Positions 1 to 64,000 of a stretch of DNA of 64,000 nt are shown here, one piece after another (within the stretch, counting starts at the first letter, position 1; each line of letters starts with the position of its first letter). Origin of the DNA: Marchantia polymorpha subsp. ruderalis. Lineage: Eukaryota; Streptophyta; Marchantiopsida; Marchantiales; Marchantiaceae. The notes beneath the pieces are model-generated. The model did no database searches. It was not told where the DNA came from and saw nothing but the letters and a program-made list of their open reading frames with translations. The DNA is taken from NCBI GenBank assembly GCA_037833965.1, contig AP031355.1:6659501-6723500 (forward strand). Reading direction: 5' to 3'. The translations under genes were made by a program, and so were the position numbers.

Positions 1-361
1 TATCGTAAACAGAGATTCCTTACCAGGAGGATGAATATTAGCGAGATGATGAAATTTATAAGTTCTTTGATGCCCCTCGCTCACCATGAATGGATCTATC
101 GAGGGATTATGCTACAGACAGCAAATTCTAGGAAAAAACAATGCTAAATCGTGGCATATTGCATGTCTTTCTTGAACTAAGATACGCAGTTCTAGCTCCT
201 CATTAATCACTGCTTGTAGTCGTCAGAAACATAAGTGTATTATTTCTCAACAGGGACATGATCTGTGCATACTTATCAGACATGTCCAAGTTACTTCGTG
301 GTAGCGACTAAGAGTTCTGTATGTCTCAGGTCGAATCACATCGTGGTGACATCGATTCGAT
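1..361. repeat. Flank of duplicated unit, inverted copy of about 15880-16240
   Basis: This stretch has no gene. Read in reverse complement it matches the DNA at about 15880-16240, with shared blocks such as the ATCACATCGTGGTGAC type motif next to the pseudogene and a shared GATTATGCTACAGAC block further out. It is the upstream flank of the pseudogene that begins near 362, so positions 1-820 and 15400-16240 are diverged inverted duplicates. Confidence 0.6.
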
Positions 362-800
362 AGGATGGATACAGACACGGGCTCTGTATTTGACTTCTCA
401 CTGCAATCAGTCTATCACCTTGCAGCAAGTCACCAGCTTGTTTTAGTCCAGGTACTCTCCCACAACTCTTTCTCATGGACTTGGCACCTCAATGCTATCG
501 TGACTTCTGTGCTTGCTGCAGCCCCATTCGTCATATCTGCACTCAATCCTCCACCTTTGAAAATGAGTAATATAACTGTGATTTGACGTGACTGTAGACT
601 CTGCTTTAGGTTAGAGATGGTTGCCCGCACTGTCACATCCGTCTTTTGACCCGTGGACGATTGATTTGTACTATGCTCGGCTCTACGTTGAAGATCTGGA
701 ATCTTTTGCACTATTGAATACGGCGCAGACAGTCAAAACAGTGGTCGGTAAAGTTGTAGTTATGGTCGACCACAATGCGGTCAACGAATACATGTGAAAA
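362..800 (+). pseudogene. Decayed copy of the small secreted hydrophobic protein gene
   Basis: The translation near 480-545 (TWHLNAIVTSVLAAAP) matches the signal peptide of the intact copy at 24070 (TAHFIAIVASVLAAAT). The DNA from 545 to 800 still aligns in outline with the rest of that gene, including the end that would encode the VVVMVxxNxVNEY part. Frameshifts and stop codons (TGA near 584) break the frame after about 73 codons. The best counterpart is the minus-strand pseudogene at 15403-15749, with which it shares upstream sequence. No function is expected. Confidence 0.7.
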
Positions 801-1261
801 AACGAGGAAAACGAGGAGGTTCCATAACGTCTTACCTGAATGAAGCCAAATGCGTAATATGGGGCTGGCCACCAGAATTAAGTACCTCCTTCAATGTCAG
901 TACATCATCGTAATAACCTTCAACAACGCTGAATACCTCCCATGCACCGGGGTTAAAGAGTTCTTGAGCCTAATGGATGCGAGCTAAAACGACAAATTCA
1001 AGTATTGCATGTTCTTGCTTGCATGACCATGAGAGTTATGTGCCAGGTTTTCGCTCTACGATGGATAGTTGTGCGTTTAGCTCCACATATCATAAGTGAA
1101 GAATATTTGTTAGGATAGAGACATGCAGAGTCAAGCAGAGTCAGCATGCGTGTGGTAATAGGATCGCAAAAACTATTCGTTTTGAGAATGTTTGGCAAGG
1201 CATGCCCCTAAACGGTTTGTGGCAATTGTGGGGCTTCTGGTGGCAATTGTGGGGCTCAATT

Positions 1262-1665
1262 ACAGTAACTCGGCAAGGAAGACCAAGTGCTGTACCTTGC
1301 GGTGCGAACTTCCGTCACCACGGGCCGCAGGTGTTGACTTGCTTGACTGTTTTCGTAAAGATCCTTTGTGATGGTCTTCTTATCCTTGACCTCATCAAGG
1401 ACGCACACGAGGCTTAGTTATTATCGTGCGGATACAGGATTGTTTATATATATATTTAACAAAGTTTAATACATTAAAGAAAACTATATACAGATGACAA
1501 TAGCTTGGCCCCACATGTCCTACGTCCTTTACGGAGGTTTGTGTGGATCGAATGAACAAAGTTAAGCAGGTCGATCATGCGGGGTCAAGACATGCCGCCG
1601 CTTGTCACGGAAGTTCGAACCGCGAGGTACAGCACTTCACATTCTTTGCCGAGCTACTGTATGGG
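1262..1665. repeat. Imperfect large inverted repeat
   Basis: The arm at about 1262-1350 and the arm at about 1574-1665 are imperfect reverse complements, sharing for example GTGCTGTACCT and CGAACTTCCGT. A short tandem duplication (TGGCAATTGTGGGGCT, at about 1221 and 1241) sits beside the left arm. Related sequence occurs at about 9235-9370, so this is part of the duplicated-unit flank. No gene is seen. Confidence 0.55.
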
Positions 1666-1669
1666 AGGA

Positions 1670-2870
1670 GTGACGTCCCATCGTGCAACGTTGTTTCACC
1701 ATTGACGAGAGCTTCGTTCTTGGATCGGTGTTCTTGTCATGGAGGCTGCTGAATGTTGTGATCGACGTCGATCACGGTGAACCTCACGACAGAAAAAGTG
1801 ACGAGTGAGAAGACCTGCGAACTCGAAGTCTAAGACTATCTAGATTCCCCGTATTAAGAAGGATTGAAGAAGGAACCCAAGTGTTTACCAAGTATGAATA
1901 TCGTAAATCCGATACGCTTCTGACATACATGAGCACTTTATTGATCCTGGTGACCAGTGCTATGGAAGAAACGATGACGACTAGACACACGCTCAGTGTT
2001 GTAACCTAGTCTTCACGGACATGTATAGCACTTACACCTCGGTATCGCTGGAATTTTGCCTCATTCCAACAACTGGACGCAGACGTCTTGAATGGCTTAC
2101 CTTGAAAGGTTCAAATGTCGTTTGCAAAAATCTGTCTCATTGTCTGAAGTGGTAATTTTCATTTATTTTTTTTTCACTCAGGAACGTCGGGAGCGAATGA
2201 GGTCAAATGCACAGACATCGTCCGACAAGAAAATTAGACCTCTCTTAGTTGAAAGTATTGATCATGTGATCGACAAGATTCAGTAAAGCAAGCACGGTCA
2301 ATTGTGTCTGACGATGGCAACAATAAGTGTCTTGTCCGTTCCATCTCAAACAAGAATGTCATTTTATGGCTTCACTTTACTCATTTTTGTTTTCTGCTTG
2401 GTCTATTTGCACGCAGCATTCTGTAGCACTTGTCGTATAATTAAGGTATAATTAAACTGCTACCTCTTCATCATGGACGCAAGGTCGAATATTTATTGCG
2501 TAAACCACGACTTTCACTCCAAGTGTAGTTATATGGACGGGTTTGTCGCGATTGGATGAAAGCTGAGTAAGTAGTTCATCCATTCTTGAGAACTGTGGCC
2601 TTTGGTCACGGAACCTATCACGTAAAGAGCAGTATCAAGCCTTTGACTGAAGCTTTGAAGTGCGAACCAGCATCCACGAATGCATTCTTCATTGAAGTCA
2701 TCAAGTTGTCAGGTCAATCGATATCGATGAGAAGGAGATTTTCAATTGCAAAGAAGCAAAATCATGTTACAGATGAAGCCTCTGCGTAACCAGACAAAGG
2801 AAAACCCCATTATTCCTTGCTTTAGTTTAAATCATCATAGCATTTCATTGCCTGTTTTGGTGATTAGTAG
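1670..2870. repeat. Inverted copy of the unit's upstream flank; no gene
   Basis: In reverse complement this stretch follows the order seen at about 8430-9200, 12600-13600 and 19580-20000, and in the same orientation that at 22000-23000. Examples are the block around 1785-1860 and the block around 2590-2640. Only short chance reading frames are present. Confidence 0.5.
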
Positions 2871-2874
2871 ATAT

Positions 2875-3060
2875 AAGAGTCGAGACGGCGGTTGACACAG
2901 TCGCAGTCCTCGTCAAAAATTTGGTCAAGAGTTACCTACTTCAGTGTAAGTCACTGAAAGCTCTCATCCTGATGTATACCTCCACAGCATGTCATACTCA
3001 AGTTTCATTTTACAAGATGTCTGAGAATTCTTGGAACGCGTTTAGCAGATCATTCTATCT
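2875..3060 (+). pseudogene. 3' fragment of the small secreted protein gene
   Basis: Sequence from about 2880 aligns with the last third of the intact gene at 24385-24540: the codons for VETAVGTVAVLVNNVVKGYL, then CTTCAGTGTAAGT, then a similar tail with CTCCACAGCATGTCATA. The 5' two thirds are absent and the fragment joins upstream-flank DNA at about 2870, so a deletion removed the start. The conserved GTAAGT after the last cysteine codon survives here too. Confidence 0.75.
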
Positions 3061-4610
3061 TGATGAATTGCCATTTGTTCGAACTTAAGCTGAATTCTAT
3101 TTGCAAGCAGACTATCTATCCTGTGAATGACTACTGGCGTTAATTTGATATGAACATTCATGTCTGTATTGTAAATTGCAAAATCTGTTCGCACAAGCCC
3201 ACGGTCAGAAACAGTTCGGGCGAATCCTGAGGACACGAATTATAGAGCTGTTAGTGTTCTCATCCACTATCGAACATTTCTACGGCATATAACGAATTGT
3301 TACGATAGATACGCTCCTCTCTTGACAATTGTACCTCATCTTATATATACATGATTAAAGAAGCCCTGGACCACGGCAATGATTCAGTATTCGAATATGC
3401 ATTGATAGTGAATTATGAGCATGCCTTTCTCTCTGCAGCCTTCGGTTTGATCTGTTGTTGACTTCACGCCTCATGAGCATTTTCGAGTATACCAAACATG
3501 TTACTCATCCTGCCAATTTAGACCTCAATTCTAAATATGATGAGTTTCAAAGTCAAAGCAGCCCTAAAACAAGTCTGTGATGGAAACTGAAAAATTATCT
3601 AAGACATATCTATTTCCGGAGGTAGAAGGTAAGGATTAATTATCTCCTGGAACAAGAATTGAAGATTTGTATACTAGGCGTGTCAAATATAACTTTGGTC
3701 ATGGAACTTCTAGGCTGAAAATGTTTGTCGTGGTTATGACGTCGGGAGACACTGTTGACTTTATTTTCCTGTGCATCAGATCGTAAATATCCTGAGAGCT
3801 CATTGTGTAAAAGCCAACTCTTTGATTGAATTGAGATCATATCCTATTTAACTCATGAAACATTTTTCCGGATATTGTATACGGAACTTACTTTTGATGG
3901 CAAAATTCTACAGGACTATCTTATTTTCTATTTTTTTCTTTGTTTCTAAGTTGACTTCCTTTCAGGCATCGATTCTGTAGATGAAGCTAGCATGATTGAA
4001 CTTACAAAGATATACTTACGAAAATAAACTCAGCACATAACGGCGATCCTGGTGTTCCGGGGATGATCTGAATTCGACCGATTCGTTCGACCTGCATATG
4101 CTTACAACAAGGCCAAAAAAAACATTATGATGAATATAAACGTATCGATTGTCAAAACGATCGATCGAAGTCGATATAATCACTCAGCTTCAGGAGCTAC
4201 TATTACAGTTACGAAGACAGACAACTGCAAGAACGCAGGTTGAAACTCTGAATTATCGGGAAACAAAATAATCTTATTAGTTTCAATTTTGTTCTTTTGA
4301 CAAAACTCGACTTTTCTGAGGGAAGTTTGAAATATTGGTGGAATGGAACTTTAACACTAAATATAAGATTTCTATAGCAATGTTAAGTTCATTTTACCTG
4401 AAAAAGAGCCAACTTCAGACTTTCTTTTATGGCCAACCGGTTTGCGTAAATAGGTGAACCTTTCACCTCAAAGTTTTTTCTACACCACTACTTGAAAAAA
4501 TAACCTTTGATATTTTGTTTCATGCTCGGGTAACAACTATCACTCACTATGGCTCAAAGGATGTGAATAAATAAAATATTGAGATACTTCAGAAATAGTA
4601 GTTTACAACA
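3061..4610. other. No gene recognised (downstream flank of unit)
   Basis: AT-moderate DNA with only short reading frames. Parts resemble about 24560-25900 downstream of the intact gene, so it is the 3' flank of the truncated copy. No further feature is supported. Confidence 0.45.
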
Positions 4611-4617
4611 ATTTGTT

Positions 4618-4890
4618 TACTTTCAACACTATTCGTTTGGGCATGCAGGGTGTCTGACATATCAATGCTCGGACATTCTCTGCACTATTCATTTGGCAAT
4701 TTGGTGACTATAGGCATGCTCACTCTGCCCAACGAGCATATGTTGATAGAATCTAAATGTGAAAACGTGTAAGATACGTGAGGATCATGTCTGAATTCTA
4801 TATTTATACACTTAATACTATTCATTTGGGCATGCATAGTCTCGGACATTATCTGTAGTATTGATTTTGGCAATCCAATGACAAGATGGT
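4618..4890. repeat. Two diverged copies of a roughly 80-bp motif
   Basis: ACTATTCxTTTGGGCATGCA followed by a GTCTxxxACAT and GGACATT(C/A)TCTGTA type block occurs at about 4629-4700 and again at about 4808-4870. The same motif recurs once in each unit near 14970, 20660 and 25990, so it marks the downstream flank of the secreted-protein gene units. Confidence 0.5.
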
Positions 4891-4899
4891 CATGCAGCC

Positions 4900-5200
4900 A
4901 TGAACAAAGAAGACTTGATTGTGTCGTTTGAGCTCGGTCGGATACATGATGCGCAACAACTCTTATACCCTGTGCATTGTGAGACAGTAAGCCGTGTTGT
5001 AAGCCCTCATGATGAGATACTTACATTTAAAGGGCTATCATAATATGGGGCCTAGCCCCATGTTTAATATTTGGATTTATTCAGATTTATTCAGTAACGT
5101 GATGGGTCTGTCTTATTATGTGTTCTGTTATATTATTCAGTGCACATATATTCGTGGACCATATTGTGGTACACTATAACTGCAACTTCCTGTCTTTTTT
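4900..5200 (-). pseudogene. Remnant of unit flank and the extreme 3' end of the gene family
   Basis: Positions 4965-5200 match 15255-15450 and 20945-21150, which lead into the 3' ends of the pseudogenes there. Only the last few tens of bases of the former gene remain (about 5138-5195, minus sense). It is a relic and encodes nothing. Confidence 0.5.
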
Positions 5201-6405
5201 CAAATCAGTATAGCTCTTTCGAGTTGCAGTTTCATCTCATTTTCAGCAAAAGTTACCAGAGTCAATGTTGTCAAATTCATTTTCCAGCTTGATACGTCCA
5301 AGAATTTATACTGGATTAAGTGATAGTTCTAAACTTTTGTTGTTGGCAATGAAAAGAATGATTTGTTCTTAGTTCGTAGGATATGCACATCTGCAATTGA
5401 ATCTTCTGTTGCAACACGGAGCATAGTTGTATTGTGTACATCAATCAATGATGCAGAAAAAAAAACTGAGAATATGGTTCTAACGATCAAAACGGTCAAG
5501 CGACACTATGATACCAATGAAGTACATCCCTCGGACATATTTTGATGAACTATTTCGTAACTTTCTAATAAGGAGGTGGATATGGAAAAATGACTGGAGT
5601 AAGCGCCTGTTCTTTCACCTGGTTTTGTTAAGTATATATATGTGCAAAATTTAGTTCTCATTGAAGTTCCCACATGATGCTTTTAATAAGAACGCAGTCG
5701 TGGATGCTTGTTCGCAGCTTTACAGCTTCATGTAAAGACGTGGTAATGCACTTGCACTGATAGGCTCTGTGACCAACTGCCTGAGTTCTCATGAGCAAAT
5801 GAAATGCCTACTTTGCTCTTCTCAAATCCCAGGCAAACATGGCAATTCCAGAAATTTTGGAGAAGAGAGAACATATGATGTCAAAGCGGATACAGAGAAG
5901 TAAATGGAAGCACTGAGAGTGCATGCATCAAAGATAGTGAAGGAGATCTTATTCAACGCTGACAGTGCGATGAAACTCATCATGACCAAAATGTCATGGT
6001 AATTGAAGAAAATAAACAGTTAAGAGAAGCGAACACAGAACTAACCAATGCAGACATGAGTGCATCTCATAGTTGGTAAAATCAATCCTCTTTATTATCT
6101 GTCTATGAAATGATCATCACTGGATGACTCGATGACTCTCTTTCATCCTATGTATAAGATGAATGAAAATATTCAAGAGAGGAGCGTATCGACTTCTGTG
6201 TATGCCATAAAATGGTGGGATAGTTGGTAAAAACACTAAAAGTTATCTGATTCGTGTCCACCGGGAATCAGCCGACCTGCTTCTGAGCATGGGCTTCTGC
6301 AATTTAAAATAGAGATCTGAATGTCAAATTCATTTCATTTGTATTTCGAAAATCACTAGTCTTCTCGGAAATCATTCAATCAAAATAGCAACATATGAAC
6401 TTCAT
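5201..6405. other. No gene recognised between units
   Basis: The block at 5690-5810 is a diverged copy of the sequence at 12605-12735 and 19580-19690. No coding potential is recognised. The last part (6180-6400) is downstream sequence of the intact minus-strand gene and has a counterpart at about 17540-17710. Confidence 0.45.
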
Positions 6406-6903
6406 CTAATTAGAATTAGCTGCAAAATGTGTCCAAGAAATCCCAAACATCTTGTGAAACGAAACTTGAATGTGACGATTATCAAGTTTCATCAGGATGA
6501 GAGCCTTCAGATACTTACACTGAAGTAGGTAGCCCTTGACCACATTGTTGACGAGAACTGCAACCGTGCCCACCGCTGTCTCGACGATCTGAACCGTTCC
6601 ATTCAAGGGCACCACAACGTTAACGGTGCGCAAGACCCCATCGATCACAGCGGAGATCTTCCAGGTCAGGCCGAGCAGACTGGAGACGAGGCCCGTTATG
6701 GTGTACAGCACGGACTGGACGGTGTGGGCAACGACGGTGATGACACCAAGTGACCCGAGCTGGAGACCCGGTATGAGCACGATGTTCACATTGACGTCAA
6801 AATCGCAGTCATTTTTAAGGCTGGAGGAGTAGGATGCAGCTGCGGCAAAGGTGGCTGCAGCAAGCACTGAGGCCACAATAGCAATGAGGTGAGCGGTCTT
6901 CAT
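6406..6903 (-). CDS. Small secreted hydrophobic protein, family copy 1
   Basis: I do not recognise the family. The reading frame from the ATG at 6903 gives 165 residues; this start is chosen because the signal peptide begins there and all copies share it. Residues 1-23 are a clear signal peptide ending in an Ala-rich run, with likely cleavage before SYSSS. The mature part has a short charged segment with a cysteine (KNDCDFD), then about 90 residues rich in Val, Leu, Ile and Gly with few charges, ending in a second cysteine (YLLQC). The pair of cysteines and the hydrophobic body suggest a small cell-surface or apoplastic protein, perhaps surface-active, but this is inference. Against copies 2 and 3 it differs at only a few residues (SSLL for AGLL, L for F at residue 6). 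A GTAAGT (minus strand) right after the Cys codon may be a splice donor, so the last 36 residues may be intronic. Confidence 0.75.
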   Translation of the reverse strand: MKTAHLIAIVASVLAAATFAAAASYSSSLKNDCDFDVNVNIVLIPGLQLGSLGVITVVAHTVQSVLYTITGLVSSLLGLTWKISAVIDGVLRTVNVVVPLNGTVQIVETAVGTVAVLVNNVVKGYLLQCKYLKALILMKLDNRHIQVSFHKMFGISWTHFAANSN

Positions 6904-7025
6904 TCTGATTGAAGAGATGGAAGTGGTGGACAGGCACTGTGAGTGAACACGAGGCTGCTGAAGTGCTGCAAATTGATACAATTCAGGTGAGAATGAGAGT
7001 GTGCTTATTGTTGAATAGGAGGTGG

Positions 7026-7033
7026 TTTATATA
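7026..7033 (-). promoter_or_regulatory. TATA box of copy 1
   Basis: TATATAAA on the minus strand, about 120 bases before the ATG at 6903, at the same place as in copies 2 and 3. Just upstream lies a GGGCC type block and then, in mRNA sense, TGACCTCACCTCGAAA, also conserved in the other two copies. Confidence 0.7.
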
Positions 7034-7049
7034 GGCCCAGGGGGTGCTT

Positions 7050-9400
7050 CTTTTCGAGGTGAGGTCATAATCTCTCCCAAAACCTTCCTAGACACAACAC
7101 TTTTTGACCGAGTAAATATACAGAAAATTCGTGGAATTGGTGCTCGTGTAGAGACAAGGTCCGCTATGAAACAGCTTAAGCACTGTGGCTCATATGCACA
7201 AGTTACTGGTCACCACGTAATCACAAAAATTTTCACCAAGACGTTGAAATGTTTTTCAAGAGTACTCTAGATAGAATACATCTACTGGCAGCAATAATAC
7301 CCACATGAGCAAATCGAGAATTCCATGTAAAACGACTGATGGTTTCGTTCTTGGTAAAAAGTACTCAGTAGAGGTCTACTTTTCACTTGGACGAGAATTG
7401 AGTGTGATTTCCTGCAGGTTGCGCCTATAAAGCTTGTTTTGCAGAGCTTTCCTGTGACAAAGACCACGGTAGTTGCAGGCGGGTTTCTGATATTTCATCA
7501 AGGTATTTTATAGACAGATTTTTCTAGAATAGCTCCTTTTGAATTACCATCAAGGCAATAACGCTTCTTAATCTTGCTTTTGTATATCGTACGTTCAAGG
7601 TACAGGGCCAAAGTTCAGCGCGTTATATATGCTCTAGATTAATGGATTTCATCAATTTCCAAACTTGGAGACAGTCCGCTGCATCATAATCTCAATGTTC
7701 TAAATTGCGCTCAGAATATGTTTTGTGGTGACGAGATTATTATCTGAATCTTTTTCTTCAGATCCAATATAAAGGAACTGAGAAAAAAATTTATCTTCAT
7801 TCCACACAAGTGGTGACAGAAGATGAATCAAACCAGATAAGGTATGCGGTCTCGAAACGATTTGAAGTAAAAGCCTACGTAGGGTCTATAATCTGCACTC
7901 GCGGATTCATCATCAACTTGTAATTGACAAACTTGAAGATAAGTTCGACTAGAATATAACTTTTGTAAATTTCCAGGTTTATTCGTCCGAGTAATAACTG
8001 TGCTTTATAATTGCTAGCCCAGGGCATTTATTGGTGGCAGTGAAAAATTGGAATGGGATACTTATATCGTTTTGGGTCTCGACCACTTTGTTGGTGAATG
8101 TTCTTATTCTCAATTTGTATGATTATGCATTATATTGTTTATTTCAAAGTAAATTTATTTCACACTCAATTACACTATCAACTAATATTCATGTATTAAG
8201 ATATGAATCAAACAATAAGGAAAACTCGTTCCTGCTAAATGTATGTTACTAACCAACAGAACGGACAATCTAACGCCATGCTGTCATAAGTAAAACCTGG
8301 AATACTAGCTTTTTCCTTTTCCTTGTCCTCTGAGACAATATCTGTAATAAAATTTGACATCCTGACAGTTGAGAATTATTGTCTTATCAGTTATAGATCA
8401 ACATGACTGGCTATCAACCTCGATGAAGAACGCAAGCTGGATGCTGGCTCGCAATTCACATACTCTGTGAAAGGCGCGTACTGCGTTTGAGGCGATAGGT
8501 TCTGTAACGAAAGGCCTATGAGTAGATGAACTACCCAGTCTGCTTTCCAAATAACGACAATCGCAGTAAATCATGGTTTCCGAAATTGATCTACAAGCTG
8601 CGTTAACGATAAGAACATAGCGGTGTAGTTATACCTGGGGCGACAAGTGCAACAGAATGCTGCGTGGAAATAGCCAAAAAATGTAGGAAAAGCAATGAAA
8701 AATATATGGAAGAACATTCTGGTTTGGGATGAACTCGAGTCGCCACTTGCTGTTCCCATTGTCAGATCGAATGGACCATGCTCGCTTTAATCAATCAAGT
8801 CGACTGCATGAACAACTCTTTCTACTAAGAAATGTCTAACTCATCAGACAATGCCTGTGCGTTTGACTTCATTGATAATCTGCATGTAGAGAACATCGGA
8901 TGTATTTCCTCACTGAAATAGTAATAGCTGAAAATTACCAGTTCGGAGAAGTAAACACATTTCTGCGATGACAGCTGAACATCAAATGATGAAAAAAGTG
9001 CTCATGCATGCATCAACCGTATTAGATCTACCGATGTTGATCCTGGTTAAAGATAACAAGAGATTCCTCTTCTTCGTTCCTTCTGAATAGGAGATACTAG
9101 ATCCACGCTCAGACTTGTACGTCGCCCGCTCTTCTCAATCCTCACTTTTCTGTCGTGAGGTTACACTTGATCGAGCTCAATCATTACATTACGTAGCCAT
9201 CAGATTTGTGTCAGATCCAATTTTATGCACCTTGCAGTAACTCAGTATGCCAAATGGTCAAACTGATGTACCTTGCTGTGCTGATTTCTATGACAACCAT
9301 GCGCAGGTCTTGACTGCGCTTGCCCCTTGAAACACTCCATGTGACACTGTGCTCACGATATGAGCAAAGGTCACGTTATAAAGAAAGTAGCTGAAAAGTA
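7050..9400. repeat. Upstream flank of copy 1, duplicated at 18370-20100 and inverted at 21840-23890
   Basis: No gene is recognised. Colinear blocks at 7400-7600, 7810-7930, 8270-8530 and 8600-9200 are found in the same order upstream of copy 2, and inverted upstream of copy 3. Divergence is clearly greater than in the coding part. The open frames here (such as 8031-8252) are AT-rich and without recognisable motifs. Confidence 0.55.
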
Positions 9401-12040
9401 TGGTTAAACGTGATGGACGATCATTGTAGTGATTTTAAGTTAGTTACTGTAAGTGTAGAGTGATTTAATTAGAGCTAAATCATCGCTGTCTAAAGAGTAA
9501 TGTGCATTGATGTGCACAAAATTGAGCACAATCATTTGTAATAAATAACAAGCACCAATAAAGCAAATAATTAACCTAATACAAAGAATTATATCGATGT
9601 ATATTTATGGGGTCCAGCGATGAATTTGTGTCAATATAATGTAGCACGTTCATTTATCAGAAATCACAATCACTATTAAATAACAAAGAGAGACAAGTAG
9701 AGAATAATCTGGTGTTAACTTCCAAGACAAGTCCCCGACAAGTATTCCTAAGAAGTAATCATCAAACAAACACATTCGTCGCCATTTCTCTTGTCCTTCA
9801 AAGAACAAATGAACTAGGTCTCTTTCTCTTATAGGGAATCACCTCATGTGTAATAATAGTCTAGTCTAATGTAAAAAATTAAAAAAACGAACCAGATATA
9901 TTAGTCATTCATACAATATAATAACTCTTTACAAAAGTTGAACAAGAAGAAGTCACATACTTGAGTTTTACAGATTTATCGCATGGATCATGAGAACTAT
10001 CAAAGTATTACATAAATTATAATTTTTAAAACTAGTGTGATAAATTCATCCTTGATTGATTAAAAATAAATTTGAAAGCGCTGTATAGAAGATACATGAA
10101 ATTATTCATCTATATATACATCTAAACTCTACAACTTTTAATCTAAGACTATACGTTATATACAGGAAGATACAAAGCATTCTCACTTTGGATATTTACG
10201 TTTTTTTATAATTATACTATGTATCTTAAGATACAAAATGTTATCATTCGGAGACCTATCACTGTGTATCTGTAAGTCATATCTGAATAAAGTATTCATA
10301 TTCTCCTCACTAAAACTACAATCTCTTTTGCTTCAAATGCAATTATATTTAAAATTTAGGATGTAATGTTATTTATGTGTATTCTAACTTTATATCAATA
10401 TTTGGGTGAAATCATGATATCGCATTTCTTATAAAGATTTTAGCATAATATTAATAATGATATGTTTGCAGGTGAAATATTATTTCACAAAGTGTAATAT
10501 ATATAAGTTTAAATTGATAAATTGTACTAATAATGACAAAATCTAGTTTGTTTCAATTTATGAGATAAGTAGGTTAATTTGAAGATTTTTTCAGAACAAT
10601 TTGAATAGAAAATTATTTCCCATGAAAATATTTCATCTTGTATAAGCATAAGATTTATTCAAGTATATTACTTTGAATAAAAAAATGTATTGAATTTTGA
10701 CACTGAGGAAATATGAAAACAAAAATTATCTTTCTAAATTATATAAACTCTTTAGTGACAGTTTGCTATATCAAGATATAAAATTTATCCCGTAACGTTC
10801 AATTAAATAAATTTTTATTGCCATGAATTTTCATTTCATTTTGAACCGATTGTAAACAAGTTAGATGATCTAAAATTTTCTTTATTGTGAAATATAATTA
10901 AATTATAATAAATAATATAAGAAAATTTTTTAAGGCAAGTATCACAAAACATTTGAAGTAACAATTTATTTCACGATATACTTTCTATTCTGTTACGTAT
11001 ACCTGAATTTTTATGAACATGGACTTGAAATGTCAAATGAATGTTGTATATAAGGTAAACGTAGAGTAAGATTTTTAGAAAATATATCAGTTTTAATATT
11101 CATTTTGAAGTCAAAAAATAACTTATATTGCAAATTGGCTCTCTCCTAAATTCATGGTCTTTTCTAACTCTTGCAATTGCACACACAAGAATTGATGCTT
11201 ATTTTTGTAACGCATTTTTTATGAATGTTTTATTGTCAATGAAATTAAAAAGTTGTGATTTTTCATATTTTGTGAAGATTTTAAAAAAATAGGTCATTAT
11301 AAACATATTCAAATATCGAATTACTCATTTTATTAAATATCGATAATGCTTCATATCCAAGTAAATAATTTGCTTCATTCTTTAGCATATATTTGATTTA
11401 TGTTTTATATCGCATAGAGAAATGTTCATCAAAAATTGCAACATTATTTTTAACAAATCTACAATGTAGACTTTTTTTAAGTAGGCCTTCTTTAGATAAT
11501 GAGGACGATAGCTACCCTACTTTGCAAAATTAACATAATTATGTGATCTTTCTAGATCAAAATTTCATTTTCTATCTTTAAGAAATTTTTTTTCCGTGAT
11601 TTTGAAAAAATCATAAATCAAGAATCCAGATGTATTTTCAGTTATATATATATATTTATTTATCTTAAAACATTTCAATGTTATTGCAATAGTAAGAACG
11701 TGAGACAAAGGATTTTCATCCAGGTCCGGACGGGAATTTTTATCATAATCAAAATATATAGCTATGAGAAAAACGAATGTGACATAAGATTATTTAAATT
11801 TCTATCTCAACAATTTATTCTTTCTGGGCTTCAGTTAACAATTTCGTTACATATATTATTATCAATTTTTTTAATCATATTTTTGTGTATTAATCTGAAT
11901 TCAAAGGCAATTATAACGCCTACGTAAACCACGTCATGAACAATACAGATGTGCAAATGAAGGCCATTTTGAAACCAAATAACACATTTATGGAATGTAC
12001 TAGGACTGATGTAATTTACAATAAGAAGTCTATGAGATTA
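9401..12040. other. AT-rich region without recognised genes
   Basis: Very AT-rich, with poly-A and poly-T runs and stop codons in all frames. The longest frame (11700-11927) is low-complexity and hydrophobic by composition. Decayed retrotransposon DNA is possible, but no motif was recognised. Confidence 0.5.
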
Positions 12041-12052
12041 TTTTCTTTTGTG

Positions 12053-12271
12053 ACAACTCCCAATTGTGACATCTATCTCTAACACCAATTTATGTTACTA
12101 TTAGGAGGTTATATTCAAGATTACCACCTCCCAATAATGACATCCAACTCTAACAACAACGTATGTTACGATAAGGATATTATACTCAAAATTAAACACT
12201 TCACTCTTGTGAATGACACCTCCCAATAGTGACGTAAAACTTTAGCACCAATGTACGTCACTATTGGGAGG
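12053..12271. repeat. Three diverged roughly 60-bp units; the last is a MITE-like hairpin
   Basis: Three related units begin near 12053, 12126 and 12213, each starting with an (A/C)CTCCCAATxxTGAC motif. In the third unit, 12219-12236 and 12254-12271 are perfect 18-bp inverted repeats (CCTCCCAATAGTGACGTA) around a 17-base spacer. The other two are degraded versions. This may be a small foldback element. Confidence 0.7.
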
Positions 12272-12589
12272 TTCAACTCTGTACTCTTATTGTCATAATA
12301 AAACATGCCACAAACTTTTATTTACTAATAATTCTTTATCTGCCGGCTTTGAGTCAGAGGTTGATGGCATCTTATGTGAATGCTACACATGGTCCTCACC
12401 ACCAAAATCCTCAAGCGAAATTATGATGCCAATGAAAGACATACCTCGTTAACTTTCGTTTATTTTCACAACTTTGTCGTTAAGTTTTCATTAACATTTT
12501 CTACTGACGTGATCAAGTAAAGCCTGGAGTACAGTAAGCGTTTTGTCATTCGCCTCGTTTCCGGGAGTCGACATGTGTACAACCATTTG

Positions 12590-14200
12590 TCTCAATGAAT
12601 TTACCACCTGTTGACTTCTTGAAGATCGCAGTCATGGATGCTCGTTCGCAGCTTTTCAGCTTCAGGTGAAGACGTGGTACTGCACTTGCGCTGATAGGCT
12701 CTGTCTTAAGGCTCCAGTTCTCACGAGCAGATGAGCTATCGACTTTGCGTTCATCTTATCCCGACAAACCTGTCCAAACAACGAGATTTGCGGTGAGTCG
12801 TGGTTAGCAAGTTAGGTGTGATCTCAGACGGGCTGCAGAACAGGAGCACGAAGCAATGTGAGTGTGAAACCTTAGTCAACGCTAATATGTGCAGTGCACT
12901 TCATCAGTGACATAAATATATGGACTTGATCATTCCGCAGAATAACATTGTCTCTATCTACAAGTTTCCTCCATGATAAGAAAGTAGCAGTGTAGTTATG
13001 CCTGGGTCGACAAGTACAATTCCACGTGCGAATAAAGTGATGCATGAGCAAAGGGAATTCATATCAAAACCTTCGTGTTTTGGATGGAATGGAGAGGCCA
13101 CTTGCTGTTTCCGGTGGAGAACCAATTTGACTGTGCTCATTACACACAATCCTATCGATGCTTGTCCGACGATCTCTGTGCGTTCGACCTTTTTCACTTT
13201 ATACATCAGCACCTGCAGAGCATTAAACCTTTCGATAAGTTTGCACATTTCTGCGTCGACATGTGAGGAAAACCATACACGATTATTTTGTCCGGCTGTT
13301 CGAACGAGGCAACATTCTAGCGATATTGAAAAGTAAATGTCATCCATATGTGTGAAGTCAATGCGATAACAACGACCGTGTGTATAATTGTGTTCACTTC
13401 TTAAATTTCACTGGATACCAGGATCAGTAAAGTGCTCATGCATGTATCAGCAGCATTAGATCGACTGTGTTCACCCTTCTTGAAGATAAAATCAGATTCT
13501 TCTTCGTTCCAAGTGAGTTTGCAGACTCTAGATCTACGCTTAGACTTCGAGGTCACATGTCTTCTACGCGGCTGCTTTTTCTATAGTGAGATGAAGATCA
13601 ATCATTACATCCAGTAGCCACCAAAACAAGGAGACTTTTGTCAGACCCAAATTTAAACACCAATCTTAGAACGCAACGGTGTTAAAAGCTGAACCCATGT
13701 TTCACGATGGAGCGACGTAACATAGTGCACAGACACTCGTCGACGAAGACAAACTGATGTGCGGTTGCCGTGCTAATTTTGGAACCAAACAGCGACAGCT
13801 CTCGATTGCACACTAACTGCTGTAGTGCTTTCATTAAATAGAAACAAAAACCCCTCCTGTAAAGGCCCACTGCTGTGTAAGTGTGCTCCCGAGTAGGAGC
13901 AAACGTCAGGACGTCTGGAAGCAAGACACGTGGTCAAGCTGTTTTCGTCCTTATCAGGGACGCAATTGAGCTAATGTCAACGACCTTCTCATGGGGTAAT
14001 ACTGAAGGATACGCGGTGATGAGAGCAGCTAACATCGATTTGACATTTGAAATGACCTCTGTCACTGTAAAAGGAGAAAGCTTATTACTCTGTCCTTTTC
14101 CAGTGAAAGGAGGATCAACGACAAGGATCAGATGAGTTTCAGGTGTTGGTATGAAAGATGTGACTGGCACTGTAATTCACACAGCAGGCAAGAGAAAGAC
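12590..14200. repeat. Further copy of the unit flank; no gene supported
   Basis: Blocks at 12605-12735, 12960-13030, 13490-13620 and 13640-13900 match 8425-8530, 8600-8650, 9060-9200 and 9200-9370 in order. Two frames of 129 and 112 residues overlap on opposite strands at 12958-13347, but neither has a recognisable motif and the same DNA in the sister copies is not open. Confidence 0.5.
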
Positions 14201-14582
14201 AAGCAATGAGTTCGTTAAAACTGATCTCTATCTTCTGTGAGGTCATCCTAACTGCAATTCATTTTTTAACCATAAGCGCCATCATTGCCCGCTGACTCTT
14301 TGCTACGTGCTTGCGCTCGGTAACGGGTGATAGTCTATCACTGATAGAGTGTCACACATGTTGTCCCTTTAACAGCAGCACACCAATCACGTAAAATTCT
14401 CTTCTGCGAATGCTAATGAGAATGATGTGGATCATGCATGTGCTCTACTGTACTGAAATCAATTTTTAATGTTTGTCTAGTAAAATCATAAATAACGTTG
14501 TCTACAAAAATTATGCGTTACTCCGGTCGAAATGTGTTTCTTTTGTCAATCTTTTGGATATTCGCAAAGATTCTTGGATTTT

Positions 14583-14645
14583 GGGACTTCATCAGGAATC
14601 TCTTGATGAAGTCCCTAATGATCAAGAGATTCCTGATGAAGTCCC
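14583..14645. repeat. Perfect 25-bp inverted repeat with 13-base loop
   Basis: Positions 14583-14607 and 14621-14645 are exact reverse complements. The loop partly repeats the arm (GAAGTCCCTAATG), so GATGAAGTCCCTAATG also appears twice in tandem. The transcript would fold into a perfect hairpin. The origin is unknown. Confidence 0.85.
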
Positions 14646-14649
14646 TAAT

Positions 14650-15400
14650 GGAAGATGAAATCAGGTTATTTTGTAGACCCAAGTCTTATAAGTCTCCTTG
14701 CATTCCCCGCAATGGCATGTACATCCTTCAACCTAGATCCAAATATTGAATATGTACGATCACCGTAGGCCACTTGTGTCTGTTCAGATCATTATATTCC
14801 TATATATTGCGTGAAATTTACAAAATAAAACTCTTAATTTGTGAATTGATGATACTGTGCTGCCACCATTCCCTGGGAATTAGAGATATGGATATGTTGA
14901 TGTGAAAGTACGGCAGCATTGGGAATTGTGAATTCTGATACCAAATTATTGACAGATAATTATACTTTCTATACAATTCGTCTGGGCGTGAGTGGTGTCG
15001 GACGTCACTACTCAAACATTCCATACACGAATCATCTTGGAGATCCCATGACCACATGCATGCTCACATATCTTGACTTTGCGTATTTTCGATCCTAAGG
15101 AAGATTCTTTATTCTCTGATCTGATTTGTGAAAGATTCAAACGAGCAAGGATGCATTGTACAGCGAAAAGCACGCACACAATTCACATGGTCATGCAAGC
15201 CTAGAGCAACAAGACTTGGAATTGTCGTGTGAGCTCGCGTACAGGATGCTCAAGAACGCTTTTACCCCGTGCATGGGAAACAGTCAGAGTAGTTGAAAGC
15301 TCTTACGATGAGTTACATTCGAGTTGAATCATGTGGTTGCTAGCTCCATGTTACATATGTGGTTTATTCAGGTAAGACGTAATGGGTCTTCCTCTTAATT
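14650..15400. repeat. Downstream flank of the pseudogene at 15403
   Basis: No gene. The blocks at 14960-15060 and 15240-15400 recur at 20650-20750 and 20935-21090, and in part at 4620-4700 and 4960-5120. Confidence 0.5.
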
Positions 15401-15402
15401 AC

Positions 15403-15749
15403 TCAATGCACAGGTATTCGTTGACGACATTGTTGTAGACCATAACTGCAACTTTGCCAACTGCCGTTTTGACTATCTGCGCCCAACTCAAAAGTGCCCA
15501 ATACCCCAGATTTCCACGAAGGGCCGAACAGAGTAGAAACCAAGTCGTACACTCTGTAAAGCTTGGATGTGACGGTGCGGGCAACCGCGGTAGTAACACC
15601 AGCCATCCCTAACCTAAGACAGTCTACATTCACGTCAAAATCTCAGTTCAAGAGTCATCGTGAAAGGTAGAGGAATTACCTGCAACTATGACGAATGGGG
15701 CTGCAACAAGCGCTGAGGTAACGATTGCATTGAGGTGTCTAGTCTTCAT
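15403..15749 (-). pseudogene. Decayed copy of the small secreted protein gene
   Basis: The ATG at 15749 opens MKTRHLNAIVTSALVAAP, a clear relative of the signal peptide of the intact copies, but the frame stops after about 33 codons. A shifted frame at 15633-15520 continues with VARTVTSKLYRVYDLVST and GPSWKSG, matching VAHTVQSVLYTITGLVSS and GLTWKIS. Frameshifts and stops therefore split it. The leader upstream (15750-15872) resembles that of the pseudogene at 362. Confidence 0.8.
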
Positions 15750-16240
15750 GTTGATCGGAGATAAGAAGGAGTTGTGGAAGAGTACGTGGACTGAGACGAG
15801 CTGCTGATCTGCTGCAAGGTGATAGACTGACTGCAGTGAGAGGTCGAATACAGAGCCCCTGTGTATATCCATCCTAGCGAATCGAGGTCACCACGATGTG
15901 ATTAGACCTGAGATGTACATAACTCTTTGTCGCTTCCACGAAGTAGCTTATCTCACAAATATGCACAAATTGTGTCCCGGTCAAAAAATGGTCCCAGTTG
16001 TGTGAGCAATACAATAATGTTAGCGACGACTACAAGCTATAATTTCCGACGAGCTAGAATTGCATGTCATACCTCAAACAAGACTTGCAATATGCCACGG
16101 TAACATCGACTCAGCTCTCTTCCTTCGTACAATTTGCGGTCTGTAGCATAATCACTCGATGGATCCAGGTATGAAGAACAAGGGGCATCGCAGAACTGAT
16201 GAATGTCATCATCTAGCACATATTCATCCCCATAAGAACT

Positions 16241-17700
16241 AATATTTATCTACGAGAGGATTGCATGTAGTCAAATGTGCGTGTCACGATAAGCTTGGAA
16301 GAGTGCTGCATGCGAAATAAAGTGAATGTAATACTCCGAATGTTGCATGAGCTCAAGGAACTTACGTGTGCATTCTTCTTTCTCAAGTTTATGAAAATAA
16401 AATTGCACTTGTAAGTGGAATAGATAGTCAGTGGAATAGATCTCTATCATACACTTGTCAGTGTATGATAGACGGTCTTTGCTGAGAAGAGTCAACCAAT
16501 TTGTTGCAGCTACATGTACATGTTCTTTGAATGGAGGCAATTGGGTCCATTCACTTCATAGAATTTTCTCCGGGCAATTGCAGGTGGCTTCCCAAAATCG
16601 CATCCGTTGCTGAACGTTACAAGCTCGTAGACATGCAATTGCAGTCCAGGTGGGAGCTGAAAATAATTTTTAATTATCGTCCTGAACACGATAAAGAAGA
16701 ATGCACTTATTTCAGCTGATTGTCCTCATCAACCACTCGGCATATTACTTTCACATTATACGAACGCAACATCCTATCGAGCTTGTCGCCACGCGCACAA
16801 TTTGCCATAGACCATCTTCCCTTATCGTAGATACAGATTTCTCACAGTAATGATGGCTTTGCGTGACAAGATCATACTGCTCCGTTCAACCGACTGATCC
16901 TTAACAAGCCAAATCCAAAGCCCAAAGCCTCTCTTTCATTTATGGCAATATTCGTGATAAGCTTAAATTTTATCGCTGAAAATACTAAAGTGATCGATAA
17001 CATATGTCCAAGAGAAAAATATGTAGAACTTAAATATTGTTGATGTCTTTGGATCCAACACCTTGCAAAAGAAAAACTGTGTCTTCATGAGTAGAAGCAT
17101 GATTATACATTGAAGAGCTTACTGCAGCAGTGACCAGTGTAGATGTTTGTTCCAGGTCAATTCGATTATAAACTCTGAATTCCGATACTTAATGTCTTTC
17201 GTACATTGTCACTTGCCATCCCAGACTTGTTTCAGGTCTGCTTTGCCTTTGGAGCTGGAACCATTTTGAAAGGAGGTCTAAAATCAGCAGGATCAGTAAC
17301 ATGTTCCCATTTACCTGAACGTGCAACTGTTCGTGAGATATGAAGTTAACAAGCAGATTAGAGAGAAGGTGAACACAGAACTAACCAGCGCAGAGAGGAA
17401 AGCATGCTCATCCTTCGCAATTTCACTCGTAACTCATATACGAAATAAGCATTCATCGCCCTGATGAAGGGCTTGATTTATGTATGTAGAATGGGGTACA
17501 ATTGTTGAAAGAGGTGCGCATCTATCGTAGAAATTCGTTCTATTCCATGGAAAGATCCAATAGTGGATGAAAACACTAGAAGTTCTATGATTCTTGTCCA
17601 ACAGAAATCGCCCGACCTTTTTCTGACCGTCAGTTTATGCGTACAGATTCTGCAATTCACACTGGAGACATGAATGTCAAATCAATTTCACTAGTATTTC
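16241..17700. other. No gene recognised; 12-bp hairpin at 16443-16472
   Basis: Short frames only. A perfect 12-bp inverted repeat (TCTATCATACAC) lies at 16443-16454 and 16461-16472. Sequence from about 17540 matches the 3' flank of copy 1 (about 6200-6400). Confidence 0.45.
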
Positions 17701-17717
17701 ACAGAATCACTAGTCTG

Positions 17718-18233
17718 CTAGCAAAAGTACTCAGCTAAAGTACGAAGACAAGGAGCTTTATCAAGATGGAAAGAAATGCAAAATGTGTTCCAAGAAATCT
17801 CAGACATACTGTGTAGATATACATCGGGATGAGAGCTTTCAGACTTACACTGAAGTAAGTATCCCTTGACCACATTGTTGACGAGAACTGCAACCGTGCC
17901 CACCGCTGTCTCGACGATCTGAACCGTACCATTCAAGGGCACCACAACGTTAACTGTACGCAACACTCCATCGATCACAGCGGAGATCTTCCAGGTCAGG
18001 CCGAGCAGACCGGCGACGAGGCCCGTTATGGTGTACAGCACGGACTGGACGGTGTGGGCAACCACGGTGATGACACCAAGTGACCCGAGCTGGAGACCCG
18101 GTATGAGCACGATGTTCACATTGACATCAAAGTCGCAGTCATTTTTAAGGCTGGAGGAGTAGGATGCAGCTGCGGCAAAGGTGGCTGCAGCAAGCACTGA
18201 GGCCACAATAGCAATGAAGTGAGCGGTCTTCAT
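17718..18233 (-). CDS. Small secreted hydrophobic protein, family copy 2
   Basis: From the ATG at 18233 the frame gives 171 residues. The first roughly 137 residues are identical to copy 3 at 24070: a 23-residue signal peptide, the KNDCDFD segment, a Val/Leu/Ile-rich body with TWKIS and VVPLNGTVQIVE, and the YLLQC end. The remaining tail differs from copies 1 and 3, which fits it being intron or 3' untranslated sequence beyond the GTAAGT that follows the last cysteine. Silent changes set this copy apart from the others, so it is not an assembly duplicate. TATA box and leader are conserved. Function unknown; predicted to be secreted. Confidence 0.75.
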   Translation of the reverse strand: MKTAHFIAIVASVLAAATFAAAASYSSSLKNDCDFDVNVNIVLIPGLQLGSLGVITVVAHTVQSVLYTITGLVAGLLGLTWKISAVIDGVLRTVNVVVPLNGTVQIVETAVGTVAVLVNNVVKGYLLQCKSESSHPDVYLHSMSEISWNTFCISFHLDKAPCLRTLAEYFC

Positions 18234-18355
18234 TCTGATCGAAGAGATGGAAGTGGTGGGCAGGCACTGTGAGTGAACACGAGGCTGCTGAAGTGCTGCA
18301 AATTGATACAATTCAGGTGAGAGTGAGAGTGTGCTAATTGTTGAATAGGAGGTGG

Positions 18356-18363
18356 TTTATATA
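18356..18363 (-). promoter_or_regulatory. TATA box of copy 2
   Basis: TATATAAA on the minus strand about 120 bases before the ATG, next to GGCCCCGGG on the plus strand. In mRNA sense a TGACCTCGCCTCGAAA motif lies just upstream, as in copies 1 and 3. Confidence 0.7.
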
Positions 18364-18369
18364 GGCCCC

Positions 18370-20100
18370 GGGTGCTTCTTTTCGAGGCGAGGTCATTATC
18401 TCTCCCACAAACTTCGTAAACATAACACCTTTTGACTGAGTAAATCTATTCAATAATAGTGAAATTCGTACTGGTGTAGAGCACTCTTCCAATCCTGGTA
18501 ATTGTAAGTTCTATTTTCAAAGAAGAGTTCTGCAGTTCTGGGTTGGCATTAGAAGTCCTCTTTACAAATGGACGAGAAATGAATGTGACTTCCTGCAAGT
18601 TGAGCCTAGAAAGCTTGAACTGAAAAGATCTCCTATGGCAAAACCCACAGTGGTCAGAGGCGGCTCTTTGTTTGCTGTCTAGGCAGTCGATAGACAGGAA
18701 TTTTGGGAGAAGCTTCTTGAGTATCATCAAGCTTGATAAAATTACAGGGGTAAAGGTCGGTGACGTTAACATCAAAGCTCTGGATGGATGGATTACGTCG
18801 ATTTCCCAAATTGGAGACAGTCCGTTGCATCATAATTCACTGTATAAGTTCAGCCTAAAAATATGTTTTGCAGTCGGCAAGATAATTGACTAATAATCTT
18901 CTCATCCCTTGAATCTGAGTGAAGTCATGTATTGTTCAGCTCAATAACATACAGGTAGTGACAAAAGATGAATCCAGCCAGATAAGGTCTGCGGTCTTCA
19001 AAACGATTTCTAGTTAAAGCCTTAGTTCTTAATCTGAACTGCAAATTTATCGTCAATTTGTATATGACACCGTTGAAGACCAGCACGACTAGAAGTTTAC
19101 TTTTGTGAAATTTATTTTACAGGTTGATATTTCCGAGTAATCATTCTTGCTTATGATTTTTCTCTCCGGGCTTCTGTGGGTGGCAGTGAGTGGTTGGACT
19201 GACTTTGACATTTTAGATTAGTTGGATTGTCATGGAAATCGTCCACGTCGACCTTTTCTAAGATTTTTACACTTCTGCATTCTTTTCTATCTTTACATCT
19301 TCAACTTGATAATTGAATTTTGCAGACGGACTTACACTGCTAAGAAAAATTTATCTCTTAGTACTTGAATCAGATAATAAGGCAAATAAATCAGGAGGAT
19401 TATATTTACTAACCATCAAAGAGGACTAGCTAACGCCATAATGATGTAAGTAAAGCCTGGAATAATCGCTATACCCTTGCATGGTTAAGTAGAGGCCATA
19501 TCTGTCATAAAATTAGCTTCCTGGCAAATACGAACTTTCTGTCTCATCAATTATCGATTGACATGATAACCTGATGTCTTCAATGTGGAACGCAGTCGTG
19601 GATGCACTTCACAGCTTCAGATAAAGACGCGGTACTGTACATGCGGTGAAAGGATCTGTGGCCAAAGGCCCCAGTTCTCATGAGTAGATAAACTACGTAC
19701 TCCGCTAGCATGAGATCGAGACAAATCAGTAATTTGGACTGGTTTGTCCAAATAACTACCATTGCAGAACATCGTGGTTTTCAAAACACACTTGCGATCT
19801 GAAAGTTGCTTCGAGGATAGAAACCTGCCATGATCAGTAAAATGTTCATGCATGTATCAACCGTATTAGATCTACCAATGTTCATCCTTGCTACAGGTAA
19901 AAAAAAATATTTCTTCTTCGTTCCTACTGAGTGCGCGGAATCTAGACAAACGCTGAAACTTCGGTGTTGCAGCTCTTATCACTCCTCACGTATATTGTAG
20001 ATAGAGCTGATTGCAATATAAGTCAGAAAATGGGAAAATCTTCCAATTCAGGTGCAATGCCGCAACCTGTCAACGCAATGATTGGCACATCAATTTACAT
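18370..20100. repeat. Upstream flank of copy 2
   Basis: No gene supported. Colinear with 7050-9150 and inverted relative to about 22000-23890. The two frames of 109 and 73 residues at 18446-18893 lie in duplicated flank DNA on opposite strands and show no motif. Confidence 0.5.
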
Positions 20101-21090
20101 GGCATGATATTGGAAAACGAGTATCAAGTCTTCATGTTAACGTCCTCCATCTTCCATGCCAATCACTTTTGACTGCAATGCTTGCTACTTTCGCCTAGTA
20201 ACTTATGCGTCGGGCCGTAAAAGCAAATGCCATCCTTGTACATTAGGTGTGTAAGAGTAATTCATGCAACGTAGTTGCAACTGTTGGGGGTCCATTTACT
20301 GTTATTCCAAGTAAAGCTTTTTTTTCTAGGATAAAATAATCTGGAAGGATTTTTTTGAAATGCTTCACGTGAATATGCTTTCAATGTTCCACGTAAATAC
20401 GTGGAACTTCTATACTTGAAATGACTTTTTTCACTTTCAAAGGAATTTTACAAGATTTATATGTAAAAATCAGGAGCACGAAGTTCGTTGTAGGAATATA
20501 TTAAAGGAATACAGAATTTTTTTGTACTGTATAAAGGTGCTGCCACGACACGCTGGAAATCGAAGATATGCGTGTGTTGATGGGAAAGTATTGAATCATT
20601 GAGATTTGTGAATCCTGATACCCAAAGGGTGGACAAAAAATACTTCAGACTTTCAATACTATTCATTTGGGCATGAGTGGTGTCGGACATAGCAGTACTG
20701 AAACATTCTCTATACTTATCACTTTAAAGATCCTAGGACCAGAAGCATACTCAGTCTACTCGACTTTGCATTTTCTCTATCAAAGATTGTCTATATTATG
20801 CTCTGTGAAGTAGTTAAACATGCAAAAATCCATCGTACAGCGATCGTACAGCGAAAAGCATGCACATAAGTAGTATTGTCATGCGAGCATGAGCAGGCAA
20901 TACTTGACTTTGTCGTTTGAGCTCGCATTCATCATGCTCAAGAACACTTTTACCACGTGCATGGGATAGATTCAGCGTTGTTGAAAGATCTTATGATGAG
21001 TTACTGAAGGAGGTCAATAATTTGGTGGCTAGCCCCATAATACATATTTGGCTTCATTCCGGAAAGACGTGATGCGTTTTCGTCCTTATT
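20101..21090. repeat. Downstream flank of the pseudogene at 21097
   Basis: No gene. Contains the recurring motif at 20650-20750 and a perfect 10-bp inverted repeat (GTTCCACGTA) at 20386-20407. Positions 20935-21090 match 15240-15400. Confidence 0.5.
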
Positions 21091-21096
21091 GCTCAG

Positions 21097-21455
21097 TGCA
21101 CATGTATTCGTTGACCACATTATCGTAGACCATAACTGCAACTTTCCCAATCACTATTTGGACTATCCGCGGCCAACTGTTCGAGGACACCGCCACGTCA
21201 ACAGTGCACAATACCCCCAAATCTTCCACGTCGGACCGAGCAGAGAACAAAACAAGTCGTCAATTGTGTAAAGCAAGGATGTTACGGTGCGGGAATCCGC
21301 GGTAATAACACCAGCCGCCCCTAATTGAAACAATGTCTACATTCATGTCAAATTACAGTTTATTCATCAATCATTCTTACAAGTTGGAGAGTAACCTGAA
21401 TCTCTGACGAATTGGCTTGCAACAACAGACGTTACGATAGCCTTAAGCCTTCAAA
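21097..21455 (-). pseudogene. Decayed copy of the small secreted protein gene
   Basis: In reverse complement this aligns with the pseudogene at 15403-15749, from the 3' end (TTCGTTGACCACATT near 21111) to the remnant of the signal-peptide region near 21430. Many frameshifts are visible. The plus-strand frame at 21089-21271 is a shadow of it. Confidence 0.65.
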
Positions 21456-23890
21456 TTAGCTTCTTTTAAAACACATTTTTTTGTAAGTTCGGTTAAAATC
21501 AGAACTCAGGTTAGACAACACGAGGTGAATTGAACGGAGTATAGAGGACAATAATACATGACCTCATGCCTTATCTTTCTAGTGCTTGTTGTTTAGATTA
21601 CAGTGCAAGTAAAGTTTTCTTATTGCAGCACTATTTTGAGTCTTTTACTGGCAATCATCAATTTAACACTGATGTGGAAGAACGATCTTTCTTTACTACT
21701 GAAATCGACAAAACAGAGAGCTCTGTCTTCTCATATTGACAAAGCTCATTTCAGATATCAGTATGAGGTTATCAGATCTCATGACTGTGTATGCTTCAGT
21801 AGACCTCCATCAGTAGGTCGTTGACATTAAGTTAGTTGCTTGCCAGATAGAGATGGAAACAGCTCGGCCGCGTGTCCTGCGTCCTTCCTGAGGTCACGTG
21901 AGATTTTCTCCTTCTGGTGAGCATACTTTCACAGGGGTCTTTACAGGGGCGGTTTTGTTTCTATTCAATGAAAGCAGTCCAGCAAGTAAGTCAAGTCCAA
22001 TCAAGACCTGCGTCCGCTTGTCACGGAAAAGCACAGCAGTTTGTCTCGTTTTTCAATCTCTGAAAATAGGAGTGACGCTCCATCGTGCAAGCGTTGTGTT
22101 CTTAGATCGGTGCATAGATTTGTGTCTGACGCAAGTCTGGTGGCTACTGAATGTAATGATTGACTTTGATGAAAATGTAACCTCGCGAAAGAAAAGGTGC
22201 GACCTCGAAGTCTAAGTGCAGAGATATTCTCTATCAACTTGAACAGGGAAGAACATCGGGAAAGCTACTTCTTTTGATACCTACATGAGCACTTTATCGA
22301 TCTGCTAACGGGAGAAATAGATACATGTTGATGAGTATACAGTCGCTCGTCGTGGACACATTATTTCATGAATATGTATGGCATTTACCCTTCTCTTTCG
22401 CTGGATTGCGGCCTCATTCGAACAGCTAGACTCAAACATTATGAATGACTTACCTTCAGATGTTCATGTGACGTCGCAAAGAGGAGTGTACTTGTCTGAA
22501 ATCTGAAACTTTATCAACCGAGGAAATGCAGGTGCAGATGTCTGGAGCCAATGAGATCAAACCCATAGAAATAGTCGGACAAGAATTTAGGCATCTCTCT
22601 ATCATGCAATTGACATGATTGTTTTGCAAGCACGGTCAACTGGTTCTCACGCAGCAAGTGGCTTATCGGTTCCAAGCCGTCCATTTCTGCATTTTGTTGC
22701 ACTTGTCGCCACAGGCGTAACTACACTGCCACGTTCTTATCATCGAGGCAACTTGTAGATCGAGAGAATATTCTTCTGCCAGATAATCGAATCAATACAT
22801 TTATGTCATCAATGAGATGCACAGCACTTTTTAGAGTTGTTTCTTATCTATCCATGCTTGGTTCTCCTGCTCTGCATCACGTCTGATGTCATAAGTATTA
22901 ACCACGAATTACTGCAATCGTTGTTTGGACGGGTTTGCCTCATTTGATGGAGATAAATTTTTTAATCATCTGCTCATGAAAATTGGGGCCTTTGGATACA
23001 GAGCCTTACAGAGGTCATTAAGTGAGTAGTTTCAACCTATAGTTGGAAAAATGAACTAGAGGACAGTTAGAAACTTTGTGTGACAGGAAGTAACCTTCTG
23101 GAGGAGTTCATCACCAACTTCTTTGACTTCAAAACCCGTCAAGACCACACGTATTTTTCTGCCTTGATTCATCTCTTGTCACTTCCTGTACATATGAATT
23201 CTGATTTCAAGCCTCATTTCACTTAGATACGATTAACAAGAAACAGTTTCAGATCAGTATCTTGCCAGCAGAAAAGAATATTCTTCAGCTGATCTCAGAA
23301 AATTGAGATGATCTATGCAATGGACTGTCTCTGACTTGGAAATACGACGGAATCCATTGATCCAGAGATTTTACGTAATCCTCGCTGACCTTTGGACCTG
23401 GACCTTGAACGTACGATATACAACAGCAATTCCATGACGCTTTATTGACTTGATGATACAAAAGAAGCTTCTCCCGAAATTCCTGTGTCTCAACTGTTTC
23501 GACAGAAAAAACCAAAACGTGCCTGAAACCACTGCTGGCTTTGCCTTAGAAAATCTTGCCACATTCCTTTCTTGTGCAAGTGAAAAGTAGACTTCTACTA
23601 CTTAGCGTATAAATCCCAGGACTGGTTCATTTTACATCGAGCAGTGAGCTTACTCCAACCATCACTGATATGTATGACTATGTATGCGGACATTAGATGC
23701 ATGTTATCTGGAATAGTCTATGAATGTTCAACGTCTTGTGGAAAAGGTTGTGATGACGTGGTGACTGTAACTTGTGTTTATGTGCCAAATTGCTCCTGAG
23801 GTTTCATAGCGTAGCTTGTCTCTACACGATTACCATGACATCTAAGTTTCAATAGCTCTACTCGGGTAAAAAAATATTTAAGTCTTTGAA
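21456..23890. repeat. Upstream flank of copy 3, inverted relative to copies 1 and 2
   Basis: No gene supported. Blocks at 21840-22260, 22560-22760, 22900-23040 and 23090-23600 are reverse-complement relatives of the flanks at about 13500-13950, 8600-8760, 8430-8530 and 7400-7900. Frames of up to 105 residues have no motif. Confidence 0.5.
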
Positions 23891-23939
23891 GTTTGTGGGA
23901 GATAGAATGACCTCACCTCGAATAGAAGCACCCGGGGCC

Positions 23940-23947
23940 TATATAAA
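23940..23947 (+). promoter_or_regulatory. TATA box of copy 3
   Basis: TATATAAA 123 bases before the ATG at 24070. Upstream are CCCGGGGCC and TGACCTCACCTCGAATAG, shared with copies 1 and 2. The leader between TATA and ATG is also strongly conserved across the copies. Confidence 0.75.
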
Positions 23948-24069
23948 CCACCTCCTATTCAGAAACAATCACACTCTCACTCGACTCGATTAAGTTTCAG
24001 CTTGCAGCACTTCAGCAGCCTCGTGTTCACTCACAGTGCCTGTCCACCACTTCCATCTCTTCAATCAGA

Positions 24070-24522
24070 ATGAAGACCGCTCACTTCATTGCTATCGTGG
24101 CCTCGGTGCTTGCTGCAGCCACCTTTGCCGCAGCTGCATCCTACTCCTCCAGCCTTAAAAATGACTGCGATTTTGACGTCAATGTGAACATCGTGCTCAT
24201 ACCGGGTCTCCAGCTCGGGTCACTTGGTGTCATCACCGTGGTTGCCCACACCGTCCAGTCCGTGCTGTACACCATAACGGGCCTCGTCGCCGGTCTGCTC
24301 GGCCTGACCTGGAAGATCTCCGCTGTGATCGATGGGGTCTTGCGCACCGTTAACGTTGTGGTGCCCTTGAATGGTACGGTTCAGATCGTCGAGACAGCGG
24401 TGGGCACGGTTGCAGTTCTCGTCAACAATGTGGTCAAGGGATACCTACTTCAGTGTAAGTCTGAAAGCTCTCATCCCGATATATATCTCCACAGTATGTC
24501 ATATTCAGATTTCGTTTCATAA
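24070..24522 (+). CDS. Small secreted hydrophobic protein, family copy 3
   Basis: The open frame encodes 150 residues from the ATG shared by all copies. Signal peptide at about 1-23; first cysteine at residue 33 or 34 in KNDCDFD; a roughly 90-residue Val/Leu/Ile/Gly-rich body; last conserved cysteine at residue 129 in YLLQC. TGT for this cysteine overlaps GTAAGT at 24455-24460, which fits a phase-1 5' splice site. If it is used, the tail KSESSHPD onward is not protein and a second exon must lie downstream; an acceptor could not be fixed. The residues up to about 137 are identical to copy 2. The family is not recognised. A secreted or wall-associated role is inferred only from the signal peptide. 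Confidence 0.75.
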   Translation: MKTAHFIAIVASVLAAATFAAAASYSSSLKNDCDFDVNVNIVLIPGLQLGSLGVITVVAHTVQSVLYTITGLVAGLLGLTWKISAVIDGVLRTVNVVVPLNGTVQIVETAVGTVAVLVNNVVKGYLLQCKSESSHPDIYLHSMSYSDFVS

Positions 24523-26600
24523 CATGTGTGGGATTTCCTGGAACACATTTCACGTATCATTCTTTCTAGATGAAGTTCATGTGTTCCTACCTTAGTGAAA
24601 TGATTTCGCAAGCAGAATAGTGATTTTTACAATTACTAGGGAAAGGATCTAACATTCATATCTCCTATGTAAATTGCAGAGTCCCAATCTGAAAAATAGG
24701 TCGGGTGATTCCTGGTGGACACGAATCAAAGAACTTGAAGTGTTTTGAGACACTATCAGACCTTTCTAGAACGAATTGGGACGATAATTATACTCGTCTC
24801 TTCATAATTGTACCTTCTCCTCTATATACTATAAAAGCTCTTCACGAGGGCGATGATCACTTATTTCGTACATGGATAATAGTGGCGACTGGATATGGGA
24901 AGTATGTGCTTGCATTCCTGTCTGCGGTGGTTCGCCTTCTCTCTTACCTGCTGTTAACTCCATATTTCATGAGCAGTTGCACGTACAAGCAAATCGAAAA
25001 TCTTACTGGTGCTGCCGATTTTGGATCTATGTTATGAGCTCCACAGGAAAAGCAGCCCTGACAAACTAATGTGATGGGAACTGTAAGCTAATTCACGACG
25101 TATATAGTATCGGAAGTAAAAGGTAATGATCATCTTTCCTGGAACAAGCATTCACAATTGTCATTGCTGCAGTTTCATATTCATACTACTTTTGAAGATT
25201 TTGAAGATCGATATGCTCCACGTATATTCTAAGACTATGGTCATAAAACTTCGAAGCTGCACATCTCTAGTCTGTGCATCACATAGTAAATTTGCTGAGA
25301 ATTAACTTTCTATAATACCGAATCTCCGATTGAGCTCAGAAACATGTCACTGGATATTATAAACTTTAGTTTATTTTTTGCGCATTATCTTGTCTCCTAA
25401 TAGGTGTAATTTGACCTGCTTTGAGGCATCTTTGCTATAGGAAAATGGGCTGAGAATATATTAGTGATCATGGTGTCTCGGAGATCATCTGAGATTGACT
25501 GACTCGTTCAAAAAACTCCAGTAGACCTTTCCGACACATATGATCATTTTGACCACTCATCTGATTCAATGTAATGATGCAGCGTCAGGAGTTACTAAAA
25601 TAGTCACCAAGATGGACAACTAGGAACGGAAAATCTAAATTTACTACTCATTTTTTCCCTCTTTACAAATCTCAGCTTTTCATCCCGGTTTTTGCCACTA
25701 TCGATGGACTGATACTTTTAATTTTCTAAGAAATTTTCATATGGCAATATTATGCTCGTTTCATCTGAGACAGAAGCACTTTCAAACTCTCTTGTCTGGC
25801 CCACCGGTTCGGGTAGTTAAATACAACTTGAACCTCAATATCTACCTAACCCAGGTACAGATGGAAAGATCTTTGAGATGTGGTTTCATGCTCAGGTAAC
25901 AACTGTCACTAACTGTGGTTCAAAGAATGTGAATATAAGACGGTTGAGTAATATTTCTGACCCTAGTGATATACTTTGATTACTATTTGTTTTAGACATG
26001 CATGGTGTCGGCCTTATTGATATTCAGACAATCTCTGTACTAAGAATTTTGGCAATCCTTTGACCATAGGGATGCTCACTCTGGTTGACAGAGCATCATT
26101 TATCATATCTAAGATCCCTTATTTTATGTTTTGTGAAGGAGTCAAACATGCAAGAATTTATTGTACAGCGAAAAGACTTCACATAGTTCTCATGGTCATG
26201 CAGTCACTTGACAGCAAGAATTGAAGGTTTTAATTCCCTCGCAGACATGATGCACCAAAACTATTACACCCCGCGCATTGGGAAACAGTGAGCGGTGTTC
26301 AAAGCTTTAATGATGAGATAATTGGTGTTTTCAGTATCTGGGCACAGTCGCGTCTCCGAGATTTTTCGTGTGAGGAGAATCATGATTGACGATAGGAAAT
26401 GTGATACGCGCACGTCTTTATCAGTGGGATCCGAAGCTTTGTGCGTCGAGGTTGGTAGATTTTTCTGTGCCCCTGTGATGAATGAATCATGTCGTCGTTT
26501 AGGAGATCGAAATCAGCTCGGAAATTCGAGATTTGTTGCCGAGTCCCATATTAGATATTGCGCTTGGTAAAAGAACTCAACTCATCCTTTGATACAGCAC
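24523..26600. other. Downstream flank of copy 3; no gene supported
   Basis: The sequence resembles 3060-4900 downstream of the truncated copy, including the recurring motif near 25985-26060 and a block at 26260-26310 that matches 4965-5030. Frames at 24705-25037 and 26322-26570 have no recognisable motif. Confidence 0.45.
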
Positions 26601-28028
26601 TCTTCACTGTAAAAAAAATGCTCTAACTCAAAAAATTCAAAATCATTATCGAGAAGAATTTATCCTAAAGATACGTAATATAGTAGTCATTCTCTACATG
26701 TAATGTGAAAAATCCTCTTATTTCCATATATCATCGTCTCCTTCACGTTAGTGATTACCTATTTTCTCTCACGCTACCTGCGTGATACTTACCTTTATCT
26801 CTATAATTAATATGATATCTTTACACTGTGAAAAGCGACTCTTCACTCACCGTCAAAAACCTCAAGCTTACACTCAACATTTAAATGAGGTCATGTCTAG
26901 CTTTGATGGAAGTAAGTGGCAATCTATATAAGTTTGAATACCTAAGATATTACTTAAAACCTCAAATAATGAATGGTATTTCTTCAGCTTATTGATTTTA
27001 TGTTTACTAACCTCAAAAATCTTAGAAACAATCACAACCTGAACAACCACAAAATATTTCATATATGATTTCCAACTGTATTACCACTACTATGTCTACC
27101 TTTGATTCTCAAATAAATGCCATCGCCGCCACCTTGTTATTTATCCAATGTATTTGTGAATTCGATAACTTTTGTTCCTAAACCCAATGTGCAATGCCAA
27201 CCAACATTTTATAGCATATAATGAGAGCATTACAGTATATGTAGATGTCATTAGTATACCATATGCACATCAACTTCTGAGGTTGACAGGAAACTCAAAT
27301 AAATAATTCCTGAGATGCAAGTGAACACCTAATAGTGTATCTAAGGTATTTCATCCACCTCCAACATCATTAGCAGGTGGATTTATCTGCAACTGTCGAC
27401 TGCGCAAAAAATCTATTCTTTTCATGCCTCTGGCTTCTCCCAGTTTAGAAGTATCTTCCCCATGCCAAAGCTCTCTAACCTAAACTTTACCACCAACAAT
27501 TCCTCACAAATTTCAATCCTTTGCTTCAGAATGAAGGTCGATTCATATTGCTCATGAAAGTCTTGTCCCAACTTCAAAGTTTCATGATTGTGAAGATGTG
27601 CAGACCAAATTTTGAGAATATATAGTTTTTTCATTAAATCAATAGCATCCATCACTTGAAAGTTTACAACCGTAACTTCGATTTGTTAAGTTCACATGGG
27701 TCTGAAATAGGATTGGTTAGTATCGTCGAAGTGCGATTTCATGTCAAGCTTTGGGTGGGAAGAAAGTAAGTCATCTTTTGCCAATGGAAGTGGTGAAGCA
27801 AAGCAAGCATATATTTTATTAATATATTCAATATAAGAATAAAGAATTTTCTTAATAAAACTATATTTTTATGCATATTACTGAAATCATAGACTGCCGC
27901 TTCCAATTCCTGTAATTTTTGGACCACTTTAGTCCACAGATACATGATACCAAACACTTAACTCATACCCATAACACTCAGTTTGTATCTTACGTAACTT
28001 CTCAAAAAACTACACCGGATTGTACATG
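26601..28028. other. AT-rich region without recognised genes
   Basis: Short frames only. One minus-strand frame (27422-27655, 77 residues) has a composition that could be a retrotransposon gag remnant, but no motif supports it. Confidence 0.4.
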
Positions 28029-28998
28029 ACATCTGTAATAACCCACTAAAGGCTAAAACTGCAATATAGTGGTAGAAAGGTCGAACCCACAGGGACAGAG
28101 GAACACACAGGGTACAAAGTGTCACGTTTAACAAACTATTGAGGAGTTTGAATTCTCAGGCGACTGTCACTCCCAGAAATACTGCAAGTGTCCACTCGGA
28201 GCGCACTCGGAGGTCGCACAGTGCAGCGTAACACACACACACACACACACCTGAAACTACAGAAACACAACCCAGAGATCCGTTAGGACCTCTACTCAAG
28301 ATTTCAGGGGGAAAGTCTCTCAAGAGTACACTCAGCGAAGCTGCGGGTAGTGACTCCCAACTCCGGCTTTTACAACACTTCCACTAGCTTGCTGCTAGTG
28401 TAGGAAACCCGGTTTGGACTGCCTACTTCGGATCAAAGTCACTCATACGCGGTGAACAACACTCTCAACTCACAAACGCGCAGAGAACACAGGTCCGCAC
28501 TGAAGAACTCACTGAAAAACATTCCAGTAACACAACAACAGTCTATTGAAGAGTTTGAATTCTCAGGCACTTGTCATTCCCAAAAATACTACAGGGGTTA
28601 CCTCAAAGGCACCTGCGGCAGCGTAACCTGAATTTACAACCAAGGCTTGCACGAAGTAGCAAAACTTCACTTTGGCATTCAGGGGAAAAATCCCGAAGGA
28701 GTACAACCAGAAACAAACACTCGAAGGTGTAGGGGCGAAACTATTCAAGTATCTAACTAGTCACTGGCTCTGAGCATCAACAATCACCCGCAGGTGTAGA
28801 TCCGAACTACTCAAGTCTCTAACCAATGTACTAGCTCTGAACATTCGGCCGAAGGCCTTCAGCTACACAATGCGGAACGCTAAGGTGTAGCTCCTCGTGC
28901 GTGGTGACAGAACTAAGGACACAGAGACGCAGAGAAAATGAGTTCCTGATCTGCACTTCTGAATTTGGGAAAGAACCCAAGGCAAGACGCCTTGAACT

Positions 28999-29006
28999 AT
29001 TTTATA
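28999..29006 (-). promoter_or_regulatory. TATA-type site of E1
   Basis: TATAAAAT in minus sense, followed by a short GGCGTCTTGCC hairpin, at the same relative position (about 1 kb before the 3' end) as in the other four family members. Confidence 0.5.
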
Positions 29007-29042
29007 CCTTCTAAATCCTAACTAGCACTACACTGCACTACG

Positions 29043-29798
29043 CTACACGCCGGCACGGAACCACGCTACACTACACTCCGCGGAACATGTGCTACGTCTC
29101 CTGCGCGACGGACTGCCGCGCACTAACTCCCTACCCTGCCAGTCTTCCGCTCGACTGCGCAGTCCCAACCGCTGCAACGCCGCGGACACCTCCACCTCGA
29201 GGGTGGACATGGTATCCCGCGTCTTCGACAGAAAAGCGTCTAGCTTCTTCGCTACCTTCCGCCGACTCCTGCTGTCGCCTACCAACAACCCTGCTACGCG
29301 AAGTTCAAACTCACGCAGTGTGAGTTTCTCCTGCGCCGCCACTTCCCACTGGGCGTAGCCCTTGAGAGAGTGGGCGACACGCCTCGCCATCTCCTCCTTC
29401 GTGCGATCTGCCTCTCGCCTGCGATCCTCTTCAATTACCACTAACTGCGATTCGGCCTCCGCACGCTGCGCTCTCAATTCACCACACTCTGACTGTAGGA
29501 TTGATACGGTTGAGGATTTCAGTCGCCATTGATTGCGTTGGCGACTGACCCGAGTGGGGCTGCACGTCGTCGACGTGTGCTGCCTGCGAAGGCACCGCTG
29601 CAGCCTCGCTGCTCTTCGCCAAAATGTCCAAGGCGGTGGGCGAATGTGGCCGTGCTGCATCCCTGTCGCCCGCTTGTCGGTCCTCGACCGTATCCTCTCT
29701 GCCGCCGACGTCCGCCGCCGAAGGCGATCGAGCGGAGGGTATCTGCGCGGGGTTTGATTGCGCATCGCGCACCGAAATTTCGTCCCGCGAACAGTCAA
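29043..29798 (-). pseudogene. Broken element-encoded coiled-coil protein (E1)
   Basis: The C-terminal half (about 29500 down to 29050) encodes LREFELR, GDSRSRRKVAKKLDAFL and LQRLGLRSRAEDW, the same domain as in E3 and E4. The N-terminal part lies in another frame (29772-29479), where SPTALDILA and ATEIL match the E4 protein. Between them the roughly 170-residue coiled-coil part present in E4 is missing, so there is a deletion plus a frameshift near 29500. In E4 the same protein is preceded by a long N-terminal domain not seen here. The product would have had no catalytic motif. Confidence 0.8.
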
Positions 29799-30840
29799 TC
29801 CGCTCCTCCGTCAGGTCCTACTCCCTCGATCGGTCCTGCGCGAGGGCTGTGCCTGGCCTGTGCGCAGGCGCAAATGCCGGCGCCTTGTCCGCCGCAGGCG
29901 CAGCGCCGAAGGCGTCTATCGCCAAAGGCGACATAGCCAGGGGCCGCTCGCCCGATGTCCCTTGGCCCGTAGGCCCTACCGCCGAAGGCGCATCTACCGG
30001 CGGACTACCCGCCGATGGTGCGGCCTCCGCACGCTCCCTGCTCGCATCTCCTCGGCCCGAAGGCCCTGGCGCCGAAGGCGCAAATCGCGGCGCGTTGTGC
30101 GCCGGAGGGTCTGGCCCCGAAGGCCTGTGCCCGTAGGCGGATCTTCCGCCGGCTCCTTCCCCTTCCTACGTTGGAACGGGGGTGATTCCTGCCTGTGCGC
30201 AAGCGGCATGTGTGGAGGTGACCTGTGCACATGCGACCTGTGCACAGGCGGACTGCTTCTTCCCACGCGTAGGCGGAGGTCCACGTCCGCTTGTGGTCGC
30301 CTGTCCGTCGAGGCTCGCCTGTGCGCAGGCGGACTCCTCGGCGGATTCTCCGCCGGCGCGGAACTTCACCCGCCTGTGCACAAGCGCTCACCTGTGCGCA
30401 GGCGAAGTCCGTCCACGTCGATGCGCTGGCGCGGAAGGCGTTGACCGCGGTCAACCGACTCCGTCCAGACTGTCCGTTCCTTGTCTCTTTGTCGGCGCGC
30501 TCCGCCGCCGCAACTCCGTCCGTCCAAGAGCGCATCCATCCGTCCCGTCCGTACAGTCCGTACGGTCCGTACGGATTTTACTATTCTGGCGGCTCCTTGC
30601 TCGTCCGTGCTGTTGCGCTGGCGCGGAAGGCGCCGTACAATTTCTACCTCCCAAGGCGCATTTCTAGGGCCCAAGGCGGATTTCCCGCCGACGCCGAAGC
30701 GCCTGTGCACAGGCGCACGCCTGTGCGTAGGCGAACTTTGCGCCTACATCAAAACCCTATTTCGCCTGTGCGCAGGCGAACTTCCTTCGTCCGCGCATAG
30801 GACAAAACTTCTTCGGCTGTGCGTAGGCGAAGAACTGAGT
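29600..30840. repeat. Palindrome array in E1: GCC(TTCG)GC and CCTGTGCACAGG type
   Basis: GCCGAAGGC (minus-sense GCCTTCGGC) recurs many times at about 29720-30130, and GCCTGTGC(A/G)CAGGC type palindromes recur at about 30200-30840. Several long GC-rich frames cross this region on both strands in all phases, as expected from composition, and they are not called as genes. The part at about 30650-30860 is the inverted equivalent of 56512-56690 in E5. Confidence 0.8.
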
Positions 30841-30852
30841 ATCTTACAACCT

Positions 30853-30975
30853 TCATAACTCCCGGAGTCCTCATCCGTTGTTGGCGTTCTTGGGCTCGTT
30901 GGAATCAGCGCGTCGAGCTCTTTCCAACGAGACCCTAACTAGGTCAAGGCATTTGGGGGTTGACCTAAATATGAA
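30853..30975 (-). repeat. Hairpin module, inverted copy in E1
   Basis: Reverse-complement copy of the roughly 120-bp module described under 56110-57516: it begins at CATAACTCC on plus and contains CTCGTTGGAA and TTCCAACGAG arms near 30897-30932. Confidence 0.65.
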
Positions 30976-31430
30976 GGATTTCCCTACCGCCGCGGACGTA
31001 GCGCCGAAGACGGATTTTGCGCCTTGCGCCGTAGGGATCATACCTTCAGAGCTCGCAGGGAGGGTGGTGCCCTTCCTTGACGCTGCACCCAACTCCTAGA
31101 TTCTACGAGGTCCCTCGAGAATCTCTGCGATCTTCCGAATTCACTCTATTTTGATGCACCGAAGGCTATTTACATTGCTACCTTGGTACAGTTTTCCAAA
31201 AATGTTTTATGTGGTAACTCACTTTTTGTTTTTCGCCGGAACTAAAACATTTTTGATTAGTAAGTACCGTGGTAGCAGCTGTAAATAGTAATCGGTACGC
31301 AAAGCCAGAGCAAAAAGAGGATCGAGGACAGTCAAGGGGTTTTGGGCTTAGGCCACAGTGGAACGCTTGGAATGGAACGGGTGGTTCACGCTGTAGGACT
31401 CGCTTCGAGCACCTTCGGCGGTAGATCACT

Positions 31431-32085
31431 CATAACTTCCTCAATTCTTAACGCCTTGAAATACTTAGGGTCTCGTTGGAAAGAACTCAACGCGCTCGTT
31501 CTAACGAGCCCAAGAACGCCTAGAACGGATGAGGACTCAGGGAGTTGTGACTGTCGGAAGATGCAAAGAAGAACGCATACGGATAGGCGGAAGGAGTTCG
31601 TCGTCGGCAGAATATCCACCTTCGGCCCTGGACGTTCGCCTTCCGCGACGGACGTCTTCGGGTCAACTTCAAGTCGGCAAACTCGGAGTCGGAGAACTCG
31701 GGGTTGGCGAACTCGAGGTCGGAGAACTCGGAGTTGGCAAACTTGAGGTCGGCGAACTCGAGGTCAAAGAACTTCAAGTCGGCAAACTCGGAGTCGGCAA
31801 ACTTGAGGTCGGCGAACTCGAGGTCGGCGAACTTCAAGTCAGCAAACTCGGAGTCGGCAAACTTGAGGTCAGAGAACTCGGAGTCGGCGAAACATCGTGC
31901 GGGCGCCTTCGGCGATAACAGATAACAAGCCTTCGACAGTGTGCCTTCGGCGAAGGATAAAACCGGCATAACTCTTTCAACTCGTAACGGTTTGACTCAA
32001 TTAGGATCTCGTTAGAAAGAGCTCGACGAGGTCGTTCCAACGAGCCCAAGAACTCTTGAAACGGATCAAGGATCTGTGAGTTATG
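31431..32085 (+). repeat. Two hairpin modules in E2
   Basis: Copies at 31431-31549 and 31967-32085, both 119 bp by this count. Each begins CATAACT, carries CTCGTT(G/A)(G/A)AA and TTC(C/T)AACGAG arms around a short loop, and ends GAGTT(A/G)TG, which pairs with the beginning. Confidence 0.8.
31668..31890 (+). repeat. 15-bp minisatellite, first block
   Basis: About 15 tandem variants of GAACTCGAGGTCGGC. In one plus frame they read as ELEVG, ELGVG or KLGVG pentads. A shorter block of the same unit is at 32153-32252. Being a multiple of three, the unit keeps all frames open, so the frames are not evidence of a gene. Confidence 0.9.
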
Positions 32086-32152
32086 GGTGTCGGGCGTGAC
32101 TGTTACAAATAGGCAAAGGTGCGGAAGTGCGTCTTCGGCGGTCAACGCCTTC

Positions 32153-32252
32153 GGAGAACTCGGAGTCGGCGAACTTGAGGTCGGCGAACTCGAGGTCGGC
32201 GAACTTCAAGTCAGCAAACTCGGAGTCGGCGAACTCGAGGTCGGCAAACCGA
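32153..32252 (+). repeat. 15-bp minisatellite, second block
   Basis: About six or seven units of the same 15-bp repeat as at 31668-31890, separated from it by a hairpin module. Confidence 0.9.
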
Positions 32253-32422
32253 ATGCGGTTCAGAGATCTTGCGGAGTCCATATCTCTGCGATGGACGGTC
32301 GGATGGATCTGAAATTTGATGGGGCCGTTGATCTCAGTCGGCCACGCATGCCTGCAAATATTCAGCCTCAGATCTCGGATGTAAAGACGCTGGCGGCTCT
32401 GTACAGTAGGCTTAGGATTCAG

Positions 32423-32447
32423 ATTTAGGGTTAGGGTTAGATTTAGG
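32423..32447 (+). repeat. Interstitial telomere-like motif in E2
   Basis: TTTAGGGTTAGGGTTAG followed by ATTTAGG, a short degenerate run of plant telomere units inside the element. An almost identical run lies in E5 at 57891-57916. Confidence 0.75.
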
Positions 32448-32549
32448 TTGTAAGTTAGAGGGGAAGGTAGCCGCCGACTCCTCAGGTGTAGGATCTGTTG
32501 CGGCTCGCACCCTAGCAGGTAGCGTAGTGTTAGTTAGGACCTTAGAGAG

Positions 32550-32556
32550 TATAAAG
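32550..32556 (+). promoter_or_regulatory. TATA-type site of E2
   Basis: TATAAAG followed by a CAAGGCGTTTTGCCTTG hairpin, about 0.9 kb before the element's 3' end, as in E1, E3, E4 and E5. Confidence 0.5.
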
Positions 32557-33506
32557 TAGTTCAAGGCGTTTTGCCCTGGGACTCTTCCAGTTGCGGAAGT
32601 GCAGATAAGGAACTCACTTTCTTGGCGTGTTTGTGCATTTTGGTCCTGGCACCACGTAGAGAAGCTGCAGCATAGCGAAGTTACCGTATGTTGTAGTTGA
32701 AGGCCTTCGGCTGAATGTTCAGAGCTAGCACCCGGTTAGAGACTTGAGTAGTGCGGATCTGCACCTGCGGGTGATTTATGATGCTCAGAGCCGGTTGCGA
32801 GTTAGAGACTTGAACAGTTCCCCCTTACTCCTTCGAGTGACATATCCTGATTGTACTCCTACGGGAAGTTTCCCCTGAATGCCAAAGTGAAGTTTTATTA
32901 CTTCGTGTAAGCCTTGGTTTGCAATTCAGGTTGTGTGTGTGTGTTACTGGATTGTGTCTCAGTTAAGTCCTCAGTCGGGCCTGTACTCCCTGCGTTTGGT
33001 GTGAGTCGAGGGTGACGTCCACGGCGTATGAAGAGGCTTCGTTTCGAAGTGGGAAGTCCAGTCCGGGTTCCCTACGCTAGTTCCTGGCGGAAGGGCAGTA
33101 AAAGCCGGAGTGGGAGTCACTACCTGCAGAACCTCTGAGTGAACTTTTGAGACACTTTCCCCCTGAAATCCGAAGCGGAGGCCCTGACCGACCTCCGAGT
33201 TGTGCTTTTGCCAGTTTCAGGTGTGTGTGTGTGTGTGTTGAGTGACTACGCTGTACTGTGCATCCTCCGAGCATCCTCCGAGTCGAGCATCCTCCTCCGA
33301 GTCGAGCACTGCAGTATTTCTGGGAGTGACAGTCGCCTGAGAATTCAAACTCTACAAAGTCTGTTAAACGTGACACTTTTTACTCTGTGTGTTGCCTCTG
33401 TCCCTGTGGGTTCGATCTTTTTACCACCATACTGCAGTTTTAGCCTTTGGTGGGTTATTACATTTTAGTTTCCTCAAAATTACCAAAAGTGAGGTACCAC
33501 AACATC

Positions 33507-34484
33507 CTTGATTCACTGTGATATATATCGAGAGATGGCGTATTTCAAACAGTCCTGCGAGAGCGTACTATTTCCGTTTGACTGCTTCTTTGCTTGTGTA
33601 TGGGTGTTGCTTTCGTTTCTTTGATTATGTTACTTCAGATTTGAACACTATATTCATCCTGCAAATGTTCATACCTCCATTTATGGAGATTTATTTGCAG
33701 ACACATGTTTTTTGTTTTGATATTTATTTGTTGAGCTTCACATGCATTGTTATTGGACTTTTTACTGAGAAAAAAATGACATGAACAATCTGCCCAAACA
33801 TAAGAAAGTCAACTACATATTGAACTTTAAACCAAACCTACAAGATTTGAAACTCAATCTTTTTACCATCTTCATACTATGAGTTCAATCATTTTGATAT
33901 CTTAAAATTGATACAATTCACTTATGTTATAGAATCAATTTCTGCAGCTTTCGAATAATCTTCAGTATGAACAATCTTGATGTCAAATAGTTAAAAGATG
34001 GACGAGGAAAAAGTTTTAGCTCTTGCAAATACACAGAAGAGTACACAATATTTCATAATAAGAAATAACTTCCGCATTTAGTTCCATGCATATACTACGC
34101 TTATGCTACGTCCACAACAACCATGTCTTTATTGAAAAACTACAAAAATGTTTATTACAAGCTATGATACTTCTTTTTATATGAAAACAAGATAGTGAAT
34201 TTTTTAATCCTAATCTTAAATCGTACTAAACCTAGATCTGACTATTACTTAAGTTTGATGAATTGGAGTTCAAAGCAAAACTTGAGTTAATATTAATGAT
34301 ATTTACTTCATTTTTTCTCCTCACTTATCTTATCTCTTAAATTTTGAAATTAATCATCAAATGCATAAATTTAATCTTGTATTATCATGCTAGATGTTTT
34401 CATTTTCAATTTCATCAACCTCAATAAAGCATACAAGTTGTAAGACAACAAATCGTTGCTCAAAAACCCCAAACAGCAGAGTAC
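33507..34484. other. AT-rich region between E1 and E3; no gene recognised
   Basis: Only short AT-rich frames (88 residues at 33518-33784, hydrophobic by composition). No motif recognised. Confidence 0.45.
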
Positions 34485-34823
34485 AAGTGTGTGGTAACCC
34501 ACCTTCTGTTTTTGTGCGGAATTAAAACATTTTTGGATAACAAGTACCACAGCAGCAACTGTAAATAGTAATCGGTACATAAAATAGATTGAAAAGGAGG
34601 ATCGCGGGTCACGGAGAATCCAGGAGTTGGGAGGGGCCAAAACCGAGGTCCGGCGCTTTGTTCGGCGCCGAAGGTTCCTACTGGGGAGAGCGCCTTCGAC
34701 GCCTTTGGCAACATCTCCTTTGCTGAGGTGTCTTCGGCGCAGGAGAAGTGTGGGGAGTAGCCTCGGCTCAAGGGCCTTTGGCTCAGAGGACTTTGGGTCA
34801 GATGCCTTCGGCGCAGACCCAAC

Positions 34824-35966
34824 TTGAGGAATCGGCCAAGGACGAAGGCCGGAAGGAGGAGACACGTGTGCCTTCAACACTGTCGCCTTCGGTGGTTGCA
34901 GATCGGGCAGGAGAAGCGGGGCCCGCCGGAAGCCAGATCTCCCACCGCGTTGGAGATCTTAGCAGGGAGTGGAGCGGCGGTCGCAGGAGCAGAAGCCACG
35001 CGACCCAGTTCCAGGGAATCGCCGAGGATTTTTGTGGCGACAGAGATCCTCGACTCAGATCCGAACTCAGAGGATGAGTCGAGTTCGGAAGGGCAGGAAG
35101 TGGAGTCGGTGCAAGGCACGTCAACAGGAGTGTTGTGCGAGCAGGTGGTACCACTATTGCGGTACCTTGATCGCAAGGAGTAGAAGTATGCTGATCCCCG
35201 CCATCGGGGATCCTACGTCGAGTTGGTGAGGAATCGGACGCGAATCAAAGTCGCGACGAATCCTATATTGATTTCCTTGGACCGCCAGTGCAGAGAGTTG
35301 AAGGAGAAGAACGATGTCCTGCACAGACATTTTACACTCTCGCGGAAACTGCAGAAGGTAGTACTAAAGCTGCGCGATGACGCAGCAGCCAAGGCCCAGA
35401 GCGAATTTGCGAAGCAGCGCGCACAGATCAAGGCCGAGCTCCATTTGGAGCAAATTCAGAATAGCACCTTGATAGAGGAGCTCGTGCGGCAGACGCGGTT
35501 GCTGGAGCAGTGTCAGATCGCAAGCAAGGCAGATGAAGAGTTAGTGTGTCGCCTGCAATCGCAGTGCGACGAATTGAGAGCGTAGCATGCGGATGCGGAG
35601 CTGCAGTTAGTGGAGTTTGAAGGCAGCAACCGGCGCGCGACAGATCGCACGCGTGAGGAGTTAGTCACGCGCGTGAATCAGCGTCTGAGAGGTTACACTC
35701 ATTGGGAGGTGGTAGCGCGAGAGAGAGTCATCTTGCGCGAGTAAGAGATTCGTGCGGCGGCCTTGATGTCGGGTGACAGTCGGAGCCGGCGGCGAGTGGC
35801 GAAGCGGTTAGATTCATTCCTGGCGAGGTTGCGAGACGCCATTGCGAACCTCGGGGCAGAGGTGACCGCGGTGTTGCGGCGGCTGGGATTGCACAGTAGG
35901 GCCGAAGACTGGTCGGGTAGGGAGACAGTGCGCGGTCGACCTTCGCACAGGAGGCATAGCAGATGA
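34824..35966 (+). pseudogene. Broken element-encoded coiled-coil protein (E3)
   Basis: Three successive open pieces match the second half of the E4 protein: 34824-35183 (SPTALEILAGSGAAVAG, ESPRIFVATEIL, GVLCEQVVPLLRYLDRK), 35223-35585 (heptad-like Leu/Glu/Lys coiled coil, ending QSQCDELRA) and 35763-35966 (GDSRSRRRVAKRLDSFL, LRRLGLHSRAEDW). Stop codons at 35183, 35585 and near 35742, with a frame change, separate them. The roughly 400-residue N-terminal domain of E4 is missing. No enzyme motif is visible; a structural role is only a guess. Confidence 0.85.
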
Positions 35967-36010
35967 CGTGTAGCGTAGAGTAGAGTGTTAGGTAGTTAGG
36001 ACTTAGAAGG

Positions 36011-36017
36011 TATAAAG
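36011..36017 (+). promoter_or_regulatory. TATA-type site of E3
   Basis: TATAAAG followed by TCAAGGCGTCTTGCCTTG hairpin, 0.9 kb before the 3' end of E3. Confidence 0.5.
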
Positions 36018-36940
36018 TATTTCAAGGCGTCTTGCCTTGCGGATTTTTGAGTTTCGGAAGTGCAGTTCAGGAACTCATTCTCTCTGCGTGTTTGTGTCCT
36101 TACATTTGTCACCGGGCAAGAGGAGCTACAGCTTGACGAAGTTACCGCATTTTGTAGCTGAAGGCCTTCGACCGAATGCTCAGAGCTAGTGAAGTCTGGT
36201 TAGAACTTGAGCAGTTCGGACTTACACCTTCGGGTGATTGTTCATGTTTGTACTCCTTCGGGATTTTTCCCCCTGAATGCCAACGTGAAGTTTTGTTACT
36301 TCGAGTAAGCCTTGGTTAACAATTCAGGTTGTACGCTGCTTGAGGTGCCTTCAGGGGTAGCCTCCACAGTATTTCTGGGAATGACTAGTGCATGAGAATT
36401 CAAACTCGTCAATAGACTGTTATGGTGTGACACTGGATCTTTTCTCAGTTGAGTTTCTCAGTTCGGTTCCTGTATTCTCTGCGCGTTTTGTGAGTTGAGT
36501 GTGTTGTTCACCGCGTGAGAGTGACTTTGGTTTGACGAAGGTACCGCATCCGAAGTAGGATGTCCAACCGGGTGCTCTGCTCTAGCAGTCAGAGTTAACA
36601 ATCCGGAGTTGGGGAACAGTACTTGCAGATTCTCTAAATGTACTCGTGAGAAACTTTCACCCTGAATCTTAAGTAGAGGTCCTAATCGGCCTCTGAGTTG
36701 TGCTTTTCCAGTTTCAGGTGTGTGTTGGGGTGAGCTACGCTGCACTTTGCATCCTCCCAGTGACCTCCGAGTTGAGCACTTGCAATATTTCTAGGAGTGA
36801 CAGTCGCCTGAGAATTCAAACTCTTCAATAGTCTGTTAAAACGTGACATTTAGTACTCTGTGTGTTGACTCTGTCCCTGTGAGTTTGACCTTTTTGCTGC
36901 TATACTGCAGTTTTAGCCTTTGGTGGGTTATTACAAAGTG

Positions 36941-38100
36941 TCATCCTTATCTACTTTCTTCAAAATTGTAATGTATAAGTGTAATATGACTATGTTTACA
37001 CTTTTCTTCTGTATATAACCCCAATCGCTGAAGATGAAAGGTTTTGGCACAAAGATTTAAGACCATATTGATACGTTTGATGATATTGTGATTTATTTTC
37101 AAGTTCTTTGAGAAAAAAAAGTGATTCAAGAGTAACACTATATTTCTTCAATTCACTATTTGCTTCATATGTACATGTCATATGTGTTGTTTCATTATGA
37201 TTGACTGAGAATAACTTCTCACAAAGTTGTAAGTATTTTGTTGTGAGATGTTTTATAATAAAGGATGGTGATAATATATATGTATATATATATATATATT
37301 ATGATCTTATTTTGATACCGCATTGACTGTGATTCAAATTTGATAAAATTCAAAAAATGACAACGATAGCAATTTTAGATCCAAAGGTAGATCTAAATCT
37401 ATAGATTAATACTTTATAAGGAAGAAGATGGTATGTTCAAAATGAACCAAGACTAGTCACGTCAACAACCTTTGTAGTGTGAAGATCAAAGATGATAATA
37501 CTCTTTTAGCCAATCTGAGTCAAGAGTTTGACAGTCAGTAGTATAATTTGCTTGAAGATAGTATATGATCCTAAAGGTATGTACCCTAAATCTCACCATA
37601 TAATATTTTTGACGTATGATTCGTGGAGACTACGCTTCTAGTGAGAATAAATACATACTTGATTCATATTATCAAATGGTCGGAAATTGCATACCATTAG
37701 CCAAATTACCTATTGCACGTGGGTACATAATATTGAAAGGAATCCAGGTCAAGGCGCAAAGTTGACTCGAGCTTAAATACAACTTTTTTTTATCATATTT
37801 GCTACATTAGAAAGAAAACTTAGTATTTATTTTAACTCAAACGATTTAGTTTTTATACAAAATAATGAAAATTCTATGATAGTAGCTACTAGTTCTGTTA
37901 CAATTATAAAATTTGATGTATTATATATTTATATGTTATATAAGAAGAAATTTGATTTTTTTAGATTGTTAAATTCAAAATATGTTGAATGAATATTTAG
38001 AAAACGAATGCTTGATATGTAATTATATGATAAGTTTATGTTAAAAACTTATGAGTAGCAAAATCTATGTTTGCTATATTTCATTAAATTATATCATGAA
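36941..38100. other. AT-rich DNA; (AT)n tract near 37268-37302
   Basis: No gene recognised. A TA dinucleotide tract lies near 37268-37302. This stretch may include the gag part of the decayed copia element that follows, but no gag motif was readable. Confidence 0.4.
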
Positions 38101-38512
38101 ATCAATTTTGCTAAATCTTGGTTTGAGAGTTTTCATATATGGCATTTTAGGCTAGGGTCATAAATAATATGTAAATGTTATTTTTTCATGATAAAAGTTT
38201 GTTATGAGGCAAAATTAAAGTTGATATAGAATTCTTTGAACATTGTATTTTACACAAGCATCATGATCAAGCCTTTGCTGTTGATATTCATAACTTTAAG
38301 TAATTACTTGACTGCGTAAAAAAATACTCTCAAGAAAACTCACTCCCTGAAAAAATATATTTTTTATACTTATTGATTAAGATTTTTGTGAGATTATTTT
38401 TTCACACACAAATTTGAAGTTTTTATAGATCTTAAAAAGTGAAAAATTTAAATTGAAAATCAAAGAAGACAAAAATTCTTATGAGCAGTTTCAAAGTTAT
38501 CAAAGTTAAGTT

Positions 38513-38550
38513 CAAATAATTTACTCAACTTTAGTTGAGTAAATTATTTG
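38513..38550. repeat. Perfect 17-bp inverted repeat inside the copia remnant
   Basis: CAAATAATTTACTCAAC at 38513-38529 and its exact complement at 38534-38550, with a 4-base loop. Confidence 0.85.
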
Positions 38551-39871
38551 TCACGAGTTTTTAGAATGCAATGAAAATTGGTTGCTAAATGTTTCAATTT
38601 AATAATGTTGCAGTAAGTGCTAGTATGTTGAATCAATTGATTTTATCATATACAATTTGGGTTGAAGTTATTAATAGCGCAATATATGTAGTTAATCTTA
38701 CTATTTCTATGCAATCAATTTTTGGACATTGCTTATATTTCATCACGAACATATGAATTTCAATAAATTTTGTGTGATTTATACTCCCATAACTGAAAAC
38801 AATAGTATACAGCTAGACATTACATAAAAGAGTGTAGTTTTTCTGACATTGCACTTGAATCAATCAGATTTGCTATATAAATTTTAATTATAAATTATGA
38901 TATGATTTGAAACTATCAATACTACAATAAATTTGACATATTGATATCACCAATTTTTTGATTTAGTTACAGGCATATGATTGATTGTAGTAGTTTTAAA
39001 TTTTTTTGTGCAATTTATATTAATGTACAGAAAATTAGAAACACACTAGATACTACATCTCAAAGATGTCAATTTTGTTTAATATGGAAATGGTAGGAAG
39101 ATTATAGATTATGAAAGCTAGTAGCATGCAAACTTTTTATCAATATAGATATGATTATTAATGAAAGAGAGAATTTTTTTCCAAGCTAACCGTCTTGACT
39201 AAAGATAATTGTCAACTCACAAATGCTATGGAATGTGTATATTGATCACTATTTAATTAATGATGTCACGCAAGGAGAAGCCCCGATACAAATGAAGCAA
39301 ATTATTGAAAACAGTAATTAACAAAACATGTTATTGTTTATGAATATCAAATATGTGTATCAAACAAAAGATAGCAAATGAACCAGAAACTTCTATAAGA
39401 ATATCATTGAATAAAATTAATATAAATTTTATAGAGTATGCTTTATGGTTTGATATGTATATTTTGATAACTACATTGCATTGACTTTAAGATTAGTAGA
39501 ATTTTCTTATAGAGAAGCTCAAGTCCCCATGAATAAGTTTGAATGAAATGTTGCTATTGTGCGTGAGATGCAATTGCTTATGGAAATTAATATGAAAAAT
39601 TAGTAAAATTTCCAAAAAATCAAACTTTAATTGATTGCAAGTGGATGTATAAACTGAATGAAAATCTAAAAATTGACAAGAGTAAAATCTTCAAAATCTT
39701 GGTACCTAGAGATTTTACACAAGAAAAAATTATGAAGTACAACAAAGTTTTTTCACCTCCAGAAAAATATGCTACAATTTAGACTAATATGTGCATTTGT
39801 TGCAATCTTTAATCTGGTTATGGATCAAATCGATGCAAACTACGTATAGTTTATATTACTTTACATTAAGC

Positions 39872-39911
39872 AACCTGTTAGTTTTGAAAAAAAAATCAAA
39901 ACTAACAGGTT
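39872..39911. repeat. Perfect 16-bp inverted repeat inside the copia remnant
   Basis: AACCTGTTAGTTTTGA at 39872-39887 and its complement at 39896-39911 around a poly-A loop. The left arm is the codons for the QPV part of the reverse transcriptase, so the right arm is an inverted duplication of coding sequence. Confidence 0.85.
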
Positions 39912-40736
39912 TTAATTTGTAGATTGCTAAAAGCACTATATAGATTATATAAAATTAGTAGATAGAAAAATACAATATATGATACATTTATGAAATCATA
40001 CATGGAGTATATATGATCCTTGTTTATTCATGAAAAAAATGATATTGAGATATTCAATATCACTATTTTAGTATTCTAAGTGGATAATATAATCATTTTA
40101 ATAAAAAATGAATCTCAGTTGAATAAATGCAAAAATTAACTGAAAATTTTAATCAAAATGAAAGATTTGGATACATCCAAGAATATACATAAAACCATAT
40201 TTTCATTATATTGAGGAAAAAAATGTATGTTTAATCCAGATAAATAAGATAAATATGTCAACTTTCAAATGACTTACTTTAGAGTTAGAAGCATGGAACC
40301 TCTTGGCAACACATTTGAATATGATTCACAAGACCACAAAGCATGTATAGAAGCTAGTAAAACATTTTCTTAAAAAAGTGTTCATTTAAAACACTTCTTG
40401 TACCAAGATTTGTAGCTATTTAGAAGCTCTTCATGAAGATATAAGATAGTTACATGAGCTTCATGATGTAGCATACAATCATCAAAAATATTTCATACAT
40501 ACTAGCTCTTTCTACACATAGTAGTTTTATCGTGTAAAACTGTGTGTTGAAAGATATTTATAAACGTGCAAAGTTGTTCTGCAGAAATTCCGTGGCGAAC
40601 TTGGGATGGCAGAAGAAGCGTATTCCGATTAGCTTGGGACTCTGTGAAATGCTGTGCCATCTGTCCTTCGAGAACCGAGTGGTCATGGGCTTCAGAGTCT
40701 ACTTCCGACACCGAAACGTGATTTTACCTACCATGA

Positions 40737-41010
40737 GGCGGAACACACTTGTTGCGCCTCCTCGGACACTTGTTCCAGGGATTGATTTGTAGATTGCTCA
40801 TCTCGTACGTTCGTTCAAGTCCAGACGCACAAACCCAACAGTTTGGACAACCCCATCCATCGTTTACTGCTTGCTTACCGTACACATGGACCGATACGTA
40901 ACAGCGATGTCTGCAAGTTGGCCAGGCCACGTGGTCACGATGGCAAGGCTGTCTTCGATTGTATGCTTGCCATCCCTATCCTCGAGCTTGTGATCACACC
41001 GATCGGGCCG
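40737..41010. repeat. GC-richer segment related to 49725-49910
   Basis: GAACACACTTGT, GTTGGCCA, CCAAGGCT or GCAAGGCT, and CATCC(C)TATCCTCGAGCT type blocks occur in the same order and orientation in both places. Both are islands of higher GC in AT-rich DNA and look like fragments of the same former gene or element. Neither strand gives a recognisable protein; the minus frame 40724-40930 is cysteine-rich but does not match a known zinc-binding pattern. Confidence 0.45.
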
Positions 41011-41041
41011 ATTGTGATTGTCACGAATTCGTAAACTCTAG

Positions 41042-41359
41042 ATGTCAGATTGCAATGCTGGAGCTCTCGAATCATCGTCATCAATTGATCTTTGTTTCGA
41101 CTCTGAATCCTTATTTACACTTACTTATCAAGACATAATGGAAAAACTTATGTTCCAAAGCTCATACAGCTCACCACCTACCCTCGAGTATATAAGTGAT
41201 GTCCACGACGAGAGAGAGGCATTAGCCCTCGCGCTTGATCATCGTCTTCGGGAAGAAGTGTTCTTGAGAAGCTCATCTCTGAATACATGCGAGTTGTTCC
41301 TTCCGTTGGAGACCCTAGAACCAGAAAGACCGCGCCTTCGCACAAGGTCGTGTTTTTAG
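41042..41359 (+). CDS. Hypothetical 105-residue frame, doubtful
   Basis: An ATG-initiated frame with non-repetitive, Ser- and Leu-rich sequence (start MSDCNAGALESSSSIDLCFD; later EALALALDHRLREEVF). Its GC content is above the surrounding AT-rich DNA, and TATATAA lies inside the frame near 41190. I do not recognise it. It might be an exon of a larger gene, a gene fragment moved with the segment at 40737-41010, or chance. Confidence 0.25.
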   Translation: MSDCNAGALESSSSIDLCFDSESLFTLTYQDIMEKLMFQSSYSSPPTLEYISDVHDEREALALALDHRLREEVFLRSSSLNTCELFLPLETLEPERPRLRTRSCF

Positions 41360-43180
41360 CTCGATCGATAGACTGACACACAGACATCGTTGGTATGAGT
41401 TCAGAAGGCAGCTGCTTAAAGAGCCCAGCGTGGAGAGAAATCTATCGATTACAATATACAACGTTCAAGCGGTTGGAAGGGATCTGTTTATAAACTTGTC
41501 ATGAAGACTGAGGAATCGGTGTGTGAATCGGTTTAAGAGATCGACTCACCCTACCACAGTTTCAGGTGATGGAAAGGATACTATTCGAGTGTTTCTCGTA
41601 GGGAGAGGATTCTCGATATCTATTATTACTTGATGATTGTGTGACATTGAGATGCTAGATAACCTCCTCTCACGCCAAGGATTTAACGCTATTTTATACA
41701 TCTGCAGATTCTGTGATAATTGATGACTTTAGCACTTCTCATGGTCCTGCACACCATTCTGTGTGTTTTTGAACATTTTACTGATTCGGCTTCTCCTGCA
41801 TGAATGCAGCACATTCATTTATCCACGAGTAACGTAGACAGACCGTCTATAGTTACATGCGCTCATCGAAGTAAATCAGGAGGAACAGGCACATATATCA
41901 GATAAAAAACCAAGAGGAGGAATTATCGGGAGCATATCCAGCCACCAGGTAATATTGACTAAGATCTTTTGAACTGTTTTGTATGTAATATGTTCTATAC
42001 GGAAATCATCACAACACATTCACCTCGTAATCTGCAAACACAAATGAAAGCCTTCATCCATCGGTCTAGTTCAAGTTTGGTAGTAACGTACAATTTGTGT
42101 TAATTCTATCCATAGGTTGGACATACATTCTACATTCTAGAACCTCCTCTCTTTTTCATCGCCATGATCAGAAACAAAACAAGCTGTCCGTATGTGTTCC
42201 TGTAAGATATCACATAGACTCACTTTCACGTCCATATAAAGATTAATCCACTCAGTATTAGAATTTTATTAGATAATTTGTTACTAGGTTTTGTGCCCTA
42301 TTTAGTGGTTCTTGTTGGATTCCTTAAATCATTTGAGGGTTGACATTTCAGGTTCGCTATAGTTCTGCTTCTAAAGTCATCTGTACTGTGTGTTATTATA
42401 TTTATCGCCTTGATACCAAAAAGTAATTCTTCAGAAACTCCTCACTTCTTTGAAGAACATACTTTTCAGCTTTATTAAGTCATTTACAAATTGCAAAGTT
42501 TAGGCAGAGTAGAACATCTAAAAAGTAATTTGTAGCAGGTTTTGTAAGAAATGATTTACACTATTTCAAAAGACTTACAATTCTGGAGTAGTAGTTGGAA
42601 TAGAGGTGAAAGGTCTGAATCCGGTCAAAGGTTAATGTAGGTGAAGTACTTTATAGTGTCCCTAAGCTTATCAAATAGCATATGTCAATGCCTTTTAAAT
42701 CCGTGGGAATTAAGATGAGCATGACTCAATTATTCCTAACATGTAAATGTAAATATTTTTATTTTTTTTAACTGAAAAGGGGATAATAGAAGCTGCTAAG
42801 GGAGGTTCGACTAAGCTCTCCAATGGTCAGAAGAGTAGAACCGATTTCAGCATTGAGGGCATTGATGAGTACTCACCTCATAGAGAAAAATGAATATTCA
42901 GGATTAAAAACGGTCATTTCATCAGTTTGTGAGTTTGACATGGATCGTCGAGAATACATGACTAGGATTATGACACTCTTTAGCCTATAATTTTGAAGAT
43001 GCTGACAGAGAAAATCTTGGGCCCAATATCTGGAAGCAGCCAACGAACGAGTAACAGAAGCTGCAAGCCAACAGATTTTTGCGTACTCCTATTATGTCTT
43101 ACGAGTTGAATACAGTGTATTTCATTTGACTCAGTGTAATCCAACATTTTGTTAATGATAATCGGTTGATGTAATTTGGA
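41360..43180. other. Upstream region of the F-box gene; no gene recognised
   Basis: AT-rich, short frames only. A 5' exon of the F-box gene could lie here: TGCAG at 43183-43187 could serve as an acceptor just before its open frame. No convincing donor was fixed. Confidence 0.4.
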
Positions 43181-43222
43181 AGTGCAGGCTTGGGAGCCAC
43201 TGTGAATCAGGATTTGGCCATC

Positions 43223-44686
43223 ATGATCAGAAAAGGACGCCGACGATCTAGACAGATCAGTCTTCCACGTGCAGCCGATTCTCCAAGACCGAGAAAAAAT
43301 CGGAAACACAAGAAATCTTCTTCGAATCGTGGTTCCAAGCATCCGGACGACGGGCAGCAAGTCCAAACCTCCGTCTGGGATCAGATACCAGATGGACCGC
43401 TGGAGATGATTCTCAACCGCCTGTCCGTGGTGGAGCTTCTGCAAGGCAGATCGGTGTGCAAGAGGTGGAAAAATGTGATCGACTCTCCGATATTCTCCAA
43501 GCTCCACGACTCGACGAGCGCATCATCTCCGGAGCCGTGTTTCATGCTCCACTGGGTCGTCGGAAGGCACCACTTGATGCATGCCTATTTCCCGTGCGCC
43601 GATACATGGAGAGCTCTGCCGGCCTCGACGATCCAGCCGCAAAGGAGCGGATACAACACACGGGCCAGGAAGAATCTCGTCGCGCCTCCCATCGTCACAT
43701 TGCGAGTGGACATGTCCCGATTCGACCGAGGCTTTTATTGCATTCACTCCAAATACTTCGGCCCTTACAGGCAGATCGGCAGGAGACGCAAGTACAGATT
43801 GCTGTCGGACATCTACGGCTTCAAGCTCACGGTCCACAATCCGGTCTCGGGATGGTGCACATTGCTGCCCGCGCACCCGGATCCGCAGCTGAACTCACAC
43901 CCGCAGTGCGGAGTGTCCGTCATCACCAACACTCGCGCCAGAACCTTTCAGGTTCTCTGCGCCGGCGTGTACCTGCACAACTACAACGAAGAGGTGCCCG
44001 GAGAGCCGGGCCACTGCCCGATCACTCTGCTCTTCGACTCCGTCTCGAACCAGTGGTCGCGAGTCGCGGATCTACCGCTGGACTATTTGGCGTTCCGGGG
44101 AGATGACACGAGGCAGGCGACGCGAGCCGACTGCGGGAAGATTTCCTACTTCGTGGTCCAGCGGTTCCACCAGCTGCTGCTGCTGGCGTTTGACCGCGAG
44201 TCCGGCTCATGGACCGTCGTTCCCGGTGCCATGCCGCAGCAGGACAGCTCGTACATGTTCGATGCCATCACGCTCGTGCCGTCGCCGAGGAGGAAATCTC
44301 TGATTCTGGCCTTCCGAAATGCGCCCGTTGACAGTCTCTTCAGCGGCCAGGGCCTGTTTCCGCTCATATTCTCGTGGAGTCTCGAAGAGTCCCCGCAGGT
44401 CCAAGACTGGACCAAGATGGACGTGCCGCCGCCGCCACTGGTGAACTTCCCTGCCGACTATCGGCATTTGCTGTTCTCTTTCAAGTGGTACGCCAAAGGA
44501 GATTTCATGTTCTTCACGTGTGCTGAGTTGTGGGGCATGGGGGCGTTGGTCTTCAACTTGGCGCTCGGACAGTGGAAGGCCATATCGATTGCTGTGAGGG
44601 GACTTGCTCATCCGTTCGATACCGTTCCACAGATCGTCCCATTCGAAGTGCAGCTCTCGTCTGTTCTCAATTTGAACGTGTACTAG
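43223..44686 (+). CDS. F-box protein with kelch-like C-terminal region
   Basis: 487 residues from the first ATG of the open frame. F-box proteins recruit substrates to SCF (SKP1-CUL1-F-box) ubiquitin ligases in nucleus and cytosol. The N-terminus (residues about 1-40) is basic (RKGRRRSRQ, RKNRKHKK), possibly a nuclear signal. The F-box is at about 51-94 (VWDQIPDGPLEMILNRLSVV, then RSVCKRWKNVIDSPIF). The rest has repeated kelch/F-box-associated blades: a hydrophobic strand, then a variable stretch and Trp, for example NPVSGWCTLLP, FDSVSNQWSRVADLPL, FDRESGSWTVVPGAMP and FNLALGQWKAISI. It resembles the plant F-box/kelch-repeat proteins. The frame remains open 33 bases upstream without an ATG, so an upstream exon is possible. 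GC content is much higher than the flanks. The substrate cannot be told from sequence. Confidence 0.9.
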   Translation: MIRKGRRRSRQISLPRAADSPRPRKNRKHKKSSSNRGSKHPDDGQQVQTSVWDQIPDGPLEMILNRLSVVELLQGRSVCKRWKNVIDSPIFSKLHDSTSASSPEPCFMLHWVVGRHHLMHAYFPCADTWRALPASTIQPQRSGYNTRARKNLVAPPIVTLRVDMSRFDRGFYCIHSKYFGPYRQIGRRRKYRLLSDIYGFKLTVHNPVSGWCTLLPAHPDPQLNSHPQCGVSVITNTRARTFQVLCAGVYLHNYNEEVPGEPGHCPITLLFDSVSNQWSRVADLPLDYLAFRGDDTRQATRADCGKISYFVVQRFHQLLLLAFDRESGSWTVVPGAMPQQDSSYMFDAITLVPSPRRKSLILAFRNAPVDSLFSGQGLFPLIFSWSLEESPQVQDWTKMDVPPPPLVNFPADYRHLLFSFKWYAKGDFMFFTCAELWGMGALVFNLALGQWKAISIAVRGLAHPFDTVPQIVPFEVQLSSVLNLNVY

Positions 44687-44768
44687 TCGCATTCCAAATC
44701 TTCGATCGGACTTGCACCTGTCTGTCCATGGAGTACATGCAAAGCTTGCAACTCTAGACCTTGCGAAA

Positions 44769-44788
44769 TATATATATATATATATAGA
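44769..44788. repeat. (AT)n microsatellite
   Basis: TA dinucleotide tract in the 3' flank of the F-box gene. A second tract lies near 45761-45778. Confidence 0.8.
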
Positions 44789-44804
44789 GCACCGTCTTTC
44801 AACT

Positions 44805-45180
44805 ATGGGAGAGGGAGCGAGTACACAATTTCCATCAGGAGAAGACACGGTGATATTATGATGTTGGGGATCAGTACAAATTGAAGTGGGTTCCAAGATG
44901 GTGATATTCAGTCCGTGAAATTTATGCAGAAATAAGTCTGACGGTGATGAACCAAACCAAACGGATGAGGTAAGATGGTATGAGGATAATATGGGAGAGG
45001 GAGCGTGTACACAGGTTCCATCAGGAGAAGACACGGTGGTATTATGATGGTGGGGATCAGTACAAATTGAAATGGGTTCCAAGATGGTTATATACAGTCC
45101 ATATAATTTATGCAGAAATAAGTCTGACGGTGATAAACCAAACCAAACGCATGGGGGAAGATGGTATGACGATAATATGG
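44805..45180 (+). repeat. Two-copy tandem repeat, period 186 bp
   Basis: Unit 1 starts ATGGGAGAGGGAGCG at 44805, unit 2 at 44991; both run through GGATCAGTACAAATTGAA and AAGTCTGACGGTGAT to GATAATATGG. They differ by scattered substitutions. The location just after the F-box stop suggests it may be part of the 3' untranslated region. Confidence 0.9.
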
Positions 45181-48100
45181 ATAGGGACTTGAAGCCCGAG
45201 ATCACTAATGATTCCAGCCAGTCTGACATATAGACACGTTACATGATGGATATTAAGACTCTTTACCAATTTTTCTAGATCAAAATAATTATGAGTAGAG
45301 ACTTTAGTGAAGTTGCTACATAGCTAGTTGTATTTATATATTCTCATCGTCATGTCAGTGCAAGGGGTTATGAAGAATGCACTGCTATTGTAGATAGCAT
45401 AGAATGAAATTAGAACGGCTTATGCAGAAATTACTGGAGTAACAGTGAAACTATTTAACTAAGCGTTCTCTATTTTGAAATGGTTCGTTAAAATAAATTT
45501 ATTCCATTTCACAAACTGGCGTAAATATTTTTCCTTTTCTGGCAAGAATATCTACCCAGGTTGATCCTAATGTTACGGAAAATATTAAATTATTAATACA
45601 TCCTATATTTTTTTGGGTTATTGATAAATATGATTGCGTTTGTAGAATTAGATTCAAAAATTTTATTTTTCAAAATGTTCAAAAATTTCATTTTGTACTC
45701 AAAACTTTTTCAACGTTTGAGAATAATAATCATAGAAGCTTATGATTTTAGCTTCTTCAAATATATATATATATATATTATTGATGTTTGATTTTTGATA
45801 TGTATTAAAATGAATTCAATGTTAGGATTGAGATCATAAATTTCTGAATAATGAAAAGTCTTACGGAATGTGGAAATATCAAAAGATGCTTCTAAATGTC
45901 ACATCTAAGTACAATTGGGAAGAGGAGGTTTTTCTTCTGCGCAGATCTTTGTCAGGTTTTTGCTTTTTGTTTCGCTTTGTTTCTCAGTACATTACTACGT
46001 TCACAAACAGAAAGACTTACTTCGTCCACTTTTGGTGGACTACTGGTGCTCATTGGTAACAATGAGCGACCAGTTGTCCTTATCTTCTCATTTGTTGTAT
46101 CTAAACCATGATGATCGTTCGATTCATGGCAACAACGCCCGAATACTTCTCAATTGTGATTGACCATCTTCAGAAGCTCGCTGAAAAAAACTGGACCAGG
46201 AACCTGGTGCTCTGCAGTGGACTGATTGCCCTGCAGAGCACCAAGTCATTCAATGCAAACAATCGACGTGATTCAAACCTAAATGACTGTTTCTGGCATC
46301 TTTCTCCGGCTCTTTATAAAGAAAAGCTACTTGAGGAAGTTTCTATAAAGACTAATAGAAAGTGTACGTGGTCTTGCACCTTCCTTGCCGTCCAATCTGG
46401 TTATTTTCAGGTCTGGAAATCTAATTATATGCCCCGGAGTCCACTTCAGATTTTCATCTATTAGGTGTGATTCCAAAGTTGAAGGCAGATTTGCTATAGA
46501 AATTCAGTGCCCAATCTTAGTATGAAGGTGTTTAGAATTTGCTCGCAAGAAATACAGAGTAACGCATACTCAGTTCCTCAAAAGTACTTCTGTGCATATT
46601 GTCATATCATCAGTCAAGTATGCTCTCCAATATCAGCAATATGTACGTCTCGTATATATCAAAGCATATCCAAGTCATTCTTCTTAGTCTTCTGCACATA
46701 ATCCAAGATAGTCTAGTCATCATTTTTGAAGACAATTGATTCTTTTACGAACAGAAGAATATAGTCGTAATCACTATTTTCTATCAACACATGCACGAAA
46801 TCATTGTTGAACATCCTGAATACTAATCCAGTCAACACTCGCTTCTATTCTCTAATCATGCCCTTGATATTGATTTCAATTGATATAAGCAGATATTATA
46901 TTGATATAGCTTCTACAACTGAAATCCACAATTCGGTATACAATTACTGCATAAGGATACAATATGATATTGTTCATATATCCAATTTGATTAAAAGTAA
47001 TCACAAAATCGTAAAAGTCACAATATTAATCATATTAATCCGATGCATCTTCCAAGTTTGACGTGAAGCACTCACATAAATGACACAATTTCTCGACATA
47101 TGGGCAATACAATTGAATGTTTAATCTTCATATATACCGTGAACTTAAGAACGGATATTGGTTATAAGGTTGAACAATAAATTTATGTTATAATTCCATT
47201 GATTTTTTTTACTCAATTGTCACCCATAGCAAGAAATATTCACTTTCACAGAAAGAGCATCCTCCATCAAGAGGTCCTGAAGGCAAAGAATGATCCAGGA
47301 TGCAGGTTGGCTGTTGTTCACGTATCAACGTTCAGCAAGCACTGCTGGGTTTTCAAGTGCTGAAGATCACGACAGATTGTTGGCTCTGTATACAAAGCTA
47401 ACAAAGCGAATGTGATGTGAGATTGTGAAACTTACTTTCCTTTCAGTATTTTCGTTTGGCTTAATTTAATTTCGTCCGTGTAGAGCAGGCGCACGCAAAA
47501 CTGATTTGATGAAAATGGCAACCGAATACTCAAACGAAACGTTATAAGCTGTAGGTATTACTCAGCTGAGGCTAATTATTCTTATAAACATCTTCATCCA
47601 TAAAAGTTTCTCTATCTCAAACATCAACTATGAACCATGAATGTATGTTTGAATTTTTTTTGTTATAAGTAAAATAAATTTTGAATCCTCCATTTTGACT
47701 TCGCTACATTGTGAAAATTGACAAATGATTTACATATATCATGACAAGTCCTATCCTATCCTTCACAAATTATTTCATCAAATATGTTTTGTTAAAAATA
47801 AAAAGTTTACCCATGCTTGGAATGAAACACAACCCTCATATTGTGCCAGGGATCTGGCTCTTTCAGTCAATTTCGGAACAATCGATTGGCGATGCTAGAC
47901 AAAAAAAATTCCCGGTTACATTGCACAAGACAATCTAAACGTTACTCAGTAGCAGGTATTTATCGAACATCATTGTGGTTCAATCAGTTTATTTACTGAC
48001 ATTTTGACTCTGAAGTGGATCTTGATTTGTTCTGGAACTCCCGCGATCGACTTTCAATTCTTGTCATACGATAGATCGTCAAGCTTCGTCAAATGTAACT

Positions 48101-49690
48101 ACAAACACAAGGCCTTGTAGATTAGAATCTCTGGTTCATGTGCACCCCTGTTTGACAAATGTCGAGACTTGCTTCAAAACCTGTACATCATTATAGGCTG
48201 CGGAAGACATCTGTCAATGTTTTCTGATTGCTCGATCATATGTTCCAGGCTTTCCCTTGAGCATTACTTTTTGTAGATAGGTTCCCTTTGGCCGACCATG
48301 AAAAGAACCAAATCGAGGGGATTCATCGAATTTAAATAATTTCCTTAGGTAGCTTAAAGCTAATTTTAAAATCTATGTATAATGTCTATGTAAAATTTTA
48401 GTTTTCTCGCGATTTCAAAATTCGAAGAGAATTTTCATAACAAGTTTTTGTGTCTAATATATGCTAGCTTTAAGATATCTAGTTTGAGAAATATTATTTC
48501 GCATGTTTGAAATAAAAATATAATTATTATCACAACTTCATCGGCAAGGCACAGTGATTTCTGTGCAAGAATAAATATAAACACCCAAAAAAATTCACTG
48601 ACTGTTACAGTAATTGATGGGCAATGCACCAGAAGGAAAATATCAAATGATTTTAGACAAAATTTACGCCTATTCATTGTGATGGTGTACGTAGATTTAT
48701 GATAAAATTATTGAAAATTCATGTAAAATCTCTTGAAAAAATTCAAATGAAGAACCTCACAAAATTGTGGAATATCTAGAAAATAAGAAGTAATTTATAA
48801 TTGAGTGTTCCTAAATCAGCACTTCATATATTTCAAATGCACTATGTCAATTCTCTTAAAGATTGAAAGATTATATTTTTGTATAATTTGACAATTAATC
48901 ATCAACTATTATGCAACTCAATCTAGATAAGAGCATATCTTAAAATAAAATTAGAATCGAATCATCTCAAAAATTTCAGATTATTCAAATGCAACGTACG
49001 TTTTTATGATTTCAATTTAATTTTTAAAGACCTGGTTAATTTCAAATAAGAAAGAAAACATTCGAAAATAGTGTACTTTTCTGTACTAATCTAATGCAAA
49101 GAATTATATCAGTCATTGGGTTATTGAAAAAAGACATACAGATATATCATTGCGTAACATATTACCAATCCAGTAGAGGGGACTAAAAGACTTGTAACGG
49201 AAAATTTGATCTAAGACCCAAATGAAAATATTGCATATGAGATGAAAAAAATATTCATACCAGACTTAGAAAAAAATTAAAATTCCATAATAAAGAACTT
49301 GAAATTTTTTTCAAGGGTTACTGACTACTGTGTACAACAAAATAAAATGAAAAATTTCCCAAAATATTACTTTTGGTTTATAATTATTATTAAAGAGTCA
49401 AAATACTAGTGCAGTAATAAAATTTTAGCATTGTAATACAGTAACATTCTTTATATTAATTCGATCTGAAAAGAATTGTTTACATGAACGAAACAATACT
49501 GATCACCTTACTTTGAAAGTTTTGATGGCACTCTTGCATCAAAGCTCTGCCTATGTGTTCGTTAGCATAACTATACCACAAGAATTGGAAAACATATTAC
49601 ATAACAACTCGAAATTCTGAGAGAGAAGAATTGGGTTTTTTTCCTCATAAGTAGTGATTCCCGACTTGCAGAGACGGAGTCTGATTCAAC
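45181..49690. other. AT-rich region without recognised genes
   Basis: Only short frames. A 118-residue frame at 46108-46464 contains a perfect 13-bp inverted repeat (TGGTGCTCTGCAG at 46205-46217, complement at 46231-46243) and has no recognisable motif. Confidence 0.45.
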
Positions 49691-49724
49691 ATCCAACCGC
49701 TCAGGGATCAATAGACCAACCATG

Positions 49725-49910
49725 AGTCAGAACACACTTGTCGCACGGGTCCAAACACACTGTCAGCATAGACTGGAAGGTAACAGTTCGAAGTCAAGTT
49801 GGCCACCACTTGATCAAGAGCGCCAAGGCTCTCGGCCATCGTTTCTTGTGGTCCCCATCCTCGAGCTCGTGTCGTGGTTTGACCGGATGTGATGATCTTG
49901 TCCGCTGTCA
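49725..49910. repeat. GC-richer segment related to 40737-41010
   Basis: See the partner segment for shared blocks. Flanked by AT-rich DNA on both sides. No protein recognised on either strand. Confidence 0.45.
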
Positions 49911-50491
49911 AATCCGATTCATCAGATTAGATTTATGTGTGGTTCTTAGATTTTGAATATCAAAAGCGTGATATCTACGAGGAGTGAAAAACTTGTTGGA
50001 TAAGACTTCATGGGTTGTACCACTGCCAGAATGTAGTACGATGTGGATATTGTTCGACAAATTCAAAGGGCTACCACTCGGCTATTCACTGTACATACTA
50101 CTCGGGCCCGAATAGTTGTCGAGAACATCATGTTTCAACATGCTAAACTTGTGCTTGAGATATGAGATCCTAGTACATCAAGAGCCGTGCTCTTCACACA
50201 GGTTAGTGCATTTATTCAAGCATCATGTGCCATCTGTGGTTTACCAGATTTCGTCCGACGCTTTTGTTGGTGGCTCATCAACCATATCCGAGTAGTATTG
50301 GAAACGTTGCGCGTAGATGGACTATAGGACAAATTGAAGAAGTAATTTTTCCATCAATCCTATATCAAATTCTTTTACTACAGAGTACATCATTTTTGGC
50401 AAAGAAAGTTCAAACATCTATCGATTGTAGGAAACCTGCTACCGTTTGAGACGCACAATGCTTTTTTTTTTTTTAAAGCTTCAATCAAATC

Positions 50492-50809
50492 TTCATTCAA
50501 AACTATCCCAAGATTGTTGCTCCGTTAATCCAATTGATTAGCAAAGACAATGTAGAGTGGAATTCGAAAACAGATCATGTATTTGAAACTCTGAAGAAGA
50601 CGTCTTCAAGGGAGTCCATTCTAACGCATCTTGAATTTTCAAAGGCATTCTTTCTAGAAACCAATGCTTCTGACTTTGCCCTTAATGCGATTCTTTCACA
50701 ATCCGGCAAGGACAAAAATCTCCATCTTGTAGTGATCACTCACATATTTACTACTATCGATATCAATTATAAGTTCCATTATAAGAAGCTTTCAATAATT
50801 GTTAACTAG
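50492..50809 (+). pseudogene. Ty3/gypsy reverse transcriptase/RNase H fragment
   Basis: An open frame reads FIQNYPKIVAPLIQLISKD, then VFETLKKTSS, then SILTHLEFSKAFFLETNASD, then ALNAILSQSGKD, then INYKFHYKKLSIIVN. This is the C-terminal end of a gypsy reverse transcriptase and start of RNase H (families usually show FETDASDxAxGAVLSQ and NYxxHDKELLAIV). The catalytic Asp of TDASD is kept as the D of TNASD. Nothing recognisable precedes or follows, so this is an isolated fragment. Confidence 0.85.
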
Positions 50810-50829
50810 TTCCAAGAGTGTGAGAGTAC

Positions 50830-51850
50830 AAGTTTTAAGATAAAATAATAGTAATTGCTATATAATAGCTATTAGATAAGTATAGATTAGGACTGAAATC
50901 TATGGAATTATTGTTCGTGAACAAAAACTAACTAAGTGAATTCTTTATAGTCACATTATTTATTTGTTCATATTTGGAGTTGGTGGATTTGAGTTGAATC
51001 CACTTTGGAGTTGCTGCCAGAGTTCCATATCTTCGGTCCGAAGCTTGGTGATCTTCAAGCGCATCATGGAGAAGAAACTTAAGAAACCTCCTTGATGGAG
51101 TAAAGGGTTCCATAAGCAATGTTTTTGAAGACAAGATCATCCAAAAAAAAAATGAAATATTTTGCGTAGAAATACGCGATGGAAACACTCTTGTTGTTGG
51201 ATTTTTCCAGAAATCAACTTGCTAGAGAACTATCAACAGATTTAGACATGTTGCATATTAATGATCAATAACAAGTTCAAGTAATCTATGTTTGCCAAAT
51301 TGTTAAAATTTATTGACATATCAGATCTGGATTTATTTGCTGATCAACTTTCGGATCCATTCCTTGTGTTAGTGAGCAAATCGGCTTGAGTTATTTCAAT
51401 TTATTGTTGAATTAACCATGCCAATTCACTCCAATTGTAAATTCATTTGACACATGCTTTTCAAGATTTTTCCGCTGGGAAATACAAAACTATGTGGAGA
51501 TTTTCTTAAAATAATTTGGAATTCTTTTGCTTTTAGTTGCGGTGATGATCTTCATCTTCATACTGTCATTGAATGGACAAATTTGTGAAGTTTGTATTTT
51601 CATGATGTGTCCATGATGGCATTTGCAATAGTAACTTTACTTGGATGTACAACTATAATAGACTAATCATTATGATTCCAACCTTGAGAGACATGTTTTT
51701 ATTTTAACAACATTGAACGGTGCATAATGCTTAGTCTAATTACAGTATCTTTCAACGGTTATAAACATTTTTAGTTATTTAGAATAAAGTAGATGTTACT
51801 CTAAATGTTCATATAGATATTTTAGCGTCCACTAGTTATAATCTAATATC
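50830..51850. other. AT-rich DNA, no gene recognised
   Basis: Only short frames; nothing further of the gypsy element was recognised. Confidence 0.45.
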
Positions 51851-51854
51851 ATGT

Positions 51855-52125
51855 TAGTGATCCGTGCGCTTGGTAAGTAGAGACTATATTTTGTTAGTTG
51901 ATAATGTCACGTCAAAGATCAGCTTGCTTGTTAAGTAGAGAGTATGTTTTGTTAGTTGACAGTTTCACGTTAGAGATTCGCGTGCTTGTTAAATAGAGAG
52001 TATGTTTTGTTAGTTGACAATTAAAATGTCCATATCAGTGATCCGCGTATTTGTAAAGTAAAGATTGAGTGTGTTAGTTGGTAGCGTCACCTAAGCAATC
52101 CGTGTGCTTTTTAGAGTTATCCGTC
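51855..52125. repeat. Tandem repeat, about 58 bp, five diverged units
   Basis: GATCCGTGCGCTTG-like starts at about 51859, 51917, 51975, 52040 and 52096. Each unit carries TAAGTAGAGAxTAT, GTTAGTTG and a GTCACGT block. The last two units are most diverged. Confidence 0.75.
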
Positions 52126-52731
52126 ACGTTATCTATCCACTAGAACTGATATGAATGGTGGGGATAAAATCTTATCTTTTTGTACTTATTGATATGAATT
52201 ATATAAGTAAGAATAGAAACATGGTTGGTATCTCTCATCTTTAGAACTTATTTTTTTTATACTCTTTAACAATGATTGAATCTTATCTACCACATGCAAA
52301 GAGCACTAAACAATGATAAACTATACAATATGAAATAATTTCAAAATGTCATTTTATATTATGTGTGGTAACACACTTTTTGTTTTTTTTGCAGAATTTA
52401 AACAATTTTAGAAAACTAGTACCAAAGCAGTGTTTGTAGCTAGAGAAGGGTACGCTAAATAGAGTGGATTGATGAGATCGTCACGAGGGCACAAAGAATC
52501 ACGTAGTCGGATGTACCAACGCCAACGTCTTCGACGCCTTCGGCAAAAGCTCCTTTTTTGAGGTGTCTCTACTCACGCGCCTCCAGCGTATAAGGAAGCT
52601 ACGCTTCCGGCGCAGACACCTCAGGAGGAGGTTTTGCTAAAGACGTCAGGAGAAGGGCCCGGACCTCTAAAGGCGTCCGACCATGAGTGCGCCTTCGGCG
52701 AAGCGCCGCTAGCGCGGAAAGGGGAAACTTT

Positions 52732-52850
52732 CATAACAATCGGGATACACGGTAGATCCAGTTGGTTGAGGTTGCATTAGAAAGAGCTCGGGACGCTCGT
52801 TCTAACGAGTCCAAGAGCGTCGGAGATGGATCAGGAATGGAGAAGTTATG
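52732..52850 (+). repeat. Hairpin module in E4, most diverged copy
   Basis: Begins CATAACAATC, has GCATTAGAA and TTCTAACGAG arms and ends GAAGTTATG. Located before the protein gene. Confidence 0.6.
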
Positions 52851-53722
52851 AGCATCGGAAAACTCGTAGCCGGACATGCGCCGTTCGCGCTAGGGTTCAC
52901 AGCCGGAAAGGATTCCCGTACGCCCTCGGCGATGCGCCTTCGGCGGAATCACGCGCTCATAGGAGGAAACCAACTCAGAGTCGGAAGCGCCTTTGGCGGC
53001 TGTTCATGGAAGGAACGCGCCGGTCGGATGTACGCCTCCGACGTGGCGCTGACGGCCGGATGCGCTGGCATGAGTTGCGCCGACAGATATGCGCCGGCAG
53101 CAACGGACGAGGCATAAAGGACAAAATAGGCGGTACGACTGCGCGCCGGCGTAATTCGCTCCGACTGGATGTGCGCCTCCAGCAAGGCGCCGACGGATAA
53201 TGAACGCACCAGCGGCGACACGCCTCCGGTGAGGGACGGGTCAGGAAAAGACAACAGGGCCGACGTATACCCTGCAGCGGACTCGAGTCCGGAAGGTGGC
53301 GGCGGCGGGAGAATTCAACGTTTAAGCATGCGAATGCGCGCAGTGCGGAGACGTGAATTCGCGCATGCAAAGGGCGAACCGTTAAGCCGTATAGCCGGCT
53401 GCGTACGTTGCAACCAGTAAGAACGTTGGACGTTCTTGAAATCGGAGAAGAAAAGACTGCGCTCCAGTCTCATTCTCTCATTCTTGACTTTGCGATTTCC
53501 AGTTTCCAAGATTACGCGCAAGGGCGGAGCGACCTGCAGTGAGAGTAGAGAGTGCGGAGACGAGTTGCGCAAGGATCTTGGCGGACCTTGAAAGAATTGT
53601 GAGTAGCGATCTTGAACGAGCGCAGAAAGAGTGAGCAGTCAGTGCTTGAGTGGCCGACGCGCAGTGGCGATTGTGAGAGAGCGAGCGAAAGGGAGAACGC
53701 TTGTGTGTGTGCAGGCAACGCG

Positions 53723-55138
53723 ATGTCGAAGGTTCCCCAGCTGCGAGTGTCTCCACTCAGGGTGCCGCAGATCGGTCTACGCGCATTTCAGGATGTGCTG
53801 CTGAGGCTGAAGCTCGATTTTCTCCTATGGGGGTGGAACTGGACATGTCCGGAGATGGTGCGCGAGTATCTGCAAGAGAGACACAAGCCCTCTCGCGGAT
53901 TCCGCCCGCACCCAGAGAGATGGGACATTTGCAATTGGGCGCAGGTGTTGGGCAGGTGTGCCGGCGAGGAAGGGGATCTCCTCTTCGAGGCCGATAGCGT
54001 GAAGGTGTCCCAGGAGGAAGAAGTCTCTTACAATGAGCTCTTCAAAGTGGCCAGACATCCCAAGAACGGTTTCCGGACACGGGATTACAAGGATCGATTA
54101 CGGAGAAATGTCGCGACGGCATTGCTGCAGATATTGCAGCCGACCAAGACCGCTTACATGCATGGTTGGCAGGTAGAGTTTGTGGAGCTAGTGTTGTCAG
54201 GAGCTCCGGTGCATTGGGCACGGCTCCTGTGGAAGGTGACGCGCCAACATGCGCAAGAAGAGAAGGGAGGAACCCTCAATCATCTATCGCCTTACTTAAT
54301 CGTGTTTTACCGGGCGATGGGATGTTTGACGAATGTTGAGAAAACTCGGTTTCCGCAGCTGACCCGGACTTATCCAGGTAGATATTCGAGGGAGGCCGAA
54401 GTAGACACGGATTCGGACGAGGAACCTGCCAGTACGCCTCCGGCTCCGGCTCCAACAAGAGCAGCAGAAGAACGTCGAAGTGAGCGCATTCCGCGAAAGC
54501 GGAAGTGGGATGAGAGACCTGAGGACAGGCAGCCGGAAGTGCCAGCTGCGCCGACTCATGGTCGGCCCACCCCCGAGCCTCACAGTCGACCAAAACAGAG
54601 GGCACGCAAAATGCCAACTGTTACTGAGGAGACCAGGCGAACTCCGACCCGGCGGAATCTCACGCAGGAAGAGATAATCGCTCAGATTCTAGGGAAGACG
54701 GCAGATACCTCTGCACAGAAGGCACCACGGCCTTCGAGAGGAGATGGACGGACTGACAGTCGGCCGACTGCGAGTCGGATGACTGAAGGCCGACAAGCGG
54801 AAGGAAGGCCAACTGAACGGCGCGTTGAACCGGACAGCAGGCCGGAAGCAGAAGAGAGTTTGGCTGACGAGCCAACAATCCTCAGAGGGTCGTCTTCGGC
54901 GGAAGGCACTTCCGGAAGAACGCCACCAGCAAGCAGGCCAAGTGGAGTCAAGACGCGCAGGGTGTATCCGACTCCCAGTCGGACAACTGCTGGTCGGCCG
55001 ACTGCGAGTCGGACAACAGAGAGTCAGCCGGATTCGCCGACTGCGAGACGGATGGGGCCAACGACCAGTGTGCGGACGCCTTTGGCGGACGCACCTTCAG
55101 CAAGGACGCCTCCCGCGCAGATTGCGCCGGAAGGATAG
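53723..55138 (+). CDS. Element protein, N-terminal part up to an in-frame TAG (E4)
   Basis: 471 residues from the first ATG; the frame is open about 110 bases upstream without ATG. Residues about 10-215 are a globular domain (RLKLDFLLWGWNWT, GFRPHPERWDICNWAQ, HGWQVEFVELVLSGAPVHWA, LSPYLIVFYRAMGCLT) whose pattern resembles domains called putative plant transposon proteins. I know similar hypothetical proteins from Marchantia, but this is memory, not a search. From about 230 it is disordered, rich in Arg, Pro, Thr and Glu, with repeats of (R)PTASR and SRTTxxxP. No zinc knuckle, protease or catalytic motif is visible. The TAG at 55136-55138 is the only break before the second half, which is in the same frame. 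Confidence 0.7.
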   Translation: MSKVPQLRVSPLRVPQIGLRAFQDVLLRLKLDFLLWGWNWTCPEMVREYLQERHKPSRGFRPHPERWDICNWAQVLGRCAGEEGDLLFEADSVKVSQEEEVSYNELFKVARHPKNGFRTRDYKDRLRRNVATALLQILQPTKTAYMHGWQVEFVELVLSGAPVHWARLLWKVTRQHAQEEKGGTLNHLSPYLIVFYRAMGCLTNVEKTRFPQLTRTYPGRYSREAEVDTDSDEEPASTPPAPAPTRAAEERRSERIPRKRKWDERPEDRQPEVPAAPTHGRPTPEPHSRPKQRARKMPTVTEETRRTPTRRNLTQEEIIAQILGKTADTSAQKAPRPSRGDGRTDSRPTASRMTEGRQAEGRPTERRVEPDSRPEAEESLADEPTILRGSSSAEGTSGRTPPASRPSGVKTRRVYPTPSRTTAGRPTASRTTESQPDSPTARRMGPTTSVRTPLADAPSARTPPAQIAPEG

Positions 55139-55897
55139 GCAGCAGAAGCGGGCGGTGCAAGAGTGACAAAAGTCACTGCGGCGTCGACCCCTTCACAAAC
55201 CGAAGATCGAGCCGGAACAGGGGCTCAAGCAGTGGGATCTCCCACTGCCCTGGATATTTTAGCAGGCAGTGGAGCAGCAGTCGCAGCGGAAGCTGCTGTG
55301 CGCCACAGTTCCAGGGAGTCGCCAAGAGATTCGGTGGCGACTGAAATCCTCGAGACTGAGGATGAAACGAGCTCGGAAGAGCAAGAAGCGGATTCGGTGC
55401 AGAAAACGCCAACAGGGGTGCTGTGCGAACAGATAGTTCCACTCCTGCGATATCTAGATCGCAAGACATCCAAATACGCAAGTGCTTTAAAACCGCAGTC
55501 TTATGTGGAGACTATCAGGAGAAGGACGAGGAGCAAGGTGGCAAAGTGGGCCTCTAGGTGCGGAGTATATGTGGATAGGAACACCGCCCTCCGACAACAC
55601 CTGGCGGTCACCGAAAAGCTATACCAAGCCTTGCAGCAGCAGAAGGAGGATGCGGCGACGAAAAGTCAGGCGGATGCCGAACTAATACGGGCAAAGATCG
55701 AGTCGGAATTGCAGGAGGAGCGGAGACAGAACCAAGTCCTAGCAGCCGAGCTTGCGCGCCAGACGCGCGCCTTAGAAGAAAGTCAAAGAGCCTGCAAGGA
55801 GGATGAGGAGTTGTTGTGCAACTTGCAATCCGAGTGCTCGGATTTGAGGGCACAACGTGCGGGTTTAGAAATGCAGCTGGCCGAGGTGAAGAGCAGC
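55139..55897 (+). pseudogene. Element protein, coiled-coil part after the TAG, cut by E5
   Basis: Continues the frame of 53723-55138 directly after TAG. It has no ATG of its own near the start. Contents: SPTALDILAGSGAAVA, SRESPRDSVATEIL, GVLCEQIVPLLRYLDRK, then a long coiled coil (about 55600-55897) rich in Glu, Gln, Lys, Arg and Leu with CNLQSECSDLRAQRAGLEMQ. The frame runs into E5 at 55898. Homologous stretches are found in E1 and E3. Confidence 0.85.
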
Positions 55898-56109
55898 TGT
55901 GGTAACCCACTTTTTGTTTTTTATCGGAACTAAAACATTTTTGAATAGTAAGTACCGCGGCAGCAGCTGTAAATAGTAATCGGTACGCGAAACCAGAGGA
56001 TCGAGGACAGTCAAGGGGTTTTGGGCTTAGGCCACAGTGGGACGCTTGGGACGGAACGGGCGGTTCATGCTGCAGGATCCGCTTCGAGCACCTTCGGCGG
56101 TTGATCACT

Positions 56110-57516
56110 CATAACTTTCTCAATTCGTAACGCCTTGAGTTGCTTCGGGTCTTGTTGCAAAGAGCTCGCGACGCTCGTTCTAACGAGACCAAGAACTTGT
56201 GAAACGGATGAGAGGTCACTGAGTTATGAGTGTCGGAAGTTACTGATGGGGGGGGCCTTCGGCGGTAGAGCGACTTTGGCGGTACGCCTTCGGCGGAAGA
56301 ACCGCCGGAAGATGCGCCTTGGGCGGTAGACGCCTTCGGTCAACGCCTTCGGAGATACGGGAGAGTGCATTCGGCGGAAGAGTGAAACCCTCATAACTTT
56401 CTCAATGCGCAACGCCTCGACATGGTTAGGGTCTCGTTGGAAAGAGCTCGACGCGCTGATTCTAACGAGCCCAAGAACGCCACGAACGGAGTAGAATTCC
56501 GGGAGTTATGAAGGTCGCAAGATACTCAGATTTCCGCCTGTGCACAGGCGAAGAAAGTTTTGTCCTATGCGCGGACGAAGGAAGTTCGCCTGCGCACAGG
56601 CGTTCGCCTGTGCACAGGCGCTTCGGCGTCGGCGGGAAATCCGCCTTGGGCCCTAGAAATGCGCCTTGTGAGATAGAAAGTGTACGGCGCCTTCTGCGCC
56701 AGGTCATCGCCGCGGACGGACAAGTCAGCGCCGCGGACGGCCAGGTCAGCGCCGCAGACAGCCAGGTCATCGCCGCGGACGGACTGTGGATAGGCGAACG
56801 CCTTCAGCGGAATGGTAAAACCGACATAACTTTCTCAATTCTTAGCGGTTTGACTTGATTCGGGTCTCGTTGGAAAGAACTCGACGAGCTGGTTCCAACG
56901 AGACCAAGATCTCTTGAAACGGATGAGGCATCACCGAGTTAGAAGCGGCGGAAGTTTCTGATATGGAGGGCCTTCGGTGCTAACATTTAGAGGGGCCTTC
57001 GGCGTTAACACTTAGAGAGGCGGCTTACGCCGCGGACGCCTGTGCACAGGCCGTCCGCCTGTGCACAAGTAGGCGGCCTGTGCACAGGCAGGCCTTCGGC
57101 GGAAGGGTAAAATTGACATAGTGTTTTCAATTCTTAATGGTTTGCGGTGGTTAGGGTCTCGTTGGAAAGAGCTCGCGACGCTCGTTCCAACGAGCCCAAG
57201 AACGCCTGGGACGGATGGGAATTTAGGGAGTTAGGACTATCGGAAGATACGTAGACGTTCTCCTTCGGCCCTAGATGTTCGCCTTCGGGGTTACGCTTCC
57301 GGGAATTCCGCCTTCGGAGGTAGGGAGATCGACTTTTGTCCGATGCGCGGACGGACGCCTTCGACGGTTGCAGGCCTTCGGCGGAAGAGTAAAACAGTGA
57401 TAACTTTCTCAATTCTTATCCGTTTGACTTGGTTAGGGGCTCGTTGGAAAAAGCACAACACGCTCGTTCTAACGAGCCCAAGAACGTTGCAAACGAAGCA
57501 AGGATCCGTGAGTTAT
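56110..57516 (+). repeat. Five hairpin modules in E5
   Basis: Copies at 56110-56228, 56392-56510, 56824-56944, 57117-57236 and 57398-57516. Consensus features: CATAACTTTCTCAATTCTTA, a spacer, GGTCTCGTTGGAAAGAGCTC, a short loop, CG(A/C)TTC(C/T)AACGAGxCCAAGA, then AACGGAT and a closing GAGTTATG. The ends pair with each other and the core arms CTCGTTGGAA and TTCCAACGAG pair inside. Spacers between modules are CCTTCGG or GTGCAC palindromes. Confidence 0.85.
56240..57400 (+). repeat. CCTTCGG hairpins and GTGCAC palindromes of E5
   Basis: GCCTTCGGCGG type sites near 56253, 56288, 56327, 56345, 56995, 57090 and 57372; GCCTGTGCACAGGC type palindromes near 56536, 56597, 57040 and 57073. In RNA the first would be C(UUCG)G tetraloops. 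No gene is called. Confidence 0.8.
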
Positions 57517-57890
57517 GGGCGTCGGGGTGACTGTTAGAGATTGACAAGGTGTGGAAGTGCGTCTTTGGCGGTTGGACGCATTCGGCGGTGCGCGGAAGGA
57601 GATTTCCTCCGGCGAGGATCGGGTGGTCATGAATGTAGAATGTTCAGGTGTGGCAGTGGCGGCTTGCGTGTAGGACGCGTGGGACCCACAGTCCTCGGAT
57701 TTTGGAGAAGGAATTTTGGCCTAGGTTCAGAGATCTTGCGGGGCCCATATCTTTGCGATGGACGGTCGGATGGATCTGAAATTTTGTGGGGCCGTTGATC
57801 TCGGCCGGCCACGCATGCCTGCAAATTTTCAGCCTCAGATCTTGGGTGGGAAGGCGCTGGCGGCTCTGTACAGTAGGCTTAGGATTCAGA

Positions 57891-57916
57891 TTTAGGGTTA
57901 GGGTTAGATTTAGGTT
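57891..57916 (+). repeat. Interstitial telomere-like motif in E5
   Basis: TTTAGGGTTAGGGTTAG and a further ATTTAGG, same setting as in E2 (32423-32447). Confidence 0.75.
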
Positions 57917-58018
57917 GTAAGTTAGAGGAGAAGGCAGCCGCCGACTCCTCAGGTGTGGGATCTGTTGCGGCTCGCACCATGGCGTGGTGCAGTGTAGTGC
58001 TAGTTAGGACTTAGAAGG

Positions 58019-58026
58019 TATAAAAT
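58019..58026 (+). promoter_or_regulatory. TATA-type site of E5
   Basis: TATAAAAT followed by CCAGGCGTTTTGCCTGG hairpin, about 970 bp before the element end and pointing into the remaining part of the E4 gene. Confidence 0.5.
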
Positions 58027-58993
58027 AGTTCCAGGCGTTTTGCCTGGGGTTCTTTCCCATCAGAAGTGCAGATCAGGAACCCATTTCCTTTGCGTGTTTG
58101 TGTCCTTGAGTTCTGTCACCACGCACGAGGAGTTACAACTTAGCGTTCCGCATTTTGTAGCTGAAGGCCTTCGGCCGAATGTTCAGAGCTAGTACATTGG
58201 TTAGAGACTTGAGTAGTTCGGATCTGCACCTGCGGGTGACTGCCGATGCTCAGAGCCAGTGACTAGTTAGATACTTGAACAGTTTCGCCCCTACACCTTC
58301 GAGTGTTTCTTTCTGATTGTACTCCTTGGGATTTTTCCCCTGAATGCCAAAGTGAAGTTTTGCTACTTCGTGTAAGCCTTGGTTGTAAATTCAGGTTACG
58401 CTGCAGCAGGTGCCTTGAGGGTAACCCCTGTAGTATTTCTGGGAATGACAAGTGCCTGAGAATTAAAACTCTTCAATAGACTGTTGTTGTGTTACTGGAA
58501 TGTTTCACAGTGAGTCCTTCAGTGCGGACCTGTGTTCTCTGCGCGTTTTGTGAGTTGAGAGTGTTGTTCACCGCGTAGGAGTGACTTCGATCCGAAGTAG
58601 GCAGTCCAAACCGGGTTTCCTACACTAGCAGCAAGCTAGTGGAAGTGTTGTAAAAGCCGGAGTTGGAAGTCACTGCCCGCAGCTTTGCCGAGTGTGCTCG
58701 CAAGAGACTTTCCCCCTGAAATCTTGAAGTAGAGGTCCTAACGGATCTCTGGGTTGTATTTCTGTAGTTTCAGGTGTGTGTGTGTGTGTGTTACGCTGCA
58801 CTGTGCGACCTCCGAGTGCGCTCCGAGTGGACACTTGCAGTATTTCTGGGAGTGACAGTCGCCTGAGAATTCAAACTCATCAATAGTCTGTTAAACGTGA
58901 CACTTTGTACCCTGTGTGTTCCTCTGTCCCTGTGGGTTCGACCTTTCTACCACTATATTGCAGTTTTAGCCTTTAGTGGGTTATTACAGCAGC

Positions 58994-59374
58994 TGCAGGG
59001 CGCGAGGAGAGTTGGCGGCACAGGTGACTCGTTGTCTAAAAGGATACGCCCATTGGGAGGTGGCAGCTCAAGAGAGGATTACACTCCGGGAGTTCGAGCT
59101 TCGGGCGGCGGCATTGACGGAGGGTGACAGTCGGAGTCGGCGGCGAGTGGCGAGAAAATTAGAAACCTTCTTGTCGGGTGCGCGCGACACTATGGCGCAC
59201 TTGCAGTCGGAAGTCACCACAGCGCTCCGACGCCTGGGGTTACACAGCCGGTCGGAAGACTGGCAAGGTAGAGATAGTAAGCGGAGCAGTCCGGCGCGCA
59301 GGAGGCGCAGCACCGGATCTGCTGAGTGCAGTAGAGTAGTTTGGTTTCGCGCAGATGCTGCGAGTGGTAGATAG
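58994..59374 (+). pseudogene. Element protein, C-terminal part after E5 (E4)
   Basis: Begins at the codon after the GCAGC duplicate and keeps the frame of 55139-55897. Contents: LKGYAHWEVAAQERITLREF, GDSRSRRRVARKLETFLSGA, LRRLGLHSRSEDW and a basic tail. The same C-terminal domain (about 125 residues) is the best conserved part in E1 and E3. Stop at the TAG ending at 59374. Confidence 0.85.
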
Positions 59375-59407
59375 GATAGCGTAGTGCTTGTTAGGATCTT
59401 TTGAGAG

Positions 59408-59414
59408 TATAAAG
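59408..59414 (+). promoter_or_regulatory. TATA-type site of E4
   Basis: TATAAAG followed by a CAAGGCGTTTTGCCTTG hairpin, 0.9 kb before the family 3' end at 60339. Confidence 0.5.
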
Positions 59415-59747
59415 TAGATCAAGGCGTTTTGCCTTGGGACTCTTCCAGTTTCGGAAGTACAGATCAGGAACTCACTTTCTTGGCGTGTTTGTGCATTTTG
59501 GTCCTGGCACCACGTAGAGAAGCTCCAGCATAGCGAAGTTACCGTATGTTGTAGTTGAAGGCCTTCGGCTGAATGTTCAGAGCTAGTACCCGGTTAGAGA
59601 CTTGAGTAGTGCGGATCTGCACCTGCGGGTGATTTCTGATGCTCAGAGCCGGCTGCGAGTTAGAGACTTGAACAGTTCCCCCTTACTCCTTCGAGTGACA
59701 TATCCTGATTGTACTCCTACGGGAAGTTTCCCCTGAATGCCAATGTG

Positions 59748-60046
59748 AAGTTTCATTACTTCGTGTAAACCTTGGTTTGTAATTCAGGTTGTGTGTGTGT
59801 TACTGGATCGTGTTTTCAGTAAGTTCTCAGTCGGGTCTGCACTCCCTGCGTTTGGTGTGAATGTCGAGGGTGACGTCCACGGCGTATGTAGAGGCTTCGT
59901 TCCGAAGTGGGAAGTCCAGTCCGGGTACCCCCGCTAGTTCCTGGCGGAAGGGCAGTAAAAGCCGGAGTGGGAGGCACTACCTGCAGAACCTCTGAGTGAA
60001 CTTGCGAGACACTTTCCTCCTGAAATCCGAAGCGGAGGTCCTGACC
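59748..60046 (+). repeat. 299-bp segment, first copy
   Basis: Nearly identical to 60341-60639, same length, differing at only a few bases (for example GAATGTC against GATAGTC). The first copy is in its normal place in the 3' block of E4. Confidence 0.9.
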
Positions 60047-60340
60047 GACCTCCGAGTTGTGCTTTTTGCCAGTTTCAGGTGTGTGTGTGTGTGTGTGTGT
60101 GTGTTGAGTGACCAAGCTGTACCGTGCATCCTCCGAGCATCCTCCGAGTTGAGATCCTCCTCCGAGTCGAGCCTCCGAGTCGAGCACTGCGGTATTTCTG
60201 GGAGTGACAGTCGCCTAGAATTCAAACTCTACAAAAGTCTGTTAAACGTGACACTTTTACTCTGTGTGTTGCCTCTGTCCCTGTGGGTTCGATCTTTTTA
60301 CCACCATACTGCAGTTTTAGCCTTTGGTGGGTTATTACAT

Positions 60341-60639
60341 AAGTTTCATTACTTCGTGTAAACCTTGGTTTGTAATTCAGGTTGTGTGTGTGTTACTGGA
60401 TCGTGTTTTCAGTAAGTTCTCAGTCGGGTCTGCACTCCCTGCGTTTGGTGTGATAGTCGAGGGTGACGTCCACGGCGTATGTAGAGGCTTTGTTCCGAAG
60501 TGGGAAGTCCAGTCCGGGTACCCCCGCTAGTTCCTGGCGGAAGGGCAGTAAAAGCCGGAGTGGGAGGCACTACCTGCAGAACCTCTGAGTGAACTTGCGA
60601 GACACTTTCCTCCTGAAATCCGAAGCGGAGGTCCTGACC
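60341..60639 (+). repeat. 299-bp segment, second copy beyond the canonical end of E4
   Basis: Direct duplicate of 59748-60046 placed one base after the canonical element end at 60339. It runs straight into the hairpin at 60624-60664. Confidence 0.9.
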
Positions 60640-60664
60640 AGCGGCGCTGGTCAGGACCTCCGCT
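60624..60664. repeat. Perfect 19-bp hairpin at the junction of E4 and AT-rich DNA
   Basis: AGCGGAGGTCCTGACCAGC at 60624-60642 and its exact complement at 60646-60664 with a GGC loop. The right arm is an inverted copy of the end of the 299-bp segment. Confidence 0.9.
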
Positions 60665-60672
60665 CCGTTATG

Positions 60673-61700
60673 TTCTTTACTTGTCAAGAATTTGAAAAAC
60701 TTATGACAATTCGCACTATTTATTTTATGATGAATTTTACAAAATAAATAACATGTTGATTTTATTTCACATCCAAACTTCACTCAAAGTGACAAATTTA
60801 ATTATTTTATGCTTTTTTTTTATTAATATCAATTTGTGCAAGTTAACATAAAATAACCCAAATATTTTTTTATTAAAAATTATAATCAAAAATTTAAAAA
60901 TCAAACTAACAACAAAAATTTAGGTTTCACTAACGTTCACTTTTTAATTCCGTTAATATAAAGATATTCAAACAATATTATTGATCATATTGATTATATT
61001 TAACTTTTTTTTCACTCTATTTTTATTCTTAGAAAAACTTTGTCACAAATTAATCCAATTTAAGTCCTTGTTTATTTTATAATAATTTTTAACTTATTTA
61101 AAAGTATAAATATTTAAATCATATAAGATTATTGTAGATGTTTTCAATATCATGAGGCACAATTTTCCATTCAAAATTATGGGATAAAAGAATTTGTCTT
61201 TGTTTGCTACATTTTGTTAGCAATACATATTGAGTTGTGTTATACTTGCAGTAAGGAAGTACAAATGATTTTCCCAAAAAATTTCATTGCGCTTAATTTT
61301 CAGTTTTAAAATGTCTTCATATTTATACTTCATAATTTATATATTGATCTCTTATATATTTAAAATTAATTTCGAATATTAACTGAAAATATTGTAATCT
61401 ATTAGTTTTTAAGATCTGGAAAAATATCTTATTTATTAGAAACCTATTTTCTATTTGATGTAAATCTGTACAATCAAATTTTCATGAAACTTTTATTTCT
61501 TCAAATATTACTATTTAAATTCAAGCATGGAAAAAAAATTGTTGAATTTCCTACTAAGTATGTATCATCATCAACTCTATTTTTATTTATGAAGATTATG
61601 ATTCGCATATAATCTGAGTTTATCAAAAAAGTAACAAAGTTTTTTCATCATGCGAGAGCCTAAAAAATGTAATCCTACCATTTTCTAAGATCTATTGAGC
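60673..61700. other. AT-rich DNA, no gene recognised
   Basis: Extremely AT-rich, poly-A and poly-T runs, stops in all frames. Confidence 0.5.
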
Positions 61701-61731
61701 AAGATAAACATAACCTCACATATGATTATCG

Positions 61732-62043
61732 ATGGATTCGACTATTTTCATCTCGGTTCTAATGGTTTCAGAGTGCAGCTGGCGATCACACAGAGAAAAG
61801 TGGCCACGACGAGAGAGTCCTACGGGACCCTCAGACAATGTAACCGCAGTGGATAAGAGTTGCAGACGTCAAGAAGACAATGACCTTTACATCTCAAATG
61901 TCAGATCTGAAGTTACTTCGGAATGCAGGCAGAAGTGCCTTGAATTTATCTATCCATTAATTCATATGTACAAGCTGCACTGCCAGCAAACATTTTTCAC
62001 ACAATTAAAATTGCGACTGAAAGTCGAATATGTATTTAATTGA
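61732..62043 (+). CDS. Hypothetical 103-residue frame, doubtful
   Basis: ATG-initiated frame (start MDSTIFISVLMVSECSW) in a stretch of higher GC than its surroundings. No signal peptide cleavage site, domain or repeat is recognised. It may be an exon, a fragment or chance. Confidence 0.2.
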   Translation: MDSTIFISVLMVSECSWRSHREKWPRRESPTGPSDNVTAVDKSCRRQEDNDLYISNVRSEVTSECRQKCLEFIYPLIHMYKLHCQQTFFTQLKLRLKVEYVFN

Positions 62044-62690
62044 TCTTCTGGTGGTCACGGGAAGAACTGGCGAGACAGCTACTATGTGTGGGGGAACGTC
62101 TACTACCAGAACCTGATACGCAAATCTAAATCTTTCGAATTTTTGAGGAAGAACAGGTCAGACTGAAACCAGATCTCGTGTGTGAGAGGTTGAGGGATTT
62201 TCCTTTTATTCACTATGTCGAATCCTTGATCTGCTGGGCAAGAATCAACGTTATCAAGGTAGACACTCGTATTTCGGAGACAGAATGATGTCATAGGGAA
62301 AGAATATGGACAACAGAAAAGGAAAATTGGAAGAAATACTGGAATTCCCTCATGTTCATCATATCAGGAGAGTCAAACGAAGGGGGAAGTCCAGCAGAGC
62401 TAAAATGCATTGCATTCTCCAGCCAAACAAATTCATTGAACATTATTGCAGGTCAGCACAGGTTTAGAACTGAGAGACTTGAATCAACAGTAAGGGCACA
62501 TCTAAGAATTTTGTAGCGAGCAGGCCCTGCCTGGAAGTCGCACTACAGCAGTGGCTAGCAAAATCTTCAGCGCCAGTTCTGGCTTTTCGAAGTCCACTCT
62601 TGACTGGGAATGAAACCGAGCTCCAAGAAAAGCTACCTGATTCATGCCAGCCTCGAGAGCCCTATGCCGGGCACACGCACAAGAACCCGT
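62044..62690. other. 3' flank of the SAXO gene; no separate gene recognised
   Basis: Mixed-composition DNA with short frames only; part is likely the 3' untranslated region of the minus-strand gene next to it. Confidence 0.45.
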
Positions 62691-62691
62691 A

Positions 62692-63360
62692 TTACTTAAA
62701 AGTGATGCTCTTCTCGACGTGCGTGGGAGGCGGAGACGTCATTCGGATCGGATGCACGGGCTTCAAGTTGTAGTCGGATTTCTGGATGGAGACGGGAGCG
62801 ATGGTCTTGCCCTCAGTGCAGGACAACGAGTAGCCCGGCGGCTTCGTCTCCTGCGGCTTGTACAGGAATTTGTCCTTGCTCGAGACCTGGGTCTCCTGCC
62901 AGCGGCCGGGCGGGTCGTCGACCACGTAGAGGTGGCCGTCGCGGCCGACCTCGACGCTGCGCTGGTTCATGGGGCACGCCGGCGGCTTCTTGTGGAAGTA
63001 GTGGTACGTGGTGTCGGCCATGAACGGCGTTCGCTCGGGGAACGGCGGCCATGGTTTCGGCGGGGGCGGCAGCGGCTTCTCCGGGTAGTGGTCGTGGTAG
63101 GTCGTGATTTTGTCCGGCGGCCATCGCTGAGGCGGCGACGGTGGCCGCGGCGGCGGGTGGATGGGCTTCTTGGTGAAGTGCGCTTTCATGGTCGAGATCT
63201 CGTCCATCTTGCCCTTGTCGAACGGAATCACCGTCCGGATGGGCTCCTCCGGCGGGAACTTCGGGTACGCCGGACATTGATGCAGATGGCACGTGCATGC
63301 TTTGCACACGCAGCTCATCGGATGATTCTGTTCGGATTTCAGATCGATCGTCCGCGACAT
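62692..63360 (-). CDS. SAXO/FAM154-type axonemal microtubule-stabilising protein
   Basis: 222 residues from the ATG at 63360. SAXO proteins bind and stabilise axonemal, basal body and centriole microtubules through repeated Mn motifs. Seen here: an N-terminal Cys-rich segment (CVCKACTCHLHQCPAYPKF, residues about 17-35), typical of the family, then Mn-like repeats: STMKAHFTKKPIHPP, TTYHDHYPEKPLPPPPKP, TTYHYFHKKPPACP and a final KSDYNLKPVHP. The protein is Pro- and Lys-rich and has no signal peptide or membrane segment. It is shorter than the animal proteins, having fewer repeats. In a bryophyte the only axonemes are in sperm, so expression in antheridia is expected. The frame is intact, single-exon as seen, and GC-rich against AT-rich flanks. 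A 253-residue overlapping frame on the same strand is a shadow. Confidence 0.85.
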   Translation of the reverse strand: MSRTIDLKSEQNHPMSCVCKACTCHLHQCPAYPKFPPEEPIRTVIPFDKGKMDEISTMKAHFTKKPIHPPPRPPSPPQRWPPDKITTYHDHYPEKPLPPPPKPWPPFPERTPFMADTTYHYFHKKPPACPMNQRSVEVGRDGHLYVVDDPPGRWQETQVSSKDKFLYKPQETKPPGYSLSCTEGKTIAPVSIQKSDYNLKPVHPIRMTSPPPTHVEKSITFK

Positions 63361-63528
63361 AATGTCGACAGCAGAAGAAATGTGTTAGAATTGCCGCCGA
63401 CTCCATCGACGACTCTATTGCAACGAAGCCTGCCACTGCTATTTGCGGCGTTGTGGTTTTCTCTTGATGGAATGAATGTTGACTGATACTGTAAGTACGA
63501 GGAGACGACGTAGACACCGTGCCCCAGA

Positions 63529-63535
63529 TTATATA
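63529..63535 (-). promoter_or_regulatory. Candidate TATA box of the SAXO gene
   Basis: TATATAA in minus sense, about 170 bases before the ATG at 63360. Spacing fits a leader of about 140 bases. No other promoter element was recognised. Confidence 0.5.
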
Positions 63536-63599
63536 ACTTCGAAGCAGCGAATTGCAAGTAAGGAATTCAGCCACTCTGAATTCTTAAATCATAATGCGG

Positions 63600-64000
63600 A
63601 AATTGGACTACTTCTGCACTGACCCCTGGTGGCAAAACGGACTTTACAGATATTCAGTCTGATGATCCACTCGAGAATTCGAGTATTCAGAATGGCAGCA
63701 GATCTGGTCCTAATAGAACGACGATAGAACTGAAGAGCACATAACTTAAATACGGAGAAGTAGACCCGACGAAACACCACCGACAAGCTAGAGTACAAGG
63801 CATAAGAAAAGCTAACACCTCTCCTGCAGTAAATCAGATAAATCATCGCCTACATGCAAATACTCAGTCCCTCACCTACCGATCAAAACAATTTCACCTC
63901 CAATTGCAGAATCACATTGACACAACCCTTTCAAGTTGATTTACCAAACTAGTATTCAAGGTATAATTTATTTCCATGATGGACTCAATTCGCTCACTTC
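63600..64000. other. No gene recognised
   Basis: Short frames only; upstream region of the minus-strand SAXO gene. Confidence 0.45.

What the first reader, a model, noticed from the sequence alone, without database searches (positions are those of the whole stretch)
28029..60672. A family of GC-rich elements with TGTGGTAACCCAC...GTGGGTTATTACA ends, 5-bp TSDs and an unusual protein
Five members (E1-E5) share both ends and generate 5-bp target duplications (ACATC, TTTTA, AAGTG, GCAGC and probably TTATG). The ends are an imperfect 13-bp inverted pair. No member has internal repeats of its ends, so none is a normal LTR-internal-LTR element, yet three carry a coiled-coil protein with a plant-transposon-protein-like N-terminal domain, and none shows a recognisable polymerase, integrase or transposase. 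Two readings are open: solo copies of a giant LTR with an ORF in its U3 part, or a TIR element moved by an integrase-like transposase (TGT...ACA ends with 4-6 bp TSDs are known for Ginger-type elements).
Basis: partly seen in the sequence, partly recalled or inferred. Interest (0 to 1): 0.75.

Follow-up and report, generated by a model that had tools for sequence, protein, structure and literature searches.

The report
Solo LTRs carrying their own gene
The five repeats are lone end-copies (solo LTRs) of an abundant Ty3/gypsy retrotransposon, almost certainly of the liverwort Marchantia, and they are unusual because the end repeat itself carries a gene that selection has kept.

Summary
In detail: E1-E5 share both ends and have 5-bp duplications. 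The genome (C1 has exactly the length implied for Marchantia polymorpha chrU) holds 1129 exact junctions of the element's 3' end with a primer-binding site that matches its tRNA-Asp perfectly, and ~15.5-kb LTR-gag-pol-LTR units: of 10 candidates checked, 5 have perfect 5-bp TSDs, 3 do not (two of these sit in tandem arrays), and in 2 an end was not found. The internal part is Ty3/gypsy gag-PR-RT-RH-INT; no chromodomain or second RNase H was found. So E1-E5 are solo LTRs. The odd part is real: the 4.87-kb LTR carries a ~850-codon sense ORF (N-terminal domain without Pfam match, long coiled coil) that ends ~33 nt before a conserved TATA box. It thus appears to lie in U3, between polypurine tract and promoter, so reverse transcription copies it into both LTRs. 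It is under purifying selection (dN/dS 0.10-0.17 in the N-domain, median 0.24 at the C-terminus), and divergent relatives also carry it. No transcript was tested. The 'plant transposon' domain is not supported. A new variant of a known kind; I infer a trans-acting accessory protein.

The parts
28034..33501 (-). E1, solo LTR (net about 3.2 kb), interrupted by E2; TSD ACATC at 28029-28033 and 33502-33506
31210..33462 (+). E2, solo LTR of 2253 bp without the ORF, rich in a GC-rich minisatellite; TSD TTTTA
34490..36935 (+). E3, solo LTR of 2446 bp with a broken C-terminal part of the ORF; TSD AAGTG
52364..60339 (+). E4, solo LTR (net about 4.88 kb) interrupted by E5; colinear with the 3' LTR of full-length locus B, 90.3% over 3540 nt up to E5
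60340..60667 (+). aberrant extension of E4: 299-nt repeat of its own tail (99.0%) plus a 19-nt foldback; TTATG follows at 60668-60672
55898..58988 (+). E5, solo LTR of 3091 bp without the ORF, nested in the ORF of E4; TSD GCAGC
53723..55135 (+). LTR ORF in E4, N-terminal domain (53723-54382, protein P0001) and low-complexity middle; a stop codon stands at 55136-55138
55139..55894 (+). LTR ORF in E4, coiled-coil part, same frame, up to the E5 insertion
58991..59371 (+). LTR ORF in E4, C-terminal part after the E5 insertion, to its stop codon
29046..29498 (-). C-terminal part of the LTR ORF in E1
59408..59413 (+). conserved TATA box of the LTR of E4, about 33 nt after the ORF's stop and 932 nt before the LTR end

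Best explanation
E1-E5 are solo LTRs of a high-copy Ty3/gypsy LTR retrotransposon without detected chromodomain. A complete element is about 15.5 kb: LTR (4.87 kb), 22-23 nt spacer, PBS for tRNA-Asp(GTC), about 5.8 kb internal region filled by gag-PR-RT-RH-INT, polypurine tract, LTR. LTR-LTR recombination removed the internal part and left the copies of the window (inferred; the TSDs fit). The LTR carries a sense ORF of about 850 codons: a ~220-residue N-terminal domain of no known family, a low-complexity linker, and a long coiled coil. The ORF stops ~33 nt before the conserved TATA box, so it lies in U3, downstream of the polypurine tract. In the genomic RNA it would be the last gene after pol (inferred), and because it lies downstream of the plus-strand primer, reverse transcription copies it into both LTRs, so each solo LTR keeps it. 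Shown here: LTR-internal-LTR structure, PBS, PPT, TSDs, presence of the protein in the LTR, purifying selection. Inferred: TSS, expression, function. I think the protein most likely forms rod-like oligomers that act in trans for the element (RNP or particle assembly, or regulation/anti-silencing), like other accessory ORFs of plant Ty3/gypsy elements.
For: LTR structure: loci A, B; Pfam gag, zinc knuckle, protease, RT, RNase H, integrase; 1129 exact LTR-PBS junctions, control 0; of the 150 best-scored N-domain copies, 34 same-strand neighbour pairs 9.5-11 kb apart, 30 of them at 10,618-10,668 bp; controls 0 on opposite strands and 0 at neighbouring distances; 5 of 10 candidate units with perfect TSDs, 15,446-15,544 bp. 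PBS: (31 exact tRNA 3' ends; 2 of 2 fetched are tRNA-Asp GTC). Solo LTRs common: 425 of 2326 exact 3' ends are followed by the PBS. ORF in the LTR: 87% identity in B's 3' LTR; coiled-coil part 88% in both LTRs of B; 29 of 30 PBS-junction loci carry the C-terminal part upstream of the LTR end; all on C1, 22 distinct. U3 placement. Selection: 6 of 10 pairs with finite dS: dN/dS 0.10-0.17; other frames 0.98-1.89; median 0.238 over the 103 of 153 pairs with 0<dS<1.5. Coiled coil: (helix 29-204, pLDDT mostly above 90).
Against: No transcript, protein or phenotype was examined. 3 of 10 candidate units lack a TSD and in 2 of 10 an end was not found. The TATA box is a motif match; the divergent 3.5-kb relative nested in locus A shows none near its tail and L097 none at all, so the U3 placement is shown for one family only. 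E2 and E5 lack the ORF and still spread, so the ORF is not needed in cis. The open frames come from the best-scored 150 of 7937 candidates and are biased towards intact copies. 3 of 103 C-terminal pairs have dN/dS above 0.6. In loci A and B themselves neither element is complete with both canonical outer ends; two-LTR units with TSDs rest.
Confidence: 0.9

Rival explanations
1. TIR DNA transposon of Ginger type, moved by an integrase-like transposase, with E1-E5 as non-autonomous copies.
For: The ends form an imperfect inverted pair and TSDs are 5 bp.
Against: The ends occur as direct-repeat LTRs around gag-pol with PBS and PPT. Short inverted TGT..ACA ends are normal for LTRs.
Confidence: 0.01
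2. The LTR ORF is a captured passenger without function that persists because LTRs are duplicated and homogenised.
For: E2 and E5 lack it; E3, E4 and the B copy carry stops. Solo LTRs decay.
Against: dN/dS 0.10-0.17 and median 0.24 across diverged copies, other frames 0.98-1.89; N-domain relatives at about 40% identity in another LTR family.
Confidence: 0.06
3. The ORF is read from the 5' leader of the genomic RNA (R/U5 or a start far upstream), not from U3.
For: No transcription start was mapped. A promoter without a TATA box upstream of the ORF cannot be excluded.
Against: TATA box conserved after the ORF in E1-E5 and B, none (TATA[AT]A) in the first 1.36 kb of the E4 and B LTRs.
Confidence: 0.15

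Closest known systems
Plant Ty3/gypsy elements with additional sense ORFs between pol and the 3' LTR (aORF-3S; review PMC7264820, first third read)
   Same: Extra sense gene after pol in a Ty3/gypsy element, present in many copies of the family
   Different: Here no ORF of this kind lies in the internal region; it lies inside the LTR, beyond the polypurine tract, so it is doubled in each element and kept by solo LTRs. The part of the review that I read places additional ORFs in the internal region.
Mouse mammary tumour virus LTR with sag/naf in U3 (PMC9412291, passages)
   Different: Retrovirus of an animal; no sequence relation was tested or is implied. Placement only.
Retrosat2/RIRE3/RIRE8 of rice (PMC3485330, passages)
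   Same: Ty3/gypsy elements with LTRs above 3 kb and an extra ORF (ORF0) of unknown function that evolves faster than pol
   Different: ORF0 lies upstream of gag-pol, outside the LTR
OTA superclade: Athila, Tat/Ogre, Retand (PMC6317226, passages and section 13; PMC11963269, passages)
   Same: Non-chromoviruses with LTRs up to about 5 kb, extra ORFs, tandem repeats, tRNA-Asp among the primers used
   Different: No second RNase H (the Tat mark) and no Athila ORF-1, plant mobile or Transposase_28 domain found by Pfam; extra ORF in the LTR. No RT tree was made.

Membership tests
LTR retrotransposon | direct long repeats flanking an internal region | tested here: met
LTR retrotransposon | short target-site duplication at the outer LTR ends | tested here: met
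   5 of 10 units perfect, 3 not, 2 with an end not found; window copies
LTR retrotransposon | PBS complementary to a tRNA 3' end, and polypurine tract before the 3' LTR | tested here: met
   the PBS starts 22-23 nt after the LTR, not next to it
Ty3/gypsy | domain order protease, RT, RNase H, integrase | tested here: met
   (locus B; RT also in locus A)
Chromovirus | chromodomain at the integrase C-terminus | tested here: not met
   none in the one integrase C-terminus scanned (locus B)
Tat (OTA) | additional RNase H domain | tested here: not met
   only the RT-linked RNase H in the frames of locus B scanned
Athila (OTA) | position in RT/RH/INT trees | not tested
   no reference sequences at hand; Athila ORF-1 domain not found in the LTR ORF, but the paper reports it in only 16% of Athila elements
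Ginger/TIR DNA transposon | single transposase between terminal inverted repeats, no LTR pair | tested here: not met
PF20167 Transposase_32 (putative plant transposon protein) | profile match of the N-terminal domain | tested here: not met
   no hit at E up to 1 and 5; no candidate in the genome, but no control rang
U3-encoded accessory gene (placement as in MMTV sag) | ORF between LTR start and transcription start | tested here: inconclusive
   TATA box ~33 nt after the stop codon; start not mapped

The most novel reading that the evidence does not exclude
A plant Ty3/gypsy lineage has moved its accessory gene across the polypurine tract into U3 and kept it there through the divergence of several families. 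Every insertion therefore carries two copies, and recombination to a solo LTR, which normally kills an element, leaves a complete gene next to its own promoter. The many solo LTRs would then be a dispersed gene family whose coiled-coil protein acts in trans on the remaining full-length elements, for example in assembly, copy-number control or release from silencing.
Probability: 0.3. Interest if true: 0.8.

Novelty: new variant of a known kind. Interest (0 to 1): 0.6.

Why it matters
Solo LTRs are usually treated as dead, non-coding relics. Here the LTR is a protein gene under selection, so solo LTRs are gene copies and repeat annotation that calls them 'unknown' or GC-rich repeats would miss a protein family. 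Marchantia is a standard laboratory plant, so transcription start, protein and effect of the LTR gene can be tested directly. It also gives a clear mechanism by which a retrotransposon doubles an accessory gene: placing it downstream of the polypurine tract.

Tried and rejected
Rejected: TIR/Ginger reading; 'plant transposon' domain; homology of the N-domain with the element's gag (probability 0.1%); a relative in solved structures (best E 0.62). NCBIfam gave no hit for the N-domain and only weak ones to coiled coils for the rest.

Led nowhere: AlphaFold2 of the N-domain, pLDDT 43, so no fold search was run; the C-terminal model is a single long helix and a fold search would only return coiled coils, so none was run. 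The viral-contig search with alignment A1 was not possible, so a viral origin of the domain was not tested. Folding the LTR-PBS spacer alone gave no single stable hairpin across the variants. RT lineage was not placed in a tree. Paper searches for an LTR-borne ORF in plants listed no such report by title or abstract; only open PubMed Central papers are held, and most of the listed papers were not opened.

Left out of counts: only loci whose 3' end lay on the forward strand were read (16 of 30). In one search four of ten pairs had saturated dS. In one search, 50 of 153 pairs were outside 0<dS<1.5. One search used a wrongly typed pattern (one G missing), a pattern with one C too many; both were corrected.
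Full report
What is in the window. The five elements are as described. E1 lies on the minus strand and is split by E2; E4 is split by E5. TSDs ACATC, TTTTA, AAGTG and GCAGC are perfect. E4 begins after TTATG, but its canonical 3' end at 60339 is followed by a 299-nt repeat of its own tail (99.0%) and a 19-nt foldback that ends at 60667, and TTATG follows at once. I read this as insertion of an aberrant reverse-transcription product (inference). Protein pieces are in E1, E3 and E4, not in E2 and E5.

The genome. The genome has 241,466,482 bases in 9 contigs. In the MarpolBase paper (PMC13078153, passages) the joint assembly MpTak_v7.1 minus MpTak1_v7.1 leaves 5,591,195 bp for chrU, exactly the length of contig C1. 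The total in that table for Tak-2 is 241,484,302 bp, 17,820 more than here. I conclude that this is Marchantia polymorpha Tak-2, with high but not complete confidence.

LTR or TIR. There are 1189 exact 5' ends (control 2) and 2326 exact 19-nt 3' ends (control 0). Of 16 forward-oriented 3'-end loci read, 2 were followed at once by a PBS-like sequence. The two loci fetched around them, A and B, show a copy of the unit, a 5.7-kb internal region and a second copy whose start follows a purine tract. Frames of locus B match Pfam gag, zinc knuckle, aspartyl protease, RVT_1, RNase H, integrase H2C2 and rve; RVT_1 also in A. The exact LTR-PBS junction occurs 1129 times (control 0). With the 19-nt 3' end it occurs 425 times, against 2326 such 3' ends in all, so many exact 3' ends belong to solo LTRs or fragments; assuming one 5' and one 3' LTR per element, about 1476 of 2326 (rough, exact matches only).

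Full-length units. A search with the 220-residue N-domain of E4 (P0001) gave 7937 first-look candidates, of which the best 150 were scored. Among these 150, 34 same-strand neighbours lie 9.5-11 kb apart, 30 of them at 10,618-10,668 bp; there are 0 such neighbours on opposite strands and 0 at 7.9-9.4 or 11.1-12.6 kb. For 10 such pairs I fetched both presumed outer ends: 5 of 10 have perfect 5-bp TSDs and are 15,446-15,544 bp long; 3 of 10 have none, of which one is flanked on the left by the purine tract and one on the right by the PBS leader, that is, they sit in tandem arrays; in 2 of 10 an end was not found in the piece fetched. For one unit, LTR start and LTR-PBS junction give an LTR of 4868 bp.

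Primer. The PBS TGGCGCCGCTGCCGGGGA is the exact complement of the 3' end (with CCA) of 31 genome matches; the two of them that I fetched are tRNA-Asp with anticodon GTC by ARAGORN. The PBS starts 22-23 nt after the LTR end in the loci, which is further than the 'adjacent' position described in PMC6317226 (section 13 read). I have no explanation for this.

The LTR gene. E4 is colinear with the 3' LTR of B, 90.3% over 3540 nt. The E4 protein matches B's 3' LTR at 87.0% over 486 residues; the coiled-coil part matches both LTRs of B (88.4% and 88.8%). In B's 3' LTR the frame from the ATG to the end is 851 codons with one internal stop; E4 also has a stop, between its two parts. Of the 150 best copies, 113 have an open frame of at least 800 codons; as these are the best-scoring copies the share is biased upward. 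Of 30 PBS-junction loci, all on C1 and 22 of them distinct, 29 carry the C-terminal part upstream of the LTR end, 22 of the 29 without a stop in the aligned piece.

Place of the gene in the LTR. A TATA box (GTATAAAGTAG or close) stands 913-973 nt before the LTR end in E1-E5 and in B's 5' LTR and is conserved in the alignment of 25 distinct LTR tails. In B's 5' LTR it starts 33 nt after the stop codon. No TATA[AT]A occurs in the first 1.36 kb of the E4 and B LTRs. So the ORF appears to lie in U3. This is a motif argument; no start was mapped. In the 3.5-kb relative nested in locus A the only such motif is inside the ORF, and L097 has none, so I claim U3 for this family only.

Selection. On the ungapped 220-codon N-domain of five copies (E4, B, A, L010, L029; that the last two lie in complete LTRs was not shown), the 6 of 10 pairs with finite dS have dN/dS 0.10-0.17; in the two other frames the 20 values are 0.98-1.89. 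For the C-terminal part of 18 copies the median is 0.238 over the 103 of 153 pairs with 0<dS<1.5, range 0.12-1.49, 3 above 0.6. RT and gag between A and B give 0.04 and 0.10 with dS near 2. The LTR protein is thus constrained, less than RT.

Relatives. Elements nested in A and B (about 3.5 kb; ends TGT..ACA, TSD GATGT in A by eye) carry N-domain relatives at about 40% identity. Their 3' end joined to the same PBS occurs 7 times, 5 of 7 on C1. In the one such locus fetched, a broken N-domain relative (48% to E4) lies upstream of the LTR-PBS junction, but DNA similarity to the nested element was limited to 143 nt at the LTR end. So an LTR-borne relative of the gene seems shared by more than one family.

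The protein. No Pfam match for the N-domain at E up to 5, weak sub-threshold coiled-coil matches for the rest; no PF20167 candidate (without a working control). AlphaFold2 failed on the N-domain (pLDDT 43) and gives one long helix for the C-terminal part.

Mechanism. Shown: LTR retrotransposon, PBS, PPT, gag-pol, solo LTRs with TSDs, protein under selection in the LTR. Inferred: since the ORF lies between the polypurine tract and the promoter, it is the last gene of the genomic RNA and is copied into both LTRs in each round; each solo LTR keeps it. What the protein does is open; trans-acting assembly or regulation is my guess from the coiled coil and from what is proposed for other accessory ORFs (PMC7264820, first part read; PMC11963269, passages).

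Comparison. Plant accessory ORFs in the papers I read in part lie in the internal region. A gene in U3 is known from MMTV (PMC9412291, passages). Five paper searches listed no plant element with an LTR-borne gene by title or abstract; the library holds open papers only. I therefore rate it a new variant of a known kind.

Noticed in passing
window 60340-60672: E4 has a 328-nt extension after its 3' end, a 99% repeat of its own tail and a foldback, flanked by the TSD: looks like an aberrant reverse-transcription product that was integrated.
   Followed up: partly
L047-L076, LTR-PBS junctions: The PBS starts 22-23 nt after the LTR end (17-18 nt in the relative); the spacer carries AAGAAG..CTTCTT arms. 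Unusually long and unexplained.
   Followed up: partly
G000 C5 and C7 (places): Triplets of the LTR gene at 10.66-kb steps indicate tandem LTR-internal-LTR-internal-LTR arrays.
   Followed up: no
G000 C1 (places): The same series of element hits recurs at steps of about 366-393 kb on C1, suggesting large duplicated blocks on this chromosome.
   Followed up: no
L043:1-3618 (-): A different Ty3/gypsy-like polyprotein with an open frame of 1206 codons lies next to locus B.
   Followed up: no
window 6230-7248, 17803-18481, 23727-24746: Three copies (86-95% identity, mixed orientation) of a segment; one holds a 191-codon open frame (23947-24522). Possibly a small gene family.
   Followed up: partly
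window 31665-32252 (E2): GC-rich minisatellite units inside ORF-less LTRs, which may have replaced the ORF region.
   Followed up: no
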